Shown piece by piece: positions 1 through 64,000 of a stretch of 64,000 nucleotides of DNA. The DNA is from Streptomyces sp. 840.1 (GTDB lineage: Bacteria; Actinomycetota; Actinomycetes; Streptomycetales; Streptomycetaceae). The translations under genes and the position numbers were made by a program. The stretch spans positions 1,399,051 through 1,463,050 of the forward strand of contig NZ_RJUU01000002.1 in the NCBI RefSeq assembly GCF_003751445.1, given 5' to 3'. A model generated the notes under the pieces. The model saw nothing but the letters and a program-made list of their open reading frames with translations, was not told where the DNA came from and made no database searches. Position 1 is the first letter of the stretch; each line of letters starts with the position of its first letter.

Positions 1-48
1 CGCGGGGGTGAAGTCGGCGCGGACGAGAGGGAGTTGCGCCGTGGGCAT
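1..48 (-). CDS. 5' end of a leftward gene, cut by the window edge
   Basis: An ATG at 48 on the minus strand opens a frame that stays open to the window edge (16 codons, beginning MPTAQLPLVR). A GGAG-type ribosome binding site lies about 4 nt before it. It is divergent from the ROK regulator at 160, an arrangement in which ROK regulators commonly control a neighbouring sugar-metabolism operon. Too little protein is visible to name a family. The call rests on start codon, binding site and divergent geometry only. Confidence 0.45.
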   Translation of the reverse strand, partial: MPTAQLPLVRADFTPA

Positions 49-159
49 GCGCTCCGGCGCACTGTCCCGCGCGCGTCGTACCATTCCATCGATTCTGTTG
101 CCGTCGCAGGCGAGGCGGCGATCTCGCCGCCGTCGCCCGCCGAGGCTGGGAGAGGCACG

Positions 160-1371
160 TTGACGACCAGGACTGCGAGCACGGAGAAGGGCGGCATCAG
201 GCGTGGCACCAACCTGCCGAGGATGGGGGACTTCAACGAGTCCGTGATCCTCGACGCCATCCGCCGGCACCGCGGCGGCCTGAGCCGGGTGGAACTCGCG
301 CAGGCCACCGGGCTGTCCGCGCAGACGGTCTCGAACATCACCCGGCGCCTGCTCGACCGGGGCGTCGCCCGCGAGTCGGGCAAACACAACACCGGCAGCG
401 GGAAGCCCCGCACCCTGCTGGAGATCGTGCCCACCTCGCGATACGCGGTGGGGGTCCATCTCGACCCCGCCGTGATCACCTGTGTCCTGGTGGACCTGCT
501 CGGCAAGGTGGTGGCCCAGCGCAGCCGGCGCACCCCCAGCGGGGGCGACACGGACGGTACCGTCGCGGACATGGCCGCGTCCGTGTCCGGGATCGTGGCG
601 GAGTCCGGGATCGACCACGGACGGATCCTCGGCCTCGGCATCGCCGCGCCGGGCCCCATCGACGTCACCGCCGGATGGGTGGTCGAGCCGCCCGAGCTGC
701 ACGGCTGGGGCCGCTATCCGCTGCGCGACCGGCTCAGCGAGGCGACCGGCTTCCCGGCCCTGCTCGACAAGGACGTCACGGCCGCCGTCGTCGCCGAGCG
801 CTGGGCGGGGGCCGTCACCGACAGCCGCAACCTGCTCTTCTTCTACCTCGGCACCGGGTCCGGCATGGGGCTCGTGGTGGACGACACCGTGCTGCGCGGG
901 GTCTCCGGGAACGCGGGCGAGGTGGGCGGGCTCGGCGCCGCCTGCTCCACGCGGACCCTGGTCGACGAGGCCATCGCCCTCGGCGTCCTCGGTGGCGAGT
1001 ACACCGTGCTCGACCCGGCCGACGCCCAGAGCGGCCTGGAGCGCCTGGGCCGGCTCGCCGCGGAGGGGGACGCCCAGGCGGACGGCATCATCGAGCGGCT
1101 GGGGCTGCGCGTGGGCCGGGGGGTGTGCGCGGCGGCGACGCTCCTGGACGTCGACAGCATCGTGTTCGGCGGGCCGGCCTGGCACGTGCTGGGTGGGCGC
1201 CTCCTGGCCACGATCGAGCCGATGGTGGCCAGGTCCCCGTTCGTCAGGGCGGCCCATGCCACAACCGTCGCCTCCACCGTCCTGGGCGAGAACGTCGCGG
1301 CGGTCGGGGCCGCCTCCCTCGTCCTCGACCAGGCGCTTTCCGCCCAGCCGAGGTCGTTGCTGCTGGGCTGA
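160..1371 (+). CDS. ROK family transcriptional regulator
   Basis: The N-terminal third carries a winged helix-turn-helix (LSRVELAQATGLSAQTVSNI), followed by a ROK sugar-kinase-like domain with the phosphate-binding and dimer motifs LGIAAPGPID, GTGSGMGLV and GNAGEVGG. ROK regulators bind a sugar or sugar phosphate and repress sugar-use genes. The usual ROK zinc site is absent: the histidine after the GE(V/I)G motif is glycine, and the CxCGxxGC cluster is replaced by GAACSTR. I chose TTG at 160, preceded by GGGAGAGG, giving about 403 residues, close to the family norm; an in-frame ATG at 226 is also possible. The ATG at 34 adds an unlikely leader. Regulator rather than glucokinase because of the helix-turn-helix. 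Confidence 0.85.
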   Translation: MTTRTASTEKGGIRRGTNLPRMGDFNESVILDAIRRHRGGLSRVELAQATGLSAQTVSNITRRLLDRGVARESGKHNTGSGKPRTLLEIVPTSRYAVGVHLDPAVITCVLVDLLGKVVAQRSRRTPSGGDTDGTVADMAASVSGIVAESGIDHGRILGLGIAAPGPIDVTAGWVVEPPELHGWGRYPLRDRLSEATGFPALLDKDVTAAVVAERWAGAVTDSRNLLFFYLGTGSGMGLVVDDTVLRGVSGNAGEVGGLGAACSTRTLVDEAIALGVLGGEYTVLDPADAQSGLERLGRLAAEGDAQADGIIERLGLRVGRGVCAAATLLDVDSIVFGGPAWHVLGGRLLATIEPMVARSPFVRAAHATTVASTVLGENVAAVGAASLVLDQALSAQPRSLLLG

Positions 1372-1551
1372 GGAGACCACGGGGTCCGGGGAGGCGGCAG
1401 GAGTCCGGGGGAGTCCACGCGGGACGGGGAGGCCGTCCGGGATGAGGCGCACGCCGCTATGGTGCGCTTGCAATAGCCCGCGCATGCAATTATTGTTGTC
1501 GCTTGTAAGGCGCTGATGCATGCGCGTCCCCCCGGAAAGAACGAGAACATC

Positions 1552-2376
1552 ATGAGCTCCATTCCGACCATCACCCTGAACAACGGCGTCACCATGCCGC
1601 AGCTCGGCTTCGGCGTCTTCCAGGTCCCCGACGACGAGACCACCGCCGCGGTCGGCGCGGCCCTCGCCGCCGGGTACCGCAGCATCGACACCGCCGCGGT
1701 CTACGGCAACGAGCGCGGCGTAGGCCGGGCGCTCGCCGACTCCGCCGTCCCCCGCGACGAGCTGTTCATCACCACCAAGCTGTGGAACGCCGACCAGGGC
1801 TACGACTCCGCGCTGGCCGCCTTCGACGCCTCCCTGGACAAGCTCGGGCTCGACCACGTCGACCTCTACCTGATCCACTGGCCGACCCCGGCCCGCGACC
1901 TCTACCCCGACACCTGGCGCGCCCTGGAGAAGCTCCTCGCGGACGGCCGCACCCGTGCCATCGGCGTCTCCAACTTCCAGCCCGCCCACCTGGAGCGCCT
2001 CCTGCGGAGCGCCTCCGTCGTCCCGGCCGTCAACCAGATCGAGCTGCACCCGGGTCTCCAGCAGCGGGAACTGCGCGCATTCCACGCCCGCCACGGCATC
2101 GCCACCGAGGCCTGGAGCCCGCTGGCCCAGGGTGCCGTCCTGAGCGACGAGGCGATCGTCTCGCTCGCCGCGAAGCACAGCAGGAGCCCGGCCCAGATCG
2201 TCCTGCGCTGGCACCTGCAGACCGGCAACGTGGTCATCCCCAAGTCGGTGACCGAGACCCGCATCCGCGAGAACCTCGACGTCTTCGGCTTCCGGCTGAG
2301 CGATGAGGACATCGAGGCCCTCACGGCCCTGGACCGAGCCCTGCGCACCGGCCCGGACCCCGACACCCTCAACTGA
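1552..2376 (+). CDS. Aldo/keto reductase (AKR5-like, 2,5-diketogluconate reductase type)
   Basis: A 274-residue NADPH-dependent carbonyl reductase. The catalytic tetrad is visible: Asp46 and Tyr51 in SIDTAAVYGNE, Lys76 in TTKLWN and His109 in LIHWP. The C-terminal cofactor loop IPKSVTETRIREN is typical of the family. ATG at 1552 follows a purine-rich GGAAAGAACGAG; the ATG at 1516 is upstream of this site and is less likely. The natural substrate cannot be read from sequence; members reduce a wide range of aldehydes and sugar ketones. The AKR and SRPBCC genes that follow on the same strand probably form a unit with it. The roughly 180-bp region before the gene is locally AT-rich around 1468-1500, consistent with a promoter. 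Confidence 0.9.
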   Translation: MSSIPTITLNNGVTMPQLGFGVFQVPDDETTAAVGAALAAGYRSIDTAAVYGNERGVGRALADSAVPRDELFITTKLWNADQGYDSALAAFDASLDKLGLDHVDLYLIHWPTPARDLYPDTWRALEKLLADGRTRAIGVSNFQPAHLERLLRSASVVPAVNQIELHPGLQQRELRAFHARHGIATEAWSPLAQGAVLSDEAIVSLAAKHSRSPAQIVLRWHLQTGNVVIPKSVTETRIRENLDVFGFRLSDEDIEALTALDRALRTGPDPDTLN

Positions 2377-2433
2377 CCCTCCCGGCCGCCACCGCACCCC
2401 CCCCCACACGCACAAGAACGAGGCACCACCACC

Positions 2434-3453
2434 ATGAGCATCCGTTCCCTGCTGCCCGGCCGCATCGGCTTCGGCACCGCCCCCCTCGGCAACATGTTCC
2501 GCGCTATCCCCGACGACGAGGCCGCCGCCACCGTGCAGGCCGCCTGGGACCAGGGCATCCGCTACTTCGACACCGCCCCGCTGTACGGAGCCGGCCTCGC
2601 CGAGATCCGCCTCGGTGACGTCCTCGCCGACAAGCCCCGCGCCCAGTACGTCCTGTCCACCAAGGTCGGCCGCGTCATCCTCGACGAGGTCGAGGACCCC
2701 GCGAGCCGCCGGCTCGGTGAAAAGGGAGCCCTTTTCGAGCACGGGCGGCCCAACAGGATCGTCAACGACTACAGCGCCGACGCGACGCTGCGCTCCGTGG
2801 AGGACAGCCTCAAGCGCCTCAGGACGGACCGCCTCGACATCGTCTGGGTCCACGACATCGCGCAGGACTTCTACGGCGACGACTGGCTCGCCATGTACGA
2901 GAGCGCCCGCACCGGCGCGTTCCGCGCCCTGACCCGGCTGCGCGAGGAAGGCGTCATCAAGGCCTGGGGGCTCGGCGTCAACAAGGTCGAGCCGCTGGAG
3001 ATGACGCTGGACCTGGACGAGCCGCGCCCCGACGCGTTCCTCCTCGCCGGCCGCTACACCCTGCTCGACCACTCACGGGCGCTGCAGCGCCTGCTGCCCG
3101 CCGCGGCCGAGCGGCACGTGGACATCGTCGTCGGCGGCCCCTACAGCTCCGGCATCCTCGCCGGCGGCAACCACTACGAGTACGCCGAGGCACCCGCCGC
3201 CGTCGTCGAGAAGGTGAGCCGCATCAAGGCGCTGGCACAGGAGCACGGCATCGGCATCAAGTCCGCCGCCCTCCAGTTCGTCCTGGCGCATCCGGCCGTC
3301 GCCGCGGCCATCCCCGGCGCGACTCGTCCCAGCCGCATAGCCGAGGACCTCGGCGCCCTCACCGAGAACGTGCCGTCCGCGTTCTGGAAGTCGCTGCGGG
3401 ACCAGAAGATCATCGCCCACGACGCACCCGTACCCGTGAAGGACGCCTCATGA
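2434..3453 (+). CDS. Aldo/keto reductase (pyridoxal 4-dehydrogenase / aldose dehydrogenase type)
   Basis: A 339-residue AKR of a different subfamily from its upstream neighbour. Catalytic residues visible are Asp46 and Tyr51 (YFDTAPLYGAG), Lys77 (LSTKVGR) and His140 (IVWVHDI). The long insert after STKVGR and the C-terminal AIPGATRPSRI motif match the pyridoxal 4-dehydrogenase and D-threo-aldose/L-fucose dehydrogenase group, which oxidise a sugar or pyridoxal with NAD(P)+. It lies 57 bp after the first AKR and its stop overlaps the start of the SRPBCC gene by 4 bp (ATGA), so the two are probably translationally coupled. A degraded relative of this subfamily lies at 49.3-49.7 kb. Confidence 0.9.
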   Translation: MSIRSLLPGRIGFGTAPLGNMFRAIPDDEAAATVQAAWDQGIRYFDTAPLYGAGLAEIRLGDVLADKPRAQYVLSTKVGRVILDEVEDPASRRLGEKGALFEHGRPNRIVNDYSADATLRSVEDSLKRLRTDRLDIVWVHDIAQDFYGDDWLAMYESARTGAFRALTRLREEGVIKAWGLGVNKVEPLEMTLDLDEPRPDAFLLAGRYTLLDHSRALQRLLPAAAERHVDIVVGGPYSSGILAGGNHYEYAEAPAAVVEKVSRIKALAQEHGIGIKSAALQFVLAHPAVAAAIPGATRPSRIAEDLGALTENVPSAFWKSLRDQKIIAHDAPVPVKDAS

Positions 3454-3863
3454 CCTCCGCCACCGCCACCCTCACCACCCCGTGGCCCGCGGACCGGGTC
3501 TGGCAGCTCATCGGCGGCTTCGGCTCCCTGCCGGACTGGCTGCCGTACATCAAGGAGAGCCGGCTCAGTGAGGGCGCCCGGCTGCGCACACTGACGAACG
3601 AGGAGGGCGGGGTCATCGTGGAACGCCTGGAATCCTTCGACGAACAGGCCCGCACCTACGTCTACTCCATAGTCCGGGCGCCCTTCCCGGTCACGGACTA
3701 CCGCTCCACGCTCGAGGTCGTCGACCTGGGCGCGGCAGGCTCCCGGGTGGAGTGGTCGGGAACCTTCACGCCGGACGGGGCCGGTGACGGCGAGGCGGCC
3801 GCCCTCTTCGAGGGCATCTACCGGGACGGACTCGCCGCACTGGACAGGACGCTCGCCGCCTGA
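3450..3863 (+). CDS. SRPBCC (polyketide cyclase / lipid-binding fold) protein
   Basis: A 137-residue single-domain protein of the START/SRPBCC type, recognisable from the opening PADRVWQLIGGFGSLPDWLP and from the alternating strands ending in GAAGSRVEWSGTF and a C-terminal helix. Such proteins form a deep hydrophobic pocket and act as cyclases, lyases or ligand carriers. It overlaps the upstream AKR by 4 bp (ATGA), so it is likely co-translated and may handle the substrate or product of the reductases. No catalytic residue can be named. The family call is firm; the role is open. Confidence 0.85.
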   Translation: MTSATATLTTPWPADRVWQLIGGFGSLPDWLPYIKESRLSEGARLRTLTNEEGGVIVERLESFDEQARTYVYSIVRAPFPVTDYRSTLEVVDLGAAGSRVEWSGTFTPDGAGDGEAAALFEGIYRDGLAALDRTLAA

Positions 3864-3958
3864 CCCGGCGGGCTCCGCCGCCCGCGCCCCGGACGCACGC
3901 GGGAGCCGGGGCCGCCCGGCCGAGCGGCCGCTCGCCGCCCCTGTGCTATCCAGGGGCG

Positions 3959-4591
3959 GTGACGACTTCCCTCCCCCGCACCAGGCCCTTCGACGCGGTG
4001 CTGTGCGACTTCGACAACGTGATCCGCTTCTACGACACGACGCGCCTGACGCACCTGGAACGCCTGGCGGGGCTGGCCCCGGGCACGACCATGGAGGTCG
4101 CCTTCGCGCCGGAGACGGATCTGCCGCTGCTCCTCGGTCGGATCACTCAACCGCAGTGGGTGGAGTCCATCGCGCTCGCGCTCTCCCACCTGGTCCCACG
4201 GGCGCGGGCCCACGAACTGGGCAGGGCGCTCGCCGAGGCGCCGTTCCACGCCGACGAGGCGGTGGTGGGCCTGCTCCGCCGGGTCCGAACCCGTATGCCC
4301 CTGGTCCTGGTGACCAACGCGACCCTGGAGCTGGAGAGCGATCTGCTGTCGCTCGGGCTTGCGGACTTCGCGGACCACGTCGTCAGCAGTGCCCGGGTGG
4401 GGGTGGCCAAGCCGGACCCGAAGATCTACGAGATCGCGGCCGAGCGAGCCGGTGTCGCCGAGGACCGATGCCTTTTCGTGGACGACCGGCTGGAGAACAT
4501 CGAGGCCGCCGTCGCGCTCGGGATGACCGGCGTGCACTACCGGGAACCGTCGGACCTCGACGAGTTGCTCGGACCCCTCCTCGACGGCTGA
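3959..4591 (+). CDS. HAD-superfamily hydrolase
   Basis: Starts at GTG 3959 and encodes 210 residues. Motif I is DFDNV (nucleophile Asp17, general acid Asp19), motif II is LVTNAT, motif III is the Lys in VAKPDPKIY, and motif IV is VDDRLEN. The Asn instead of Gly after the second Asp of motif I is a common variation. An alpha-helical cap lies between motifs I and II. These enzymes are phosphatases or dehalogenases; the substrate is not predictable. It is separated by about 95 bp from the SRPBCC gene and by about 75 bp from the MarR gene, so it is probably a single transcription unit. Confidence 0.88.
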   Translation: MTTSLPRTRPFDAVLCDFDNVIRFYDTTRLTHLERLAGLAPGTTMEVAFAPETDLPLLLGRITQPQWVESIALALSHLVPRARAHELGRALAEAPFHADEAVVGLLRRVRTRMPLVLVTNATLELESDLLSLGLADFADHVVSSARVGVAKPDPKIYEIAAERAGVAEDRCLFVDDRLENIEAAVALGMTGVHYREPSDLDELLGPLLDG

Positions 4592-4635
4592 GGGGCTCCA
4601 ACGGCGGGCTCCTCATTCCGCTGCACCCAAAAACA

Positions 4636-4665
4636 AGTAAGGCTGACTGATAAGGTAGCCTTACT
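4636..4665. promoter_or_regulatory. Perfect inverted repeat, probable MarR operator
   Basis: Arms AGTAAGGCT and AGCCTTACT are perfect reverse complements separated by 12 bp, and the repeat ends 2 bp before the ATG of the marR gene. The position implies autoregulation by blocking RNA polymerase. The right half loosely resembles an actinobacterial iron (DmdR/IdeR) box, but only about 12 of 19 positions match. Confidence 0.65.
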
Positions 4666-4667
4666 AT

Positions 4668-5108
4668 ATGGACGAGGATCTGGAACCCGGAAAGGTCGCC
4701 GCCTCCCTGCTGGTGGGCGTCGGCGCGCTGTTGCGGCGTGTGCGGCAGGTGCCCACCGGGGACGGGCTCACGATGCCCGAGCGGACGGCGCTGTCGCGCC
4801 TGGAGCGTTCGGGGCCCGCCACCTCCTCCGCCCTGGCCCGGGACGTGCAGATCACCGCCCAGGCGATGGGGGCGACGCTCGCCGCGCTGAGAGCCCGCGG
4901 CCTGGTCGAACGCAGCCCGGACCCGGACGACGGCAGGCGCATGGTGCTGACGGTGACCGACGCCGGACGCCGGGAGCTGAAGGAAAAGCGCAACGCGCGG
5001 ACCGAACTCATCGCCCAGGCCCTCGCCGGTGGCGCGTTCACCGAGGTCGAGCTGGGGCAGCTCGCGGCGGCGGGGCCACTGCTGGACCGGCTGGCGCAGA
5101 ACATCTGA
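4668..5108 (+). CDS. MarR family transcriptional regulator
   Basis: A 146-residue winged-helix regulator. The DNA-binding region covers roughly residues 45-100, with the recognition helix in the segment ALARDVQITAQAMGATLAAL and the wing DPDDGRRMVLTVTDAGR typical of MarR. MarR proteins repress efflux or detoxification genes and release DNA on binding small aromatic ligands. It lies directly upstream of a drug exporter (29-bp gap), an isochorismatase-like hydrolase and a PEBP protein on the same strand, which are the likely targets. The perfect palindrome ending 2 bp before its ATG suggests autoregulation and a nearly leaderless mRNA. Confidence 0.92.
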   Translation: MDEDLEPGKVAASLLVGVGALLRRVRQVPTGDGLTMPERTALSRLERSGPATSSALARDVQITAQAMGATLAALRARGLVERSPDPDDGRRMVLTVTDAGRRELKEKRNARTELIAQALAGGAFTEVELGQLAAAGPLLDRLAQNI

Positions 5109-5137
5109 CACCGAAGCGACCACGAGGAGCCGGCCGG

Positions 5138-6982
5138 ATGACGGATCTGTCCAAGACGCTTGCGCGGCCCGGCTCGGCGGGTGACCGGTACAAGTGGACG
5201 GCACTGACGAATACGACCGCCGCGGTCTTCATGTCCGCGTTGGACGGTTCCATCGTGCTGATCGCCCTGCCGGCCATCTTCCGGGGTGTGCACCTGGATC
5301 CGCTGGCCCCGGGCAACATCGCCTACCTGCTGTGGATGATCATGGGGTACCGGCTCGTCCAGGCCGTCCTGGTGGTCACGGTGGGCCGGCTGGGGGACAT
5401 GTACGGCCGGGTCCGGATCTACAACTCCGGTTTCGCGGTCTTCACCCTCGCCTCGATACTGCTGTCCTTCGACCCCTTCGACGGGGGCCACGGGGCGATG
5501 TGGCTGATCGCCTGGCGCCTGGTGCAGGCCGTCGGCGGTTCGATGCTGACGGCGAACTCGGCCGCGATCCTGACCGACGCGTTTCCCGAGGAGCAGCGCG
5601 GATTCGCCCTGGGCATCAACCAAGTCGCCGCCCTGGCAGGGATGTTCATCGGTCTGGTGGCCGGGGGACTGCTGTCGGCCTGGGACTGGCGGGCGGTGTT
5701 CTGGGTGAACGTTCCGGTCGGGGTGTTCTTCACGCTGTGGGCCTACCGCACCCTGCGCGAGAGCGGAAGGCGCGGCGGCGGCCGCATCGACTGGTGGGGC
5801 AACATCACCTTCGCGGTGGGGCTCAGTGCCGTCCTGATCGCGGTCACCTTCGGCCTGCAGCCGTACGGCGGGCACACCATGGGCTGGACCAATCCGCTGG
5901 CCGACGGGCTGATCACCGGGGGAGTGATCCTCCTGGCCGCATTCGTCGTCATCGAGAACCGCGTCTGCGCCCCGATGATCGAACTGGGTCTCTTCCGCCT
6001 GCGGGCCTTCACCTTCGGCAACCTGGCCGGCCTCGCCATCTCGATCGGCCGGGGCGGGATGCAGTTCGTGCTGATCATCTGGCTGCAGGGCATCTGGCTG
6101 CCGCTGCACGGCTACGACTACGGCGACACGCCCTTGTGGGCCGGCATCTTCATGCTGCCGCTGACTGCCGGGTTCCTCGCCGCCGGCCCCGTATCCGGCT
6201 ATCTGTCCGACCGGATCGGCTCCCGTGGCCTGGCCACCGGCGGCGCGCTGCTGTTCGGCGCCAGCTTCCTGGGCCTGATGTTCCTCCCGATCGACTTCAG
6301 CTACTGGATCTTCGCGGCGCTGATCACGGTGAACGGCATCGCGAGCGGCATGTTCGCCTCGCCCAACTCCTCGTCGATCATGGGCAGTGTGCCCGCGAGG
6401 CTGCGTGGCGTCGCCTCCGGCATGCGTGCCACGTTCCAGAACTCCGGTACCGCCGTCTCCATCGGCGTGTTCTTCTCCCTCATGATCGCCGGACTGGCCG
6501 GCAGTCTCCCGCACACCCTGAGCGGAGCCCTTCAGCAGCAGGGCGTGCCGGCACACATCGCCACCCAGGTCGCCGGCCTGCCCCCGGTCTCCTCGCTCTT
6601 CGCCGCCCAGCTCGGTGTCAATCCGGTCGGGCACCTGCTCCAGCCCACCGGCGCCCTCACCCATCTGACTGCCGCGCAGCAACAGGCTCTGACGGGTCGT
6701 GAGTTCTTCCCGTCCCTGATCGCCGGGCCCTTCCACTCCGGCCTGATCATCGTGTTCGCCTTCGGCGCCGCCCTGGCCCTGCTCGCCGCGATCGCCTCCT
6801 TCCTGCGGGGCAACAGCCCCGCCACCGAGCCCCCGGTGCCGCACAAGTCCGCCACCCCGCCCCACACGCCCAGCCGCGCCGCCTCCGGCCCGTACGACGG
6901 CAGGGACGGCTCGGCGGCCGAGACCGCAGCGCCGTCCGGCCCGGCGGACCGGCCCGCATCCACAGGAGAGACAACCGCATGA
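5138..6982 (+). CDS. MFS drug exporter, DHA2 (14-TM) type
   Basis: A 614-residue polytopic membrane protein with the DHA2 hallmarks: a first helix containing LDGSIVLIALPAI, motif A as GRLGDMYGRVRIYN, and motif C as GINQVAALAGMFIGLVAGG. Fourteen transmembrane segments are expected; residues 570-614 form a hydrophilic Pro/Ala/Ser-rich cytoplasmic tail. It exports toxic or signalling small molecules using the proton gradient. The start follows CGAGGAGCCGG. It overlaps the next gene by 4 bp (ATGA), and the preceding MarR gene is the probable regulator. Confidence 0.92.
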   Translation: MTDLSKTLARPGSAGDRYKWTALTNTTAAVFMSALDGSIVLIALPAIFRGVHLDPLAPGNIAYLLWMIMGYRLVQAVLVVTVGRLGDMYGRVRIYNSGFAVFTLASILLSFDPFDGGHGAMWLIAWRLVQAVGGSMLTANSAAILTDAFPEEQRGFALGINQVAALAGMFIGLVAGGLLSAWDWRAVFWVNVPVGVFFTLWAYRTLRESGRRGGGRIDWWGNITFAVGLSAVLIAVTFGLQPYGGHTMGWTNPLADGLITGGVILLAAFVVIENRVCAPMIELGLFRLRAFTFGNLAGLAISIGRGGMQFVLIIWLQGIWLPLHGYDYGDTPLWAGIFMLPLTAGFLAAGPVSGYLSDRIGSRGLATGGALLFGASFLGLMFLPIDFSYWIFAALITVNGIASGMFASPNSSSIMGSVPARLRGVASGMRATFQNSGTAVSIGVFFSLMIAGLAGSLPHTLSGALQQQGVPAHIATQVAGLPPVSSLFAAQLGVNPVGHLLQPTGALTHLTAAQQQALTGREFFPSLIAGPFHSGLIIVFAFGAALALLAAIASFLRGNSPATEPPVPHKSATPPHTPSRAASGPYDGRDGSAAETAAPSGPADRPASTGETTA

Positions 6983-7560
6983 CACTGACAACGATCGATC
7001 CCAGGCCCGCACTCGTCGTGATCGACCTGCAGATGGGCATCGTCTCCGCCCTGGCCGGCAATCCGCCCACCGCCACCGCCACAGCCACCGCCGTCGGGCA
7101 GGCGGCCCGTCTGGCCGCCGGGTTCCGGCGTCACGACCTGCCCGTGGTCCTCGTCAATGTCACCGGACGCGCGTCAGGACGTACCGATGCCGGACGCTCC
7201 GGGAGCAGCGGTGCCCTGTCGCCGGGCTGGGCCGACCTCATCGACGAACTCGATGTCCGGCCGACCGACCACCTGATCACCAAGCGGCGCCGCAGCGCGT
7301 TCCACGACACCGGTCTCGACACCCTCCTGCGGGACCTGGGCGTCACCCAGATCGTGGTCGCGGGCATCGCGACCAGCGCAGGCGTCGAGTCGACCGCACG
7401 CTCGGCCTCCGACTACGGCTACCACGTCGTCCTGGCAACCGATGCGATGAGCGACCCCGACCCCGACGCCCACCGGCACAGCATCGAACGCGTCTTTCCC
7501 AGGATCGGCGAGACCGCCACCGCCGCCGCAGTCATCGACATGGTGGAGGCGACACGATGA
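6979..7560 (+). CDS. Isochorismatase-family hydrolase lacking the catalytic cysteine
   Basis: A 193-residue cysteine-hydrolase-fold protein. Asp16 (VVIDLQMG) and Lys102 (ITKRRRSAF) of the usual Asp-Lys-Cys triad are present, but the cysteine position in the GxxTxxCVxxT motif is glycine (GIATSAGVEST, Gly135). A glycine there is also seen in true isochorismatases of the EntB/PhzD type, which use the Asp without a nucleophilic Cys; amidases of the nicotinamidase type need the Cys. The protein is therefore more likely a hydrolase of a vinyl-ether-like substrate or a binding protein than an amidase. It overlaps the exporter upstream and the PEBP gene downstream by 4 bp each. Confidence 0.88.
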   Translation: MTLTTIDPRPALVVIDLQMGIVSALAGNPPTATATATAVGQAARLAAGFRRHDLPVVLVNVTGRASGRTDAGRSGSSGALSPGWADLIDELDVRPTDHLITKRRRSAFHDTGLDTLLRDLGVTQIVVAGIATSAGVESTARSASDYGYHVVLATDAMSDPDPDAHRHSIERVFPRIGETATAAAVIDMVEATR

Positions 7561-8129
7561 CCCTGCTCGGCCGACTCCTCAGCAACCGCCGGGCAGGTGA
7601 GACCCATCTGGCGTGGAACCTGCCCGGTCTGCGGGGCCCCGAACTGCTCACCCTCACCAGCCGGCACTTCGCCCACGGCGAGGCCATGCCGCTGCAGCAC
7701 GGTGCGAAGAACATCGGGGGCGACAACCTGTCCCCCCATCTGTCCTGGACGGCGCCGCCACCCGGAACCGCCCAACTGCTCCTGGTCGTGGAGGACATCG
7801 ACGTCCCCTTGTCCAAGCCCGCCGTGCACTGCGTCGCCCTCGTGGACCCGGCGTCCGGGGAGCTCGGCCCCGGCGCCCTCGACGCCCGGCACCCGGCCGC
7901 CGGGGTGCGGGTCCTCCGCTCCACCATCGGGCGGGGCTACCACGGCCCCGGACCCATCAAGGGCCATGGACCGCACCGCTACACCTTCCAGCTGTTCGCC
8001 CTCGCGGCCACTCTGGACAGCGATCCCGGCCCGAAGGCGCCCGACCGTGCCCGGCCCCGCGCACTGCTGGCCTCCATCACGGTCCCCGTCCTCGCCCGGG
8101 GCCGGCTGACCGGCACCTACGAACGCTGA
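7557..8129 (+). CDS. YbhB/YbcL-type PEBP (Raf kinase inhibitor-like) protein
   Basis: A 190-residue member of the phosphatidylethanolamine-binding-protein family. Visible signatures are SPHLSWTAPPPGTAQLLLVVEDIDVP, a GRGYHGPGPIKGHGPHRYTFQLFAL segment holding the conserved GP..GPHRY core, and AxxLxxG-type helices at the C-terminus. The N-terminal 30 residues (to about LRGPEL) are an extension. The anion-binding pocket could bind a phosphorylated or carboxylated ligand. It is the last gene of the marR-exporter-hydrolase run and is coupled to the hydrolase by an ATGA overlap, so all three products are probably made together. Confidence 0.88.
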   Translation: MTLLGRLLSNRRAGETHLAWNLPGLRGPELLTLTSRHFAHGEAMPLQHGAKNIGGDNLSPHLSWTAPPPGTAQLLLVVEDIDVPLSKPAVHCVALVDPASGELGPGALDARHPAAGVRVLRSTIGRGYHGPGPIKGHGPHRYTFQLFALAATLDSDPGPKAPDRARPRALLASITVPVLARGRLTGTYER

Positions 8130-8155
8130 TTCCGGCAATCCGCGGCGTTGTGCGG

Positions 8156-9451
8156 TCACGCTGATTCGGGTGCCCCTTCCCGAACGGCTTCCCCGGGTCC
8201 CGGCAGGCTCGGGCTGTCGGCCGGTGCGGCGCCGCGCAGCGCGGCCTCGACCCGGCGGTTGCTGGTCATGGTCGCGGTCAGGGCCGTCATCGCGAGGAGG
8301 AGGCCCGCAGCTGCGTAGAGCGGGGTGCGCACGTCGTACGTGGTGGCCAGCCAGCCACCGACGAACGCGCCGAACGGGGCTGCGCACATCGCGAGCATGC
8401 GGGAGGTGGAGGCGACCCGGCCCATCAGGTGGGCCGGGACGATCGCCTGCCGCAGCGAGGGTGCGAGCACCATCGTGGCGCCCATGCCCGCTCCGCAGAC
8501 GGCGAGCGCGAGCCCGGCCACGTACGGATTCGGGGCGGCGGCAAGACCCAGAACGGCAAGCCCCTCGACTGCGGCCGTGCAGGTCAGCGCGGTGCCCGTG
8601 CCGAGTCGCCGGCCGAGGAAGGAAGCGATGCCCGCGCCGAGCAGCCCGCCGGTGGCCTCCGCCGTGAGGAGCAGTCCGAAGCCGAAGGTGCCGATGCCGA
8701 GACGTTCGCGTGCGAACAGGGCGAGTACGGTCTCCACGGCGAGGAAGGCCACGTTCCCGACCGCCGGGCGGAGCGCGAGCCCCAGCAGCAACCGGTCCCG
8801 GAAGACATACGAAGCCCCGGCGCGCGCCTCCTGCAGCAGCGACGCGCGGACGCCGCCGGCAGGCCGCGGTGTGGCGGGCAGCGTCCGTACGAGCAGTGCG
8901 GAGACCGCGAACGACACCGCGTCGGCGAGCAGCGGAACCGACCGCCCGAGTGCGAGCAGCGCACTGCCCGCAGGCGGCCCCACGAAGCCGGACATGGCGG
9001 TCTGGGCCCCACGCAGACGGGAGTTGGCCCGCTCCAGATGTACCGGGTCGCGGCCGAGCAGATCGGGCAGATAGGCCGTGGCGGACGTGTCGAAGAAGAG
9101 CCCGCCGAGGCCCAGCAGGAAGGCTACGGCCGCGAGCAGCGGAATGCTCAGCGAGTCCAGCACGGCGGCCACTGCCGGAATCACGAGCAGCACCGCACGG
9201 GCCGAGTCCGCGACCCACATCGTTCGCCGGCGGTCCCAGCGGTCCATCAGGGCGCCGCCGATCACCCCGAAGAGCAGCCACGGGAGAGTGCCGGCGGCCG
9301 TGACGACCGCGAGCGCCATCGGATCCCGCGTCAACGTCAACGCGAGCAGCGGCAGCGCGGCATGCGTCACGCCGTCCCCGAGCGAGGACACGGTCTGAGC
9401 GGTCCACAGCCGGCCGAACCCGGTCGGCAACTTGCTTATCTCAGTACTCAC
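8156..9451 (-). CDS. MFS transporter (DHA3-like)
   Basis: A 431-residue, 12-helix exporter. It opens with GRLWTAQTVSSLGDGVTHAALPLLAL, where the conserved SxxGDG pattern is typical of the MFS_3/enterobactin-exporter-like group, followed by motif A GALMDRWDRRRTMWV. It overlaps the ArsR-like regulator upstream by 4 bp (ATGA), so regulator and exporter form one operon read leftward. The gene is convergent with the PEBP gene, leaving only 26 bp between stops. Substrate unknown; resistance or metabolite export is the usual role. Confidence 0.9.
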   Translation of the reverse strand: MSTEISKLPTGFGRLWTAQTVSSLGDGVTHAALPLLALTLTRDPMALAVVTAAGTLPWLLFGVIGGALMDRWDRRRTMWVADSARAVLLVIPAVAAVLDSLSIPLLAAVAFLLGLGGLFFDTSATAYLPDLLGRDPVHLERANSRLRGAQTAMSGFVGPPAGSALLALGRSVPLLADAVSFAVSALLVRTLPATPRPAGGVRASLLQEARAGASYVFRDRLLLGLALRPAVGNVAFLAVETVLALFARERLGIGTFGFGLLLTAEATGGLLGAGIASFLGRRLGTGTALTCTAAVEGLAVLGLAAAPNPYVAGLALAVCGAGMGATMVLAPSLRQAIVPAHLMGRVASTSRMLAMCAAPFGAFVGGWLATTYDVRTPLYAAAGLLLAMTALTATMTSNRRVEAALRGAAPADSPSLPGPGEAVREGAPESA

Positions 9452-9987
9452 TTGGATTCCCCCTCGGCCTGCTTGCCCTGCGCGGGGCGGAACAGTGCGA
9501 AGACGAGCGACGCGTCCGGCAGCGAGGGGTCGGACAGCTTCCGGTACTCGTGCGCCAGAGCCTCCACCCGTGCCCCCAGCTCCGCGAACTGCTCCTCGGT
9601 GAGCCGCAGATGAGCCATTCCTACGTGCCGGGCGCCGTTCACGGGCGACGCCTCCAGGTCCGCGACCGCGTGTCGCATCAGCAGGTCCGGCTGCCCTTCT
9701 CCCGGATCCGGCAGAAGGATCGACCGTGCGGCCATCGCGTAGTACCGCTCGGTCACCCCCCGCACCTTCCGGGTCCGCACCACCTTCACCAGGCCGGCCC
9801 GCTCCAGCAGCCGCACGTGGTAGCTGGAACTCCCCTTCGCGAGTCCCACCCGCGCGGCGATCTGCGTGATCGTCGTCGGCTCGAAGCGGAGCACGGCCAT
9901 GATGCGGTGGCGCGTGAGATTGGAGACGGCGCGCAGCTGCTCGTCAGTGGTGATGCGAAACGTCTCGGGAACGTCTTCGGTTGGCAT
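9448..9987 (-). CDS. ArsR-like winged helix-turn-helix regulator
   Basis: About 179 residues from ATG 9987. The DNA-binding domain covers roughly residues 13-80, with ITQIAARVGLAKGSSSYHVRLLERAGLVKVV as the helix-turn-helix and the wing VRGVTERYYAMAA. The C-terminal half is an effector or dimerisation helix set seen in this Streptomyces group. I chose ATG 9987 because the longer frame from 10113 would run through a perfect 30-bp palindrome that is better explained as the operator. Overlaps the downstream exporter by 4 bp, so it most likely represses itself and the exporter. Confidence 0.88.
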   Translation of the reverse strand: MPTEDVPETFRITTDEQLRAVSNLTRHRIMAVLRFEPTTITQIAARVGLAKGSSSYHVRLLERAGLVKVVRTRKVRGVTERYYAMAARSILLPDPGEGQPDLLMRHAVADLEASPVNGARHVGMAHLRLTEEQFAELGARVEALAHEYRKLSDPSLPDASLVFALFRPAQGKQAEGESK

Positions 9988-9990
9988 GCG

Positions 9991-10020
9991 CTCAATGGTC
10001 AACGAGTCTTGACCATTGAG
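9991..10020. promoter_or_regulatory. Perfect 30-bp palindrome, probable operator of the ArsR-like regulator
   Basis: Arms CTCAATGGTCAA and TTGACCATTGAG are perfect 12-bp reverse complements around a 6-bp centre. It ends 3 bp before the regulator's ATG at 9987. Binding there would block transcription of the regulator-exporter operon. Confidence 0.75.
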
Positions 10021-10248
10021 CAAGGGGATTTCCGTACCAGCTTCGGGAGTTGACCGTCCGGCGCCGGAAATCGTCGCTTCCGGGCGCTCTGAGGAGGTTC
10101 GGCCGACCGGCACGTGGAGGCCGAGGCCGAAGACCGGGCAGCCGGCGATCGCAGCTGTGGCGACACGGCCGTGGCGCGGGGCAGGGCCGGTGGGCCGACC
10201 GGGCCGCGAGGCTTGATCGTCCCCGAACCGGTTGCATAGCTTGCGGGC

Positions 10249-10788
10249 ATGACTGAACTCGGACCCGTCGCCTGGCCACCTGCCCCGATCAGGACGGAGC
10301 GGCTCGTGCTGCGTGAGCCCGGGGCTCAGGACCGCGCGGCGTTCATCGAGCTGCTCGCCTCACCGGAGGTGCACACCTACCTCGGCGGCCCCCGGCCGCG
10401 TGACGAGCTCGAGCGCGAGATGCCCGAGGTGCCCGAGCGGTGGCCGGGAAGCTTCGCCGTTGACCTCGACGGGGTGATGATCGGCCAGATCCTGCTCAGG
10501 AGAGCGTCGGAGCGGCACCGCCCGGCTGCTGTGGGGAAAGCCGATCTCGGCTACCTGTTCCTGCCGCAGGCGTGGGGGGCCGGGTACGCGGCCGAGTCGT
10601 GCGCGGCGGCACTCGACTGGCTGGACAGCGTCCTTCCCGGCGAGCCGGTGGTACTCGCCACCCAGACGGCCAACGTCGGTTCGATGCGCCTCGCGGCCAA
10701 GCTGGGGTTCACCGAAGTGGAGCGGTTCCGGGCCTGGGACGCTGAGCAATGGCTCGGCATGCGGCCCCCGGCCACGCCCTTCGGCTGA
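10249..10788 (+). CDS. GNAT family N-acetyltransferase
   Basis: A 179-residue RimJ/RimL-like acetyltransferase. It starts with the family's PIRTERLVLREP strand, and the acetyl-CoA loop is in KADLGYLFLPQAWGAGYAAESCAAAL (equivalent of the Q/RxxGxG/A motif), followed by the NVGSMRLAAKLGFTEVERF strand-helix. It transfers acetyl from acetyl-CoA to an amine; the acceptor is unknown. Preceded by a promoter-like GATCGTCCCCGAACCGGTTGCATAGCTTGC region; no strong ribosome binding site is seen. Monocistronic. Confidence 0.9.
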   Translation: MTELGPVAWPPAPIRTERLVLREPGAQDRAAFIELLASPEVHTYLGGPRPRDELEREMPEVPERWPGSFAVDLDGVMIGQILLRRASERHRPAAVGKADLGYLFLPQAWGAGYAAESCAAALDWLDSVLPGEPVVLATQTANVGSMRLAAKLGFTEVERFRAWDAEQWLGMRPPATPFG

Positions 10789-10830
10789 CCTCCTGCGACG
10801 TCCGCGCGGCGGAGCGGTGCGGTGGTCCTT

Positions 10831-10860
10831 CGGACCCTTCGGACCCTTCGGACCCTTCGG
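10831..10860. repeat. Tandem 9-bp repeat (CGGACCCTT)
   Basis: Three full copies of CGGACCCTT are followed by CGG, with a partial copy before. It sits in the short convergent gap between the GNAT gene and the leucine-rich-repeat gene, downstream of both stop codons. Copy number may vary between strains. No function is evident. Confidence 0.8.
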
Positions 10861-10919
10861 CGCGGACACCGGGCAGGGTGCGAGATGTCCGCCCGCTGCC
10901 GTCGCTGTGTCAGCTCGCC

Positions 10920-12461
10920 TCATGCACGCGGCGTCGCAGCCCGTTCGGCCCTGCCCACCAGGTCCCGCATGACGGCCTGCGGCAGCGACGGGTTGGCGGC
11001 GGCAGCCTCCACCACTTCCCGGTCGTCGGCGGCGAGCAGCTCGACGATGGTCCGTGGCGGCAGGGCCGGGTGCCGGGCGGCGGGCAGCCGGGCCCGGCTG
11101 TCGGTGAGGCAGGCGAGCAGCGCCGGTCCCGTCGCGCGGCGGTGCCGGGCGATCTCGCGCAGCGCTTTGCGGGGCGGCGGCAGCCGGCCGGCCAGGTCCT
11201 CCAGCAGGGCGGGCGGCGCGTCCGGGTTGGCCGCCACCTTGGCGACGACCTTGGTTCCGTGCCGGTCGATCATCATCCGCAGCTGGTCCTCGGAGAAGCC
11301 CGGGTGCGGCGCTATGGAGTTGACCACCTTCGCGTCCGGGTCGGCGGCGAGCCTGTCGCGGAGCCCGGGAGGCAGATCGCGTCGTTCGGCCAGGAGCATC
11401 CGCAGCGCGGGAACCGCCGAACGGGACAGCTCCTCGGCCTCGGCGGGGGAGGCGGCGGAGATCCTCGGCAGGGGCGTCGGCCCGATCTTGACGGTGGCCG
11501 CGAGACGCGAGAGTACGTCGAGCGGCACCAGAGGGTTGTGCGCGAGCGCGCGCCGCACGTCGTGACCGTGGTCGGCGGCCAGCTTCCGGATGACTGTGTC
11601 GTTGATCGCCGGGTTCTTCGCGAGATCGGCCCGGACTCCGGGAACGGGATCGTCGGCGAGCCTCGCCGCTGTCTCGGGCGGCAGGCCGGGGCGAGCGGCA
11701 AGCGCCCAACGCAGCATCATGGAGGGGTGGCCGGCGTACCGGAGGAGAGCCTCGACAGGCGTGGCGGGGTTCCGCAGGACCTGACCGGCGATCTCGTGCG
11801 CGGTGGATTCGTGGGAGCCGTCGCAGGAGGCACCGGACCGCAGGTCACAGTCGGGGCGGGGGCAGTACGGATCGTGTACGAAGGGCGTCGCCTCGCTGTC
11901 GCAGACCAGGCATCGCTCCAACGGCGGTAGCCCCTCACCGGTGGCGAGCGCGGCCAGCACGTCCGGTGGCGTGGCCTCGTTGGCCGCGACCGCTCGCCGG
12001 ACCTCCGCATGCGGATGACGGGCGAGCCGGGCCGCCATGTCGGCGGTTGTCCACAGCGCGAGTTCCGCGACGACCTGTATGTCCGGGTCGGCGGCGAGCC
12101 TCTCCCGTACGTCGTCGGGAAGCCCGGGACAGGCGGCCAGCTTCTCCCGGCGCCGGGCGTCCGGGTCCCCGGCGAACAGCCTCGCCCACTCCGGGGCACC
12201 GTCCTGCCGGTCGAGCAGGGCGAGCGCGGCCTCCGGCTGCGTGACGGGGTCGATGTCGGCGGCGGTCAGCAGACCCTCGTACGCGAGCCGCACCGCACTC
12301 TCCCCGACCCGGGCGGCCAGCGCGACCGCCTGCCCGTGGCCGAGGTCCGCACGAGCGGCCAGGCTCTCGGCGATGTCCGCGTCCGCGACCGCGATCAGGC
12401 GCTGCACCAGGTCGAAAGGCAGAGCCGGGTTGCCGGCGAGGCCGCAGAGAGCATGGTTCAC
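10920..12461 (-). CDS. Leucine-rich-repeat-variant (LRV/HEAT-like) protein with a central cysteine cluster
   Basis: A 513-residue soluble protein built of roughly 25-residue helical repeats of the form (L)ADDPxxxVRxxLAxNPxxPxxVLxxLA, recognisable throughout, for example near residues 105-155, 240-330 and 360-420. About residues 192-225 break the pattern with a cluster of cysteines and one histidine (CLVCDSE, HDPYCPRPDCDL, GASCDGSHES) that could bind zinc or an iron-sulfur cluster. LRV proteins with Fe-S clusters are known, but in those the cluster is N-terminal. Such solenoids usually mediate protein contacts. Convergent with the GNAT gene; no partner gene is evident. Confidence 0.8.
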   Translation of the reverse strand: MNHALCGLAGNPALPFDLVQRLIAVADADIAESLAARADLGHGQAVALAARVGESAVRLAYEGLLTAADIDPVTQPEAALALLDRQDGAPEWARLFAGDPDARRREKLAACPGLPDDVRERLAADPDIQVVAELALWTTADMAARLARHPHAEVRRAVAANEATPPDVLAALATGEGLPPLERCLVCDSEATPFVHDPYCPRPDCDLRSGASCDGSHESTAHEIAGQVLRNPATPVEALLRYAGHPSMMLRWALAARPGLPPETAARLADDPVPGVRADLAKNPAINDTVIRKLAADHGHDVRRALAHNPLVPLDVLSRLAATVKIGPTPLPRISAASPAEAEELSRSAVPALRMLLAERRDLPPGLRDRLAADPDAKVVNSIAPHPGFSEDQLRMMIDRHGTKVVAKVAANPDAPPALLEDLAGRLPPPRKALREIARHRRATGPALLACLTDSRARLPAARHPALPPRTIVELLAADDREVVEAAAANPSLPQAVMRDLVGRAERAATPRA

Positions 12462-12974
12462 AGGAAGACATACTGCCCGGGTCGTGAATGCCCCGACAAC
12501 CAGCAGTGCGACCGTGAAGGCCCTCGTCCCGGAGCGCGGGACGGGTACCCGGCGCGAGACCCGCCCGTCGCGCCGGGGACGTCACCGTCCCGTGCCGGCA
12601 GCATCACGGCCCGCGCCTGACGGCACGCGACCGAAGGTGATGGATTGCCCTGTGCGAAGACGGGCACGCGAGGTACCAACGGGTCGGAGGCCGGGCTCGG
12701 CCGCGGCCGGTGCACTCCTTCGGCCGAGCGCGCCTGATGCGGGAACCGTCGGTGGGAGCCGGTGCGGACGCGGTGCGCACGTTGACTGGTGTGGCTGTCG
12801 CCGAGGTTCCCGGAGGCGGCAGGGCAGGAGCGGGATCGACGAAGCGATGTGATGCTTGATCCAGGTTTGACACCTTACGTTCCGGGCTAGTCGAACCGAC
12901 GCGACTTCGTTTCGCCGCTTCCGGCGGGACCGTGTGACCGCTTCGACTGAAGGCAAGATGATGGAGGCAGCCCG
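12462..12974. other. Intergenic region before the catalase
   Basis: This 513-bp divergent gap has no frame I believe. The long overlapping frames on both strands lack ribosome binding sites and family resemblance. It should contain promoters for the LRV gene (leftward) and the catalase (rightward); a candidate SigB-type promoter for the latter is listed separately. Confidence 0.5.
12864..12889 (+). promoter_or_regulatory. Candidate SigB-type promoter of the catalase gene
   Basis: GGTTT at 12864-12868 and GGGCTA at 12884-12889 are separated by 15 bp. This resembles the Streptomyces SigB consensus GNNT-N14-16-GGGTAC/T with one mismatch in the -10. It lies about 85 bp before the catalase ATG. 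A TTGACA at 12867-12872 overlaps it but has no good -10 at proper spacing. Confidence 0.4.
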
Positions 12975-14498
12975 ATGACCGACACTTCACGTGAGCCGAC
13001 CACCACTGATTCCGGTGCCCCGGTGGAGAGCGACGAGCATTCGCTCACGGTCGGACCGGGTGGCCCGGTCCTGCTGCAGGATTCCTACCTGATCGAGCAG
13101 ATGGCCCAGTTCAACCGGGAGAGGATTCCCGAACGGCAGCCCCACGCCAAGGGCAGCGGCGCCTTCGGGCACTTCGAGGTGACCGGTGATGTGAGCGCCT
13201 TCACCAAGGCGGCGGTGTTCCAGCCCGGGACCAGGACCGAGATGGTGGCCCGGTTCTCGACGGTCGCCGGCGAGCGCGGCAGCCCGGACACCTGGCGTGA
13301 CCCGCGTGGATTCGCGCTGAAGTTCTACACCAGCGAAGGCAACTACGACATGGTGGGCAACAACACCCCCGTGTTCTTCATGAAGGACCCGATGAAGTTC
13401 CAGCACTTCATCCGGTCCCAGAAGCGCCGCGCGGACAACAACCTGCGCGACCACGACATGCAGTGGGACTTCTGGACCCTGTCGCCCGAGTCGGCCCACC
13501 AGGTCACGTGGCTCATGGGAGACCGGGGCATCCCGCGCTCCTGGCGCCACATGAACGGCTACACCTCGCACACGTACATGTGGATCAACGCGCAGGGCGA
13601 GCGCTTCTGGGTGAAGTACCACTTCAAGACCGACCAGGGTGTCGAGTTCTTCACCCAGGACGAGGGCGACCAGATGGCGTCCGCCGACACGGACTACCAC
13701 ACCCGGGACCTCTTCGAGCACATCCGCGACGGTGAATTCCCGAGCTGGACACTGCACGTGCAGGTCATGCCGTACGAGGACGCCGCGGAGTACCGGTTCA
13801 ACCCGTTCGACCTGACCAAGGTGTGGCCGCACGGCGACTATCCGCTGATCGAGGTCGGCCGGATGACGCTGGACCGCAACCCCACCGACAACCACGCCGA
13901 GATCGAGCAGGCGGCCTTCCAGCCGAACAACCTGGTCCCCGGCATCGGCCCGAGCCCGGACCGGATGCTGCTGGCGCGGCTGTTCTCCTACGCGGACGCG
14001 CACCGCCACCGCATCGGCGGCAACTACCAGCAGCTCCCCGTCAACGCGCCCGTCGTCCCGGTGAACACGTACTCCAAGGACGGGGCGATGGCGTACCGCA
14101 AGACCGCGGATCCCGTCTACGCGCCCAACTCCAAGGGCGGTCCCGAGGCGGACACCGCCCGGTACGGGACCCCGCCCAGCTGGTATGCCGACGGGGACAT
14201 CACCCGGACCGCGTACGTGTCCCACGCCGAGGACGACGACTGGGGCCAGGCGGGCACCATGGTGCGTGAGGTCCTCGACGACGCGGCCCGCGAGCGCCTG
14301 GTGGACAACGTCGTCGGGCATCTCCTCAACGGCGTGACGGAGCCCGTGCTGCTACGTGCGTTCGAGTACTGGTCCAACATCGACAAGTCGATCGGCGAGC
14401 GCATCCAGCGAGGCGTTCGCGCCAAGGCCGGGGAGCGGGACCCCAAGGCCGCCGGACAGGGCAACCCCGCGCGACGGGACATGCAGGAGAAGGCCTGA
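12975..14498 (+). CDS. Monofunctional haem catalase
   Basis: A 507-residue small-subunit catalase that converts hydrogen peroxide to water and oxygen. Catalytic His57 lies in [16 protein letters not shown], the distal Asn130 in [10 protein letters not shown], and the haem-ligand Tyr339 in [14 protein letters not shown]. The NADPH-binding segment and the C-terminal helical region (about 400-490) are complete. GATGGAGG precedes the ATG. No CatR/Fur-type regulator lies beside it; a candidate SigB-type promoter upstream and a SigB-family sigma gene 20 kb away suggest stress control. Transcription ends at a strong hairpin 34 bp after the stop. Confidence 0.96.
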
Positions 14499-14531
14499 CG
14501 ACAGTCATGGCGCAGGCTCCGTACCTGTGAC

Positions 14532-14580
14532 CGACAGAACCCCTGGCCGGCCGGATCGAGGCCGGCCAGGGGTTCTGTCG
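14532..14580. terminator. Strong hairpin between convergent genes
   Basis: Perfect 21-bp arms (CGACAGAACCCCTGGCCGG... paired with its complement) with a 7-nt loop. No U-tract follows, as is common in Streptomyces. It lies between the catalase and convergent sigJ and can serve both. Confidence 0.85.
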
Positions 14581-14656
14581 CAACGAGGCGCGAGCCGGAG
14601 GAGCTGGCCGGCCCTGCGTGGCGGGCGGGCCACCGACGCGGTGCCGACCGGGCGGT

Positions 14657-15574
14657 TCAGGCGAGTTCGTGCAGGGTGCCGTCCGAGACGGCGCGCAGCT
14701 TGTCGGGGTTGGCCACGTTGTGGATGGTCGCGATGCGGCCCTCCGGGTCGAAGTCGAAGGACATCGTGGCAAGCACGCGGTCCGGGCCGTGGAAGACCAC
14801 CCCCGGTCCGCCGTTGATCCAGGTGAACTCGGCCCGCATCCGACTGGGTTCGACGCCCTGGTAGCTCGCGGTGCCGAGCGCGGCGAACCAGCCCGCCACG
14901 ACCTTCACGCCCACCACCGGCTTGAGGGCCTGACGGACCTTGCCGCCGCCGTCGGTCCACAGGGTGACGTCGGGTGAGAGCAACTCCATGAGGGCGTTGA
15001 TGTCACCGCCCGTGGCCGCGGCGAAGAAGCGCTCGGCCACGTCGCGTTGGCCGGCGCGGTCGGTGGTGAACCGGGGACGTCGGGCCCGGACGTGCTCGCG
15101 GGCACGGTGCGCCGCCTGCCGGACGGCGGGCTCGGCGCGCTCCACCGCCTCCGCTATCTCCGCGTAGCTGAAGGCGAAGACCTCCTTCAGTACGAAGACC
15201 GCACGCTCCAGGGGACTGAGCGTCTCCAGGACGACGAGCAGGGCCACGGAGACCGAGTCCGCCACGGCGACGTCATCGGCGGTGCCGGGGCCGGTGAGGA
15301 TCGGCTCGGGGAGCCAGGGCCCGACATACGTCTCACGCTGGTGGCGGGTCGAACGGAGCAGCTCCATCGAAAGGTTGGAGACGATCCGGGTCAGGTACGC
15401 CTTGGGGTCGGCGACCTGGGAACGATCGGCCGCCGACCACTTGAGCCAGGCGTCCTGGACCACGTCCTCGGCATCGACGGCGGTGCCGAGGATGCGGTAG
15501 GCGACGGAGAAGAGCAGGGTGCGGTACTGCTGGAAGGCGAGCTGGTCACGGTCGGCCGGCTGCGGCTGGATCAT
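14657..15574 (-). CDS. sigJ: RNA polymerase sigma factor SigJ (ECF41-like, with SnoaL-like tail)
   Basis: A 305-residue extracytoplasmic-function sigma factor. Region 2 (LFSVAYRILGTAVDAEDVVQDAWLKW) binds the -10 and core polymerase, region 4 (SPLERAVFVLKEVFAFSYAEIAEAV) binds the -35, and residues about 180-300 form a SnoaL/NTF2-like domain ending TIHNVANPDKL, as in SigJ/ECF41 factors, where this domain regulates activity in place of an anti-sigma factor. The ATG at 15574 overlaps the oxidoreductase stop (ATGA), so they are co-translated. ECF41 genes are typically next to an oxidoreductase, carboxymuconolactone decarboxylase or epimerase gene, as here. Confidence 0.93.
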   Translation of the reverse strand: MIQPQPADRDQLAFQQYRTLLFSVAYRILGTAVDAEDVVQDAWLKWSAADRSQVADPKAYLTRIVSNLSMELLRSTRHQRETYVGPWLPEPILTGPGTADDVAVADSVSVALLVVLETLSPLERAVFVLKEVFAFSYAEIAEAVERAEPAVRQAAHRAREHVRARRPRFTTDRAGQRDVAERFFAAATGGDINALMELLSPDVTLWTDGGGKVRQALKPVVGVKVVAGWFAALGTASYQGVEPSRMRAEFTWINGGPGVVFHGPDRVLATMSFDFDPEGRIATIHNVANPDKLRAVSDGTLHELA

Positions 15575-16764
15575 TTGGCACTCCGGATGCGGGTGTAGCG
15601 GCCGCCGTGCGGCCAGATCGCGCCCGAGGCGGGCATCTTCTTCATACGGGCGAAGGTCGGCCACGGCGACGCGGTGACCGTCTCCTTGTACCGCGCGGCC
15701 CGCTTTCCGGTCAGTACGACGCGGCGCGGGCTGTCGTCGGGGTGGGTGAACTGTACGACGCCGTCTTCCCGGCCCAGGCTGACGGGTGTGTGGTAGTAAC
15801 CGAAGCGGAAGGGCCTGGGTTCCTTGCCGGCCAGCGTCCGCAGGATCGAGCGGGCCGCGTGCACGCCGGTCGGCATGCCACCCTGACAGGTCCCGTGCAT
15901 CACGCCGTAGCCCTGCCGGATCGCCGCCGCGTCGCCGACGGCGTAAACATCGGGGTGGGAGACGGAGCGCAGCGAGCTGTCGGTGACCACGCGGCCGCGC
16001 TCGTCGACGCTCAGGCCCGCGGCGGCCGCCAGCGGCGAGACGCGGGTCCCGCTGGTCCACAGCACGGCGGCCGCCGGGATGCCGGAGCCGTCCGCCAGCT
16101 CGACGCTGTCCGGCAGCACCTTGGTGACCTCGGCGCCGGCGCGTACCGTCACTCCGAGCCGGGCGAGCGCCGCGTCGACGTGGGCCTTGGCCTTCGGGTG
16201 CATGCCCGCTCCGGGGTCCCGCCGGCCCAGCAGCACGACCTGGAGCTCCGGGTAGCGCTCGGCGATCTCCGCGGCGGCCTCGACGCCGGTGAGACCGCTG
16301 CCGGCGACCACCACCGTCCCGCCGTCGAGCCGGGCCAGCCGGTCGGCGAGGAGCGCGGCGTCCTGCGGGCCGTTCAGGGTGTGGGCGTGGGCCTCGACGC
16401 CCGGCACCGAGACGGTGTCCGCGACGCTCCCCAGACCGTAGACCAGGGTGTCGTAGGCGAGGTCCCGGTCGTCGTCGATCCGGACGGTCTTCGCCTCCGC
16501 GTCCACGGCGGTGACCCAGCCGCGGACGAAGTCGGCGCCGGTCCCTTCCAGCAGCTCCCGGATGTGCATCTCGGCCGTCTCCTGACCCGTGGCGCTCATG
16601 TGCAGCCGGAGCCGTTCGGTGAAGTTCTCGCAGGGGTTGACCAGCGTCACGTGCACGTTTCCACGCTTCCTGGTGCGGGCCGCGAGTTGGATCGCGGCGC
16701 AGAGACCGGCGTAACCGGCGCCCAGGACCAGAACCTCGTGCTGCTGCGTCTCTGTCGCGTTCAT
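15571..16764 (-). CDS. NAD(P)/FAD-dependent oxidoreductase (NDH-2-like)
   Basis: A 397-residue pyridine-nucleotide disulfide-oxidoreductase-fold enzyme without a redox-active CxxxxC. FAD-binding GAGYAGLCAA lies at the N-terminus, the NAD(P)-binding GSGLTGVEAAAE in the middle, and the FAD-contact DVYAVGDAAA near residue 300. The fold matches type II NADH dehydrogenases and related quinone or carotenoid-linked enzymes. ATG 16764 follows AGAGGCGG. It is the first gene of a two-gene operon with sigJ, coupled by ATGA, and is the likely partner or target of that sigma factor. Confidence 0.92.
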   Translation of the reverse strand: MNATETQQHEVLVLGAGYAGLCAAIQLAARTRKRGNVHVTLVNPCENFTERLRLHMSATGQETAEMHIRELLEGTGADFVRGWVTAVDAEAKTVRIDDDRDLAYDTLVYGLGSVADTVSVPGVEAHAHTLNGPQDAALLADRLARLDGGTVVVAGSGLTGVEAAAEIAERYPELQVVLLGRRDPGAGMHPKAKAHVDAALARLGVTVRAGAEVTKVLPDSVELADGSGIPAAAVLWTSGTRVSPLAAAAGLSVDERGRVVTDSSLRSVSHPDVYAVGDAAAIRQGYGVMHGTCQGGMPTGVHAARSILRTLAGKEPRPFRFGYYHTPVSLGREDGVVQFTHPDDSPRRVVLTGKRAARYKETVTASPWPTFARMKKMPASGAIWPHGGRYTRIRSAK

Positions 16765-17010
16765 CGCTCTGCCGCCTCTTTCGTGTCGGTCGTCCGGGCC
16801 TTGCGAACGACCACCAGACGCAAGTTCCTCCTCCGTTCGTGACACGGGGCCGATGTGACCCGCGCCACACAATTCGCCGGTCGTTGAGTGCGGTCGCCGA
16901 GGCCGGGCGGCGGTGGACGAGCACCTCCGGCCGAGGGCCCGCCCGCCGGCCCGGCACGGCACGGCCTAGGCTGGCCGTCTCATCCGACGCGTCGCGACAA
17001 GGACCAGGTC

Positions 17011-17538
17011 ATGGGCAGCAGCACCGCGATCCGCCTGATCGAGCCGACGGACGCCGCCGCGATCGCTGCGCACCGGGTGCGGGACGTCGAGGCCTTCCGG
17101 CCGTGGGAACCGGCCCAGCCGGCCGACTACTTCACCCCGGAGGGCCAGGCGGAGAGGATCGACGGGCTGCTGGCCGGATACCGGGCCGGCACGGTCTGGC
17201 CGGGCGTTGTGCTCGCCGGCGGCCAGGTGATCGGGCAGGTCACCATCGGGGGCGTCCTGCCGCAGCCGCACCTGCGCCGGGGCTCCGTCGGATACTGGAT
17301 CGCGAGCGTCGCGCAGAACCGAGGGCACGCCGGGCGCGCCGTAGAGCTCGCCCTGCGGGTGATGACGGACGAACTCGGGCTGCACCGCGCCGAGGCCTCC
17401 ACCAATCTGGAGAATCTGCCGTCACAACGGGTGCTGCGCCGCAACGGGTTCAGCCCGTACGGCGTCGCGCACTCCTCGATCTTCCTCGACGGGAGCTGGC
17501 GGGACGCGCTGCTGTGGGAGCGGATCCTCGGCGGCTGA
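17011..17538 (+). CDS. GNAT family N-acetyltransferase (RimJ-like)
   Basis: A 175-residue acetyltransferase. It opens with AIRLIEPTDAAAIAAHR, has the acetyl-CoA region YWIASVAQNRGHAGRAVELALR (loop QNRGHAG), and ends with NLPSQRVLRRNGFSPYG, the classical strand-helix of ribosomal-protein alanine acetyltransferase relatives. ATG 17011 follows AAGGACCAGGTC. Acceptor unknown. Stands alone between divergent and convergent neighbours. Confidence 0.9.
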   Translation: MGSSTAIRLIEPTDAAAIAAHRVRDVEAFRPWEPAQPADYFTPEGQAERIDGLLAGYRAGTVWPGVVLAGGQVIGQVTIGGVLPQPHLRRGSVGYWIASVAQNRGHAGRAVELALRVMTDELGLHRAEASTNLENLPSQRVLRRNGFSPYGVAHSSIFLDGSWRDALLWERILGG

Positions 17539-17595
17539 GAGTCGTCCCGTACCGGCTCCACCGCTTGCCGGCCCCAGCGCCACCGCGAGCCCTTC

Positions 17596-17964
17596 TCAGG
17601 CCGGGCGCAGGCAGAAGGGGTGCCCGGCCGGGCTGGCGTAGACCCTGCTGCCGGTGCGGGTGTCCGGGGTGATGTCGTCGGTGGGCCGCAGCCGGGTGGC
17701 GCCGGCCCCGGTGGCCGTACGGTCGGCTGCGGCGAGGTCCTCGACGCCGAAGTCGAGGTGCATCTGCTGGGAGGTGCCGTCCGGCCAGTTCGGGGCGGCG
17801 TGGCCGGGGGCGGACTGGACGACGAGCACCGGAAGGCCGGCGGCCCGGATGAAGTGGTGGGTCGGCGTGCGGGTGATCGAGCCGTCGAGCAGCCGGTGCC
17901 AGAAGGCGCTCTCCTTCTCGATGTCGGCGGCGTCGATGACCACGGAGCTGAGGGTGAGTGGCAT
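17596..17964 (-). CDS. VOC (glyoxalase/bleomycin resistance fold) protein
   Basis: A 122-residue single VOC module with beta-alpha-beta-beta-beta halves: it begins LSSVVIDAADIEKESAFWHRLL, has MHLDFGVEDLAAADR in the middle, and ends RVYASPAGHPFCLRPA. Such proteins bind metal ions and act as lyases, dioxygenases or antibiotic sequesterers. It lies 29 bp after the SDR stop, so is probably in its operon under the divergent TetR. The upstream in-frame extension to 18240 overlaps the SDR gene and is not real. Confidence 0.9.
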   Translation of the reverse strand: MPLTLSSVVIDAADIEKESAFWHRLLDGSITRTPTHHFIRAAGLPVLVVQSAPGHAAPNWPDGTSQQMHLDFGVEDLAAADRTATGAGATRLRPTDDITPDTRTGSRVYASPAGHPFCLRPA

Positions 17965-17993
17965 GTGGGTCTCCTGTTCGGTGACGTTGCTGC

Positions 17994-18767
17994 TCAGACG
18001 GTCGGGATGATGCCGCCGTCGACGCGGAACTGTGCTCCGGTCAGCCAATTCGCCCGGCCGGAGGCGAGGAAGGCGATCATCTCGGCGACGTCCTCGGGGT
18101 CTCCCGGGCGGCCCATGGGGACCTTCAGGTGATCCACGAGCTGCCGAGTGACCTCCTCGGCGGGGACGCCCCGTTGCTCGGCCATGTGCTGGAGGTGGCT
18201 GGTGGCGCCCTCGGTGACGACGAAGCCGGGAAGGACACACACGACGCGCACCCCGTGCTCGCCGACCTCGGTGGCCAGCTCACGGCTGTAGGTGTTGAGC
18301 GCGGCCTTGGCGGCGGCGTAGGACGCCTCCGTGCGCTGCGGCAGTTGGCTTGCGATCGAGGAGACGTGCACGACGACGCCGGAACCCCGCTCGACCATCC
18401 CCGGCACCAGCGCCCGGTCCAGTCGTACGGCGCTGAGGAGGTTCATCTCCAGGTCCGCCCGCCAGGACTCGTCCGACCGGCTCAAGGTCGGCGCCGGTGC
18501 GCTCGCCGCGCCCGCGTTGTTCACGAGGACGTCCACTCCGCCCACGCCGTCGACAACTCGGCGGCCGAGCTCCGCCACGCCGGCCTCCGTCGAGAGGTCG
18601 GCCGCGATGAACGTGGCACCGGTGTCCTCCGGGGGCCGGCTGCGCGAGGCCGTCAGTACCGTCGCGCCCGCGGTGACGAAGCGGCGGACCGTCGCCGCGC
18701 CCAGGCCCCGGCTGCCGCCGGTGACCAGTACTCGAAGGCCGTGCAGGCCCTCGTCCGTGATCGGCAC
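17994..18767 (-). CDS. SDR family oxidoreductase
   Basis: A 257-residue short-chain dehydrogenase. The NAD(P) motif TGGSRGLGAA, NNAG, and the catalytic Ser and YxxxK (SSIAS ... YAAAK) are all present. I take GTG 18767, 5 nt after GGAGGAGA; the longer frame to 19139 overlaps the divergent TetR gene. First gene of a probable two-gene operon with the VOC protein, divergent from the TetR that most likely represses it. Confidence 0.92.
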   Translation of the reverse strand: MPITDEGLHGLRVLVTGGSRGLGAATVRRFVTAGATVLTASRSRPPEDTGATFIAADLSTEAGVAELGRRVVDGVGGVDVLVNNAGAASAPAPTLSRSDESWRADLEMNLLSAVRLDRALVPGMVERGSGVVVHVSSIASQLPQRTEASYAAAKAALNTYSRELATEVGEHGVRVVCVLPGFVVTEGATSHLQHMAEQRGVPAEEVTRQLVDHLKVPMGRPGDPEDVAEMIAFLASGRANWLTGAQFRVDGGIIPTV

Positions 18768-18783
18768 AGGAATCTCCTCCGTA

Positions 18784-18833
18784 AGATGAACCCGACTCCG
18801 GAAACCATACACAAGCGGAACCGGACTCACCTT
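18784..18833. promoter_or_regulatory. Divergent operator region between SDR and TetR genes
   Basis: The segment AAGATGAACCCGACTCCG at 18783-18800 and AGGTGAGTCCGGTTCCG on the opposite strand form an imperfect inverted repeat with a central spacer of about 15 bp. It covers the whole gap between the divergent starts and is the probable TetR site. Similarity of arms is about two thirds. Confidence 0.45.
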
Positions 18834-18845
18834 ATGGAGGCTCTC

Positions 18846-19424
18846 TTGTCGGCACCCCGACCGCTGCGCGCCGACGCGCGGCGCAACCGCGAGGCACTGC
18901 TGTCCGCTGCCCGCCAGGCGTTCCTCAGCGGCGACACGGACGCACACGTGGAGGAGATCGCCCGCAGTGCCGGCGTCGCCGTCGGAACGCTCTACCGCCA
19001 CTTCGAGACCCGCGAAGCGCTGATCGAGGAGGTCTACCGCAAGGAGGTCGACGAACTGTGCGCCGCACCCACGGACCTCCTGGACCACCACGCCCCCGAC
19101 GAGGCGCTGCGGCTCTTCCTGCTGCTGCTCGTGGACCACGCCGCGGTGGGCAAGGGGATGTCCGTCGCGCTGGAAAGCATCATGGCGACGGACTCACCGG
19201 TCTTCGGCGACGCTCGCACCCTCATGGCGAACGCACTCGACCTGCTGCTCGAAGCGGGCAGCGCCGCCGGCACCGTCCGGGACGACGTCACCGGCCCCAC
19301 CCTGCTGCGGGCCCTGGGCGGCATCTGCCACATGCGTGCCGCCGAGGGCTGGCTGGCCGAGGCCCGGCAGATCACCACCCTCCTCTTCGACGGCCTGCGG
19401 TACGGCGCCACACCGGCGGTCTGA
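18846..19424 (+). CDS. TetR family transcriptional regulator
   Basis: About 192 residues. The N-terminal helix-turn-helix is RRNREALLSAARQAFLSG ... VEEIARSAGVAVGTLYRHFETREALIEEVY. The C-terminal ligand domain is of the type found in many Streptomyces repressors of SDR genes. I chose TTG 18846, 5 nt after GGAGG; ATGs at 18834 and 18786 are in frame but would read through the operator-like repeat. Divergent from the SDR-VOC operon, its likely target. Confidence 0.9.
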   Translation: MSAPRPLRADARRNREALLSAARQAFLSGDTDAHVEEIARSAGVAVGTLYRHFETREALIEEVYRKEVDELCAAPTDLLDHHAPDEALRLFLLLLVDHAAVGKGMSVALESIMATDSPVFGDARTLMANALDLLLEAGSAAGTVRDDVTGPTLLRALGGICHMRAAEGWLAEARQITTLLFDGLRYGATPAV

Positions 19425-19493
19425 GCCGGAGACCGGGGTGTCGTGCGCCGCCGGGGGAGGGGCGTGCGGGCTGCTCGGGCCCGCTGCCGCAGG

Positions 19494-20957
19494 TCACTCG
19501 GCAGGGCCCTCGGAAGGGGCGTCGGAGGGCGGCACGGCCCGGAGCAGCGCTTCGATCGCCGCTCCGTAAGCGTGTTCCGGCGGCGTCGAGTACCCGATGA
19601 CCAGGCCGTCCCCGGCCGGCATCGTGGCCTGCGGGTGCCGGAACGCGGCGAGGCCGTCCAGTGCGATCCCCTGCCAGGACGCGGCCTTGACCGCGGACGC
19701 CTCCGTGCCGGGCGGCAGCCGAAGGACCGCGTGGAGTCCCGCCGCGATGCCGGTGGCCGTGATGTGCGGGGCCCGTTCGGCGAGAGCGGTGACGAGCTGG
19801 TCGCGGCGGCGCCGGTAGCGCTGGCGCATCCGGCGGATGTGGCGGTCGTACTGTCCGGAGGCGATGAAGTCGGCGAGCGTGAGCTGGTCGGGGACGCTCA
19901 CCCACGCTTCCCGCCCGCCCTTGGCCGCGAGCACGCCGTCGACGAGGTGCCTCGGCAGCACCATCCAGCCGATGCGCACCGCGGGGGACAGGCTCTTGCT
20001 GACCGATCCGAGGTAGACGACCCGTTCGGGGTCCAGACCCTGTACGGCGCCGACCGGTACGCGGTCGTAGCGGAACTCCCCGTCGTAGTCGTCCTCGATG
20101 ATCAGGCCGTCGCCGGTGCGGGCCCAGTCGATGACCGAGGCGCGCCGGGAGGGATGGAGCGGGCCGCCGGTCGGGAACTGGTGCGCGGGCGTGAGCAGCA
20201 CGCCGCGTACCCGTGGTTGCCCGGCCAACTCCGCTACCCGGGCGCCCTGTTCGTCCAGGCTCAGCGGAACCGTCCGTACCCCGGCACCCTCCAGGATCTC
20301 GCTGTGGAACCGGAGCCCGTACGACTCCACGGCGAAGGGACCGCGCAGCGGCCCGGCGCCCGCGCCGGGCGAGCCCCCGAACAGCAGCCGCAGGGCGTGC
20401 GCGAATCCGGAGCACACCACGATCCGTTCGGGGTCGACGCGCACCCCGCGTGCGCGCGTCAGGTAGTCGCCGAGCGCGCGGCGCAGTTCGATGCGGCCGC
20501 GCGGATCGCCGGGGCCGAAGGCCTCGTCGGGGGCGGCGATCAGCGCACGCCGGGCGGCCGCGAGCCAGGCGGTGCGGGGGAAGGACGCGGTCTCCGGCGC
20601 GCCCTGGCGCAGGTTGTGGGTGGGGGTGGCGGGCCGTGCGGGAGCGGGTTTGGGCTTCCGCACGGGTCTGGGCGGCGCGGCGCGTTCCGCCACCCGGGTC
20701 CCGGAGCCCTGACGTGCGGTCAGCCAGCCTTCGGCGATCAGCTCGGCGTACGCGTCGGCGACCGTGTTGCGAGCCAGGCCGAGGTCTGCGGCGAGCGAGC
20801 GGTAGGGCGGCAACAGGGTGCCGGGCGTGAGCCATCCCTCGCGTACGGCGTTTCGCAGCGCGCGGATCAGGACGGCGCGCCGGCTGCCCGGACCGGACAG
20901 GTCCACGTGCAGGTCACTGCCCATGCGCTCCGCCAAATTGACCCATGTTTCCGGCAT
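19494..20957 (-). CDS. MocR/PdxR-type regulator (GntR helix-turn-helix fused to aminotransferase domain)
   Basis: A 487-residue chimera. Residues about 25-95 are a GntR winged helix (LPPYRSLAADLGLARNTVADAY), followed by a Pro/Arg-rich linker to about 115 and a fold-type-I PLP domain. The PLP lysine lies in VYLGSVSKSLSPAVRIGW and the phosphate/ring contacts in IIEDDYDGEFRYD. Such proteins use PLP or an amino compound as effector. It is divergent, with 47 bp between starts, from an AhpD-like protein and an exporter, which it probably controls. Confidence 0.92.
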   Translation of the reverse strand: MPETWVNLAERMGSDLHVDLSGPGSRRAVLIRALRNAVREGWLTPGTLLPPYRSLAADLGLARNTVADAYAELIAEGWLTARQGSGTRVAERAAPPRPVRKPKPAPARPATPTHNLRQGAPETASFPRTAWLAAARRALIAAPDEAFGPGDPRGRIELRRALGDYLTRARGVRVDPERIVVCSGFAHALRLLFGGSPGAGAGPLRGPFAVESYGLRFHSEILEGAGVRTVPLSLDEQGARVAELAGQPRVRGVLLTPAHQFPTGGPLHPSRRASVIDWARTGDGLIIEDDYDGEFRYDRVPVGAVQGLDPERVVYLGSVSKSLSPAVRIGWMVLPRHLVDGVLAAKGGREAWVSVPDQLTLADFIASGQYDRHIRRMRQRYRRRRDQLVTALAERAPHITATGIAAGLHAVLRLPPGTEASAVKAASWQGIALDGLAAFRHPQATMPAGDGLVIGYSTPPEHAYGAAIEALLRAVPPSDAPSEGPAE

Positions 20958-20968
20958 GGAAATGCACC

Positions 20969-20997
20969 TTACCCGAGGTCTTTTCCGGTCCTAGATT
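20969..20997 (+). promoter_or_regulatory. Candidate promoter of a leaderless transcript (AhpD-like gene)
   Basis: TTACCC at 20969-20974 and TAGATT at 20992-20997 are separated by 17 bp. The -10 lies 7 bp before ATG 21005, so transcription would start at or next to that ATG. Confidence 0.5.
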
Positions 20998-21004
20998 CAT
21001 GGTC

Positions 21005-21514
21005 ATGACGAACAACGCGCACGCCACTCAGACCACCACCACTCAGCACCACAACCACGCCCCGCGCATCAACTTCGCCAAGGCCGCCCCCAAGGCGTTC
21101 AAGGCACTCATCGGCTTCGACGCCGCCGCCCGCGAGGGCCTCGACCCGGCCCTGGTCGAGCTGATCCAGATTCGCGCCTCGCTCCTCAACGGCTGCGCCT
21201 ACTGCCTGCACATGCACACTTCCGATGCCCGCAAGGCCGGCGAGGACGAGGCCCGGCTGCACATGATCGGCGTGTGGCGTGAGGCCCGGAACTTCTTCAC
21301 GGAGAAGGAGCAGGCCGCCCTGGCCCTGACCGAGGCCGTCACTCTCGTTGCCCGAGGCGGCGTCCCCGAGGACGTCTACGCCCAGGCCGCGCGCCACTTC
21401 GACGAGCCGGAACTGGCCCGCGTCCTCGCCCTGATCTTCACGATCAACACCTGGAACCGCATCGCCCTGAGCACGGGCAAGATCGCGGGCCAGGACGAGA
21501 GGGCGGCCCACTGA
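21005..21514 (+). CDS. Carboxymuconolactone decarboxylase / AhpD-like protein
   Basis: A 169-residue helical protein of the AhpD-like superfamily. The redox motif CAYC (Cys64, Cys67) with His69 and His71 in LNGCAYCLHMHT is intact. Members act as alkylhydroperoxidases or disulfide reductants. I prefer ATG 21005 because a -10 hexamer lies 7 bp upstream and no ribosome binding site is visible, indicating a leaderless start; ATG 20999 is also in frame. The stop overlaps the exporter start as TGATG, so the two are coupled. Confidence 0.92.
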   Translation: MTNNAHATQTTTTQHHNHAPRINFAKAAPKAFKALIGFDAAAREGLDPALVELIQIRASLLNGCAYCLHMHTSDARKAGEDEARLHMIGVWREARNFFTEKEQAALALTEAVTLVARGGVPEDVYAQAARHFDEPELARVLALIFTINTWNRIALSTGKIAGQDERAAH

Positions 21515-22938
21515 TGGCGATCCCGGAGACGGCGGACGGCCGGCGTCCGGCCCGCCCTGTCCTCGCGCGGAACAGGAGGGCGAGCGCCGCGACCCTGGCC
21601 CTCCTCGCCTTCGCCCAACTGATCATCTCCGTCGACTACAACATCGTCTACGTGGCGCTGCCCCGGATCGGCAGCGGCCTGGGCTTCTCCGCGCAGCACC
21701 TCCAGTGGGTGATCAGCGCCTACGCCGTCGCCTTCGGCGGCTTCCTCCTCCTGGGCGGCCGCGCCTGCGACCTGTTCGGCCCGCGCCGCACGTTCGTACT
21801 CGGACTGAGCCTGTACGGGGTCTCGTCGCTGGCGGGCGGCCTCGCCACCGGGCCCGGCGTGCTGATCGCGGCCCGCGCCGTGCAGGGCATCGGAGGTGCG
21901 TTCCTCTTCCCCGCAACTCTCACCCTCGTCGGCACACTCTTCGCGGAGGGGCGCGAGCGCAACCGCGCCTACTCGGTGTGGGGTGCGGCGGGCGGCAGCG
22001 GACTCGTCGTGGGCGCACTGCTCGGCGGCGTGCTGACCCAACTCCTGGGCTGGCGCTCGGTGCTGTACGTCAACGTCCCGCTGGCCCTCATCGCGGTGGT
22101 GGCCGCCTTCCGCCTCATCGCCCCCGACACCGCACGGCGGGCCGGCCGCAGGATCGACCTGCCCGGCGCCCTGACCTCCACGCTCGGTGTCACGGCCCTG
22201 GTCGTCGCCCTGGTCCAGGGCCCGGAATCGGGCTGGCTGTCCGCGACGGTCGTACTCTCCGCAGCGGCAGGCGCGACCCTGATCGCGGTCTTCCTCCTCA
22301 TCGAGGCCCGCACCCGTGACCCCTTGATGCCGCTGCGCCTGCTCCGCAGCCGCGGCCTGCGCACCGGCATGGCGGTGACGTTCTTCTTCATGGCGACGAT
22401 CGGCAGCCTCGCGTACTTCCTCACCCTCTATTTCCAGAACGTGCTCGGCTACGACGCCCTGCGCACGGGCCTCGCCTACTTCGTCCCGATGGCGGCGATC
22501 ACCGCGGGCTCGCTCCTCGCGGGCCGGGTCACCACCCGGCTCGGCACCCGCGCCGCGATGACCGGCAGTCTCGTGCTCGGCGCGGCGGGCACGGCGACGG
22601 TGGCCCTTTCCATGGCCGCCGACGGCTCCTACGCCGCGCTCGTCCCGGGCTTCCTGATCCTCGGCCTCGGCCAAGGGGCGAGCTACACCATGATGTTCGG
22701 CGCCGCCGCCGAGGACATCGCGGGGCACGAACAGGGCATCGCCTCCGGCATGGCGTCCACGGCCCAGCAGGTCGGCGGCGCGGTGGGTCTGGCGGTCCTG
22801 GTCGGCATCGCGGGCCTCGGCGAGCACACCTCGGCGGCGGCCACGGTGGACGGCACGCGCAGCGCCCTCCTCGTGGCAACGGCGGGAATCGCCCTGACGG
22901 CCGTGGTCGCTCTCGGCTTCCCCCGCCGCAAGGTCTGA
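21514..22938 (+). CDS. MFS exporter, DHA2 (14-TM) type
   Basis: A 474-residue exporter with LIISVDYNIVYVALPRIG in the first helix, motif A GGRACDLFGPRRTFV, and motif C-like GAAGGSGLVVGALLGGVL. The DHA2 group exports drugs and metabolites. It is translationally coupled (TGATG) to the AhpD-like protein, and both are divergent from the MocR regulator. A GC-rich hairpin follows the stop. Confidence 0.92.
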   Translation: MAIPETADGRRPARPVLARNRRASAATLALLAFAQLIISVDYNIVYVALPRIGSGLGFSAQHLQWVISAYAVAFGGFLLLGGRACDLFGPRRTFVLGLSLYGVSSLAGGLATGPGVLIAARAVQGIGGAFLFPATLTLVGTLFAEGRERNRAYSVWGAAGGSGLVVGALLGGVLTQLLGWRSVLYVNVPLALIAVVAAFRLIAPDTARRAGRRIDLPGALTSTLGVTALVVALVQGPESGWLSATVVLSAAAGATLIAVFLLIEARTRDPLMPLRLLRSRGLRTGMAVTFFFMATIGSLAYFLTLYFQNVLGYDALRTGLAYFVPMAAITAGSLLAGRVTTRLGTRAAMTGSLVLGAAGTATVALSMAADGSYAALVPGFLILGLGQGASYTMMFGAAAEDIAGHEQGIASGMASTAQQVGGAVGLAVLVGIAGLGEHTSAAATVDGTRSALLVATAGIALTAVVALGFPRRKV

Positions 22939-22956
22939 CGGAACGGCCGGCGCTCC

Positions 22957-22976
22957 GCCCGCCCTCCTGGGCGGGC
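22957..22976. terminator. GC hairpin after the exporter gene
   Basis: Arms GCCCGCCC and GGGCGGGC are perfect complements with a 4-nt loop, 18 bp after the MFS stop codon. No U-tract. Confidence 0.6.
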
Positions 22977-22981
22977 CCCTG

Positions 22982-22994
22982 GTTGATGATCAAC
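22982..22994. promoter_or_regulatory. Small inverted repeat before the lipoprotein gene
   Basis: GTTGAT and ATCAAC flank a single G, 18 bp before the ATG. AT-rich relative to its surroundings; it may be an operator or part of the promoter (TAGGCT at 23000-23005 is -10-like). Confidence 0.35.
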
Positions 22995-23012
22995 TACGGC
23001 TAGGCTGCGTCC

Positions 23013-23699
23013 ATGTCACGTGTACGCGTCACCTTTGCCTCCACCCTCGTCGCCATAGCCGCACTCACCGCCTGCTCCTCCGGCAGCGGCGGAGCGGACT
23101 CCGGCGACAGCACGCAGAAGGCGGACAAGCCGGTCGCCGCTGCGGCCCCGAAGCCGATCACCCAGCAGCTCAGCCGGCCTCATCTCACGCAGGCCCTGCT
23201 CGGTGACGGCGAAACCCTGCCCGGCTACTCCCTGCACGGCGACAAGTCCGTGACGGACGGGCAGTACTGCAACGGGGAGGACGACGCCGACTCGGCGCCG
23301 GCGGGCTGGGTCCGCGGGGGCGATTCCTCGTACGAGTACAACGGCTCGACCGTGAACATGGCCTACCTCACGATCTGTCTCTTCGACTCGCCCGGCGCCG
23401 CTCACAGCCAGTACACGAAGTGGAAGGGCAGCGAGACCAGCAAGCAGCAGAAGCCCAGGAAGCCGGTGGGCGACGAGAACACGCTGGTCGTCAACCCGGG
23501 CGCCAGTGACGACTCCGTCTCCGGCTACGTCCGCTCGGGCAAGGTCACCATCGAGGCCCGGATCGAGGGCGGCGCGGCGGGCGACCCCTCGGGCGCGCAG
23601 GCGATGCTTGCCGCCACCCTCAAGCGTCTCCAGCAGCTGCAGGACGGCGGGGCCGCGACCGTGACCGCGCCGGACGAACAGGCCGAGGCCAGGCAGTAG
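23013..23699 (+). CDS. Secreted lipoprotein of unknown function
   Basis: A 228-residue protein with a lipoprotein signal peptide: a positive start, a hydrophobic stretch and the lipobox LTAC with Cys21. A Ser/Gly/Asp-rich linker follows, then a globular domain from about residue 50 with three further cysteines (QYCNGEDD, TICLFD). I do not recognise a named domain; the layout resembles small-ligand or wall-associated lipoproteins common in Streptomyces. It stands alone downstream of a terminator. ATG is very close to a -10-like TAGGCT, so the mRNA leader is short. Confidence 0.85.
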   Translation: MSRVRVTFASTLVAIAALTACSSGSGGADSGDSTQKADKPVAAAAPKPITQQLSRPHLTQALLGDGETLPGYSLHGDKSVTDGQYCNGEDDADSAPAGWVRGGDSSYEYNGSTVNMAYLTICLFDSPGAAHSQYTKWKGSETSKQQKPRKPVGDENTLVVNPGASDDSVSGYVRSGKVTIEARIEGGAAGDPSGAQAMLAATLKRLQQLQDGGAATVTAPDEQAEARQ

Positions 23700-23946
23700 C
23701 GAACCCGCCGGGGGCCTGCCGGCCGAGGTCCTGCGATGGCTGCGGGAGCCTGGCCGCAGCCACTTTCGCCGCCGTGGTGTCCCGTGCACAGCGCGGAGTC
23801 CGAGCAGTGAGAAAGTGGACCGGGCCGGCCTCGCCGGCGACCGCGCACTGTTCACACGCCGGGCGGCAGCGGCGGTCCCGCGGAGCCGTCGGGAAACCAC
23901 CACCGTTGCACATGTACGTCGAGGCTGTCGGGAAGGCAAGCTGCAC

Positions 23947-24573
23947 ATGACCGGACAACAGGACCGTTGGGCGGAACTCACCGGAGGGCAGGGCGGGGAG
24001 GCGTACGCTCAGCGCTTCGCGCGGCTCGTTGAATCCGGTCATGACATCCACGGCGAGGCCGCCTTCTGCGCCGCGTTGCTGGAGCCGGCCGCCCGGGTGC
24101 TCGACGCGGGCTGCGGTACCGGCCGGATCGCGATCCGGCTCGCCGAGCTGGGCCACCGGTGCACCGGCGTGGACGTCGACCCCTCCATGCTTGCCGTCGC
24201 CCGCCGCGACGCCCCCGCGCAGGAATGGCTGCCCGGCGACCTGGCCCGGCTGGACGCCCTCGACCTGGATCCGGACTTCGACCTGGTGCTCGCGGCCGGA
24301 AACGTCATTCCTCTGCTGGCTCCAGGCACCGAACCGGACGTCGTCCGGCAGCTGGCCGGCGCACTGCGTCCCGGGGGCCTGCTGGTAACGGGCATGGGCC
24401 TTGACGCGGCACACCTGCCGCTGCCGGAACCGCCGCTGACCCTGGGGGAGTTCGACGACTGGTGCACCCGGGCCGGGCTGACCCTGCGGCACCGGTACGC
24501 GACCTGGAGCGGCGATCCGTACCGCGACGGATGCGGCTATGCCGTCAGCGTGCACTCCCGCCCCGCCGGTTGA
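23947..24573 (+). CDS. Class I SAM-dependent methyltransferase
   Basis: A 208-residue Rossmann-fold methyltransferase. Motif I is VLDAGCGTGRIAIRLAE, the acidic residue binding the SAM ribose is in CTGVDVDPSM, motif II is DLVLAAGNVI and motif III LRPGGLLVTG. The acceptor is unknown. ATG 23947 follows GGGAAGG; the longer frame from 23815 lacks a binding site. Convergent with the GH76 gene. Confidence 0.92.
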   Translation: MTGQQDRWAELTGGQGGEAYAQRFARLVESGHDIHGEAAFCAALLEPAARVLDAGCGTGRIAIRLAELGHRCTGVDVDPSMLAVARRDAPAQEWLPGDLARLDALDLDPDFDLVLAAGNVIPLLAPGTEPDVVRQLAGALRPGGLLVTGMGLDAAHLPLPEPPLTLGEFDDWCTRAGLTLRHRYATWSGDPYRDGCGYAVSVHSRPAG

Positions 24574-24766
24574 GTCCGTCTCCCCACCCGACAGGCCGTT
24601 GAGGGCGAGCCCGAAGCGGGCTCCGGGACCGCCCTGCGCCACGCCGAGGACCAACTGGCCCGCACGCGCGGCCCCGGGGCCGGTCCGCCGCCCAGTCCAA
24701 CACCTGGACCGGGCGGCGAAGGAACTCGGGCGAGGGCCTGCTCATCCCCCGTCCGGCCCGGCTCCG

Positions 24767-26236
24767 TCAGCCGGTGGCGGCGTTGAGGAGGTCGAGGACG
24801 CTCTGCTGGCAGCCGGAGTCGGTGGTGCCGTTGCCGCCGTTCCAGTGCGGGCCGTACTGGTCCAAGGGGTTGCGGTCGTGGTCGTAGGCGCTGTTGGCCC
24901 AGCGGGTGAGGGCGGGGGCGTAGGGGTGGTCGGAGAGCCGGCGGTTGAGGGTGCCGAGGCCGCGTACGTAGGCGCCCTTGAAGCTGGGGCCGTCCCCCGT
25001 GCAGCTGTCGCCCTCGCCGGGTTCGCGCAGGACGCCGTCTGTCTCAAGGCGTGTGGTGGAGGAGTCGGCCAGCTCACGGGCTGTCGTCAGAAGGCCGTCG
25101 TCGCCGGTGGCCCTGTGGAACTCGGTCAGGGCGCCGAGGACGACTCCCTGGTTGTACGTCCAGGTGGGCTGGCCGTTGTTGGCACAGCCGTCGGTGAGAC
25201 CGTCGTTGATCAGGTGATCCCCGTTGATCATGCCACTGCCCTTGAACCAGTTCCATTCGCTCTTCGCCCGGTCCAGGTACGTGCTGTCGCCGGGGATGCG
25301 GTTGTGGAGGGCTGAGTTGAGCTGGAGGTACAGCTCGTTGGTGATGGCGTTCTTGTAGTTGCCGTCCGTGTTCCAGCGGACCCCGCCACCACAGGTGTCG
25401 TTCCAGTTCGCGTTCATGTGGTCGGCGTCGGCCCGTGCGGTGTCGAGGTACCGGCTGTCGCCGGTGACGTCGTACGCATCGATCCAGGCGAGGCCCCACC
25501 AGCCGGTGTCGTCGAGGTACTCGTTGCGGAACTGCCCGCCCTGCGCGTTGATGTTCTTGTCGTACGTCTCGGCGATGGCGTAGGTGTAACTGCCCATGCC
25601 GCTGATCCGGCTGTTGTCGATGACCGCGGTCAGGGCGTTGGCGCTCGTCCACCAGCCGTTGCCGCCGAACAGCTTGCTGCCCCGGTCGAACGACATCATC
25701 AGCGCCGTGGCCGCTGCGGTACTCCGGCTGCCCGCGTTCCAGGTGGTGCGTGCCCAGGGGGTGCAGGCGATGGCGCCGCCGGCCGGCTGCCCGCAGGCCC
25801 GAAGAGCGCCGACGCCCAGGGTGTTCCAGTCGTCGACGTTGTACATCTGGGTGCGCCAGCCCCGTCCGCCGGACGGTACGGAGGTGTTGCCGAGGCGGCT
25901 TCCGCCGGCCCAGGTCCGTCCGCCGTCCATGGACCGGTCCAGCCACACCTGGTCACCGGGGCCGCCGCTGTCGATGGACGCCCAGCCCATCGCGCCGGCA
26001 TCGTCGAAGTGCAGCGCGATGGACCTTCCGGCGACCGTGGCGGTGACCGGGACGCGGTCCTGGGCGCTCGACGCCGGATCCCGCGCGTCGCAGTACGTGT
26101 TGCACACCGCTGCGGCCGCCGTGGCCTCCGCAGCCTCAGCCGGTGACGCGGACGCGGCGGGGACACCGCCGACGATGATGGAAGACAACGTTGTCAGAGC
26201 TGTGAGTACCGCGGTCTGAATTGGCAATCGCTTCAT
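24767..26236 (-). CDS. Secreted glycoside hydrolase family 76 (alpha-1,6-mannanase)
   Basis: A 489-residue secreted enzyme. Residues 1-30 are a Sec signal peptide ending ASA. Residues about 40-165 form an N-terminal region with two Cys pairs common to actinobacterial members; the (alpha/alpha)6 barrel follows. The paired catalytic aspartates of GH76 are Asp242-Asp243 in NEYLDDTGWWGLAWID, within the expected motif. It hydrolyses alpha-1,6-mannan, as in yeast cell walls or actinobacterial lipomannan. The ATG at 26236 follows GGGAGT; the frame further upstream is not coding. A LacI-type operator lies about 55 bp upstream. Confidence 0.93.
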   Translation of the reverse strand: MKRLPIQTAVLTALTTLSSIIVGGVPAASASPAEAAEATAAAAVCNTYCDARDPASSAQDRVPVTATVAGRSIALHFDDAGAMGWASIDSGGPGDQVWLDRSMDGGRTWAGGSRLGNTSVPSGGRGWRTQMYNVDDWNTLGVGALRACGQPAGGAIACTPWARTTWNAGSRSTAAATALMMSFDRGSKLFGGNGWWTSANALTAVIDNSRISGMGSYTYAIAETYDKNINAQGGQFRNEYLDDTGWWGLAWIDAYDVTGDSRYLDTARADADHMNANWNDTCGGGVRWNTDGNYKNAITNELYLQLNSALHNRIPGDSTYLDRAKSEWNWFKGSGMINGDHLINDGLTDGCANNGQPTWTYNQGVVLGALTEFHRATGDDGLLTTARELADSSTTRLETDGVLREPGEGDSCTGDGPSFKGAYVRGLGTLNRRLSDHPYAPALTRWANSAYDHDRNPLDQYGPHWNGGNGTTDSGCQQSVLDLLNAATG

Positions 26237-26291
26237 GGGGGGGGACTCCCGGAACGCTGTGGCCAGGGTGGGGGGTGTTCTGCGGACTGGA

Positions 26292-26305
26292 GGAGAGCGT
26301 TCTCT
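26292..26305. promoter_or_regulatory. LacI-family-like operator before the GH76 gene
   Basis: GGAGAGCGTTCTCT is a 14-bp near-palindrome with a central CG, resembling the Streptomyces LacI-family (CebR-like) pattern TGGGAGCGCTCCCA. It sits in the promoter region of the mannanase, as expected for carbohydrate-induced expression. No LacI gene is in the window. Confidence 0.55.
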
Positions 26306-26519
26306 GAAATTAGCCAGGCGCCATGTCCGCGTCAATAGGTGCCACTCTGTGGCGCCGCCGCGCGTACTGACCGGTTCGGCAGCGGGACCGGAAGCACGGC
26401 ACCCGGCCCGGAGGCCCCGGGGCACGGTGCGGATCGCTGTGGCTAGCCTGACACCCGGGATGTTGTGTCCCGTCCTGTCCACCGCACCGGCGGGGCAGCC
26501 GGCGAAGAGGAGAACGACC

Positions 26520-26804
26520 ATGGCGACCACCGCCCGCGCGAGCGTGCAGCACGAGGACGAGCGGGTCCGCGTCACCCGGTGGGATTTCGAGCCGGGCCAG
26601 AGCACCGGTCGTCACCTGCACGCGTACGACTACGTCGTCGTACCGGTCACCGACGGGAACACCGACGTGATCACCCCCGACGGGACGGCCACCCCGTCAC
26701 AACTGCGGGCAGGCGTCTCCTACGCGCGCCCGGCCGGCGGTGAGCACGAAGTCGTCAACGTGGGCACCTCGCCGCTGGCCTTCGTCGAGATCGAGATGAA
26801 GTAG
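26520..26804 (+). CDS. Small cupin-domain protein
   Basis: A 94-residue single cupin barrel. The first metal motif is the GRHLHAYDYVVVP segment (HxH and a Tyr/Asp in place of the usual Glu region) and the second is GGEHEVVNVG. Cupins of this size act as dioxygenases, isomerases or sugar-binding sensors. ATG 26520 is preceded by AGGAG at good spacing; the upstream in-frame extension to 26235 crosses the GH76 promoter and is rejected. Monocistronic. Confidence 0.88.
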   Translation: MATTARASVQHEDERVRVTRWDFEPGQSTGRHLHAYDYVVVPVTDGNTDVITPDGTATPSQLRAGVSYARPAGGEHEVVNVGTSPLAFVEIEMK

Positions 26805-26898
26805 CCCGGACCCGGAGGCCGGCGGGATCGGGCGGAGCGCCGGGCGGCCGGCGCGGGCTCAGAGCAGTGAACGCGATGATCGATGTCGGGCCGTCGGC

Positions 26899-26939
26899 CC
26901 GCCTGCTTCGCCGATACCCATCGATCCGCCTGCTTCGCC
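26899..26939. repeat. Two direct 14-bp repeats, 27 bp apart
   Basis: CCGCCTGCTTCGCC occurs at 26899-26912 and 26926-26939 in the non-coding gap before the FG-GAP gene. The spacing of 27 bp puts the copies on nearly the same DNA face only loosely. Possible regulator sites; only two copies. Confidence 0.5.
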
Positions 26940-27055
26940 AACACGTGGGACGCACGCGCACCCACCGAGCCGGACGGCACCTGCGCGGACTGCGGTCCGG
27001 AAGGCGGTGATCCATTCGCGACCGGGCATCCGGAACCGCCGGACACCGTCGGGAC

Positions 27056-28642
27056 GTGCTTGATCACATGAACGTCGAAGATGATGAGCAGGGAGCTGGG
27101 CGGAAACGTGGCGCCAGGCGCCGGTGGGCGATAGGGGCCGGCGCCGTAGTCGCCGCGGCCGCGGTCGCGATCGGAGTGGCCGCGGCCCGGTCCGGGTCCC
27201 CGAACATCGCCGCACCGCATGCCTGCCATACCGCAGCCCACGGCACCGCTCCCGCCGGCGCCCCGGCCAAGGACGGCCGGACGCCGGCCGGCTCCGCGCC
27301 CGTCGCTGACTTCGACGGCGACGGTCACCCCGACCTGGCCATGGGAGCACTGGGCGACGTGGAGAACGCCTCCGCCGGCGGCAGCATCGCGGTGGCGTAC
27401 GGATCGGGCGACGGAACCGCTCTCGCCCGCTGCCAGTACCTCACGCAGAACGACGCCGCGATACCGGGCAAGGCCGACTACGAGGCGTACTTCGGGACCG
27501 ACGTGGTGGCCCGCGACCTCGACGGGGACGGCTACACCGACCTCGCCACCGCCGTCTTCGACGACGAACCGAGCGTGATCATCGTGTGGGGTTCCCCGGA
27601 CGGGCTGAAGAGCGGCGTCCGCGTACCGGGCGCGGGCAGCAGCCATGTCTCCTGGACGCTGGACCAGGCATTGGAGGAGCACCTCGTCGCCGGTGACTTC
27701 GACGGTGACGGGCATGCCGACCTGGTCTTCGGGCTCGGTTCCGGCAAGGGCCTGCTCAAGGGCCCTTTCACACGCTCCGGCACTCCGGCGGGCACTGGCC
27801 CGGTGACCGCACCGCGCCGGCCCGCACCGGGCATCGGCACCGCGAACTACTCCGGTCTCGTCGCCGGGGACCTGGACGGCGACGGTGCCGACGAGCTGAT
27901 CGCCTTCCACCACGATGAGCCCCTCGGAACAGCCAAGTCCGAGGAACGTTGGCCGGTCAGCTACTTCCGTGCCCGCAACGGCGGACTCGCCCAACCGGAT
28001 GACATCGACCTGCCCGACGCAGCGGCGGGCGCGGTCGGCGACGTGAACGGCGACGGCCTCGCGGACCTCGTGCTCAGCCCGAGGCGCGGCAAGGTGAGCC
28101 ACAGCTCGGTGACCGTCGTGTACGGCTCCGAGGCCGGCCCGACGAAGGGAAAGCGGCCGGTCACCATCGACCGCGACACCCCGGGCGTGCCCGGTGCGGA
28201 ACCCCAGGACAAGGACGCCGCCTTCGTCTCCCTGGACACCGGTGACGTCAATGGCGACGGCTACGCGGACGTGGTGGCCGGCTCACCCCGGAGCAAGGAG
28301 TACGCGAAGACGGGCCCGGAACAGGTGTTGCTCCTGCTGGGCGGTCCGAACGGTCCGACCGGTGAGGGGGCACAGGTCGTCGACGCGGGCGACATCGGCG
28401 GCAGGAAGAGCGCGCGAGCCACGTTCGGCATGTCGGTGCGCCTCACCGACATGGACGGCGATCACCGGGCCGACCTGACGGTGGCCGCGCCGGGCGACGA
28501 CAAGGTGCGCAGCTCCGCGTGGGTGCTGCCCGGCACGGGCCACGGGCTGGCGACCGACGGCGTCACCCGGCTGTACGGCGACACCTTCGAGCACACCGGC
28601 AAGCTGCGCCTCTACATGGGAGGCGGCGGGATCGCCCGCTAG
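27056..28642 (+). CDS. Membrane-anchored FG-GAP repeat protein
   Basis: A 528-residue protein starting at GTG 27056 (ATG 27068 also possible). A basic N-terminus is followed by one transmembrane segment at about residues 25-46, so the bulk is extracytoplasmic. At least seven FG-GAP/VCBS blades carry calcium-binding DxDGDG loops (ADFDGDGHPD, RDLDGDGYTD, GDFDGDGHAD, GDLDGDGADE, GDVNGDGLAD, GDVNGDGYAD, TDMDGDHRAD), predicting a seven-bladed beta-propeller like the integrin alpha head. Role is probably binding at the cell surface. Its TAG stop lies in the CTAG target copy of the adjacent IS element, which now separates the gene from its terminator. Confidence 0.9.
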   Translation: MLDHMNVEDDEQGAGRKRGARRRWAIGAGAVVAAAAVAIGVAAARSGSPNIAAPHACHTAAHGTAPAGAPAKDGRTPAGSAPVADFDGDGHPDLAMGALGDVENASAGGSIAVAYGSGDGTALARCQYLTQNDAAIPGKADYEAYFGTDVVARDLDGDGYTDLATAVFDDEPSVIIVWGSPDGLKSGVRVPGAGSSHVSWTLDQALEEHLVAGDFDGDGHADLVFGLGSGKGLLKGPFTRSGTPAGTGPVTAPRRPAPGIGTANYSGLVAGDLDGDGADELIAFHHDEPLGTAKSEERWPVSYFRARNGGLAQPDDIDLPDAAAGAVGDVNGDGLADLVLSPRRGKVSHSSVTVVYGSEAGPTKGKRPVTIDRDTPGVPGAEPQDKDAAFVSLDTGDVNGDGYADVVAGSPRSKEYAKTGPEQVLLLLGGPNGPTGEGAQVVDAGDIGGRKSARATFGMSVRLTDMDGDHRADLTVAAPGDDKVRSSAWVLPGTGHGLATDGVTRLYGDTFEHTGKLRLYMGGGGIAR

Positions 28643-29595
28643 GTGTATTGACCCGCAGCGTTGTTGACACGGCTGATGGGGGGCTGGCCTCCGAGGGCGG
28701 TGTGGCAGCGGTGGTGGTTGTAGGTGTGGAGGAAGTCTGCCAGGGCGGCTGTTCGCTCGTCGTTGGAGGTGTAGGGCCGCAGGTAGGCCCACTCGTCGGC
28801 GAGGGTGCGGTTGAAGCGTTCGACTTTGCCGTTGGTCTGTGGTCGGTAGGGGCGGGTGAGTTTGCCGGTCGCGCCGATGTCGCCCAAGGCCTGTTTCCAG
28901 GCCAGCCCCTTGCGGTAGGCCCAGGCGTTGTCCGTCAGCACGCGTTCGATCCGGGTGATGCCCAGGTCGGCGAAGAACGCGGCGGCCCGGGTCAGGAAGG
29001 CTGCGCAGGTCGCGACCCTCTCGTCGCCATGGATTTCCGTGTAGGCGGGGCGGGAGTGGTCGTCGACCGCGGAGTGGAGGTAGTCGAAGCCCATGTTGCT
29101 GCGGGTGGCGCGGCCGGCCTGGCGGCCCAGGACCTTGTGGCCGCCGCCGTCGGGTATCCGGCCCAGTTTCTTGACGTCGACGTGGACGAGCTCGCCGGGA
29201 CGCTCGCGTTCGTAGCGGCGGATCACCGAGCCGGTTGGCCGGTCCATCCAGGCGAGGCGGTTCAGTCCGTGACGGGTCAGGATCCGGTGGACGGTTGAGG
29301 CGGGAAGGCCGAGGACCGGGCCGATCCGTGCGGGTCCGAGTTTGCGGGACCGGCGCAGGTCGCAGACGCGGGCCTCGATCGCGGCCGGAGTGCGGTGCGG
29401 TGTCGTCCCTGGCCTGCTGGAGCGGTCGGCCAGGCCCGCCTCGCCCTCGGCCCGCCACCGCCGCACCCACTTATGGGCGGTCGCCCTCGAGATGCCCATC
29501 TCGGCAGCGACATGGGCGACGGGACGGCCGGACGTGACTCGTTCGACCAGCAGACGCCTCCCGAAGACCGTCAGCCGGGCATTACGGTGGGACAC
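28639..29595 (-). CDS. IS481-family transposase
   Basis: A 318-residue DDE transposase. An N-terminal helix-turn-helix (VAHVAAEMGISRATAHKW) precedes an rve-type catalytic core with Asp in HVDVKKLG, Asp in VLTDNAWAY and Glu in NGKVERFNR. I chose GTG 29595, 5 nt after GGAGG. The stop codon TAG (28641-28639) is not in the element but supplied by the flanking CTAG target copy. The gene is intact and probably functional. Confidence 0.93.
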   Translation of the reverse strand: MSHRNARLTVFGRRLLVERVTSGRPVAHVAAEMGISRATAHKWVRRWRAEGEAGLADRSSRPGTTPHRTPAAIEARVCDLRRSRKLGPARIGPVLGLPASTVHRILTRHGLNRLAWMDRPTGSVIRRYERERPGELVHVDVKKLGRIPDGGGHKVLGRQAGRATRSNMGFDYLHSAVDDHSRPAYTEIHGDERVATCAAFLTRAAAFFADLGITRIERVLTDNAWAYRKGLAWKQALGDIGATGKLTRPYRPQTNGKVERFNRTLADEWAYLRPYTSNDERTAALADFLHTYNHHRCHTALGGQPPISRVNNAAGQYT

Positions 29596-29695
29596 GAAGA
29601 CCTCCGTGTGGTGTGTTCCTAGACAGCTCCACCACACCGGAGGTCTTCGCCTTTGATCAAGACCCCCGTGTCAACAACGCTCGTGATCAATACAC
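28643..29695 (-). mobile_element. Intact IS481-family insertion sequence with CTAG target duplication
   Basis: 1053 bp bounded by imperfect inverted repeats: both ends read GTGTATTGA inward, and continue with the shared block AGCGTTGTTGACACGG. CTAG is present directly outside both ends (28639-28642 and 29696-29699), the expected 4-bp target duplication for this family. It carries one transposase gene read leftward. Clean ends and an open transposase suggest a recent insertion. Confidence 0.93.
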
Positions 29696-29706
29696 CTAGG
29701 GCCATT

Positions 29707-29751
29707 CGTTCGGATCAGGCCGGACCCCGCGCGCCCGGCCTGATCCGAACG
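29707..29751. terminator. Strong hairpin, former FG-GAP terminator
   Basis: Arms CGTTCGGATCAGGCCGG and CCGGCCTGATCCGAACG (17 bp, perfect) enclose an 11-nt loop. Without the IS element it would lie 7 bp after the FG-GAP stop. It is also downstream of convergent FKBP. Confidence 0.85.
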
Positions 29752-29772
29752 CGAGGCATTGCGCGACAGCTT

Positions 29773-30177
29773 TTAGGTGGGTTTACGGGCAGGAGGCCCG
29801 CCCACGACCGTGAGCAGGTCCACGACGAAGACCAGCGTCGAGCCCGCCGGGATCAACGAAGAGGGCGACTGCCTGCCGTAACCGAGACGCGGGGGAACGA
29901 TGATCTCGCGCCGGCCGCCGACCTTCATTCCCCTCACACCCCGGTCCCAGCCCTTGATGACCTTGCCACCGCCCACGGCGAACTTGAACGGCCGGTCCCG
30001 TTCCCAGGAGGAGTCGAACTCTTTTCCGGACGCGAAGGTGACCCCTACATAGTGAACCTGGACGACCCTGCCCGGCTGCGCCGTGGGCCCGTCCCCGATC
30101 ACGAGGTCCCGGATCGTCAGCTCGGTGGGCGGGTCACCCTCCGGAACCTCAATTCCGGGCTTCGTCAGTTCGCTCAT
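29773..30177 (-). CDS. FKBP-type peptidyl-prolyl cis-trans isomerase
   Basis: A 134-residue cytoplasmic FKBP, without a signal peptide. Active-site pocket residues are visible in VQVHYVGVTFASGKEFDSSW (Tyr, Phe, Asp) and in the segment KVIKGWDRGVRGMKVGGRR, with LGYG near the C-terminus. It speeds proline isomerisation during protein folding. Start ATG 30177 (MSELTKPGIEVP). Monocistronic, convergent with the IS. Confidence 0.94.
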   Translation of the reverse strand: MSELTKPGIEVPEGDPPTELTIRDLVIGDGPTAQPGRVVQVHYVGVTFASGKEFDSSWERDRPFKFAVGGGKVIKGWDRGVRGMKVGGRREIIVPPRLGYGRQSPSSLIPAGSTLVFVVDLLTVVGGPPARKPT

Positions 30178-30665
30178 CACAGTCCCATCGCTCGCCGCCG
30201 GATTCCCTTGCACGGGGAGGCGAGCCGCATGGACGTTCCGTGCGGCATCCGATCACGCTACCGGCAATGCCGAGGCTCCGAGGTGCGCCCCGTGCCACGG
30301 AACACGGCACCGGCATCCGAGGGGGTACCGGAGGCGATCCGGTCAGGGCGAGCCGGGGCCGAACCGGCTCGCGCACCTTGTCTTCGGCGTCTTAGTCCGA
30401 GGGAGGTGACGGTCCCTGCGGCCGACTTCAGGCGAACCTGTCCGAAATGGTCTCCCAGCAGGACGATCTCGATGCTGATCCGGATTTCGATGGGTCGTAC
30501 CCATGGATCCTTCGCGCCGATTGGTGCATTCTCCGCCCACCTGCACGGCGCGACACGCACCGAGTGGATTGCCGCAGTCCGAATCACGGCTCCCGCTTGT
30601 GCGGCGGCGAACAGGAAGTGGTACGCGGGCCGCCCGCGCACCGATATGAACTAGGAGGCATCCTC
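30178..30665. other. Divergent gap between FKBP and LLM genes
   Basis: 488 bp with no frame I accept. It contains a 15-bp palindrome, ATGGGT-cgt-ACCCAT at 30490-30504, lying about 160 bp before the LLM gene; this could be an operator. The rest is unremarkable. Confidence 0.45.
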
Positions 30666-31886
30666 ATGGAGTTCGGACTCTTCCTCAACGGATTCATTCC
30701 CGGCATGGCGGCTCACGACCGCTCCTGCGAACACCTCGCCCTGAAGCGGGAGATGGACCTCGCCATCAAGGCTGACAAGCACAACTGGAAGTACGTCTGG
30801 TTCGGTGAGCACCACTCGCTGACCGAGTACAGCCACATGTCGGCGCCCGAGGTCGTGATGGGCTACGTCGCAGCGAAGACCGAGCGGATTCACCTCGGCA
30901 CAGGCATCAACAGCCTTTCCCCGCGCAAGGAGCACCCGGTCCGCTTCGCCGAGCGGGCCGCGATGCTGGACCACATCACCGAGGGCCGCTTCGAATGGGG
31001 CACGGGGCGCGGCGCGGGAAGCCATGAGGTCGCCTCGTTCAACATCATGGACACGGCTTCGACCAAGGCCGAATGGGACGAGGTCGCGCCGGAGGTCGTG
31101 CGGATGTGGGAGCAGTACGACTACTCCTTCCACGGTGAGCACTTCACGGTTCCGACCCCGCACAACATCCTGCCGAAGCCGTACGGGCACTCGCACCCGC
31201 CGATCTGGATGGCTTGCGGCAACCCTTCGTCTTTCGCCAAGGCCGGATCGCTGGGCATCGGGGCGATCGCCTTCAACTTCGAGCCGATCTTCGAGCTGAA
31301 GGGCCGCATCGACTCCTACAAGGAGGCGGCCGCGAACCCGGTCCAGCTCCTCGGCGACTACCAGAACAACAACGTCATGATGACCAACACGGTCATCTGC
31401 CTCAACGACCGCAAACGGGCTCGTGAGATCGCCATGCACGCAGGTCTCGGCTACCTGGTCACTCTGGTCAACCTCTACCACGACACCATGCCGAAATCGA
31501 TGGACGAGAGGACGTGGCCGACCCCGCCGATCGCCTTCAGCGAGCTCGGCGGGGAAGAGATCCTCGACGAGATCATCAAGGCGGGCCTGTTGCTGTGCGG
31601 CACGCCCGACGAGGTCTGTGAACAGGTCGCCGCCTACCAGAGCGTTGGCTGCGACCAGTTGGTCTTCGGTATGACCGGCGGCATGTCCTTCGACGAACAC
31701 CTGGAGATGATCGAGATCTTCGGCGACAAGGTCGTCCCCGAGTTCGACACGAATCCGGAGCACTCCACCGCCGTCTACCGCCGGGGCGCGCAGGGGCCCA
31801 AGTACCCGTCGCACAGCCACCCTGTCCCCGCGGACCTCAAGCACACCGTGCTGCCGCCGAACGCGATCCTTCCGCTGGAGTCCTGA
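30666..31886 (+). CDS. LLM class flavin-dependent oxidoreductase (luciferase-like monooxygenase)
   Basis: A 406-residue TIM-barrel flavoprotein of the LuxA-like group. Visible are WFGEHHSLTEYSHMSAPEVVMGYVAAKTERI near the N-terminus, GTGRGAGSHE in the flavin phosphate region, and PPIWMACGNPSS before the insertion. It uses FMNH2 (or F420H2) supplied by another enzyme to oxidise an organic substrate. ATG 30666 is 8 nt after AGGAGG. The longer in-frame extension to 30447 is non-coding. No reductase lies next to it. Confidence 0.93.
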   Translation: MEFGLFLNGFIPGMAAHDRSCEHLALKREMDLAIKADKHNWKYVWFGEHHSLTEYSHMSAPEVVMGYVAAKTERIHLGTGINSLSPRKEHPVRFAERAAMLDHITEGRFEWGTGRGAGSHEVASFNIMDTASTKAEWDEVAPEVVRMWEQYDYSFHGEHFTVPTPHNILPKPYGHSHPPIWMACGNPSSFAKAGSLGIGAIAFNFEPIFELKGRIDSYKEAAANPVQLLGDYQNNNVMMTNTVICLNDRKRAREIAMHAGLGYLVTLVNLYHDTMPKSMDERTWPTPPIAFSELGGEEILDEIIKAGLLLCGTPDEVCEQVAAYQSVGCDQLVFGMTGGMSFDEHLEMIEIFGDKVVPEFDTNPEHSTAVYRRGAQGPKYPSHSHPVPADLKHTVLPPNAILPLES

Positions 31887-32296
31887 CCCCGGTCTGTGCG
31901 CCCGGTGGGACTGCGACACCCCAGAAGCCGGCCTTCCGGTTCACCACCTCGTATGAGCAGTCACTCCCCCCCAGAAGCCGCTCCCGTGAACCCGTCGGCA
32001 GTCAGGAGCTGTACGTCCCCGCGCGGTCGGCAGACAGGCTCCGACCGTCGGTCCGCCCGCGCGAGCGCCGGTAACGGTGAGGGCCGGGAGCCCGCCCAGG
32101 CCGCCGGGCCCGACGGTCTTGGCGCGGGCTCGCGCGGACTCCTCGCTGTCGCGCGCCCCACCCGGCACGCGGCCCGCAGCCGCGCGTGGGGTGCGGGGAC
32201 CCGCAGAGCACGGAGCAGGACGAGCAGGTACGCAGGGCCGGAGCGCGGCTGCGCGCCGGCCGGGTCACCGGAGGAGTACTGAGCATGCGGGAGGTC
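31887..32296. other. Intergenic gap, nothing recognised
   Basis: 410 bp between the convergent LLM and HAD genes. The overlapping frames have no binding sites or recognisable composition. I see no clear terminator hairpin either. Confidence 0.5.
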
Positions 32297-32965
32297 TCAG
32301 GCGGGCGTCGGCTCGAAAGGGCTCTCGTCGAGGCGAGAGAGCAGTTCAGCGGCGTCCTGATACACCATCTCGGCGCCGGCCCGTTCCAGAGCGGCGCGGG
32401 GGATACCACCCGACAACAAAGCCACCGCCCGCACACCTGCCCGCGTCGCCGCCTCCATGTCCCACACGGAATCACCCACGAACACCGCGTTCTCGGCGGG
32501 GACGCCGGCCAGCTCACAGGCCAGCCGTACGGGCTCGGGGGAGGGTTTCCCCTCCTCGACGTCGTCTGAACTCGCCGTGTTCCAGATGGCCTCGTCCGCG
32601 TCTATGGCCCGACGAAGGGCCGACAGTTCCGAACCGCTGGCGGAAGTGGCGAGCACGATGCGCCAACCGCGTTCGGCCAGGGTTCGCAGCAGGTCGCCCG
32701 CGCCTGCGAAGGCGGGCAGACGGTCGAAGTAGGTTCCGTAGAGCACCGTGTGCGCGGAGCTGATGGCGGAGTCCTGCTCCCGGTCACGGTGGCTTCCGAG
32801 CAGCCGCTCGATGAGGTCTGCGGAGCTGAGGCCGATAGCCCGATGGATGTCTGTCATCTGCACGGTGTGTCCCGCCTGCCGGAACGCCTCCCACCAGGCC
32901 ACCACATGGAGGTGGTTGGTGTCGGTCAGGGTGCCGTCCACATCAAAGATCGCTGCGCCTGGCAT
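32297..32965 (-). CDS. HAD-superfamily phosphatase (beta-phosphoglucomutase-like)
   Basis: A 222-residue HAD hydrolase. Motif I is IFDVDGTLTDTN, motif II LATSAS, motif III the Lys in EGKPSPEPV, and motif IV VGDSVWDMEAA. The helical cap and the DxDGTLxDT motif place it with phosphoglycolate phosphatase or phosphoglucomutase relatives. I prefer ATG 32965, 9 nt after GGAG; GTG 32971 is possible. The plasmid-stabilisation-like gene lies just upstream on the same strand (17 bp), so they may form an operon. Confidence 0.9.
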   Translation of the reverse strand: MPGAAIFDVDGTLTDTNHLHVVAWWEAFRQAGHTVQMTDIHRAIGLSSADLIERLLGSHRDREQDSAISSAHTVLYGTYFDRLPAFAGAGDLLRTLAERGWRIVLATSASGSELSALRRAIDADEAIWNTASSDDVEEGKPSPEPVRLACELAGVPAENAVFVGDSVWDMEAATRAGVRAVALLSGGIPRAALERAGAEMVYQDAAELLSRLDESPFEPTPA

Positions 32966-32982
32966 GTGCACTCACTCCTTCG

Positions 32983-33309
32983 TCACCGGCCGAGGGCCTT
33001 GCGCAATTCGTCCTTGTTCATCGAGGAGCGGCCGCCAATGTTCTTCTTCCTGGCTTCCTGGTAGAGCTGGTCCTTCGTGGGGCCCTGGGCACCCTGGTGG
33101 GAGCGTTCGCCCCCACGCCGGTAGGCGGATTTCTTGTCCTGGGTGGACGTCTTGCTCGCCTGCCCGGACTCGCCGGACCGTGCTCGCTCCTTGTTCACCG
33201 TCCGGGATGCGATTTCCTTTGCCCGCCGGTCGGAGGCCCCCCGCTCCTTCTGACTGTCTTTGATGTGCTCATACTGACGTTCGCGTTTGGGGGTGGATCC
33301 AGCAGGCAT
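32983..33309 (-). CDS. Small basic protein annotated in relatives as plasmid stabilization, with Rho-N-like C-terminus
   Basis: A 108-residue, highly charged protein (MPAGSTPKRERQYEHIKDSQ...). The last 32 residues (TKDQLYQEARKKNIGGRSSMNKDELRKAL) form a helix-extended-loop-helix like the Rho N-terminal/SAP nucleic-acid-binding motif. The middle is Ser/Arg/Lys-rich and probably disordered. Homologues are widespread in Streptomyces and are usually named plasmid stabilization protein without evidence. Nucleic-acid binding is my inference. ATG 33309 follows AAGGAGTGCATC. Confidence 0.85.
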   Translation of the reverse strand: MPAGSTPKRERQYEHIKDSQKERGASDRRAKEIASRTVNKERARSGESGQASKTSTQDKKSAYRRGGERSHQGAQGPTKDQLYQEARKKNIGGRSSMNKDELRKALGR

Positions 33310-33677
33310 GATGCACTCCTTCACTTCGCCGTGTGCGGGCACGAGGTAGGTGCCGATACGGTGCGGCAAACCGGCGGCCGTCGATCCGCGTTTCCCGTAC
33401 GGGTCCCACTAAACCGCGCCGGACAGGGTGGGGCACGTTCACCCAACCCGGGCCGGACCGCCCGTTCCGCCCCCTGCTCGCGACGAGTCGCGAGAAAGGC
33501 CCGCACGATTCCGGCACGGGGATCCTCTTCGTCGCCCGGACCGAGGAATCCTTGTGGTGGGAATCGTTGGCGGTGCACTCGGGTGATGCGCTGCCCGGCA
33601 GAACTCTGCTTCGGCGGCGGGCCGCCGCCCCGAAGACCTTGGTGCCCACGGCTGACCGGTGTCCGGGGCGGTCCACC
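33310..33677. other. Intergenic gap before the small basic protein gene
   Basis: 368 bp without an accepted frame. On the minus strand GTTT and GGGAAA separated by 14 bp lie about 85 bp upstream of ATG 33309; they only partly match the SigB-type pattern. Confidence 0.35.
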
Positions 33678-34658
33678 TCAGATACCCGTTGCCTTCGGCC
33701 GGAGCCGCCTGAGCGGTCCGTCGAGTTCACGCCGGTAGAAGTCGATGAAACCGTCGGGGTCCGGGCCGGCGTTCTGCATGACAAGCCTGTCGAATCCCGC
33801 GTCGACGAAGCGCTGCGCCCGCTCGGTGTAGCGGGAGGGATCCGGGCCGCACGCGAACTTCTCCAGGATGTCCTGCTCTCGTACGGTCGTGGTCGCAGCG
33901 TCGAAGTTCACCGGATTGGGCAGTTCGCTCATGACTTTCCACCCGGTAACGGCCCAGCGAGACGTCTCCAGGGCAGCCTGTGCCGCGGTGTGCTCGTCGG
34001 GGGCCCAGGCCATCGGAACCTCTGCGTAGCAGGGGCCCCTGCCTCCCGCAGCGCGGTAGTCCCGGACGATCTCCGGCTTGTCCTCCGTGGCGAACAGGCC
34101 GTCGCCCAGTTCTGCGGCGATCCGCGTCGATACCTGACCGCTTGCGGCCACCGCGATCAGGGGCAACTGCTCGGGCAGGTCGAAGACGCGGGCGTCCTCC
34201 AACCGCAGATGCTTTCCCTCGTAGGACTGGTACCCCCCGCTCCACAGCAGCCGAATGATCTCCAGGGCTTCCCGGAGCATCTCGTGGCGGGTGCTGACCG
34301 CGTCGGGGAATCCCTGGCCCGTGACGTGCTCGTTCAGCCGCTCGCCGGACCCCACACCCAGGACGAATCGGCCCTCCGAGAGCAGGGCGAGGGTCGCTGC
34401 GGCCTGGGCGATGACAGCTGGGTGGTAGCGCACGGTGGGACAGGTCACGCCGGTCGCCAACCCGATCCGTGAGGTCTTGGCCGCGATACTTCCCAGTACG
34501 GACCAGGCGAACGGCGAATGCCCCTGGTTGTCGAGCCAGGGGTGGAAGTGATCGCTGATCTCGACGAAGTCGAAGCCTGCCTGCTCGGCGAGAACCGCCT
34601 GCCGTACGAGTTCCGCCGGGCCGAACGCCTCGGCGGCGAGTTTGTAGCCGATGTCCAT
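33678..34658 (-). CDS. LLM class F420-dependent oxidoreductase (FGD-like)
   Basis: A 326-residue TIM-barrel enzyme of the F420-dependent glucose-6-phosphate dehydrogenase-like group. Markers are MDIGYKLAAEAFGPAELVRQA at the start, ISDHFHPWLDNQGHSPFAWSVLG near residue 40, and the GVGSGERLNEHVTG cofactor loop. It would transfer hydride to or from F420. I chose ATG 34658 (MDIGYK), 5 nt after GAGG; ATG 34661 is adjacent. Divergent from the SigB-family sigma gene, and a candidate SigB-type promoter points at it. Confidence 0.92.
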   Translation of the reverse strand: MDIGYKLAAEAFGPAELVRQAVLAEQAGFDFVEISDHFHPWLDNQGHSPFAWSVLGSIAAKTSRIGLATGVTCPTVRYHPAVIAQAAATLALLSEGRFVLGVGSGERLNEHVTGQGFPDAVSTRHEMLREALEIIRLLWSGGYQSYEGKHLRLEDARVFDLPEQLPLIAVAASGQVSTRIAAELGDGLFATEDKPEIVRDYRAAGGRGPCYAEVPMAWAPDEHTAAQAALETSRWAVTGWKVMSELPNPVNFDAATTTVREQDILEKFACGPDPSRYTERAQRFVDAGFDRLVMQNAGPDPDGFIDFYRRELDGPLRRLRPKATGI

Positions 34659-34704
34659 CATGTCCTCGCTTCTCGTGCCCCCGGAGCGTTTCGTCCGCAC
34701 AGAG

Positions 34705-34729
34705 GTACCCGCCCTCGCGGGCCCATAAC
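34705..34729 (-). promoter_or_regulatory. Candidate SigB-type promoter of the F420-type oxidoreductase
   Basis: Read leftward, GTTA (34729-34726), a 15-bp spacer and GGGTAC (34710-34705) match the SigB consensus GNNT-N14-16-GGGTAC/T except for one -35 base. The -10 lies about 46 bp before ATG 34658. Confidence 0.45.
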
Positions 34730-34873
34730 TCCGGCGCTCGGGCGATAGCTCTCCAGGGCGGGTACGGGGCGGTGCCGCGTCGACGCGCGGGGCGGCCCGG
34801 CACACGCAGAGGACCCTCTCCGGGGAAGGAGCGGGGATGAATTGCCCGAGTTCCGAAGGTGTCCTATCCGTAT

Positions 34874-34898
34874 GTGTGGTGAGCCGCCGACAGGGTAG
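34874..34898 (+). promoter_or_regulatory. Candidate SigB-type promoter of the sigma factor gene
   Basis: GTGT (34874-34877), a 15-bp spacer and GGGTAG (34893-34898) match the SigB-type pattern. It lies 48 bp before the sigma gene's ATG, so the factor may transcribe its own gene, as SigB-family genes often do. Confidence 0.5.
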
Positions 34899-34945
34899 GC
34901 GGGGCTCTGCACGGGGGCAGACGACATTTACGGAGAGGCAGCGCC

Positions 34946-35830
34946 ATGTCGATACCCACGGAGACTGCAGATCCCACGAAGACTGCAGATGACGTTGCCG
35001 CCGGTGCCGCTCCGGCGATGGGTCTGCCGCAGATCGACGATCCCCGGAAGGTTGCGCCGAAGGACGCCAGGGCGCTGGGCGCCCTGTTCTTCGAGCAGTT
35101 GCAGGTCTTGGAAGAGGGCACGCACGAGTTTCAGTACGCGCGGAACACGCTGATCGAGATGAACCTGTCACTGGTGCACTTCGCGGCGAGACGGTTCCGC
35201 AACCGCGGCAGCGGCGAGATGGAGGACATCGTCCAGGTCGGCACGATCGGGCTGATCAAGGCGATCGACCGGTTCGAGCTCAGCCGCGAAGTCGAGTTCA
35301 CTTCCTTCGCGATCCCCTACATCGTCGGCGAGATCAAGCGGTTCTTCCGCGACTCCACCTGGGCCGTACACGTGCCCCGCCGACTGCAAGAGCTCCGGGT
35401 ATCGCTGGCCAAGGCGAAGGAACGCCTCGCCGGACAGCTCGACCGCGATGCCACCGTCGCCGAACTCGCCGCGCATCTGGAGCTCAGCGAGGAAGAAGTC
35501 ATCGAGGGCCTCATAGCCGCCAACGGCTACACCGCCGGCTCCCTCGACCTGCCCGTCGGCGCCGACCAGAACAGCGCGGAGACGGCCACGTACGGCGACA
35601 TCAAGGGCGACATCGACCCCGCCATGGAACTGGTCGAAGACCTCCACACCCTCGCCCCGCTTCTGGAGGAGCTCGGCGACAGGGACCGCGCGATCGTAGC
35701 GATGCGCTTCGGCCAGGAAATGACCCAGGCCCAGATCGGCGAACATCTCGGCCTCTCCCAGATGCACGTTTCCCGGCTCCTGAACCGCATCCTCACGCAG
35801 CTCCGCACCAGCATGCTCGCTCCCGGCTGA
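34946..35830 (+). CDS. SigB/SigF/SigG-subfamily RNA polymerase sigma factor
   Basis: A 294-residue sigma factor with the four-region structure of the stress-response (group 3) subfamily: region 2 around FRNRGSGEMEDIVQVGTIGLIKAIDRFELS, then VEFTSFAIPYIVGEIKRFFRDS, region 3, and region 4 helix-turn-helix MTQAQIGEHLGLSQMHVSRLLNRIL. Such factors respond to osmotic, oxidative or developmental stress and are usually held by an anti-sigma kinase, none of which is adjacent. ATG 34946 follows GGAGAGG. The gene is monocistronic, followed by hairpin-containing DNA. Confidence 0.94.
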   Translation: MSIPTETADPTKTADDVAAGAAPAMGLPQIDDPRKVAPKDARALGALFFEQLQVLEEGTHEFQYARNTLIEMNLSLVHFAARRFRNRGSGEMEDIVQVGTIGLIKAIDRFELSREVEFTSFAIPYIVGEIKRFFRDSTWAVHVPRRLQELRVSLAKAKERLAGQLDRDATVAELAAHLELSEEEVIEGLIAANGYTAGSLDLPVGADQNSAETATYGDIKGDIDPAMELVEDLHTLAPLLEELGDRDRAIVAMRFGQEMTQAQIGEHLGLSQMHVSRLLNRILTQLRTSMLAPG

Positions 35831-36259
35831 GCCCCCTCGGGGCCGCCTCTGCGGACAATTGCACACATGGTGCCCGGTGCCCTCATCCTTGCCGCGCCCA
35901 GGACACATCAAGCTCGGGTTCGGTGAACGTGGAGCCCTCAGGAACGCCGGGCAGGGGAGGGGAGGGCGTCCTGACCTCCCCTCGCGGCGCGTCGTCGGCA
36001 GCCGCACACAGAGCGAGCGGCTGCCTATGACGCGCCCTTAGAGGGCGCTTCCCCTCGTGGTCAAGGAGTACGTCGCCTCCGTTGGGCGGGAGCGTCTGCC
36101 CGGAACAGCGTCAGGCGCCTGCTCCCGCCCGGCGAATGGCGAGGCACCACGCACTCCCTGCACAGGATTCCTGCGCTCAGCGCTAACGACCGGGACGGCT
36201 CAGCACCTCACAGTTGGAGTGATCCCCATGGGGGGAGCGTCAAACGGAGGGGAAATCCA
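35831..36259. other. Intergenic gap after the sigma gene
   Basis: 429 bp. It contains a terminator-like hairpin (listed). A frame at 36057-36263 ends overlapping the I36 start but has no binding site or familiar sequence and is not accepted. The promoter of the I36-type gene must lie here. Confidence 0.45.
35958..35984. terminator. Hairpin downstream of the sigma gene
   Basis: Arms GAGGGGAGG and CCTCCCCTC are perfect complements around a 9-nt loop, about 130 bp after the sigma gene stop. Confidence 0.5.
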
Positions 36260-36844
36260 GTGACTCGGATCCGACAGCGGACCCACAGATCCACCGGTGT
36301 GGGGCGCGTGCTCGTCGCGCTGCTGATGGCGATTGCAGCGTGCGTGGCCACCGCGAGCTCGGCCGCCGCGGACGCCCGGCCGGGCTTCTCGGGCCAGGCG
36401 AGGGAGGCCGGGCTGAGCGGCGCGGAGGCCAGGGCCCTGCAAGCCGAGGTCGACGCCAACCTGGCCGAGTGGGGCGGGAAGCAGGTGTCCGCCAACAAGA
36501 TCAAGCTGACCGGCGGGGAGCTGACACTCGCGCTGCCGGGAGAGAAGTACGCCCGCGACCTCGGCGCGAAGGGCGGGGCACTGGCCGCCGGCAGCTGCCC
36601 CAGTACCTATGTGTGCGCGTACAAGGGGGAGAACTTCACCGGCACCCAGCTGAACTTCTTCACCTGCGGCACGCTCAACCGCATCACCTGGAACACGACC
36701 GGATCCTGGAGGAACGCCCAGAAGTCCACCTTGTACGCGAAGTTCTACAGCGAGGACAAGGTACTGCGCTGGACCTCTCCGGGCGGCTACAGCGAGGACG
36801 CCTCTGCGGACTGGAGATGGGTCTGGTACCTCAGCCCCTGCTAG
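36260..36844 (+). CDS. Secreted peptidase-inhibitor I36-type protein
   Basis: A 194-residue secreted protein. Residues 1-40 are a long twin-positive signal peptide ending AAADA. Residues 40-110 are a helical propeptide-like segment and residues 115-194 a beta-gamma-crystallin-like domain of the I36 type, with paired cysteines (SCPSTYVCAYKGENFTGTQL, FFTCGT) and a terminal Cys. I36 proteins inhibit metalloproteases in Streptomyces; many relatives have unknown roles. GTG 36260 follows GGAGGGG. Its TAG stop is part of CTAG followed by an IS5-like end. Confidence 0.85.
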   Translation: MTRIRQRTHRSTGVGRVLVALLMAIAACVATASSAAADARPGFSGQAREAGLSGAEARALQAEVDANLAEWGGKQVSANKIKLTGGELTLALPGEKYARDLGAKGGALAAGSCPSTYVCAYKGENFTGTQLNFFTCGTLNRITWNTTGSWRNAQKSTLYAKFYSEDKVLRWTSPGGYSEDASADWRWVWYLSPC

Positions 36845-36864
36845 GGCGTGTTTTGAAAGTCCCG
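36841..36864. repeat. Solitary IS5-like end at CTAG
   Basis: CTAG followed by GGCGTGTTTTGAAAGTCCCG directly overlaps the stop of the I36-type gene. Its first 11 bases are identical to the right outer end of the dead IS5 element at 62.5 kb read inward (CTAGGGCGTGT), and this motif is familiar at ends of Streptomyces IS5-family elements. No partner end or transposase is nearby, so it may be a remnant or a natural target. Confidence 0.4.
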
Positions 36865-36930
36865 TCTGCCGGGCGGCGTCTGGCACGCACTCTCGTACTC
36901 CAGCGGCACTTCGTGGCCGTCAGCGCCCGA

Positions 36931-36964
36931 GCAGGGGCCCGGACCGTACGGCCCGGGCCCCTGC
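36931..36964. terminator. Hairpin between convergent I36 and AbgT genes
   Basis: Arms GCAGGGGCCCGG and CCGGGCCCCTGC (12 bp, perfect) with a 10-nt loop that is itself partly palindromic. Positioned to serve both convergent genes. Confidence 0.75.
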
Positions 36965-37044
36965 GCAACGCGTCCTGGGGCGAGTGGTGCGAGTCCGCCG
37001 TGTCGTGCTGGACAGTGCACAAAAGGCGTCGCAGGCACGGTGGT

Positions 37045-38604
37045 TCAGCGCACCGGTGCCCCGGGGCCGAGTGGAATTCCCAGTGCCCACCAGGCGAGGA
37101 ACAGCAGCGTCCAGGTCACCGTCATGGCGATCGCCAGCGGCAGCGTGTACGCGGCGAGGGTGCCGATGCCCGCGTCCTTGCGGTAGCGCTGGAGGAAGCC
37201 GAGGGCCATCACGAAGTACGGGCTCATCGGGGTGATGGCGGTCGAGCCGGAGTCCGCGATGCGGAACAGGGCCTGCGTCGTCTCGGCCGGGACGTGCGCC
37301 AGCATCAGCATCGGTACGAGGACGGGCGCGGCCAGGGCCCACATCGCGGAGCCGCTGGTCACCATGACGTTGACGACGGTCAGCAGGAGCAGGATCAGCA
37401 GGAAGACGACGACGATCGGCATTCCGCTGTGCTCCAGGAGTTCGGCCGCCCGTACCGCGAGCACATCGCCGATGTGCGTCCAGTCGAAGTAGGCGAGGAA
37501 CTGGGCGATCGCGAAGAACAGGACGAGCACCGGCGCCATCTGCTTCACGCCCGCCGCCATCAGCTTCGGTACGTCGCCGGGCTTCGCGATCGACCCCGAG
37601 CTTGCCCCGTACACGATGCCGGTGAGTGCGAACAGAATGGCCACGACCGCCGCGATGCCCTCGATGAACGGAGACTCGACGATGCTGCCGCCGTCCCCGC
37701 GCAGGGGAGAGGACGTGGGGGCGAGTGCCGCCACGACCAGCACCAGACCACCGCCGAGCGCGAGCAGGGCCCGCCGCAACGCGGACCGTTCGCGCTCGCT
37801 GATTTCCAGCGTGCCGAGGTCCTCGACATCGGCGTCGGGATCCGGGTCGAGATCGGGTCGCTTGGCGAGCACCCAGCGCGTGACCAGCGTGATGACGGTG
37901 GCGAGCAGCAGGGAGGAGGCGATGTTGAAGAACCAGTTGGACAGGGGCGACACGTATGCGTCGTCGCCCCCCGTGATCTTCGCGGCAGCGGTGGTGATGC
38001 CCGCGAAGATGGCGTCGTTCGGCGTGGGTACCGGGCTAGCGTCGTAGCCGGAGGCGATCGACGTGTAGGCGACGACGATGCCGAGGATGGGGGAGCGGCC
38101 CACGGCGCGGAAGGCGAGCCCGCCGAGCGGTACCAGGATGATGTACGCGGCGGCCGATGCGACGTGCGCGACCGTCCCGGCGAACGCGACGGCGAACACC
38201 ACCCACGACGCGGGCACCCGTGCGACCCCGACCTTCATCGCGGCGGACAGGAATCCGCTGCGCTCGGCGACGGCGACGCCCATGATGACGACCACGATCG
38301 TCGCCATCGGCGGGAACTCGGCGAAGTTCGACACCATCGTCGACACCGCCATCGCGAGTCCGTCGCCGCTGAGCAGGTTCTGCACGACGACCGTCTTGTG
38401 GTCGGCGGGCGACACCACGGACACGCCGAACCCGGCGAGCACGGCGCTGACGACGGCGAGCACCGCCGACAGGATCCAGAACAGCCAGAACGGGTGCGGC
38501 AGTGCGTTGCCCGCGCGCTCGACGACTCCGAGGGCGCGGATCACGAAGGGCAGCTGCGCCGCCCCGGCCCCGGCGGGGGAGGGGGCCTCTCTCTGTACGG
38601 TCAT
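37045..38604 (-). CDS. AbgT family transporter
   Basis: A 519-residue membrane protein of the p-aminobenzoyl-glutamate transporter family, with about 11 transmembrane segments and two re-entrant hairpins. Markers are GNALPHPFWLFWILSA at the first helix, the conserved GYDASPVPTPNDAIF loop, and SGSTAITPMSPYFVMAL near the C-terminus. Family members import p-aminobenzoyl-glutamate or export sulfonamides. It starts 15 bp after the esterase stop and is the last gene of the leftward GntR operon, so its substrate may be a product of the secreted esterase. Confidence 0.93.
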   Translation of the reverse strand: MTVQREAPSPAGAGAAQLPFVIRALGVVERAGNALPHPFWLFWILSAVLAVVSAVLAGFGVSVVSPADHKTVVVQNLLSGDGLAMAVSTMVSNFAEFPPMATIVVVIMGVAVAERSGFLSAAMKVGVARVPASWVVFAVAFAGTVAHVASAAAYIILVPLGGLAFRAVGRSPILGIVVAYTSIASGYDASPVPTPNDAIFAGITTAAAKITGGDDAYVSPLSNWFFNIASSLLLATVITLVTRWVLAKRPDLDPDPDADVEDLGTLEISERERSALRRALLALGGGLVLVVAALAPTSSPLRGDGGSIVESPFIEGIAAVVAILFALTGIVYGASSGSIAKPGDVPKLMAAGVKQMAPVLVLFFAIAQFLAYFDWTHIGDVLAVRAAELLEHSGMPIVVVFLLILLLLTVVNVMVTSGSAMWALAAPVLVPMLMLAHVPAETTQALFRIADSGSTAITPMSPYFVMALGFLQRYRKDAGIGTLAAYTLPLAIAMTVTWTLLFLAWWALGIPLGPGAPVR

Positions 38605-38619
38605 GATGGCGGCTCCGAA

Positions 38620-39591
38620 CTAGCGCGGCGGGGAGGGGAGTTGGTGATCGCGGAAGAACGCCCACATCACCTTGTGGGCCTGGATCGTCTGCGTGGTGCA
38701 GCCGCCGCCGCTGTAGCCGTCGGCGCCCGGCCAGGTGTGCCCGCCGTCGGTGACGGCGACGTGCGCCACCTCCGCGCCGCCGGCGCAATCGGCCCACCGT
38801 GACGTTGTGATGTCGGGCTCGGTCACCTTGTCGGCTGCCCGGGTGCGGCAGCCGTCCCGGTCGGCCCACTCGCGCACCCACTCCTGGACCGCGGGCAGCC
38901 CGCGGTCGGCATCACCCGCGTACGGGATGGTTGCGTCGCCGGTGCCGTGGAAGTCGAGGACGGGCATCGGGCGCTCCGGGTCGCAGCCGCCCTCGCGCGT
39001 ACCGGGGTAGAACGCACCGGCGACCGGTGCGACGGCCGCGAAACGGTCGGACATCCGGCAGGCGAGCAGGCCGGTGAACCCGGCACCGTTCGACTTGCCG
39101 GTGGCGTACACCCGCCGCTCGTTCACGCACAGCGAGCCCTCCAGCGAGTCGAGGAGTTCCCCGGTGAACGCGACATCGTCCACGCCGGCCGCCGCGTACG
39201 GAGCGCCCTGCCACGCCTGCCGCTCGCCGTCGCCGGTGCCGACGACGCCGTTCGGGTAGGCGACGATCGCGGACAGGGTCGACAGGCGCGAGAAAGCCTC
39301 TGTGCCCGCGCCGGTGTTGCCGCGCCCGTGGAAGGCAATGATCAGCGGCCAACTGTGCTTCGGCGTATAGCCGTCGGGGAGGTGCAGCTGGTAGGTGCGC
39401 TCGCGGCCGCCGCTGCTCAGGGTGTGCAGGACACTGCTGCCCGGCTGCTGCGGGGCGGTGGCGCCGCAGCCTTCGGAGCGCGGGGATGCGGCAGGGTGCG
39501 CGGGGTGTGCCGGGTTCGCGTGGGCGGGGGCGAACGGGACGGCGACGAGCGCGGCGGCCAGTATGCAGGCACGCCGAAGTAGACCCTTCAT
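38620..39591 (-). CDS. Secreted PHB-depolymerase-like / feruloyl-esterase-like alpha/beta hydrolase
   Basis: A 323-residue secreted esterase. Signal peptide residues 1-25 (ends AHA). The oxyanion region is IAFHGRGNTG, the nucleophile Ser is in GKSNGAG (an atypical second residue of GxSxG), the acid is in DFHGTGDATIPY and the catalytic His in GGHTWPG. Cysteine pairs suggest disulfides. The LpqC/esterase-PHB group cleaves polyester or feruloyl esters outside the cell. Located in an operon with a creatininase-like enzyme and AbgT transporter. Confidence 0.9.
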   Translation of the reverse strand: MKGLLRRACILAAALVAVPFAPAHANPAHPAHPAASPRSEGCGATAPQQPGSSVLHTLSSGGRERTYQLHLPDGYTPKHSWPLIIAFHGRGNTGAGTEAFSRLSTLSAIVAYPNGVVGTGDGERQAWQGAPYAAAGVDDVAFTGELLDSLEGSLCVNERRVYATGKSNGAGFTGLLACRMSDRFAAVAPVAGAFYPGTREGGCDPERPMPVLDFHGTGDATIPYAGDADRGLPAVQEWVREWADRDGCRTRAADKVTEPDITTSRWADCAGGAEVAHVAVTDGGHTWPGADGYSGGGCTTQTIQAHKVMWAFFRDHQLPSPPR

Positions 39592-39673
39592 CTGCGGCTC
39601 CTAAGAGAGGGTGGGGTCTTGAGGGCGGGGTCTTCGGGGTTGTAGACCTGTACGGGTGGCCAGGGAGTGGGCG

Positions 39674-40447
39674 CTAGATGTCGAGCCATTCCTCGACGAA
39701 TGCGCACACGCGGTCGACGGCGGCGTCCACGATGGCCCGCCCGTCCTCGGCCGTGACCGACGTCGGATCGCCGAGCACGCCGTTGGCGCTCAGCTCGTCG
39801 TACGGAAGGGTGAGGGTCGGCTGCGAGAAGGAACGGGCCAGTCGGCCCTCGGGCGTGAGCCCGTCGATGGCTACGGACCCCGGCTGCAAGCGGTCCCGAT
39901 GCACCAAATCTGGTGACAGATATAGCATTTGGGCGGTCTCTGCCTCGCCGCTGTGTCCGCTGACCTCGCTCACACCCATCTCCGCGATCACACCGGAGGC
40001 CAGTGGGGTGACCGGCGCCCAGGCGAACCGCACGTCCGGGTGGGACACGAGCAGGTCCTGCGCCACCGTGGTGAGTGCGGCGTTGTTGCCGCCGTGCCCG
40101 GTGAGCACCAGGAACCGCCGCCAGCCGTGCCGCCGCAGGCTCTCCATGTACTCGCGCACGACCGCGGCGAACGTGGTCGTCGTCAGCGTCACCGTCCCGG
40201 CGAAGCCCATGTGGTGCGGAGAGACGCCGACCGGAAGCGGCGGGCCGATCACCACGCGCCCGGCGAGACGGGCCCCGATGAGGTCGGCGATCCGCTCGGC
40301 GCGGATGGTGTCCGTGGCGATGGGCATGCCTGGGCCGTGCTGCTCGAAGGCGCCGGCGGGGATGATGACGACGGGTGCGCGGGTGACGGCCTCGGCGGCC
40401 TCTCCCGTGGTCATCTCGGCGAGACGCAGGGGCTGGTCGTTGTTCAC
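39674..40447 (-). CDS. Creatininase-family amidohydrolase
   Basis: A 257-residue metal-dependent hydrolase. Metal ligands are visible: Glu and His in GAFEQHGPGMPIATDT with Asp, His in LTGHGGNN, and Glu in GHSGEAETA. The family includes creatinine amidohydrolase, formamide hydrolases of nucleotide pathways and the mycofactocin peptidase MftE; no mycofactocin genes are near. Overlaps the GntR regulator by 4 bp, so it is the first enzyme of the operon. Cytoplasmic. Confidence 0.93.
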   Translation of the reverse strand: MNNDQPLRLAEMTTGEAAEAVTRAPVVIIPAGAFEQHGPGMPIATDTIRAERIADLIGARLAGRVVIGPPLPVGVSPHHMGFAGTVTLTTTTFAAVVREYMESLRRHGWRRFLVLTGHGGNNAALTTVAQDLLVSHPDVRFAWAPVTPLASGVIAEMGVSEVSGHSGEAETAQMLYLSPDLVHRDRLQPGSVAIDGLTPEGRLARSFSQPTLTLPYDELSANGVLGDPTSVTAEDGRAIVDAAVDRVCAFVEEWLDI

Positions 40448-41142
40448 GCGAGCTCATCTCCGTCGGGGAATTCGGCGCCGAGTACGGCGTCCCGGATCGC
40501 GGTGAGGTGTTCGCGGGTGATGCGCTCGGCGGTCGCCGTGTCCCCTTCGCGGACTGCTTCGACGATCTGGACATGCTCGGCGTGGTCGCGCTCGCGGTCG
40601 TTGTAGCGGTGCCGGATCTCGACCTGGTCGCGGGCGCGGACCTGGAGCAGTGCCTCGACGGTCTCCTTCAGCAGGGCGTTCCCGCTGGCCGTGGCGAGCG
40701 CGACGTGGAAGTGCACGGACCGGCGCAGCGACTCCTCAGGCGGGAACAGGGCGTTGGCCGCAGCGTGTTCCAACTGCGCGATCCCCTGGGGGAGCCGGAT
40801 GCGGGCGGCCTCGGCGGCCACCGCCGGTTCGACGACGAGGCGGGCCTCGACGAGTTCGAGGACGGACTGCCGGGAGGTGCGCGGCCGGTGCGGATTGGCG
40901 AGCAGCCGCCGGTCGATACCGGGCCCGACGTACGTACCCGAACCGTGCCGGAACTCCACGACCTGCATGGCCTCGAGGCGCCGCAGCGCCTCCCGCACGG
41001 TTGGTGTCGTCACCTCGAACCGCTTGGCCAGTTCACGCGAGGAGGCCAGGGCATCACCGGGGGAGAGCCGCTCGGTGTGGATGATCTCGACGATGTCGTC
41101 CGCGAGGCGCTCGGACAGCGAGGGTTGGTCGGCGTAACTCAT
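40444..41142 (-). CDS. GntR family regulator, FadR/FCD subfamily
   Basis: A 232-residue regulator. The winged helix-turn-helix is ASSRELAKRFEVTTPTVREALRRLEAMQVVEFRHGSGTYV and the C-terminal FCD domain holds helices with the ligand/metal motif ARLVVEPAVAAEAA ... HFHVALATASGN ... HAEHVQIVEAV. FCD members sense carboxylates or sugar acids. It is the first gene of the leftward creatininase-esterase-AbgT run, and an inverted repeat touches its start codon, suggesting autoregulation. Confidence 0.93.
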   Translation of the reverse strand: MSYADQPSLSERLADDIVEIIHTERLSPGDALASSRELAKRFEVTTPTVREALRRLEAMQVVEFRHGSGTYVGPGIDRRLLANPHRPRTSRQSVLELVEARLVVEPAVAAEAARIRLPQGIAQLEHAAANALFPPEESLRRSVHFHVALATASGNALLKETVEALLQVRARDQVEIRHRYNDRERDHAEHVQIVEAVREGDTATAERITREHLTAIRDAVLGAEFPDGDELA

Positions 41143-41143
41143 A

Positions 41144-41160
41144 AAGTGAATAGATCACTT
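41144..41160. promoter_or_regulatory. Inverted repeat at the GntR start, probable operator
   Basis: AAGTGA and TCACTT, perfect 6-bp arms around 5 bp, end 1 bp before the GntR ATG at 41142. AT-rich relative to flanks; probable autoregulatory site. Confidence 0.55.
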
Positions 41161-41422
41161 GGTCAGTGGGGGTGTCAACGGTCGTGCACGACCCGATGTT
41201 CTGGCCTCTGGGTGCTTGCGAGGGAGGCACGGGCCGTCGATCGCATCGAAGGGACCGAGTGCGGTGCCTCGGTGGGGGCGGCCTGCTTGACGAGGTGCCA
41301 TATGGATCGGCCCGCTCCGGACCGCCCGCTCACCGAGGCCGATCGAGTGCGCACTCGGTACGCAGGCACGCACGTTGCAAGTTGCGAACCTCGTAGGCCT
41401 GTCCGGACGCGGATCGGCCTGT

Positions 41423-42328
41423 TCAGATGCAGATAACGATCTTTCCTCGGGTGCGCCCGCGCTCGGCCTGCGCGTGGGCGTCGGCGGTTCGCTCCAGGGG
41501 GTAGGTCTGTTCGATACGGGGCGTGTAGCGGCCTTGCCGGCCCAGTTCCGCAGCTGCGGACAGCAGGGCGGAATCGTTCTCCGCGTTGACCACGTGCGTA
41601 CCCAGGCGCTGACCGCCCGCATGGTCGGCGACCGTTGAGACGCGCTTCGGGTCGCCCGTGATCGCGACGAGGTCGTCCAGGGATCCGGAGGCCGCGGTGT
41701 CGAGCGCTGTGTCGACTCCGCGCGGGGCCAGAGCGGACAGGCGCTGCGCGAGGCCGGGACCGTACGTGGTGGGCACGGCGCCGAGTGCGGTGAGGAACTC
41801 GTGGTTGCGTTCGCTGGCCGTCCCGATCACGGTGGCACCTTGCGCCACAGCGATCTCGACTGCCGCGCTGCCCACGCCCCCGGCGGCGCCCTCGACGAGA
41901 AGGGTGCGCCCGGAGAGGGGGCCGAGCGCGTTCAGGCCGCGCATCGCGGTCACGGACGCGAGACCGGCGCCGGCGGCCTGCTCGTCGTTCCACTGGTCGG
42001 GGGTGTGGGCCCAGGCCGAGAGGACAGCCAGTTCCGCTGTCGCGCCGGTGACACCGCCCAGCCCGAAGACGCGGTCGCCGACGCTCACCCCCTGTACTCC
42101 GTCACCGATCTCGTCGACCACTCCTGCGGCGTCGCGCCCGGGGATGGCGGGTAGCTCCACGGGAATCAGCTGCCGCAGGGCGCCGGCACGCAGCTTCCAG
42201 TCGATGGGATTGACGCTGGCCGCCGCGACCCGGACCCGGATCTCACCGACTCCGGGGCGCGGGTCGGGGGCCTGCTCGATCACCAGGCTCTCCGCTTCGC
42301 CGTATTCGTGGAACCGGGCTGCGCGCAT
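41423..42328 (-). CDS. NADP-dependent quinone/alkenal oxidoreductase (MDR superfamily)
   Basis: About 301 residues, zinc-free medium-chain reductase. Markers are MRAARFHEYGEAESLVIEQAP at the start, ASVNPIDWKLRAG, PGRDAAGVV, and the NADPH-binding VEGAAGGVGSAAVEIA. It reduces quinones or enals. I chose ATG 42328 as the family start; ATG 42370 is in frame and would lie close to a -10-like TAGAGT (42388-42383). Divergent from a MerR regulator; one copy of a twin operator precedes it. Confidence 0.9.
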   Translation of the reverse strand: MRAARFHEYGEAESLVIEQAPDPRPGVGEIRVRVAAASVNPIDWKLRAGALRQLIPVELPAIPGRDAAGVVDEIGDGVQGVSVGDRVFGLGGVTGATAELAVLSAWAHTPDQWNDEQAAGAGLASVTAMRGLNALGPLSGRTLLVEGAAGGVGSAAVEIAVAQGATVIGTASERNHEFLTALGAVPTTYGPGLAQRLSALAPRGVDTALDTAASGSLDDLVAITGDPKRVSTVADHAGGQRLGTHVVNAENDSALLSAAAELGRQGRYTPRIEQTYPLERTADAHAQAERGRTRGKIVICI

Positions 42329-42390
42329 AGTGGTCTGCCTTACTTCGACGGGGCGGAATGAGGTGTTCATCCGACGCTCGTCACTCTAGA

Positions 42391-42410
42391 ACCTGACGTT
42401 GACGTGAGGT
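42391..42410. promoter_or_regulatory. MerR-type operator, copy 1 (oxidoreductase side)
   Basis: ACCTGACGTTGACGTGAGGT is a 20-bp imperfect palindrome (ACCTnACG/CGTnAGGT). It differs from copy 2 at two positions only. It lies just before a -10-like TAGAGT on the leftward strand, the expected geometry for MerR activation. Confidence 0.75.
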
Positions 42411-42530
42411 GCAAGCCACAACTGCCGCCCGCCCGAAAAGAGGACAGGCGCGGACGGGAGAGGCTGTCGAGCAGCCGGGGGTGGATGTGCGGGCCGGCGC
42501 CACTACCCGGAGTCGACGCTGCTAGCCTCA

Positions 42531-42550
42531 ACCTGACGTCAACGTGAGGT
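42531..42550. promoter_or_regulatory. MerR-type operator, copy 2 (merR side)
   Basis: ACCTGACGTCAACGTGAGGT, nearly identical to copy 1, ends 27 bp before the preferred merR start at 42578 and abuts an alternative ATG at 42551. Probable autoregulatory site. Confidence 0.75.
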
Positions 42551-42577
42551 ATGGACGGAAAGGGAGTGACCCGCGCC

Positions 42578-42943
42578 ATGCGCATCGGACAGCTGGCCAG
42601 GCGGTCGGGGGTCAGCGTGCGGGCCCTGCGCTACTACGAGGAACAGCGGCTCCTGGAATCGGCGCGGACGCCCGGCGGGCAGCGCGACTATTCCGACGAG
42701 GCCCTGGAGCGGGTCCAGCTCATCCAGGACCTCTTCGCGGCCGGACTCTCCAGCCGTACCGTCGTCGAACTCCTCCCGTGCGTGAGCACCGGCGTCGCGA
42801 CCCCCGCCATGCTCGACCAGCTCATCGTCGAACGCGACCGCATCGCAGCACGCATCCAGGACCTGACCCGGGCCAAGACCAAACTCGGTCACGTGATCGA
42901 GAACGTGACCGCGGCGACCGCGGCGAACGTGTCGCAGGACTGA
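42578..42943 (+). CDS. MerR family transcriptional regulator
   Basis: A 121-residue regulator. The winged helix starts immediately (MRIGQLARRSGVSVRALRYYEEQRLL), followed by the second wing and a long dimerisation helix. It lacks the cysteines used by metal- or redox-sensing MerRs except one (LLPCVS), so the signal is probably an organic ligand. GGGAG lies about 10 nt before ATG 42578; starts at 42551 and 42566 are possible. It probably controls the divergent oxidoreductase and itself through the twin operators. Confidence 0.92.
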   Translation: MRIGQLARRSGVSVRALRYYEEQRLLESARTPGGQRDYSDEALERVQLIQDLFAAGLSSRTVVELLPCVSTGVATPAMLDQLIVERDRIAARIQDLTRAKTKLGHVIENVTAATAANVSQD

Positions 42944-43464
42944 TCAAGCCGCCGCGCGGGGTGGGGCTCCGACCTGCCCGGCAGCTATCGGCCACGGGCA
43001 GCCCCAGGCATATCCGGAAGCCGTCGCAACAGCCCTCGTCGACGTCGCTGCCCCGGACGCACGCCGTGCAGCGGCGGCCACGGGCGGGCCGCCGCTCACC
43101 ACGGTGCCGGCGCGCCGCAGGCACCGGTCAGCCGCAACCGAACCTGCCTTCAGTCGCTGCCCTGTCCCGCCGACGTGATCAGCGCGATGAGGACGAGCAG
43201 GCTGACCGCGAGAGTGATGACCTGCTGTGCCGCCCACCCTTGCTGTATGGCCAGTACGGTCACGGCAGTGACGGCATGGGCCCACGTACGGCGTTGAGGC
43301 TGACGGGAGTTGGGAGTAGACATGGTGAGCCTCTCGTGGTCGGCTGATCTGCTTGAGGCTCAGGTTCATCCATGCTGTTGTTGTTCGCCTCGGAGGACCT
43401 GCGTTTCCGCAGGTGGCTGCTGACAAATGCCGGACAACCGGCGGGTTTTCTCGGGACAATCTCG
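42944..43464. other. Region between merR and the coiled-coil gene
   Basis: About 520 bp. It holds one short minus-strand gene (43150-43323, listed). Nothing else recognised. The predicted N-terminal extension of the coiled-coil gene from 43372 is not accepted. Confidence 0.45.
43150..43323 (-). CDS. 57-residue membrane protein
   Basis: ATG 43323 opens a 57-codon frame starting MSTPNSRQPQRRTWAHAVTA. An amphipathic stretch (AVTVLAIQQGWAAQQ) is followed by a strongly hydrophobic helix, VITLAVSLLVLIALIT, at about residues 35-50, then SAGQGSD and a stop. GAGAGG lies about 6 nt before the ATG. Positive N-terminus and negative C-terminus predict the C-terminus outside. Too short for many gene finders. 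It resembles no family I can name. Confidence 0.6.
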   Translation of the reverse strand: MSTPNSRQPQRRTWAHAVTAVTVLAIQQGWAAQQVITLAVSLLVLIALITSAGQGSD

Positions 43465-44997
43465 ATGCGGGGGCAGACGGTGGGGCGACCTCTAGGGACG
43501 TTCAAGGGGCGGACGCCACAGGCCGATGCCTTCGCCCGCTGGCTCAGGGAGATCACGAAGGGCGTGACGGTACGCTCGCTCGAGGAGCACTTTCCCTACG
43601 GCAAGTCCTCTTGGAGCGGGTTCCGTGACGGCAGCCGCCTGCCCAGCCGAGCCCTCGTGGAGCAGGTGACTGGACGGTACCTCCGGGAACCTGCCCTGCG
43701 GGAAAGACAGCTGGTGCAGGGAATGCACCTGCTGGAAGCGGCTCAACAGGCCGCCAAGGACTTGGAGAACGGCTTAGTCCGGCCGGCTCCGCTTCCTGGC
43801 CCCCGGTTCAGGGCGGCCGACCCCATGGCTGAGGCATGGCTGCGGCTTGACGATGCGCGACAGAGGCAGATCGACGCCATGCAGAAGCTTGCAGTTTCTG
43901 AACGTCGGCGCGAGAAGCTGGAAGACATGGTCTCCGTGCTGGAAGAACGCTGCATCCTGCTTGAGGGTGAACGCGACCGGGCACGTGAAGATGCTCAAGC
44001 GGAGCTCCAGCACGAACTGCAGATGTCCACCGAGTACCGGCGCCAGGCCGACCAGAAGCTTGATCACGCCCGCCGGGCCGAAGTCCGCGCGTACCAACTG
44101 CGGCTGGCGGCCGAGCGGCAGGTGACGATAGAGCGGATAGCCCTTCGGCAACTGGATCCGGACATCACGCCAGGCATCCCTCCGCTCTCGGGAAACTCGG
44201 TGGCCCAAGAGCTGGACCTGCCGCCGCTCGACCAGATTCATGAACTCCTCAACGCTGTCCAGGAACAGCTGGACGCCCAGGACGACGAGCTGAACGATCT
44301 CGACGATCAGATCGACCTCGGGGCCAGGCAGCAGGCGCGGGACGCGCCGCGGACGGCTTCCCGCATAGTCCAGGGGCGTCTGGTGGAGGACACCGAAGCC
44401 GAGGGAAGTCCCGGAAAAGGCCGGGACAACCCCAGAAAACCTCTGACCGGCAGAAACGAGGAACAGGCTACCGGCGACGAGTTCGATCCGGACGAAGCGC
44501 ATACGGATCACCAGCCACTGGAGGGCCTGGGTGCTCAGCCGGCGGAGCTGGTAATCGGCCTCAAGACCGCAAGCACGCCGGCGGCCCTGTCCACCGCGCT
44601 GTCGCAGCTGCGCCAGCGCACCCCGCGTACCGAACGACGGTCGATCAGCGATCTGACACAGGCGGCATTCCCGGGACGGCTCAAGGACGACCTGGTCCTG
44701 ATGACTGTCATGCGCTGGATCGACGGCGACGTTCTGCCGGACACGTGGCTGCACCTGCAGGCCCTCGTCCGAGCGCTGGGCGCCACAGACCGTGAAGTGA
44801 ATGCCTTCCAGGAGGCCTACATCCGAACGATCGATGCGCACCTGCCGGGAAGAGCCTCATTTCACGACCTCTCTGACCTCCCGGTACCTGCTCGCAGGCT
44901 GGCGGGGATCGGCAGAGGGGTCGTGCGCCGACGGAACCCGATCGCTGTGGTTCTCAGTGAGCGTTTCGTTCTCCGATGTCTGTTTCATTTGGTCTAG
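43465..44997 (+). CDS. Helix-turn-helix/coiled-coil protein with IS-replaced C-terminus
   Basis: About 510 residues from ATG 43465 (ATG 43372 is in frame but its extra residues look non-coding). Residues about 15-80 form a helical DNA-binding-like domain (ADAFARWLREITKGVTVRSLEEHF... SRLPSRALVEQV) of a type fused to many Streptomyces effector proteins. Residues about 130-235 are a long coiled coil, then an acidic Asp/Glu-rich linker and a C-terminal helical domain of about 100 residues. The last residues (from about LSERFVLRC) lie inside the IS5 inverted repeat, so the natural C-terminus is lost; a hydrophobic tail remains beyond the IS at 46080-46127. Role unknown. Confidence 0.75.
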   Translation: MRGQTVGRPLGTFKGRTPQADAFARWLREITKGVTVRSLEEHFPYGKSSWSGFRDGSRLPSRALVEQVTGRYLREPALRERQLVQGMHLLEAAQQAAKDLENGLVRPAPLPGPRFRAADPMAEAWLRLDDARQRQIDAMQKLAVSERRREKLEDMVSVLEERCILLEGERDRAREDAQAELQHELQMSTEYRRQADQKLDHARRAEVRAYQLRLAAERQVTIERIALRQLDPDITPGIPPLSGNSVAQELDLPPLDQIHELLNAVQEQLDAQDDELNDLDDQIDLGARQQARDAPRTASRIVQGRLVEDTEAEGSPGKGRDNPRKPLTGRNEEQATGDEFDPDEAHTDHQPLEGLGAQPAELVIGLKTASTPAALSTALSQLRQRTPRTERRSISDLTQAAFPGRLKDDLVLMTVMRWIDGDVLPDTWLHLQALVRALGATDREVNAFQEAYIRTIDAHLPGRASFHDLSDLPVPARRLAGIGRGVVRRRNPIAVVLSERFVLRCLFHLV

Positions 44998-46078
44998 GTG
45001 TCGCGCCAGTTGAGGGTGGTCTCGTGGGTGAGGCGGCGGGTCATGAGGTTGATGGCGGCCAGCTGGATCATGGCTGCTGATCGGTGGGGGTGGGTTTCGT
45101 AGTCGCGGGCGAGGCGGCGGTGGTGCATGAGCCAGCCGAGGGTGCGTTCGATGACCCATCGGCGTGGCTGGACGTGGAAGCCTCTGGTGGTGGGGTCGCG
45201 TTGGACGATCTCGAGGTCGATGCCGAGGTGGGCGGCGTGTTCGACGGCTTTGGTCTTGTAGCCGTTGTCGGCCCAGGCTTTGCTGATCGTTGGGTGGAGT
45301 GCGGCGACCTTGGTCATGAGCTGGGTGCCGGCCGCGGAGTCGTGGACGCTCGCGGCGGTGACGGCGACGGCCAGGAGGAGGCCGAGGGTGTCGGTGACGA
45401 TGTGCCGTTTGCGTCCGATGATCTTCTTGGCCGGGTCGATACCTTGGCTGGTCAGGGGGACGGTGGCGGAAGTCTTGATGCTCTGGCTGTCGATCAGGCA
45501 GGCGCTGGGCTGGCTCGCGCGGCCTTCGGCCTTGCGGACCTTGCCGCGGAGGATGTTGGTGAGCTGGTCGAAGATGCCGTCGGCTTCCCAGCGGGCGAAG
45601 TAGCCGTAGACGGTCTGGTGGGGTGGGAAGTCGTGGGGGAGGTAGCGCCAGGGAATGCCGGTGCGGTCGACGTAGAGGATGGCGTTCATCAGGGTGCGTA
45701 GGTCGTGGGTGGGCTTGCGGATGCCGGCGCGGGCCTGGCGCCAGGCTTCCAGCGTGGGGCGGATGAGTTCCCAGCGGGCGTCGGACAGGTCGCTGGGGTA
45801 GGACTGTGAGGGCTGCATGATGCCTGGGTACGCGGCGGCAGCCGACCTGGGCAGGGCGTGCGGCGAGGCATCCGGGGCACCAGGGCGCGAGTGCGCAGAC
45901 CCGCATGAACCAGGTTGCTTCTGAATGAGACGGGATCTCTCATCAGAAACCCGGTGCATTACTGGTCCACGGATTGCCGTATAAGCCACTTCCCCGGCGA
46001 ATCACCGCTCAGGGGACTTCGCTTGACCGCTCAGAATCGCAGCCAAACACCTGATATGCGAACCAAACGCTCACTCAG
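44953..46078 (-). mobile_element. IS5-family insertion sequence
   Basis: About 1126 bp bounded by imperfect inverted repeats: left CTCAGTGAGCGTTTCGTTCTC and right, read inward, CTGAGTGAGCGTTTGGTTCGC, matching at 18 of 21 positions. It carries one transposase read leftward. A target duplication is not resolved: GTGG flanks both sides but would leave the repeats offset by 2 bp. The ends are therefore approximate to a few bases. Confidence 0.7.
44994..45818 (-). CDS. IS5-family transposase
   Basis: A 274-residue DDE transposase with the DUF4096-like N-terminus (LSDARWELIRPTLEAW), then Asp in ACLIDSQSIKT, Asp in WADNGYKT, and the Y-(2)-R-(3)-E-type block in WVIERTLGWLMHHRRLARDYE. It is open throughout, from ATG 45818 (MQPSQSYPSDL). 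The stop codon uses the CTAG at 44994-44997, which also gives the stop of the convergent coiled-coil gene. Confidence 0.93.
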   Translation of the reverse strand: MQPSQSYPSDLSDARWELIRPTLEAWRQARAGIRKPTHDLRTLMNAILYVDRTGIPWRYLPHDFPPHQTVYGYFARWEADGIFDQLTNILRGKVRKAEGRASQPSACLIDSQSIKTSATVPLTSQGIDPAKKIIGRKRHIVTDTLGLLLAVAVTAASVHDSAAGTQLMTKVAALHPTISKAWADNGYKTKAVEHAAHLGIDLEIVQRDPTTRGFHVQPRRWVIERTLGWLMHHRRLARDYETHPHRSAAMIQLAAINLMTRRLTHETTLNWRDT

Positions 46079-46079
46079 T

Positions 46080-46127
46080 GGCTGTCTCGTTGCTCTGATC
46101 GTCGCCGTGTACCTGCTGAGCCGCTGA
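46080..46127 (+). pseudogene. Displaced C-terminal membrane helix of the coiled-coil gene
   Basis: Directly beyond the IS right end the frame reads GCLVALIVAVYLLSR followed by TGA. A 13-residue hydrophobic stretch with a terminal Arg looks like a C-terminal membrane anchor. The interrupted gene has RRRNPIAV just before the IS left end, which would join it to give a plausible tail anchor. The frame depends on the exact insertion junction, which is not resolved. Confidence 0.45.
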
Positions 46128-46231
46128 TCCCCCCTTCTGGACGCGTCTTTCCTGCCGGAAGGCGCTGGGCGCTACACCTGCGGCACCCGGATCCGTCCTC
46201 GCCGTGACCGGCGGCTTCCGCCGGGCAGACG

Positions 46232-47140
46232 TCAGCCGTTGGCGCGCAGGTGGGCCCCAGCCCACTCCTCGAAGGTGGTGAGGGGGATGCCGAGGTCCCG
46301 GGCGAATTCCGGAAGGGCGGGCTGAGGGGACTCGTTGAGGTGTGCCTGTCCGAAGCCCATGTCGGGCATCCCGGCGGCGACCGCCTCCTCCTTGGTCAGG
46401 TCGGGCGCGGTCACCTCGGTGCCCAGGCAGCGTGAGAGGACCTCGGCGATGTCCGCCATTGTCAGGCTGTCGCTCGCCAGCTCCAGCTCGACCCCGTCGA
46501 ACCGCTCGGGGGCCGCGACCGCCGCCGCGACTGCCCTGCCGATGTCCTCGACCGCGACGAGCGACAGCCGGGTCGCGGGCTTCAGGAGGCTCACGAGGCC
46601 GCCCTCGTAGCCGCGGGGGAACATGATCTCCGCGGCGGGGCGGAAGTTCTCCATGAAGAACCCCGGTTTGATCAGCGTCCAGTGCGCGAAGCCCGCCTCT
46701 CGGACCCGGTCCTGGATCCCGGCCTTCGCGGTGTAGTACGGCTCCATCCAGGCCCAGTCGCCCTTGACCCAGCTCGTGTGCTGTCCCGCACCGGAGACGG
46801 AGGTGTGCACGAACTGCGGCACTCCGGCGGCCCTCGCGCTCTCGATCAGGTTGACGGCCTGTTCGACCTCGCCGTCGAAGGCACGTCCGTTCACGTCAGG
46901 CATCTGCACCGAGAAGACGGCGCGGGCTCCTGCGGCGGCCCTGGTCAGGGACTCGCGGTCATCGAGATCGCCGGTGACCAGTGCGGCGCCGAGCGTCTCG
47001 ACGGCTCTCGCCCGTTCGGTAGCGGGGTCGCGGACCAACGCCCGGACCGGAACGCCCGACGCCAGCAGGGCGCGTGCGGTCGCGCCGCCCTGCTGACCGG
47101 TGGCGCCGATGACCAGGACGGGTGCGGATTCTGTAGGCAT
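46232..47140 (-). CDS. NmrA-like NAD(P)-binding oxidoreductase
   Basis: A 302-residue atypical SDR. The nucleotide motif VIGATGQQGGATAR lies at the N-terminus, followed by ALVRDP and DLDDRESL. The catalytic tyrosine region is YYTAKAGIQ and a C-terminal substrate domain holds LIKPGFFMENF. NmrA/HSCARG-type proteins sense NADP(H) or act as quinone reductases. ATG 47140 follows AGGGA; ATG 47161 is in frame. Divergent from a TetR with which it shares an operator region. Confidence 0.9.
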   Translation of the reverse strand: MPTESAPVLVIGATGQQGGATARALLASGVPVRALVRDPATERARAVETLGAALVTGDLDDRESLTRAAAGARAVFSVQMPDVNGRAFDGEVEQAVNLIESARAAGVPQFVHTSVSGAGQHTSWVKGDWAWMEPYYTAKAGIQDRVREAGFAHWTLIKPGFFMENFRPAAEIMFPRGYEGGLVSLLKPATRLSLVAVEDIGRAVAAAVAAPERFDGVELELASDSLTMADIAEVLSRCLGTEVTAPDLTKEEAVAAGMPDMGFGQAHLNESPQPALPEFARDLGIPLTTFEEWAGAHLRANG

Positions 47141-47168
47141 GGTGGTCCCTAGGGCGGTCATACGTAGC

Positions 47169-47227
47169 TAAGTGGCGGGGCCCGCCGCTTATGGTTCGGT
47201 ACGATACGGAGGGTCCCGCCACTTAGC
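47169..47227. promoter_or_regulatory. Operator region with three half-sites between NmrA and TetR genes
   Basis: TAAGTGGCGG (47169-47178) pairs with CCGCCGCTTA (47182-47191), a 9/10 palindrome around 3 bp. A third half-site CCCGCCACTTAGC (47215-47227) is the exact complement of GCTAAGTGGCGGG at 47167-47179. These flank TACGAT/TACGGA -10-like bases and are probable TetR sites controlling both genes. Confidence 0.65.
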
Positions 47228-47244
47228 AAGCTCGGAGATGACGC

Positions 47245-47808
47245 ATGACCGTTCAGCGCGCGGACGCCCGACGTAACTACGCGCGGATCCTCGCTGTCGC
47301 CGAGGAGGAGGTCGCCGCGCACGGCCGTGACGCGTCCCTGGAGCAGATCGCACGCAACGCGGGGGTCGGCTCGGCCACCGTGCGCAGGCACTTCCCAGGC
47401 CGACGCGCGCTGCTGGAGGCAGTCTTCAGCGAGCGAATCGAGGTCCTGTGCACCCGCGCGGGCGAGCTGGCCGGAGCGGCCGACGCGCGAGCCGCGCTGC
47501 TGGAGTGGCTGGGCGCACTCACCACGTACGCCGCGTCCGCGAGGGGAATGGCCGATTCGCTGGTCCAGGACGGGACGACGGACGACCAGGAACACGTGAA
47601 CGCCTGCTCGGCGAAGCTCACGGGGGCGGCCGACCCGTTGCTGCGGCAGGCCGTGAAGGCGGGCGCGGTGAAGCCGGACGTCACCGTCGCCGACCTGGTC
47701 GCGCTGGTCACGGGCATCGCCCTGGCCACGGAACACCACCCGGACGCCGTCGCGGAGGCGCACCGGCTGCTCGGTCTGACCGTGGGGGGAATCAGCCCTC
47801 GGGGGTGA
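47245..47808 (+). CDS. TetR family transcriptional regulator
   Basis: A 187-residue repressor. DNA-binding region RRNYARILAVAEEEVAAHGRD ... LEQIARNAGVGSATVRRHFPGRRALLEAVF; the rest is a ligand-binding domain of the SBI-type seen in Streptomyces TetRs paired with NmrA reductases. ATG 47245 follows CGGAGATGACGC. Divergent from the NmrA-like gene, its likely target. Confidence 0.92.
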   Translation: MTVQRADARRNYARILAVAEEEVAAHGRDASLEQIARNAGVGSATVRRHFPGRRALLEAVFSERIEVLCTRAGELAGAADARAALLEWLGALTTYAASARGMADSLVQDGTTDDQEHVNACSAKLTGAADPLLRQAVKAGAVKPDVTVADLVALVTGIALATEHHPDAVAEAHRLLGLTVGGISPRG

Positions 47809-47982
47809 GGCGCAGGTGCGCGGGGCGCCGGCGCCGTGGGCCGCCCGAGCGCGAAATCGGCTCGCCAGGGGTCACCGGTGCGGCCATGACCCGCTCCGGG
47901 GGGCATCGGCGTGCCGCATCCCGTCGGCTCGGCCAGGTCGCCCGCGCGTCGTGCGGCGTAAGCCCCTGCCACGTCGGGCGAC

Positions 47983-49230
47983 TCATGTGCGGTGAGTGAA
48001 GGCGGGCCGCCCCGACCGCGCCACATGCCCGAGCAGGCTCCAGCCCGCCCCGCCGACCAGCAGCCAGACCAATGCGACCGTGGGCAGCCTGCCCCCGAGG
48101 GAGCCGAGCGTCAGCGACAGGACGAGTGGAGGGAGCAGATGGCCGAGCAGTCCTCCCCAGCCGGCCGGAACCCTGGCCGCCCGTCGCGACACCACCGCAC
48201 CCACCGCACTGATCACCGCGTACGTGGCGAAGCTTCCGCACAGCACCCAGCGCACATTCTCGGGCAGCTCGCCGTGGCGGTGCTCCATCGACGCGCCGAG
48301 GCCGGCGGCCAGGGCGGTGAGCGTGCCGTTGGCGACGCAGTGGAGCACGAGCACCAGGCGCGGGGGGAGGTCGGATTCGTGCAGATTCGGCACGCCGCCG
48401 TAGCCGTGCACGAGCGACAGCCACCAGATGGCCACCAGCAGCAGGAATCCGGCGACCCCGAGCGACCGCAAGCTGTGGTCCCAGTGCGCGCCGGAGCTCA
48501 CCGACACGAGCTGGGCGACGCCCTCGCCGAGCACGATGATGGTGAACAGGCCGAGCCGCTCGCCGAGATGGGCCGGATCGATATGGGCGAGGGTGAAGTC
48601 GAGCCGCCGGTTGTCGCGTTCGCTGATGACGCCGTGCTTCTCGGCACGCTCCCTGACCGCGGCGCGGCGGGCCTCGGCGTTTTCCTGGAGATTGCGGGCG
48701 GAGAAGCTGAGCGTGGCCCACAGGTCGATGGCCAGACCCGCACCCCAGAGCCAGTAGAGCGCCCGGCCGTTCACCCAGATGGACACGATCCACGGCGTCA
48801 CGCCCGCGCCGAACTGTGCGACGGGCCAGTCCACCACCATCTGGCCGCGCCGCCGCCAGACACCGCTCGCCACGAAGCGCAGCACCACGTAGGTGACCGC
48901 GAACGTCCGCAGATGCTCGCCCTCGTGCACACCCGCCACAGACGCGGCAAGGACGGCCATGCCGAGCATGGCGAGCAGAACGGTCCAGGTGCGCGCCCGG
49001 TCACCGGCGACGTTGCCATAGACCGTGAAGCACATCCAGATGGTCCAGAACGCCAGGTAGAGGAGAGCGAACAACCCGACGTCCGCCATGCTCGGCTCAC
49101 CGTGCAGCATGTGCGCCAGCTGCGCCGTGCCGGTAACGACGATCAGATCGAAGAAGAGCTCCAGCCACGTGGCGTGGCGCTCCTCTGCCGCGGTCCGCTG
49201 GGAAGGTCCAGCACTCTGCACATCTGACAT
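47983..49230 (-). CDS. ltrA: Low temperature requirement protein A family membrane protein
   Basis: A 415-residue polytopic membrane protein with 10-12 predicted helices. Family markers are RHATWLELFFDLIVVTGTAQLAHML at the start and the conserved IIVLGEGVAQLV in the middle. LtrA was named for low-temperature growth in Listeria; the biochemical role is unknown. ATG 49230 (MSDVQSAGPSQ). It follows the TetR in convergent orientation, with a gap of about 170 bp lacking a clear hairpin. Confidence 0.9.
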   Translation of the reverse strand: MSDVQSAGPSQRTAAEERHATWLELFFDLIVVTGTAQLAHMLHGEPSMADVGLFALLYLAFWTIWMCFTVYGNVAGDRARTWTVLLAMLGMAVLAASVAGVHEGEHLRTFAVTYVVLRFVASGVWRRRGQMVVDWPVAQFGAGVTPWIVSIWVNGRALYWLWGAGLAIDLWATLSFSARNLQENAEARRAAVRERAEKHGVISERDNRRLDFTLAHIDPAHLGERLGLFTIIVLGEGVAQLVSVSSGAHWDHSLRSLGVAGFLLLVAIWWLSLVHGYGGVPNLHESDLPPRLVLVLHCVANGTLTALAAGLGASMEHRHGELPENVRWVLCGSFATYAVISAVGAVVSRRAARVPAGWGGLLGHLLPPLVLSLTLGSLGGRLPTVALVWLLVGGAGWSLLGHVARSGRPAFTHRT

Positions 49231-49299
49231 TTCGTCACCATAATTGGCGTCTCGCGCCGAGTAGCGCCCAGCCACGCCATCGGAAGACGCCGGCGGCCG

Positions 49300-49705
49300 T
49301 CAGGCCGCCGCGTTCAGTTCGGTCCACAGTTGCTCCGGGGCCCCGTGGGCGAGGTGGGTGGCTGCCGAGGAGACCTCCGCCGGGGTACGGAAGCCGGCCA
49401 GGACGCTCGACACGACCGGCTCGCGCAAGGGGAAGCAGAGAGCCGCGCGGGGGAGGGGGACACCATGAGCCGGCGCAGCGTGCGACGAGGTTGCGGGGCC
49501 CGGTCCAGGACGGCGGCGGGCGGGCAGGGCCTCGGCGAGAGCGGTGTCCATGTGTTCGTCCGGGTCGTGGACGAGGGCGAGGTCGATGCGGTCGAGGCCG
49601 AGACGTTCGAGGCTCGCCCCGCCGGCGGCGAGGTCGGAGCCGGTCGGTGCCGGGGGCGGTTCGAGGAGGCGGCCGACCTCGGTGGAGACGGTGAACTCTG
49701 CGCGC
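49300..49705 (-). pseudogene. Aldo/keto reductase remnant with internal deletions
   Basis: One open frame preserves only pieces of a D-threo-aldose/L-fucose dehydrogenase-type AKR: FTVSTEVGRLL (the catalytic Lys of STKVGR is Glu), then LERLGLDRIDLALVHDPDEH, then ALCFPLREPVVSSVLAGFRTPAEV to the C-terminus. The N-terminal third, the segment between STEVGRLL and LERLG, and most of the barrel after HDPDEH are missing. Total is about 135 codons versus about 320 in an intact relative at 2434. Decay by in-frame deletions. Confidence 0.8.
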
Positions 49706-49732
49706 GGGCGGGACCGCGCGGGTGACGCGGAC

Positions 49733-49813
49733 GAGGCCGGAGGCGCCGCCGGCGACGAGGACGCGGAGCCCGGCCGGCGGGGCGGGGGCGGTGGAGCTCG
49801 GGGTGGTGGTCAT
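49733..49813 (-). pseudogene. SDR gene remnant (N-terminal 27 codons only)
   Basis: ATG 49813 starts MTTTPSSTAPAPPAGLRVLV, followed by the SDR glycine-rich motif AGGASGL. The frame then runs into unrelated sequence and the adjoining AKR remnant, so almost the whole enzyme is deleted. Its start lies 1 bp after the FAH remnant's stop, preserving an original operon order. Confidence 0.7.
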
Positions 49814-49814
49814 C

Positions 49815-50100
49815 TCATGCCTTTCCGAGGGTCTGGCGCCGGCGGCCGAGGCCGTCGATCTCGACCTCCATGAGGTCGCCGGGGCGCAGAGTCATGAAGT
49901 GGCCGAGATGGCGCACGATTTCGTGCACGCCGAAGATTGCTGATGGCGTATCCCGCGATGCAGGCGCCGGCCGGCGCGGCGTCGGGGAGGTAACGGGCCT
50001 CGCGGCCCATGACGACGGCGAGTTCGTCCTCACCGCCGAAGAGCGCCGGACGATGAGCGGACTTACCGCGGAGGCTGTCGCCCACACCGCCAACTGCTAA
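49815..50100 (-). pseudogene. Fumarylacetoacetate hydrolase (FAH) family remnant
   Basis: Two frames hold FAH pieces: EDELAVVMGREARYL ... IAGYAISN in one and IFGVHEIVRHLGHFMTLRPGDL-MEVEIDGLGRRRQTLGKA in another. Against a normal FAH enzyme, a large block is missing between GYAISN and IFGVHEIVRHL, with a frame change, and another block between RPGDL and MEVEIDGLG. The N-terminal part is also absent. First gene of the FAH-SDR-AKR remnant set, the order seen in sugar-acid (L-fucose-type) catabolic clusters. Confidence 0.75.
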
Positions 50101-50255
50101 GAGGCACTAAATTCTTGACGGATACACACCCACGCTCTCGTCACCGAGTCCGAGCCCGGAGGCCCCCCATCCGGCCACACTTACAAGCCGTTTCGCAATA
50201 AGGTCTGTGAGGCACGAGATGCTGGGACGCCCAGGTCCTTCCGTAGGATCACTCC

Positions 50256-50738
50256 ATGTCTGCTGACGAACGCGTAACCCGGTCCACGCTCTCCGGTCGT
50301 ATCCAGCCGATATCAGCTCCTCGGGCGATGCCGGAACTGCCCCAGCGGATCTGGTCAGATGAAGACTGGAAGCGGATCCAGCTCGGCTACGCGTCACGGG
50401 ACATGGATGAAAAGTGGAACGTCTTCACGGAGGGCGAGGTCGTCTTCCTGCACCGAAGCTGGACGGGTAACGGAACCTTCGCGGCGACGTTCGCACCCGT
50501 TGACGGCGGTGGGTGGCGGATCGCCAGTGGGGTTGTTGAACGTGACGCCGAACGCTATCGAGGAACCGACGATGCCTACGACTGCGTCATGCTTGAGTTG
50601 GTGATCAGCGTCATGGTGCTTGGCGAGTCGGCTGTAGACCTCCGTACGCAGTTGGTCGAGTTGATGCGTCGGGAGTCGGGTTCCGATGCTCCGGCCGGGC
50701 TGATTCAGCACAGCGCCCTAGGGATGCGCTCGAAATGA
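50256..50738 (+). CDS. Hypothetical protein
   Basis: A 160-residue soluble protein with central beta-rich region (EKWNVFTEGEVVFLHRSWTGNGTFAATFAPVDGGGWRIASGVVE) and a C-terminal helix. I do not recognise a family, although short proteins with RSWTG..FxxxF patterns recur in Streptomyces. A consensus -10 TAGGAT (50244-50249) ends 6 bp before ATG 50256, indicating a leaderless transcript, which decides the start; ATG 50328 is an alternative. Confidence 0.7.
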   Translation: MSADERVTRSTLSGRIQPISAPRAMPELPQRIWSDEDWKRIQLGYASRDMDEKWNVFTEGEVVFLHRSWTGNGTFAATFAPVDGGGWRIASGVVERDAERYRGTDDAYDCVMLELVISVMVLGESAVDLRTQLVELMRRESGSDAPAGLIQHSALGMRSK

Positions 50739-50831
50739 ACCGGGCGGGCGGGCATCAGGCGGGGCTCTGCCTCGAACTGGAACCGTAGAACAGCCTCACG
50801 GCCCGGCCAGGGCCGGGGCCGGTGGTCTGCG

Positions 50832-51524
50832 TCAGGTGAACGAGGGCGTGTACTGCGTTCGCAGGTGGGCGAGGTAGTCGTCCGGGTGCGGGTAGGGCTG
50901 GTCCTGGGCGCCGGTGCGGTGCAGTGCCAGGTTGCCGTCGGGGTGCAGGGCCACGGTGGTCGTTGCCCGCCTGGTCGCACTGTCCGCCGGATCGTCGCCC
51001 GGGTGTGGCAGGTGCAGGACGGGGACGCTGGCGGGGAACATGGCCAGTGCTTCGGCGGGGGTGGTGGCGGGCTGGTGGCCCGTGCGGTTGGCGCTGCTCA
51101 CGTACAGCACCGGGTGGTCGTCCAGGAGCGGCACGAGCGGGTGCCAGCGGGCGCCGAAGAGCAGCACCCAGCCGTCCTTGCAGGCGGGCGGGAGCCACGC
51201 CGGCAAGCGGGTGTCCGTGCGGAGCGGCAGCAGCAGGGTGAGGTGTTCCTCGGCGAGCAGCCGGCCGGCCAGGGCCGTACCCGCAGGGTCAAGACCGGTG
51301 CAGGCGGTGACGGTGCGGAGAGTGGCTGGGTGGTGGGCCCACAGGGCGACCGGCTGAGCGGCGGGTCTTGCCTTGGCCTCGTTCACGGTGTGTGGCCGGG
51401 TGGCGGTGACGACGTGGGTCAGCGGCGGGGGGTTCGGCAGCACCACGGCCGCATCCCCGCGCAGGGCGCGGCGGATGTCCTCCATGTCTGCTGCGTCCCG
51501 CGGCGCGGTGGCGTCGGAGTTCAT
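50832..51524 (-). CDS. Divergent Sua5/YciO/YrdC-domain protein
   Basis: A 230-residue protein with the YrdC fold. C-terminal SSANRTGHQPATTPAEAL matches the SAN(x)SG-P motif and NEAKARPAAQPVALW matches the KxRP..PL motif, but the N-terminal PTETVYGL signature of threonylcarbamoyl-AMP synthases is replaced by PNPPPLTHVV, and a standard tRNA-modifying Sua5 is unlikely. Related domains activate carbamoyl or carboxyl groups in secondary metabolism. ATGA overlap with the upstream DRE-TIM metallolyase gene couples the two. Confidence 0.75.
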   Translation of the reverse strand: MNSDATAPRDAADMEDIRRALRGDAAVVLPNPPPLTHVVTATRPHTVNEAKARPAAQPVALWAHHPATLRTVTACTGLDPAGTALAGRLLAEEHLTLLLPLRTDTRLPAWLPPACKDGWVLLFGARWHPLVPLLDDHPVLYVSSANRTGHQPATTPAEALAMFPASVPVLHLPHPGDDPADSATRRATTTVALHPDGNLALHRTGAQDQPYPHPDDYLAHLRTQYTPSFT

Positions 51525-52759
51525 GACGTGGTCCCGGCGGGGCGGTGGGTGAGGCCGTCGAGGTAGTCGGCGAAGACGGTGTCGTCGATGACGGGCTGGC
51601 CGGTGCGGTAGGCGCGCTGTTTGACCCAGGCCATCGCCGCGCGGGTCTGCTCACGGTCCAGCGTGTGGCCCAGGCCCGTGGCGACCGAGGTGACGACCCG
51701 GGTACTGGCCAGATGGGTCAGGACCACACGGGGGGCGACACCAAGCACCTCCTGCGGATCGTAGGGCTGGAAGAGTTCCGGATGGACGAACGGTGTGCCG
51801 GTGGAGATGGAACCCACCCCGGTCCCGACAATCGGCGTGGTGACGCTCAGCGGGACGCCCGTCTCCTCGCTCACCATCCGCGCGATGTCCGGCAGCCGCG
51901 TCAGATCCGGCGGCGCCCACCACGGCACCGCATCCGCTCCCAGCAGATCGTCCGCGTGCCGGGCGAGCAGGAACAGCAGTTGCTCGGTGGCGACCATCCC
52001 GGCCCGCTCGGCGATGCCCAGCCACGAGGAGGAGACCACCCGCACCCCCGCGTCCAGTGCTTGCAAGGTGTTGGCCAGGCCCAGCCCGAGATCGTTGTGC
52101 AGATGAGAGGCCAGCACCACCTCGCCGCCGGCTTGTGCCCGCACGCGGTTGAACATCTCCCCGCAGGCTGCCGGGAGCTGGGCGCCGACCGTGTCCGCCA
52201 GGACGACCAGCCCCGCGCCCGCCCCGGTCATGGTCTGCGCATAGAGGGCCATCAGCGCGTGATCGGCGCGGGACGCGTCCGCCAGACACACATCCACCGC
52301 CACCTCCTCGTCCAGATCACGGGCCTCCTTCACCAGGTCGACCCCGGCCTGCAGAGCCTCCGGGGCAGTGCGGTGGACCATCACCTGCGCCATCGCCTCC
52401 GACGCGGGCACCACCACCATCACCCGGGCATGACGGCTGCCCCGCACGGAGGCCACCGCCTGCGCCAGATCCCGCCGTGCCCCGCGGCAGACCGCCGCGA
52501 CACTCACCGCGCCCTCCGCCTCCACCGCGACGCGGCGTACTGCCTCGAACTCCTCGGCGCACACTGCGGGAAACCCGGCGGCGAACACCACGTGCCGGGG
52601 ACCGTCCGCTCCGAAGACCCGACCCGTCTCACGCGCCAGCGCCACCCGGAAGCCCGGAGTCATCAGCGTCTTCGCCTGAGCGCCGTCCCGGGCCGACTCC
52701 TCCCACAGCACTACCCGCCCCGCAATGGCCGACTCCCGCACCACATCCACAAGGACCAC
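51521..52759 (-). CDS. DRE-TIM metallolyase (isopropylmalate/homocitrate synthase-like)
   Basis: A 412-residue enzyme. The DRE-TIM signature appears as WEESARDGAQ (Asp and Arg retained), the metal site as HLHNDLGLGLANTL, with Asp in VDVCLADASRAD and LADTVGAQLP supporting the barrel. It lacks the long C-terminal leucine-regulatory domain, so is nearer to homocitrate synthase or aldolase-type members that join acetyl-CoA or pyruvate units to a 2-oxoacid. Start GTG 52759 (or an in-frame GTG nine bases downstream). The only close gene is the coupled YrdC-like partner. Confidence 0.88.
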   Translation of the reverse strand: MVLVDVVRESAIAGRVVLWEESARDGAQAKTLMTPGFRVALARETGRVFGADGPRHVVFAAGFPAVCAEEFEAVRRVAVEAEGAVSVAAVCRGARRDLAQAVASVRGSRHARVMVVVPASEAMAQVMVHRTAPEALQAGVDLVKEARDLDEEVAVDVCLADASRADHALMALYAQTMTGAGAGLVVLADTVGAQLPAACGEMFNRVRAQAGGEVVLASHLHNDLGLGLANTLQALDAGVRVVSSSWLGIAERAGMVATEQLLFLLARHADDLLGADAVPWWAPPDLTRLPDIARMVSEETGVPLSVTTPIVGTGVGSISTGTPFVHPELFQPYDPQEVLGVAPRVVLTHLASTRVVTSVATGLGHTLDREQTRAAMAWVKQRAYRTGQPVIDDTVFADYLDGLTHRPAGTTS

Positions 52760-53038
52760 TTCCCCTAGCTGACCTCACGATGGCCGCATGCCACCACCAG
52801 GAGAACGATTCGGCGCCACGGTTCACTCGCTCGAACTCATGTTGCCCATGCGGTGATGCCCACCTCTCGCAAACCGGCCTCGGGACTGGTGAGCTCGCAT
52901 GTTGAGGTGTCGCGTATTCCAGCTCAGGGCGCCCCGACCGGCCACTTTGGGTCCTGCGGGCGGTGTCCAGGGCCCGGCCCGGAGTGAGTATGTTCGTCCG
53001 ATGGCGCGTTCGAAGCGCTTCGGGAAGGGAGGGTGCCG

Positions 53039-53266
53039 GTGGACGTCGTCGCGATGATGGAAGCACTGGCTGAACAGGGCGTAACGGTGCTGTTCAAGGC
53101 CGACGCTGAGCGGATGGCAGAGAAGGGCAAGCCTTGGACCTTCGTCGCCAGTGGAGCGCCGTTGCACGAGGACGTCCTTGTGCGAACCGATGCCGCGTCT
53201 GGGGAGCAATGCCTCGCAGTGTGCTTGCCCCGCCTGCGTGAGCTGGGCTTTTCGTTCCCGGAGTGA
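53039..53266 (+). CDS. Small hypothetical protein
   Basis: About 75 residues from GTG 53039, 6 nt after AAGGGAGG (GTG 53033 also in frame). Sequence MDVVAMMEALAEQGVTVLFKADAERMAEKGKPWTF is a helix then a beta strand, ending with ECLAVCLPRLRELGF-like residues. Short compact proteins of this form are common and uncharacterised in Streptomyces. Good binding site and coding-like composition support reality. Confidence 0.65.
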   Translation: MDVVAMMEALAEQGVTVLFKADAERMAEKGKPWTFVASGAPLHEDVLVRTDAASGEQCLAVCLPRLRELGFSFPE

Positions 53267-53326
53267 GAGAGCAGGTGTGACCGAACCGCCGCCCTGGATG
53301 TCAGTGCCGACTGCTTACATGAGCCC

Positions 53327-54496
53327 ATGGACACCGTGCACACGACCGCCGCCCTCCTCCCGGACCCCGCCGAACTCCGCGCGCACCTGCGCGCGCTGGC
53401 CGTGCTGGACCAGGCGATCTGCCGCGACCCGCGGTTCTCTCGCTACTCCTTCTCCACCACCTGGGGGCCTGGGACGGAGGCGGCCCTGATGGACAACGGC
53501 TCGGGTGACGACTTCTCCGTCCTCTTCACCCCTGCCGGTGTGCTCGTCCGCGGCTTCGACCACGAGTCGGCGATGAGCCCGTACGCCACGGACGACGAAC
53601 AGGTCTGGCCCGGTGTCATCGACGAGGTGCCCGCCGCGCTCCGCCCGCTTCTGGACGACCCGGCCTTCGTCGACGAGGGCCTCGGCGCCTCGCGGGTCAC
53701 CGCCTGCCTGTGGCGGGAGACCGGCGGCAGCGCCTGGCGCGCCGGCTCGGGCATCGAGTTCCCCTCGGGCACCCCGGACCCGGACGGCTCCGGGCACCTC
53801 TTCCGCCTCCTCACCGACCGCTCCCCCGAGGCCGTTCAGACGCACTTCGAGGAGGACTACGGGCGGCCCGTCCCCCTCGACACCGTCCGCCACGTCCTCG
53901 CGGGCCACCCCCTGACCCCCGAAGCCGCCCACGGCCTCAACCCGGCCGCCCTCTCCGACGAGGCCCTGCTCCGCCGGATCGCCGCCGACCCCGACGTCGG
54001 GGCGTACCTCGCCTGCGACGGCGAGTTCGACCTCACGCGGACCGACCCCATCGAGTCGATCACCCTGCCGGCCGGTCTCCCGGCGGAGCCCGTGGCCGGC
54101 TGCAACGCGGGAGGTACCCACTACCTCTGCGGCCCGGCCGGCTCCGACCGCGTCCGCCCCGTCCTCTACACCGACTCCGAGGGCCAGGCTTCCCTCATCG
54201 CGGAGTCCCTCGCCGAGGCCCTGACCCTGGCCATCGTTCTCCCCTCCTGGCACGACGCCCTGGCCGGCTTCCGTCCCCCCGCGCTCAACGCCGACTACCT
54301 GGAGGACAACCCGCACCACCCCGAGGTCCGCGACCGCCTCCTCGCCGCCCTCCGCCTCCCCCCGGCCACCGAGCCCGAGGTCCTGGCCCGCCTCCTCACT
54401 ACGGCCGCCCGCACCGTCCCGGACGGCTTCCTCCCTTCGGCCGAGGGCGAGGAGGACGCGGCCTTCGAACCGATGCTCCGTCTGCCGGCCGAGTAG
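53327..54496 (+). CDS. Hypothetical cytoplasmic protein
   Basis: A 389-residue protein rich in Asp, Glu, Pro and Leu without transmembrane or signal segments. Residues about 1-130 form a domain with RYSFSTTWGPGTEAALMDNGSGDDFSVLFTPAGVLVRGF, and the remainder is helical (LLDDPAFVDEG ... LSDEALLRRIAADPDVGAYL). Such proteins accompany polymorphic-toxin or SMI1/SUKH immunity clusters at times, but no toxin is seen here. I do not recognise a conserved domain with confidence. Confidence 0.7.
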   Translation: MDTVHTTAALLPDPAELRAHLRALAVLDQAICRDPRFSRYSFSTTWGPGTEAALMDNGSGDDFSVLFTPAGVLVRGFDHESAMSPYATDDEQVWPGVIDEVPAALRPLLDDPAFVDEGLGASRVTACLWRETGGSAWRAGSGIEFPSGTPDPDGSGHLFRLLTDRSPEAVQTHFEEDYGRPVPLDTVRHVLAGHPLTPEAAHGLNPAALSDEALLRRIAADPDVGAYLACDGEFDLTRTDPIESITLPAGLPAEPVAGCNAGGTHYLCGPAGSDRVRPVLYTDSEGQASLIAESLAEALTLAIVLPSWHDALAGFRPPALNADYLEDNPHHPEVRDRLLAALRLPPATEPEVLARLLTTAARTVPDGFLPSAEGEEDAAFEPMLRLPAE

Positions 54497-54929
54497 GACA
54501 GCACCGCCGCGCGCCGCCTTCCGGACCCGACGCACCGCTACGGCGAAGTCCTGACCGCACTGCCCCACTGGATGCGCCCGCCTTGCGCGGAGGGCTGTTC
54601 GCGGAGGACGTGGACCGCCTCCCCGAGGTTCGCCCGGTCAGCGCCGCCGATGCCAGTACCTCCAAGCACCAGAAGCGCCGCAAGGCCAAGAGATGGACCA
54701 GCGCACCCGCGGACGACTGCCTGCGCTGTCCACCGTCGTCCGAGCCGCCAGGGCGAACTGGACGGAGGCCCGGGAGGGGATGGACGCGCTGCAGGCCGCT
54801 CCACTCGACGGCCAGTTCACGTTCAGGGGCAGATTTCGCCGCCATCGCCGGACACACCTCCCCGCCGGCCCCGGACCAGCCTTGAATACTCGTAGCCGCC
54901 TCGAAGACGGACCGCCTAGTCTCCAGTCC
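54497..54929. other. Gap with possible gene fragments
   Basis: 433 bp after the hypothetical gene. Short stretches look coding (for example RYGEVLTALPHWMRP at 54537-54580) but no frame holds together and no start site is convincing. Possibly decayed remains of duplicated neighbours. Confidence 0.35.
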
Positions 54930-55259
54930 ATGCGCACAATGTTCGTGTTCGCCGCAGGTGAGCGAGCTGAGATCATCGCCGCACTTGATCGACACCTGAA
55001 CCAGCAGCGCCATCCCTGGACCCTGGACGACGGCAACCTCTACATCGACATCGACGAGGAGCAGAACGGTTGCCTCCTCTCTGACTGGGAGCCCGACGAC
55101 GTGACGGTCCTCGACAGGGCCGCCGGATTCCATCCCACGTGGGCAGTGCAGATCGATATCTCCGGTCGGGTCGACGGCACCGCAGAGGTTGTCGCCCTGC
55201 CTGTTCAACAAGGTAGACGGCAGCGGGGCGTGCGGTGGGGTGGCTATTGGGCGACGTAG
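54930..55259 (+). CDS. Small hypothetical protein, C-terminus possibly truncated
   Basis: A 109-residue protein beginning MRTMFVFAAGERAEIIAALD, with a mixed alpha/beta core (YIDIDEEQNGCLLSDWEPDDV ... WAVQIDISGRVDGTAEV). The -10-like TAGTCT at 54917-54922 lies 7 bp before ATG 54930, indicating a leaderless start. The last residues (from about QQGRRQRG) look unnatural and run into the 3' end of the convergent SDR gene, which it overlaps by 16 bp, so the original C-terminus may be lost. Family unknown. Confidence 0.6.
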   Translation: MRTMFVFAAGERAEIIAALDRHLNQQRHPWTLDDGNLYIDIDEEQNGCLLSDWEPDDVTVLDRAAGFHPTWAVQIDISGRVDGTAEVVALPVQQGRRQRGVRWGGYWAT

Positions 55260-56011
55260 CCGCCGTCGACGGGCAGGGCGATGCCGGTGACGTAGCTGGC
55301 GCCGTCGCTGCAGAGCCAGAGGACGGCCTGGGCGATCTCGTCGGCGGTGCCGAGTCGGTCGATGGCCTGGCCTGCTTCGGCCTGGTGGCGGTCGAGGTCT
55401 CCGCCTTCGACCATGGCGTCGACCATGGGGGTGCTGATGGTGCCGGGGCAGACGGCGTTGACCCGGACGCCGCGGGAGCCGTATTCGAGGGCGACGCTCT
55501 TGGTGAGACCGATCACGCCGTGCTTGGAGGCGTGGTACGCGGCGCGGCCGGGGTTGCCGACGAGGCCGCCGAGGGAGGAGCAGTTGACGATCGCGCCGCT
55601 GCCCTGGGTGCGCATGTGGCGCAGTTCGTGTTTCACGCTTGCCCAGATGCCCCGGAGGTTGATGCCCTGGACGCGGTCGAACTGCTCGGCGTTCTCGTCG
55701 GCGGCGTCGGTGGGCGGGGGCATGATCCCGGCGTTGTTGTAGGCCATGTCCAGGCCGCCGAAGGCTTCGACGGTGCGGTCGACGGCGGCGGCGACCTGGT
55801 CTTCATCGGTGACGTCACAGACCAGCGCAAGGACCTGATGGCCGTCGTCGGCGAGCTGCTTCGCGGCGGTGTTGACGGCGTCCTCGTTGATGTCAGCTAG
55901 GGCGACGGCCGCGCCTGCTTCGGCGAAGGCGCGGGCGGTGGCCAGGCCCATGCCGGAAGAGGCGCCGGTGACGAAGGCGACCTGGCGGGTGAAGTCGTAC
56001 GTGGGGTTCAT
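55244..56011 (-). CDS. SDR family oxidoreductase
   Basis: A 255-residue classical SDR. The NAD(P) site is TGASSGMGLATA with Asp in LADINED (NAD preference), NNAG, and the catalytic Ser and YxxxK are in NCSSLGG ... YHASKHG. It oxidises or reduces a secondary alcohol or ketone. Last gene of the leftward run from the alcohol dehydrogenase, 37 bp after the MFS stop. ATG 56011 (MNPTYDFTRQ). Confidence 0.93.
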   Translation of the reverse strand: MNPTYDFTRQVAFVTGASSGMGLATARAFAEAGAAVALADINEDAVNTAAKQLADDGHQVLALVCDVTDEDQVAAAVDRTVEAFGGLDMAYNNAGIMPPPTDAADENAEQFDRVQGINLRGIWASVKHELRHMRTQGSGAIVNCSSLGGLVGNPGRAAYHASKHGVIGLTKSVALEYGSRGVRVNAVCPGTISTPMVDAMVEGGDLDRHQAEAGQAIDRLGTADEIAQAVLWLCSDGASYVTGIALPVDGGYVAQ

Positions 56012-56048
56012 GACGGTGGCTCCCAACGAAGGTGTACGAGCGTGAAGT

Positions 56049-57305
56049 TCAGCGCGGGGATGTCGCGGCGGCGTCCTCGGTTCGCGGGTGTTCGGTGTCG
56101 GTGGTGTGGTGGGCAACGATCCGGGAGGGGCCGGTGGCGCCGCGCAGTGCGAGGGCGATCAGGGGCAGCAGGGTGAGCGCGGCGAAGACCGCGCCTACCA
56201 GGGCCGGGCCGGTCAGACCGAGCGAGGAGTCCAGCGCGTGGCCCGCTGCGAGGGACCCGGCGGCGATGCCGGTGTTGTAGCCGGAGGTGGTCAGTGCCGA
56301 GGTGAGGGTGGGGGCGTCGCCTGCGAAGCGGACGGCGAGGGAGGTGACGACCGGGTTGACGGTGAACCCGGCCAGCGCCATGCCGAAGATCAGGATCACG
56401 GCGGCCGCGGGGCTGTTCGAGGCGGGGATCAGGGCCAGCAGGATGAGGGAGGTGGCTGCCGATGCGGTGATCGTGGTGGCCATCGGGCGGTGGTCGCCGA
56501 GACGGCCGCCGATCGAGGTGCCGCCCAGCGCGCCGATGCCGAAGGCGATCAACACGAGCGGTACGGCGCCGGCCGGGATGCCCGCCCGGTCGGTCAGCAG
56601 CGGCGTGATGTAGGTGTACGTCGCCAGGACCCCGCCCATGATCAGCACTGCAGCGGCGAGCGCCAGCCACAGCCGCCCCTGCTTGAGGGCCCGGACCTCG
56701 GCGCACACGGAGACCTCGGCCCGCTGCTCGGTACGGGGGATGAACCGGCCGACGAACGCGGCGGCCAGCGCGGCGAGGACGGCGAGCGCCCAGAAGGGGC
56801 CGCGCCAGCCGATGTAGTGGCCGACGAACGAGCCGATCGGCACGCCGATGACGTTGGCCAGGGTGAGGCCGCCCATCATGACGCCGACCGCCCGCGTGGA
56901 CCGCGCAGGGCCCGCGGTGGTGGTGGCGATGACGAAGCCGACGGCCCAGAACGCGCCGGTGGCCAGGGCTGTCACGACCCGGGCGGTGAGCACGACGGTG
57001 AAGGAGGTGCTGAGCGCGGCGACGGCGTGGCCGAGGGCGAAGACGGCGAGCGCCCCGATGAGGGTGTGGCGCTGGGGCAGGCGCAGGGTGGCCATGGCCA
57101 TGGTGGGCCCGCCGACGATCATCCCGACGGCGAACGCGGTGATCAGGAGGCCGGCGTGGGACACGCTGACGTTCAGGTCGGCGGCCATCTCGGGCAGCAG
57201 TCCGGCGATGACGAACTCGGTGGTGCCCATCAGGAACGTGCCGGCGGCGAGCACCCAGACGACGAAGGGCAGCTTGCCGGTGGCGGGCCCGGTGGCGGAG
57301 GGCAT
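56049..57305 (-). CDS. MFS transporter, DHA1 (AraJ-like)
   Basis: A 418-residue, 12-helix exporter. The first helix reads GTFLMGTTEFVIAGLLPEMAADL, typical of the AraJ/YdhP sugar-efflux-like group; motif C as GGLTLANVIGVPIGSFVG. The Pro/Thr/Glu-rich C-terminal tail is cytoplasmic. Start ATG 57305. Lies between the cyclophilin-like lipoprotein (47 bp) and the SDR, in the XRE-linked run. Confidence 0.92.
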   Translation of the reverse strand: MPSATGPATGKLPFVVWVLAAGTFLMGTTEFVIAGLLPEMAADLNVSVSHAGLLITAFAVGMIVGGPTMAMATLRLPQRHTLIGALAVFALGHAVAALSTSFTVVLTARVVTALATGAFWAVGFVIATTTAGPARSTRAVGVMMGGLTLANVIGVPIGSFVGHYIGWRGPFWALAVLAALAAAFVGRFIPRTEQRAEVSVCAEVRALKQGRLWLALAAAVLIMGGVLATYTYITPLLTDRAGIPAGAVPLVLIAFGIGALGGTSIGGRLGDHRPMATTITASAATSLILLALIPASNSPAAAVILIFGMALAGFTVNPVVTSLAVRFAGDAPTLTSALTTSGYNTGIAAGSLAAGHALDSSLGLTGPALVGAVFAALTLLPLIALALRGATGPSRIVAHHTTDTEHPRTEDAAATSPR

Positions 57306-57352
57306 GCGAAGACTTCTTCCCGTACGAGGAGCGGTGGGGTTGGTGGGTGGGG

Positions 57353-57895
57353 TCAGAAGGCGGCCTCGATGGTGATCCGGTCGGCCCCGGACAACTGGTC
57401 GGCGTCGGCGTTGATGTGGCCGAGGACCAGTAGATCGGAGGAGGCGGAGGGGCCGTCCTGGTAGAAGATGGCGAGGTTGCCCCAGGGGACGTAGTAGGTG
57501 AGGTCCCCGGTCTTCGGCGCCTGCGGTTCGGGCGCGTTCTCGGTGGTCAGCTTCCTGGGCGGGTCGGCGATCCGCTCGGTCCCGTGGAAGTCCTTCAGGT
57601 CCAAGGTGAGCGGGAGGAGAGAGGCCAGGTCGCGGGCGGCGGGGCTGTCGGTCAGGGTCGCCTCGACCTCTCGGCCGTCGATGGTGACGCGGATGTCCAT
57701 CGAAGGGCTCCTGTCTGACCCGGACGGGCTCGCGGACGCCGAGGCCGGCGGTTCTCCGGACGCTGGGGCGGACGACGAGACGGAGGTGGTGGGGGCCTGC
57801 TCGGCGGACGAGTCGTCGGAGCAGACGGTCGCAGCCAGCAGCAGAAAGCCGGTGGCTGCGGTGGCGGTCAGGGCCCGGCGAAGGGTGAAGGTCAT
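57353..57895 (-). CDS. Lipoprotein with cyclophilin-like domain
   Basis: A 180-residue secreted lipoprotein. Signal peptide with lipobox LAATVC (Cys25), a Ser/Pro/Ala linker to about residue 63, then a cyclophilin-like fold domain (MDIRVTIDGREVEATLTDSPAARDLASLLPLTLDLKDFHGTE ... YYVPWGNLAIFYQD) of the family found next to cupins and oxidoreductases in many bacteria. Most relatives are cytoplasmic; here the domain is carried on a lipoprotein, an unusual form. ATGA overlap with the upstream SDR couples translation. Confidence 0.85.
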   Translation of the reverse strand: MTFTLRRALTATAATGFLLLAATVCSDDSSAEQAPTTSVSSSAPASGEPPASASASPSGSDRSPSMDIRVTIDGREVEATLTDSPAARDLASLLPLTLDLKDFHGTERIADPPRKLTTENAPEPQAPKTGDLTYYVPWGNLAIFYQDGPSASSDLLVLGHINADADQLSGADRITIEAAF

Positions 57896-58575
57896 GGGGT
57901 GCCGTCCTGCGGGTCGGGCATGGGCTCGGCGTAGTGACGGAAGCCGTCACGGTCGGTGTGCAGGCCGTACAGCAGGTCGGCGAGGGCCTCGGGACTGGAG
58001 GTCGCGGAGTCGGGGCTGATCGCCCCGGGCACGATGAGCTGTGTGACGTGGATGCTCTCGGGAGCGAGGGCGGTGTGGAGCATCTGCGCGTACGCGCTCT
58101 CGGCTGCGAACGCGATCGAGGTCCCGGCCACGCTGGCCTTCGGGCGTACCGCGCTGCCGCCGTTGACGAAAAGCAGCGTGCCCCGCCCGAGCTCCCGCAT
58201 CCCGGGCAGAACGGTGTTCACGCAGGCGAGCGGCCCCTTGACGGAGAAGGCCAGCGGGTCGTCCAAGTCGGCCGCGGTGGTGTCCAGGACCGGCTTCATG
58301 AAGTCGCTGCGGGGCACCGGGCTGAACTGGAGGATCTCGACGGGCCCCAGCGCGTCCGCGGCCCCATGCAGGGCTGCGGTGAGGGAGGCGGGGTCCAGGA
58401 CGTCGGCGGTGAAGCCGCGAGCGTGAATGTTGTCCCTGGCCAGTTCAGCTTCCAGATTGTCCTGGTGCTGGGCGCTGCGCGAGAGGAGGGCGACGCGGTG
58501 GCCCGCTTGGCCGAAGCGACGGGCGGCAGCCAGCCCCAGACCGGGGCCGGCACCGACAAGAGCGAAGGTGGTCAC
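57892..58575 (-). CDS. Atypical SDR family protein lacking YxxxK
   Basis: A 227-residue Rossmann protein. The nucleotide motif VGAGPGLGLAAARRFG and the LLSRS/DVLD signatures fit NADP-binding SDRs, but the expected catalytic YxxxK is not intact: the region reads AFAAESAYAQML, with a Leu where the Lys should be. It is therefore probably a binding protein or an enzyme with altered chemistry. GTG 58575 follows GAGGAGA. Coupled by ATGA to the cyclophilin-like lipoprotein. Confidence 0.85.
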   Translation of the reverse strand: MTTFALVGAGPGLGLAAARRFGQAGHRVALLSRSAQHQDNLEAELARDNIHARGFTADVLDPASLTAALHGAADALGPVEILQFSPVPRSDFMKPVLDTTAADLDDPLAFSVKGPLACVNTVLPGMRELGRGTLLFVNGGSAVRPKASVAGTSIAFAAESAYAQMLHTALAPESIHVTQLIVPGAISPDSATSSPEALADLLYGLHTDRDGFRHYAEPMPDPQDGTP

Positions 58576-58649
58576 GGGAGTTCTCCTCAACGACGTGGGT
58601 GGGGGTGGGCCGTATCAAGGCCGGGGGAAGGAGCGGTGTGCGCCGGGGT

Positions 58650-59056
58650 TCAGCCGGTGGCCGGTTTGGCGGTGTATTCCTCGTCGGTGACGGGGTTCAG
58701 CCAGTACACGACGTCGTGGGTGTCATCGCCCTCGTTGATGGCCAGGTGGACCATCAACCGGGTTCGGGGCGGCGCCGTACCAGTGCTCCTCGTCGGCTTC
58801 GAACAGGACGCGGTCACCGGGCCGGACGACTTCCACCGGGCCGCCGCGGCGCTGGCACAGGCCGACGCCTTCGGTGACGTCTGGCCCAAGGGGCGGCGGG
58901 GCCAGTGAGTGCGGGCGCCGGGCATGAAATACACCATGGACGCGCTGACCCGGGACGGGGCGGGCGCGGGGCGGCCACGGGGTCGATGTAGACGTCGCCG
59001 GTGAACCAGTCTGCCGGGCCCTTGATGGTGTCGATCGAGCTGCGGGTGGTCTGCAC
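58650..59056 (-). pseudogene. Frameshifted cupin gene
   Basis: Pieces of one cupin lie in three frames: MQTTRSSIDTIKGPADWFTG then VYIDPVAAP in one; MVYFMPGARTHW in a second; DVTEGVGLCQRRGGPVEVVRPGDRVLFEADEEHWYG in a third; and MVHLAINEGDD to the end of the gene back in the second. Together they spell a normal cupin of about 130 residues including both metal motifs, so at least three indels are needed. Either a dead gene or clustered sequence errors. Confidence 0.8.
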
Positions 59057-59080
59057 GGTTGCTCCTTGTGGGGTAGGGGG

Positions 59081-60097
59081 TCAGGGCTTGAGGAGGGTTT
59101 TGATCGCACGGCGCTCGTCCATCGCCTTGTAGCCCTCGGCGACCTGCTCCAGGGGCAGGGTGAGGTCGAAGACCTTGCCGGGGTCAATCCGGCCCTGAAG
59201 GACGCGGTCGATCAGATCGGGGAGGTAGCGGCGTACGGGGGCGGGGCCGCCGCGCAGGCCGACGTGGGAGAAGAACAGTTCCTGTCCGTCGACGGCGACC
59301 TCGTGGGGGACGCCGACGAAGCCGACGTTGCCGCCGGGCCGGGCGGAGTGCAGGGCCTGGCTCATGGCCTGAGCCGTGCCGACGCACTCCAGGACCGAGT
59401 CGGCACCAATCCCCCCGGTCAGCTCCTTGATCCGGGCCACACCTTCCTCACCGCGCTCGGAGACGATGTCGGTGGCGCCGAACTCGCGCGCCAGCTTCTG
59501 GCGGGAGGTGTGCCGTGACATGGCGATGATGCGCTCCGCGCCCAGCTCCTTGGCCGCGATCACTCCGCACAGGCCGACCGCGCCGTCGCCGACGACCACG
59601 GCGGTCGAGCCGGGCCTCACCTCGGCGGCGTCCGCGGCCCACCAGCCGGTGCCCATCACGTCGGACACGGCAAGCAGAGCGGGCCACAGATTCTCGCCCG
59701 GCACGTCCTCGGTGGCGACCAGGGTGCCTTGGGCGTTAGGAATGCGGACATACTCGGCCTGGCAGGTGGACATGAACTCGCGGCTCAGGCAGTTCGACTG
59801 GAAGCCGTTGCGACAGTTCGCGCAAGTGTTGTCCGAGGTGGCGAACGAGCCAACAACGAATTGGCCCGGCTTCACCGAGGTGACCGCAGATCCGACCTCC
59901 TCGACGAAGCCGACGTACTCGTGGCCCATGGGATGTGAGTGCTCCGTCGGCTCCGCGCCGCGATAGGGCCACAGGTCGGAACCGCACACGCAGGTCACAG
60001 CCGTCCGGATGACAGCGTCGGTCGGCTTGAGGATCTTGGCATCGTCCACGGTCTCGAACCGGATGTCACCGGGGGCGTGGATCACTGCTCCGCGCAT
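59081..60097 (-). CDS. Zinc-dependent alcohol dehydrogenase (MDR superfamily)
   Basis: A 338-residue medium-chain dehydrogenase. Catalytic zinc ligands Cys38 (CVCGSD) and His59-Glu60 (GHEYVGFVEE) are present; the structural-zinc loop shows Cys92, Cys95 and Cys103, one fewer cysteine than usual. The NAD(P) motif is VVVGDGAVGLCG, and the opening MRGAVIHAPGDIRFE is typical of glutathione-dependent or tetrahydro-type members. First gene of the leftward run; divergent from XRE regulator 60362. Confidence 0.93.
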   Translation of the reverse strand: MRGAVIHAPGDIRFETVDDAKILKPTDAVIRTAVTCVCGSDLWPYRGAEPTEHSHPMGHEYVGFVEEVGSAVTSVKPGQFVVGSFATSDNTCANCRNGFQSNCLSREFMSTCQAEYVRIPNAQGTLVATEDVPGENLWPALLAVSDVMGTGWWAADAAEVRPGSTAVVVGDGAVGLCGVIAAKELGAERIIAMSRHTSRQKLAREFGATDIVSERGEEGVARIKELTGGIGADSVLECVGTAQAMSQALHSARPGGNVGFVGVPHEVAVDGQELFFSHVGLRGGPAPVRRYLPDLIDRVLQGRIDPGKVFDLTLPLEQVAEGYKAMDERRAIKTLLKP

Positions 60098-60305
60098 GAG
60101 GAAAGCTCCTTGCCTGCTGAAGCCTGCCGACGCCGGGAGGGTTCCGGCAGGCCACCGAATGGGTGAGGGCCCCGGTGCAGACAGCGATTCCGCCGCCTGC
60201 GGGCCCAGGGGGCCCGGCGCCCGGCCCACCCGCTGTGACAGGCGGACGGCCAGCGCCACGTCAACCAGGTAACTCCCATCCCGCGCGGACAGCGAGTCAC
60301 TGACG

Positions 60306-60330
60306 AGGGGTGTACCAGCAGTACATCCCT
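60306..60330. promoter_or_regulatory. Palindromic operator between XRE regulator and dehydrogenase
   Basis: AGGGGTGTAC and GTACATCCCT match as complements at 9 of 10 positions around a 5-bp centre. It lies 31 bp before the XRE start and in the divergent promoter region of the dehydrogenase operon. Confidence 0.6.
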
Positions 60331-60361
60331 CCCATCCCGGGCAGGCCGTACCGTCGAATGC

Positions 60362-61258
60362 ATGGACAACCGCGAGGAGGTCCGCGAGTTCCTCACCTCG
60401 CGGCGAGCCAAGATCACCCCCCAGCAGGCCGGACTGCCGGCAGGCCCCCGACGCCGGGTTCCCGGCCTTCGCAGAAGCGAGGTCGCTGCCCTGGCCGACA
60501 TGAGCGTCGAGTACTACGCCAAGCTCGAACGCGGCAACCTCGCCGGCGTCTCACCGTCCGTCTTGGAAGCTCTCGCCAGGGCCCTTCAGCTCGATGACGC
60601 CGAACGCGCCCACCTGCTGAACCTGGCCCAGGCCGCCGACGGATCCGACGTCCTCAACCGCCCCCGCCGACGGCGTACGAAGGACCAGTGGCGGCCGCAC
60701 CGCAGCCTGGAATGGACCTTGGACGCCATCACCGCAGGTCCCGCGTTCGTCCGCAACGGCCGTATGGACATCCTGGCCGCCAACCCGCTCGCTCGCGCCT
60801 TCTACGCCGACGTCTACGCCGCCCCCGGCAACCAGGCGAACCTCGCCCGCTTCAACTTCCTCGACCCCGCCTCGCGCCGCTTCTACCCCGACTGGGACCT
60901 CTTCGCTGACGTCGCCGTGGCCATCCTGCGCACCGAAGCCGGGCGAAATCCGCACGACAAGGACCTGCACGACCTCGTCGGCGAGCTGTCCACCCGCCGC
61001 GAAGAATTCCGCACCCGCTGGGGCGCCCACAACGTCCGCCACCACGGCACCGGCACCAAACGCTTCCACCACTCGGCCGTCGGAGAGCTCACCCTCGCCT
61101 ACGAGGGCCTGGAAATGGCCGCCGAACCCGGCCTCACCCTCACCATCTACACCGCCGAACCCGGCTCACCCTCCGAAGAAGGACTGCGCCTGCTTGCCTC
61201 CTGGGCTGCCACCCAGAACAGCGACATCCCCTCCACCACAGAGAACGCGGGCCGGTAG
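60362..61258 (+). CDS. XRE-type regulator with MmyB-like ligand domain
   Basis: A 298-residue regulator. The N-terminal XRE helix-turn-helix covers about residues 10-75 (VPGLRRSEVAALADMSVEYYAKLERGN), followed by the MmyB-like PAS-related ligand-binding domain (NGRMDILAANPLARAFYADV ... RFNFLDPASRRFYPDW). Such Streptomyces proteins control a divergent oxidoreductase operon and respond to fatty acids or small hydrophobic ligands. Divergent from the alcohol dehydrogenase run, with a palindrome between. Confidence 0.94.
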   Translation: MDNREEVREFLTSRRAKITPQQAGLPAGPRRRVPGLRRSEVAALADMSVEYYAKLERGNLAGVSPSVLEALARALQLDDAERAHLLNLAQAADGSDVLNRPRRRRTKDQWRPHRSLEWTLDAITAGPAFVRNGRMDILAANPLARAFYADVYAAPGNQANLARFNFLDPASRRFYPDWDLFADVAVAILRTEAGRNPHDKDLHDLVGELSTRREEFRTRWGAHNVRHHGTGTKRFHHSAVGELTLAYEGLEMAAEPGLTLTIYTAEPGSPSEEGLRLLASWAATQNSDIPSTTENAGR

Positions 61259-61375
61259 CGACACCACGCCGGGCAGCTGAGCCACAAAGAACCATGGTGC
61301 TCGGCGCGGATCTGGTCGACGACGAGCGCCACTTCGCGGTCCTCTCGTGGCGGTGTTCACGGGAGGTGCCCAGCT

Positions 61376-61571
61376 TCAATCGGGCACTCGTCTGGTTTCT
61401 CGCGGGCCCAGAAGCCGGGTGACCTGCTGAGCCGCTGCGAGTTCTTCGCGGGCCTGCTCCAGCTCCAGGGACAGCTCGGTGGCGGCACGTACCAGTGCGC
61501 GAACCCATTCGCGCTCCGCTGTGAGGTCTGTCTTGACTTTCGCCAGGGCGTCGCGCAGGGGGGTGTTCTAG
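61376..61571 (-). pseudogene. C-terminal fragment of a coiled-coil protein, cut at an IS end
   Basis: On the minus strand an open frame without start codon reads NTPLRDALAKVKTDLTAERE, then EWVRALVRAATELSLELEQA and AREELAAAQQVTRLLGPRE to a TGA at 61378-61376. It is strongly helical and coding-like, but its 5' end stops exactly at the CTAG flanking the IS5 remnant. The missing upstream half is not on the other side of the IS, so deletion or recombination has joined unrelated segments. Family not identified. Confidence 0.6.
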
Positions 61572-62521
61572 GCGCTGTCCGGCGGATCATGGGCGGAGCC
61601 GTAAGCGGACTGCCGCTGCGGTGACCGTGCCGTGGAAGACGTAGGCCCTCTTGTCGTAACGGGTCGCGACAGCGCGGGAGTTATTGAGTCGGTTGATGGT
61701 CCGCTCGACCTCGTTGCGCCGCCGGTAGCGCTCGCGGTCGAAGCCGGCAGGTCTGCCGCCCGCGCTGCCTCTGCGCCGACGGTTGGCCCGCTGGTCCTTC
61801 GGCTCGGGGATTGTGTGCTTGATGCGCCGTCTTCGCAGGTAGCGGCGGTTTCGGCGGGAGCTGTAAGCCTTGTCGCCGCTGACGTGAGCGGGCCTGGTCC
61901 GGGGATGCCCGACCAGCGGGCGGGGAACCCGAATCCGGTCCAGGACTTCGATCATCTGCGGGGCGTCACCCCACTGACCTGGAGTGATCAGTAGAGCCAT
62001 GGGGCGGCAGCCGCCTTCACCGGCGAGGTGGATCTTGGAGGTCGGACCGCCCCGGGACCGTCCGAGTCCCTCATCGGGGCGGTGGTGCCGGGGCGTCGTC
62101 CTTTCTTCGGGACCCGCAGCCTGGCCTTGCGGGCGCCGGCCGCGTGCTGGTGGGCCCGGCAGGACGTCGAGTCGACGCCGACCATGCCCCAGTCGATCCG
62201 CCCCGCCAGGTCGGCGTCGGCCTGGACCGCGCGCAAGAGCCGGTCCCAGGTGCTGTCCGCCGACCAGCGGCGATGCCGTTCATAGATGGTCTTCCACGAG
62301 CCGTAGCGTTACGGCAGATCACGCCACGGAATACCGGTGCGGACCCGGAACAGAATCCCGTTCAGCACGGTCCGGTGATCCTTCCACCGGCCGCCCCTGG
62401 CCACCCGGCGAAGGCAGATGCGGCTCCAGCAGCGACCACTCGCGATTCGTCAGATCCCCCCGACCCATGACCCAACCAACGAGCGACCGGTCGGAAAGTC
62501 GCATGATCCGCCGGACACGCC
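61572..62521 (-). mobile_element. Degenerate IS5-family element with CTAG flanks
   Basis: About 950 bp. Both ends carry the repeat TGTCCGGCGGATCATG read inward (17 of 20 terminal bases match), and CTAG lies immediately outside each end (61568-61571, 62522-62525). The transposase inside is broken, so the element is dead in its own right. Confidence 0.85.
61587..62504 (-). pseudogene. IS5-family transposase pseudogene
   Basis: A DUF4096-type N-terminus ([24 protein letters not shown]) starts at ATG 62504. Lesions: a frame change near 62390; a TAA (62311-62309) where CAA/CAG is expected in WRDLP*RYGSWKT; and a second frame change near 62085. DDE-region pieces are still recognisable (IDWGMVGVDSTSCRAHQ; SGDKAYSSRRNRRYL; NEVERTINRLNNSRAVATRYDK). 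Not functional. Confidence 0.88.
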
Positions 62522-63058
62522 CTAGGCCTGCTGCTCCAACGCGTCGGCGAAGGCGCGAAGGGCATCTGCCAGCTCCTGCTTGCTCGGCAGCTCATCCACC
62601 TTCTTCTCCAGACCGTCGATGCGCGCCGTCAGGTCCTCCAGGCTCGGCGGAGCCGTCGGAGGCGACGTGGGCTCCGGGGATCCCGACGGTTCGCCGCCCC
62701 CGACCGAACCCGCCGAACTCGTGCCCGCGGCACTGCCCCCGTCGTTGGAGCCCTCGTCGGTGCCACCCGAACCACTGTCGGAGCCCCCGTCGGTGCCACC
62801 CGAACCACTGACGGAGCCCCCGTCGGTGGCACCCCCGTCTGTACCACCCGAACCACTGATCGAGCTCCCGTCCCCGCCGCTCGTGACGCCAGCGATCCCC
62901 CCACCAGGTGTCTCCTCCGACACCGAAGTCGGACCGGAGCGTCTTCCATCTTCATCAGCCACGGCAATCGCCCCGCCGACACCCAGCAGCACCGCCGCGG
63001 CCACGCCCACCAGTGCCACTCTCGTCCGCCGCGCCTGAATCTTCCCCGAATACGTCAT
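62522..63058 (-). CDS. Secreted or membrane-anchored Gly/Ser/Asp-repeat protein
   Basis: A 178-residue protein. A basic start and hydrophobic segment (TRVALVGVAAAVLLGVGGAIAVA) at about residues 12-34 act as signal anchor. Residues about 45-125 are low-complexity, with imperfect copies of SGSGGTDGG. Residues about 130-178 form a helical tail (SLEDLTARIDGLEKKVDELP...ADALRAFADALEQQA), a likely coiled-coil assembly module. Its TAG stop is the CTAG that flanks the IS5 remnant. Role unknown; similar proteins may be wall-spanning linkers. Confidence 0.7.
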   Translation of the reverse strand: MTYSGKIQARRTRVALVGVAAAVLLGVGGAIAVADEDGRRSGPTSVSEETPGGGIAGVTSGGDGSSISGSGGTDGGATDGGSVSGSGGTDGGSDSGSGGTDEGSNDGGSAAGTSSAGSVGGGEPSGSPEPTSPPTAPPSLEDLTARIDGLEKKVDELPSKQELADALRAFADALEQQA

Positions 63059-63416
63059 GCGACGGACACTAGCGATGGATGGCCGGGGAGGGATTCGTTC
63101 CGGCAAATCAACTGGCCAAAAATCCTGGCAGGGTCGCGCAACCAAGAGAAGCGGAAGGCACCCGCTCCTGATGCTGTCGCGACAATCGAGAGAGAACCCG
63201 CCTCCTGCTCGCCACCCACCAGGCGCTCACCACACCGCTCGGCGCCCCCTGCCCGCCTCACCCCGCGTCTCCACGGCCGCGGCCCGCTCCCGCTCGACTA
63301 CTGCACCCACCGCACCCGTCGGGGCCCAGGCCCCCGCCGAGCCAGCGGCCGTGCCCGCACTCCGACAACAGGCCGCCTCCCCCACCACGACAAGAACGCG
63401 GCCGACGGTAGAGACC

Positions 63417-63442
63417 GGCTGTTCCAGAATTCTGGAACAGCC
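63417..63442. repeat. 26-bp perfect palindrome
   Basis: GGCTGTTCCAGAA and TTCTGGAACAGCC are immediate perfect complements with no spacer. AT-rich core (AGAATTCT) in GC-rich DNA. It is not next to a recognised gene; it may be an operator, a recombination or replication site, or a protein-bound cruciform. Confidence 0.85.
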
Positions 63443-63810
63443 CGCCGGCACGGGCGGGGACTGACACCTCCGCTCCCTGGCGCTGCCCCTGAGCTCCGAC
63501 CTCCACCACGGGGGCAAGGCGGGACGCTCCGAGCAAGCACACAGCCCCCGTACGAACCGCGCGCTACAGGTACCGCAACAGCCGGAACTCGCTGTGACCC
63601 CGCCCCGGCCACCGCCCGTCGGCGCACATGCCCGGCGACCGCCGCACGGATCCGCCCCATCTCGAATCGCCACCGCTTCTGCGACCTCCACCACTCCAGC
63701 CGCAGACCGGGTGGCAGCTCCAGCTGCTCACCGGTGAGCGCGGCCCGCCGGCTCGTCGTGGAGTTGACGAGCCGCCATGAGCATTCCGATTTCCCGAGAC
63801 CAAGATTGGC

Positions 63811-63921
63811 TTAGACCAGTTGACGGCCAGTCAAATCGATGGAGACGTCTTCGAAGTTGAGGCTGACATCGGGCGAGCGGCCTGCGAGGTTGCCTTGACG
63901 AGGCGTCAGGGATGAGCACAT
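63811..63921 (-). CDS. Possible 36-residue peptide gene
   Basis: ATG 63921 reads MCSSLTPRQGNLAGRSPDVS followed by LNFEDVSIDLTGRQLV and a TAA. Codon use is less GC-rich than neighbours, and the residues look protein-like (acidic/hydrophobic FEDVSIDLTG). No good ribosome binding site is evident. It could be a small peptide, a peptide precursor, or the tail of a longer frame open to 63993. Confidence 0.3.
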   Translation of the reverse strand: MCSSLTPRQGNLAGRSPDVSLNFEDVSIDLTGRQLV

Positions 63922-64000
63922 AGTGTAGTTGAAGAGATCGAGGGACGAACAGCGCAGGAACTGGCAACGAAGACCAGCACCACAATGAACCACGCTAGCC

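Follow-up and report, generated by a model that had tools for sequence, protein, structure and literature searches.

Transposons that keep to safe sites are known to do so through host factors, tRNA genes or conserved sites. IS870 of Agrobacterium vitis, which belongs to another IS family than IS481 and was described by Fournier, Paulus and Otten in 1993, reportedly has a CTAG target that supplies the stop of the element's open reading frame.

The closest described systems are members of the IS481 family. TnRErm46 / ISRe46 of Rhodococcus equi (PMC6794481) generates a 6-bp NCTAGN duplication, and a single CTAG supplies the stops of both the transposase and the host gene. The qualitative effect (one CTAG, two stops) is thus already published, in 2019; the available text of that report presents single cases, with neither a test against the CTAG background nor a wider target motif. 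TnRErm46 has cargo genes, whereas the IS481 element described here has none. ISLxc2 and ISLxx4 of Leifsonia xyli (PMC2516522) share with our element the NCTAGN duplication and a transposase stop that lies within the host insertion site; overlap with a host stop is not discussed in the available portion of that paper. Escherichia coli IS5 (PMC5493358) uses a 4-bp target, most frequently CTAG (15 of 24 listed), and the accessible sections discuss its insertion in relation to regulatory regions and to stress-induced duplex destabilisation but not to stop codons. Both families occurring at our locus are also found, by annotation, on one Streptomyces plasmid, where IS1649 (IS481-like) and IS1373 (IS5-like) are adjacent.

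The IS481 insertion at an FG-GAP gene stop

The window, i.e. the whole 64,000-nucleotide stretch of Streptomyces sp. 840.1 DNA analysed, contains 26 CTAGs, compared with 72 expected. CTAG is therefore depleted, as the first-pass annotation had assumed when it proposed that two IS families share a safe-site strategy by inserting at CTAGs that are also host stop codons.

Its leading case holds. The FG-GAP repeat gene (27056..28642, + strand; Pfam FG-GAP 2e-36) ends in a TAG (28640-28642) that lies inside the target of an IS481-family element. The insertion (28638-29700) comprises the left target copy GCTAGG (28638..28643), the element itself (28644..29694, - strand; ends TGTATTGA / TCAATACA) and the right target copy CCTAGG (29695..29700). 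The terminal inverted repeats start with TGT, with TGTATTGA on both ends. Pfam matches to rve_3 (5.6e-19) and LZ_Tnp_IS481 (8e-13) indicate a DDE transposase with an rve core and an IS481 N-terminal domain. The 6-bp NCTAGN target copies match at five of six positions, so that an exchange of flanks or a mutation is possible. Four further copies of the element, with 99% protein identity, are present in the same genome.

The element supplies no stop codon for its transposase reading frame (28639-29637, - strand). The last codon of the frame is A-N-C, of which N and C come from the target, followed by a TAG (28639..28641, - strand) that is likewise derived from the target and not from the element, as had been supposed. 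At a locus where the target is CTAC instead (L108), the frame stays open to 443 aa. The stops of the FG-GAP gene and of the transposase on the opposite strand therefore share one palindrome. Two FG-GAP orthologues (L381, 81% identity; L382, 79%) have the same CGC TAG end without an IS481 element, and on this comparison the TAG stop is native. By eye, the stop CTAG of L382 is followed by 27 bp resembling an IS5-type end and then by a second CTAG.

Further CTAG sites in the window

Two other host stops proposed to adjoin IS5-like sequence were also borne out. The peptidase-inhibitor I36-type gene (36260..36844, + strand; Pfam Inhibitor_I36 6.5e-6) ends in a CTAG (36841-36844) that is followed by a solitary end (36845..36895, + strand; GGCGTGTTTTGAAAGTC) of a dispersed family of miniature elements (MITEs). 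Including the CTAG, the match spans 55 bp and is 94.5% identical to the dispersed MITE end. We regard as MITEs short, non-coding elements with two inverted ends and CTAG on both sides; at 36845 there is a single end, and no second end was found in 36861-38700 with up to 5 substitutions allowed. Complete copies with IS5-like ends are present elsewhere. From their CTAG target and end sequences, the MITEs would be mobilised by an IS5-family transposase. In five of the six other genomes that have an I36-type homologue, the match extends to the last residue.

The Gly/Ser-rich protein gene (62522..63058, - strand) was not called by the gene caller and was judged by sequence and homologues. Its TAG stop (62522-62524), part of the CTAG at 62522-62525, adjoins a 950-bp IS5-family element (61572..62521, - strand; ends GCGCTGTCCGGCGGATCATG / GGCGTGTCCGGCGGATCATG; DDE_Tnp_1 4e-10) with a second CTAG on its left side (61568..61571). 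Homologues of the host protein align to residues 175-177 of 178, except for one partial second match. A single frame of the transposase holds only part of the DDE domain. A second copy of the element (G000:C1:5258872, L094) likewise sits on a called stop.

The coiled-coil gene, proposed as a fourth case with its CTAG stop at 44994-44997, was rejected as a CTAG-stop insertion. Here, the CTAG is internal, some 42 bp from the end of an IS5/DUF4096-type element (about 44952..46079, - strand; Pfam DUF4096 5e-28) whose terminal inverted repeats match at 17 of 20 positions. The gene runs into the element, which means that the host gene was altered and not spared.

Stop codons and the extended IS481 target

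The first-pass annotation suggested comparing CTAG-flanked insertions on stops with other CTAGs. We made this comparison on contigs of genomes from Streptomyces and its relatives. The idea survived the test for IS481 and the short elements whose ends are IS5-like, which overlap stops far more often than other CTAGs do; for full-length IS5-type elements, the excess was not significant. Among 208 IS481 matches in loci, 50 were partial or had ends unrecognised at first. A perfect 6-bp duplication was found in 135 of 152 distinct insertions, with a CTAG core in 131 of these 135. From the 152 sites we removed 17 with an imperfect duplication, 4 with a non-CTAG core and 2 with flanks shorter than 600 bp; the clean set also excludes 48 beside a MITE or IS5-type end and 3 beside another IS481. 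A looser search added 29 distinct sites through their duplications (minus 1 with a poor end, 1 with a short flank and 9 non-clean) and left 25 matches unused. A subfamily search yielded nothing beyond copies already collected, save one partial copy, and the end pattern sought in the window's own genome gave no match.

Clean NCTAGN insertions of IS481 lie on a called host stop in 49 of 96 cases, compared with 121 of 692 other clean CTAGs (odds ratio 4.9, P=6e-12). The excess persists within genomes (odds ratio 4.05, P=3e-7; 90 of 96 sites usable), across three gene-caller thresholds (odds ratios 4.8-5.0) and in a genome-cluster bootstrap (IS481 minus control stop share 0.23-0.43). On three plasmid stretches, the gene caller recovered 82 of the 95 stops annotated there; of the 88 stops that it called, 82 were in the annotation. 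Individual genomes vary, with clean sites at stops in 1 of 5 cases in G092 and 0 of 2 in G067. Because the control itself consists of CTAGs, the rarity of CTAG alone is insufficient as an explanation. This bears on the trivial reading that any CTAG-targeting element ends up at stops or between genes, since CTAG is rare within GC-rich genes. While ∼84% of clean control CTAGs do lie outside called genes (108 of 692 inside), and while this base rate could account for both the plasmids and the full-length IS5-type elements discussed below, in its pure form it is refuted by the IS481 insertions of genome contigs and by the MITEs (19 of 26 at stops), and we consider it highly improbable overall.

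Could the excess reflect survivorship alone, with insertion at any CTAG and persistence only of the harmless events at stops and in convergent gaps? In line with this, IS481 strongly avoids divergent promoter gaps, where 5 insertions compare with 198 control CTAGs; in convergent gaps, there are 7 insertions and 49 controls. However, genome contigs show no depletion of hits in gene interiors (12 of 96, control 108 of 692), and stops in tandem and convergent settings are struck at similar rates (tandem 25 insertions and 67 controls, convergent 24 and 52; P=0.61). Recent, near-identical copies show an equal excess as well: young multi-copy bursts are at stops in 19 of 32 cases, compared with 30 of 64 others, which is consistent with an effect at insertion. 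We therefore rate survivorship alone as rather unlikely, if still the strongest competitor of the explanation given below. We rejected the idea that the orientation of the transposase is coupled to that of the host gene (34 vs 33).

The IS481 target is an extended palindrome, approximately SnnGSNCTAGNSCnnS, which is also seen off stops. At the outward positions 2 and 5, A/T occurs in 4% and 4% of insertions inside genes (control 26% and 36%) and in 16% and 13% of intergenic ones (control 40% and 33%). That this flanking preference also exists inside genes is a further point against pure survivorship. On the non-coding side of stops, the preference is seen at position 1 (P=0.007) and position 2 (P=0.046) and is absent at 5. 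The positions that demand G/C are the same ones that hold codon wobble bases ahead of a C|TAG stop. A model of four flank positions, trained on non-stop insertions alone, predicts a share of 0.416 (0.36-0.48) at stops, between the 17.5% of the control and the observed 51%, although stops that the gene caller overlooked could carry codon structure into this training set. A per-side version of the model falls short, with 0.148 predicted and 0.286 observed. Regional GC content alone was rejected as a cause, as it predicts 0.22. We conclude that the IS481 excess stems mostly from an extended target that stop CTAGs meet through codon composition, and not from sensing of stop codons.

The remainder of the excess bears on another reading, in which gene 3' ends are actively targeted, with a peak at stop codons, through transcription termination, supercoiling or a protein partner. 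There are indeed 0.41 insertions per control CTAG at the stop, compared with 0.25 in the next 30 bp (5 vs 20), ∼0.1 farther away and 0.025 at sites that no 3' end faces. Moreover, some models leave a residual effect, with an odds ratio of 2.3 (P=0.0015) after adjustment for the core only and of 1.6 (P=0.1) when all terms are included, and the excess is kept at CTAGs with at most one good half-site (none: 6 of 12 vs 35 of 363 control; one: 21 of 44 vs 58 of 272). Against this stand the absence of any excess where both half-sites are present (22 of 40 vs 28 of 57, P=0.68), the fact that the excess mostly tracks flanking sequence, the unbiased orientation and the plasmids, where a stop excess was not seen. 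Taken together, active 3'-end targeting seems to us improbable.

For the plasmids, 67 records matched, and 25 insertion loci were taken from among the better matches, with 40 of the 67 listed. Of these, 1 was a duplicate, 3 had imperfect duplications and in 4 no ends were found; the 17 insertions kept after their removal include 3 with non-clean flanks. Two of these 17 are at stops (control 5 of 64; excess not significant) and 7 are inside genes. One insertion (L022 = L406) occurs in both the plasmid and the genome-contig sets; with it removed from the plasmid set, plasmids differ from genome contigs at stops (P=0.005) and in gene interiors (P=0.02), a difference that counts in favour of survivorship. 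The target motif on plasmids is seen at position 1 (P=0.006), weak at position 2 (P=0.08) and absent at position 5 (P=0.67). The missing stop excess points to selection also being involved, and the remainder of the IS481 excess on genome contigs is probably due to selection.

The explanation we favour, with modest confidence, combines a wide IS481 target, a wobble-base match, a stop rebuilt by duplication, and selection. IS481 elements of Streptomyces duplicate 6 bp at NCTAGN while reading the wider palindrome, and the target TAG terminates the transposase of an element without its own stop codon, as is directly visible at the FG-GAP gene. Statistically, codons before C|TAG stops in GC-rich genes put their wobble bases on the G/C-demanding positions, so that stop-codon CTAGs are good targets by composition. 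From the structure of the insertion, duplication of the target remakes the host stop, so that insertions at stops spare the gene. Selection against hits in promoters and useful genes would probably raise the excess further. If this is true, a short target with flanks in the wobble register would suffice to steer insertions to stop codons without extra machinery, the duplication restoring the stop, and one could predict where CTAG-targeting elements accumulate unnoticed.

The results do not establish the safe-site strategy originally proposed: the IS481 excess is mostly target sequence, gene interiors are undepleted on genome contigs and plasmids show no significant excess. In a stronger version, the target preference of CTAG-targeting IS481 transposases in GC-rich actinobacteria would be matched to codon phase, with the G/C-demanding positions exactly on the wobble register ahead of a C|TAG stop, and the enzyme would find stops by DNA composition alone. 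Such a sequence-encoded safe-site strategy without a host factor, which MITEs with IS5-like ends would match in outcome, appears unlikely to us.

MITEs and full-length IS5-type elements

Of 36 two-ended MITE copies with IS5-like ends, 10 were left out because they adjoin IS481; among the remaining 26, 19 are at stops and none is inside a gene. An over-strict MITE pattern matched in 4 of 199 genomes. The sequence model fails for MITEs, for which it expects a per-side share of 0.13 where 0.50 is observed. Their outer sides lie inside a gene in 1 of 125 cases, compared with 216 of 1384, as would be expected if only harmless insertions last. For MITEs, whose excess target sequence leaves unexplained, selection is probably the main factor.

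For full-length IS5-type elements, counted as pairs >700 bp whose flanks are clean, the share at stops is not significantly raised, with 7 of 26 at stops, 15 intergenic and 4 inside genes (P=0.20); restricted to IS5-like ends, 6 of 21 are at stops. A pair count of 36 of 67 at stops was inflated, because transposase stops of adjoining IS481 copies were included, and was not used. The claim that two IS families share the pattern thus holds only via the MITEs: the pattern is beyond chance for IS481 and MITEs, and unproven for the class of the window's full IS5 element. CTAGs at Streptomyces gene ends are often insertion hubs, with IS481, IS5-type elements and MITEs stacked on one site.

Host stop codons at IS481 insertions

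IS481 transposase relatives were gathered from Streptomyces and related genomes, giving 152 distinct insertions. A perfect 6-bp duplication flanks 135 of these, with the core CTAG in 131 cases, CTAA in three and CTAC in one. Every insertion was reduced to a model of its empty site, whose CTAG was then assigned to a class; the control consisted of the remaining CTAGs of the insertion loci together with those of 20 further stretches from this genus, sorted by the same scheme. Stops were assigned with a codon-usage gene caller written for this analysis, which recovered 82/95 annotated stops on three annotated 40-kb plasmid stretches (82/88 called stops were annotated) and missed the Gly/Ser-rich gene of the window.

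In the first count, a host stop was present at 58/129 IS481 insertions and 183/793 CTAGs (P=8e-7). With CTAGs adjoining other IS481 or MITE/IS5-type ends taken out (hereafter clean), the counts were 38/78 and 121/692 (P=4e-9). A second IS481 set, in which 24 of the 27 transposases are 56-59% identical to that of the window, had 17/27 insertions at stops, or 11/18 when clean. The first-pass annotation had suggested that CTAG-flanked insertions overlap stops more often than the CTAG background, and for IS481 the pooled clean sets bear this out (49/96 versus 121/692, odds ratio 4.9). The excess persists when comparisons are confined to single genomes (90 of the 96 sites usable; odds ratio 4.05, P=3e-7) and at three gene-caller thresholds, and whole-genome resampling places the IS481 minus control stop share at 0.23-0.43. 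In stretches away from insertions, 9/60 clean CTAGs are stops. Individual genomes vary, with 1/5 IS481 at stops in G092, 0/2 in G067 and 4/5 in both S. lavendulae and G101. In the window's own Streptomyces-type genome (8.84 Mb), the figure is 5/9 for the other IS481 copies with perfect CTAG duplications, non-clean flanks included. IS481 and MITEs both show a genuine stop pattern, one more pronounced than the sequence alone could have revealed to a reader.

The qualitative core of this pattern is already known. The B. pertussis IS481 targets NCTAGN, and in IS870 the CTAG target is reportedly a source of the stop codon. Most IS481 members make 6-bp duplications (PMC10045372), and TnRErm46 of Rhodococcus equi targets NCTAGN, where TAG ends the transposase and some target genes, which remain intact (PMC6794481). 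The transposase stop of ISLxc2 and ISLxx4 likewise lies within NCTAGN (PMC2516522), IS5 has been linked with a CTAG target (PMC5493358), and Mycobacterium shottsii carries an IS5-group element with CTAG repeats (PMC9241763). The portions of the open-access literature consulted yielded neither a host-stop excess over the CTAG background nor a wider target motif. What is new is the effect size, the extended target aligned with codon phase, and the MITEs.

Sites in the window

The window contains 26 CTAGs, against 72 expected from dinucleotide shuffles. Its IS481-family element (28644-29694) encodes a transposase that lacks its own stop: the reading frame closes with an A-N-C codon, whose N and C are target bases, and the target TAG comes next. 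The FG-GAP gene on the opposite strand ends in the same CTAG, so that two stop codons overlap on one palindrome. Two FG-GAP orthologues (81% and 79% identity) also terminate in CGC TAG but carry no IS481 there, so this stop predates the element. At one orthologue locus (L382), inspection by eye shows the stop CTAG followed by a stretch of 27 bp similar to an IS5-type end and then a further CTAG; the orthologous stop may here have served another kind of CTAG element. The target copies of the window IS481 (GCTAGG at 28638-28643, CCTAGG at 29695-29700) differ at one of six bases, so the element may have swapped a flank or mutated, and a flank exchange between IS copies is possible. To its right lies a 66-bp palindromic repeat (29700-29765), possibly terminator-like, with relatives at several other loci, including loci of the GTTTGGATCA MITE family. 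At another locus (L108), an IS481 sits at a CTAC target that supplies no stop, and the transposase frame continues to 443 aa.

At 36841, the stop of the I36-type gene is followed by 55 bp of a dispersed MITE end (CTAG included), which shares 94.5% identity with a further copy in this genome; a search as far as 38700 yielded no second end. The stop of the Gly/Ser-rich gene at 62522 adjoins an IS5 element of 950 bp flanked by CTAG at either end. Left of this element (61400-61571), the minus strand just past the CTAG has, by eye, the look of sequence from within a coding region, and the two IS5 flanks may therefore derive from different places. The fourth proposed site, the coiled-coil gene at 44994, is not a case and was rejected: its CTAG falls within an IS5/DUF4096 element (ends ~44952 and ~46079), and the gene continues into the IS.

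An extended IS481 target and codon phase

On both sides, IS481 insertions have flanks unlike those of control CTAGs. With positions numbered outward from CTAG, the insertions avoid A/T at positions 0, 1, 2 and 5 and favour G at position 2. This preference is present at intergenic insertions and largely present inside genes; on the downstream, non-coding side of stops it is seen at positions 1 and 2 and is absent at 5. This distribution means that it is not merely a codon trace. Where a gene ends in C|TAG, wobble bases occupy positions 2 and 5, and roughly 90% of control stops have G/C there (A/T 8% and 14%).

A target model of these four positions, trained solely on IS481 insertions away from stops, predicts a stop share of 0.416 (0.36-0.48), or 0.45 with promoter and gene-interior terms, compared with 0.51 observed and 0.175 in the control. 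The four-position target would thus account for roughly 70% of the IS481 stop excess, a share that depends on the model, since a per-side version predicts 0.148 against 0.286 observed. The residual stop odds ratio is 1.6 to 2.3, varying with the model terms. Stops make up 22/40 insertions versus 28/57 controls where both half-sites are good, 21/44 versus 58/272 with one good half-site and 6/12 versus 35/363 with none.

IS481 also often lies at CTAGs already adjoining a MITE/IS5-type end (48/129 insertions versus 94/857 other CTAGs; loci L090, L091, L096, L099, L100 and others). Ends beginning GGCCTGTC would supply a good IS481 half-site, and elements would thereby stack on one CTAG.

Selection, MITEs and full-length IS5 elements

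Three observations favour an effect at insertion. Near-identical, recent IS481 copies are at stops in 19/32 cases versus 30/64 of the others, insertions inside genes are undepleted (12/96 versus 108/692), and stops in convergent and in tandem settings receive insertions to a similar extent. Selection is favoured by the avoidance of divergent promoter gaps (5 IS481 insertions versus 198 control CTAGs) and by plasmids, where IS481 is at stops in 2/17 and inside genes in 7/17 cases; with control CTAGs at stops in only 5/64, this test is weak for detecting enrichment. Plasmids and genome contigs nevertheless differ clearly, with P=0.003 for stops and P=0.009 for interiors (0.005 and 0.02, respectively, once the insertion shared by the two sets is left out). 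The genome-contig set is not purely chromosomal: its L022 is the same insertion as L406 of the plasmids, and L178 is on a contig of 75 kb.

The first-pass annotation had extended the pattern to two IS families. It stands for IS481 and for MITEs; full-length IS5-type elements (>700 bp, CTAG and inverted ends on both sides, clean flanks) showed no significant stop excess (7/26, P=0.20 versus 121/692; 15 further copies are intergenic and 4 inside genes). The IS5-family excess therefore rests on MITEs. Three families of short elements have IS5-like ends; of their two-ended copies that are bracketed by CTAG and free of a neighbouring IS481, 19/26 are at a stop, 7 are intergenic and none is inside a gene; one counted copy (L204) adjoins a variant IS481 end that passed the filter, and its stop could therefore be that of a transposase. 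Counted by end, a host stop lies on the outer side in 62/125 cases versus 124/1384 control sides, and the outer side is inside a gene in 1/125 versus 216/1384.

Our preferred explanation, an extended IS481 target coinciding with wobble bases before C|TAG, plus probable selection, carries slightly less confidence because full-length IS5 elements show no significant excess and because stops remain over-represented among CTAGs lacking a second good half-site. The sequence model accounts for little of the MITE pattern, making retention at gene ends, through harmlessness or use as hairpins, the likelier reading; the fold of one MITE is a long hairpin. The IS481/MITE stop pattern is at most a candidate safe-site strategy. 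The GTCGTGTCCGCAAAGTC MITE ends (at most one mismatch) are present in 6/61 genomes searched, with 25 matches in G042 and 39 in G017.
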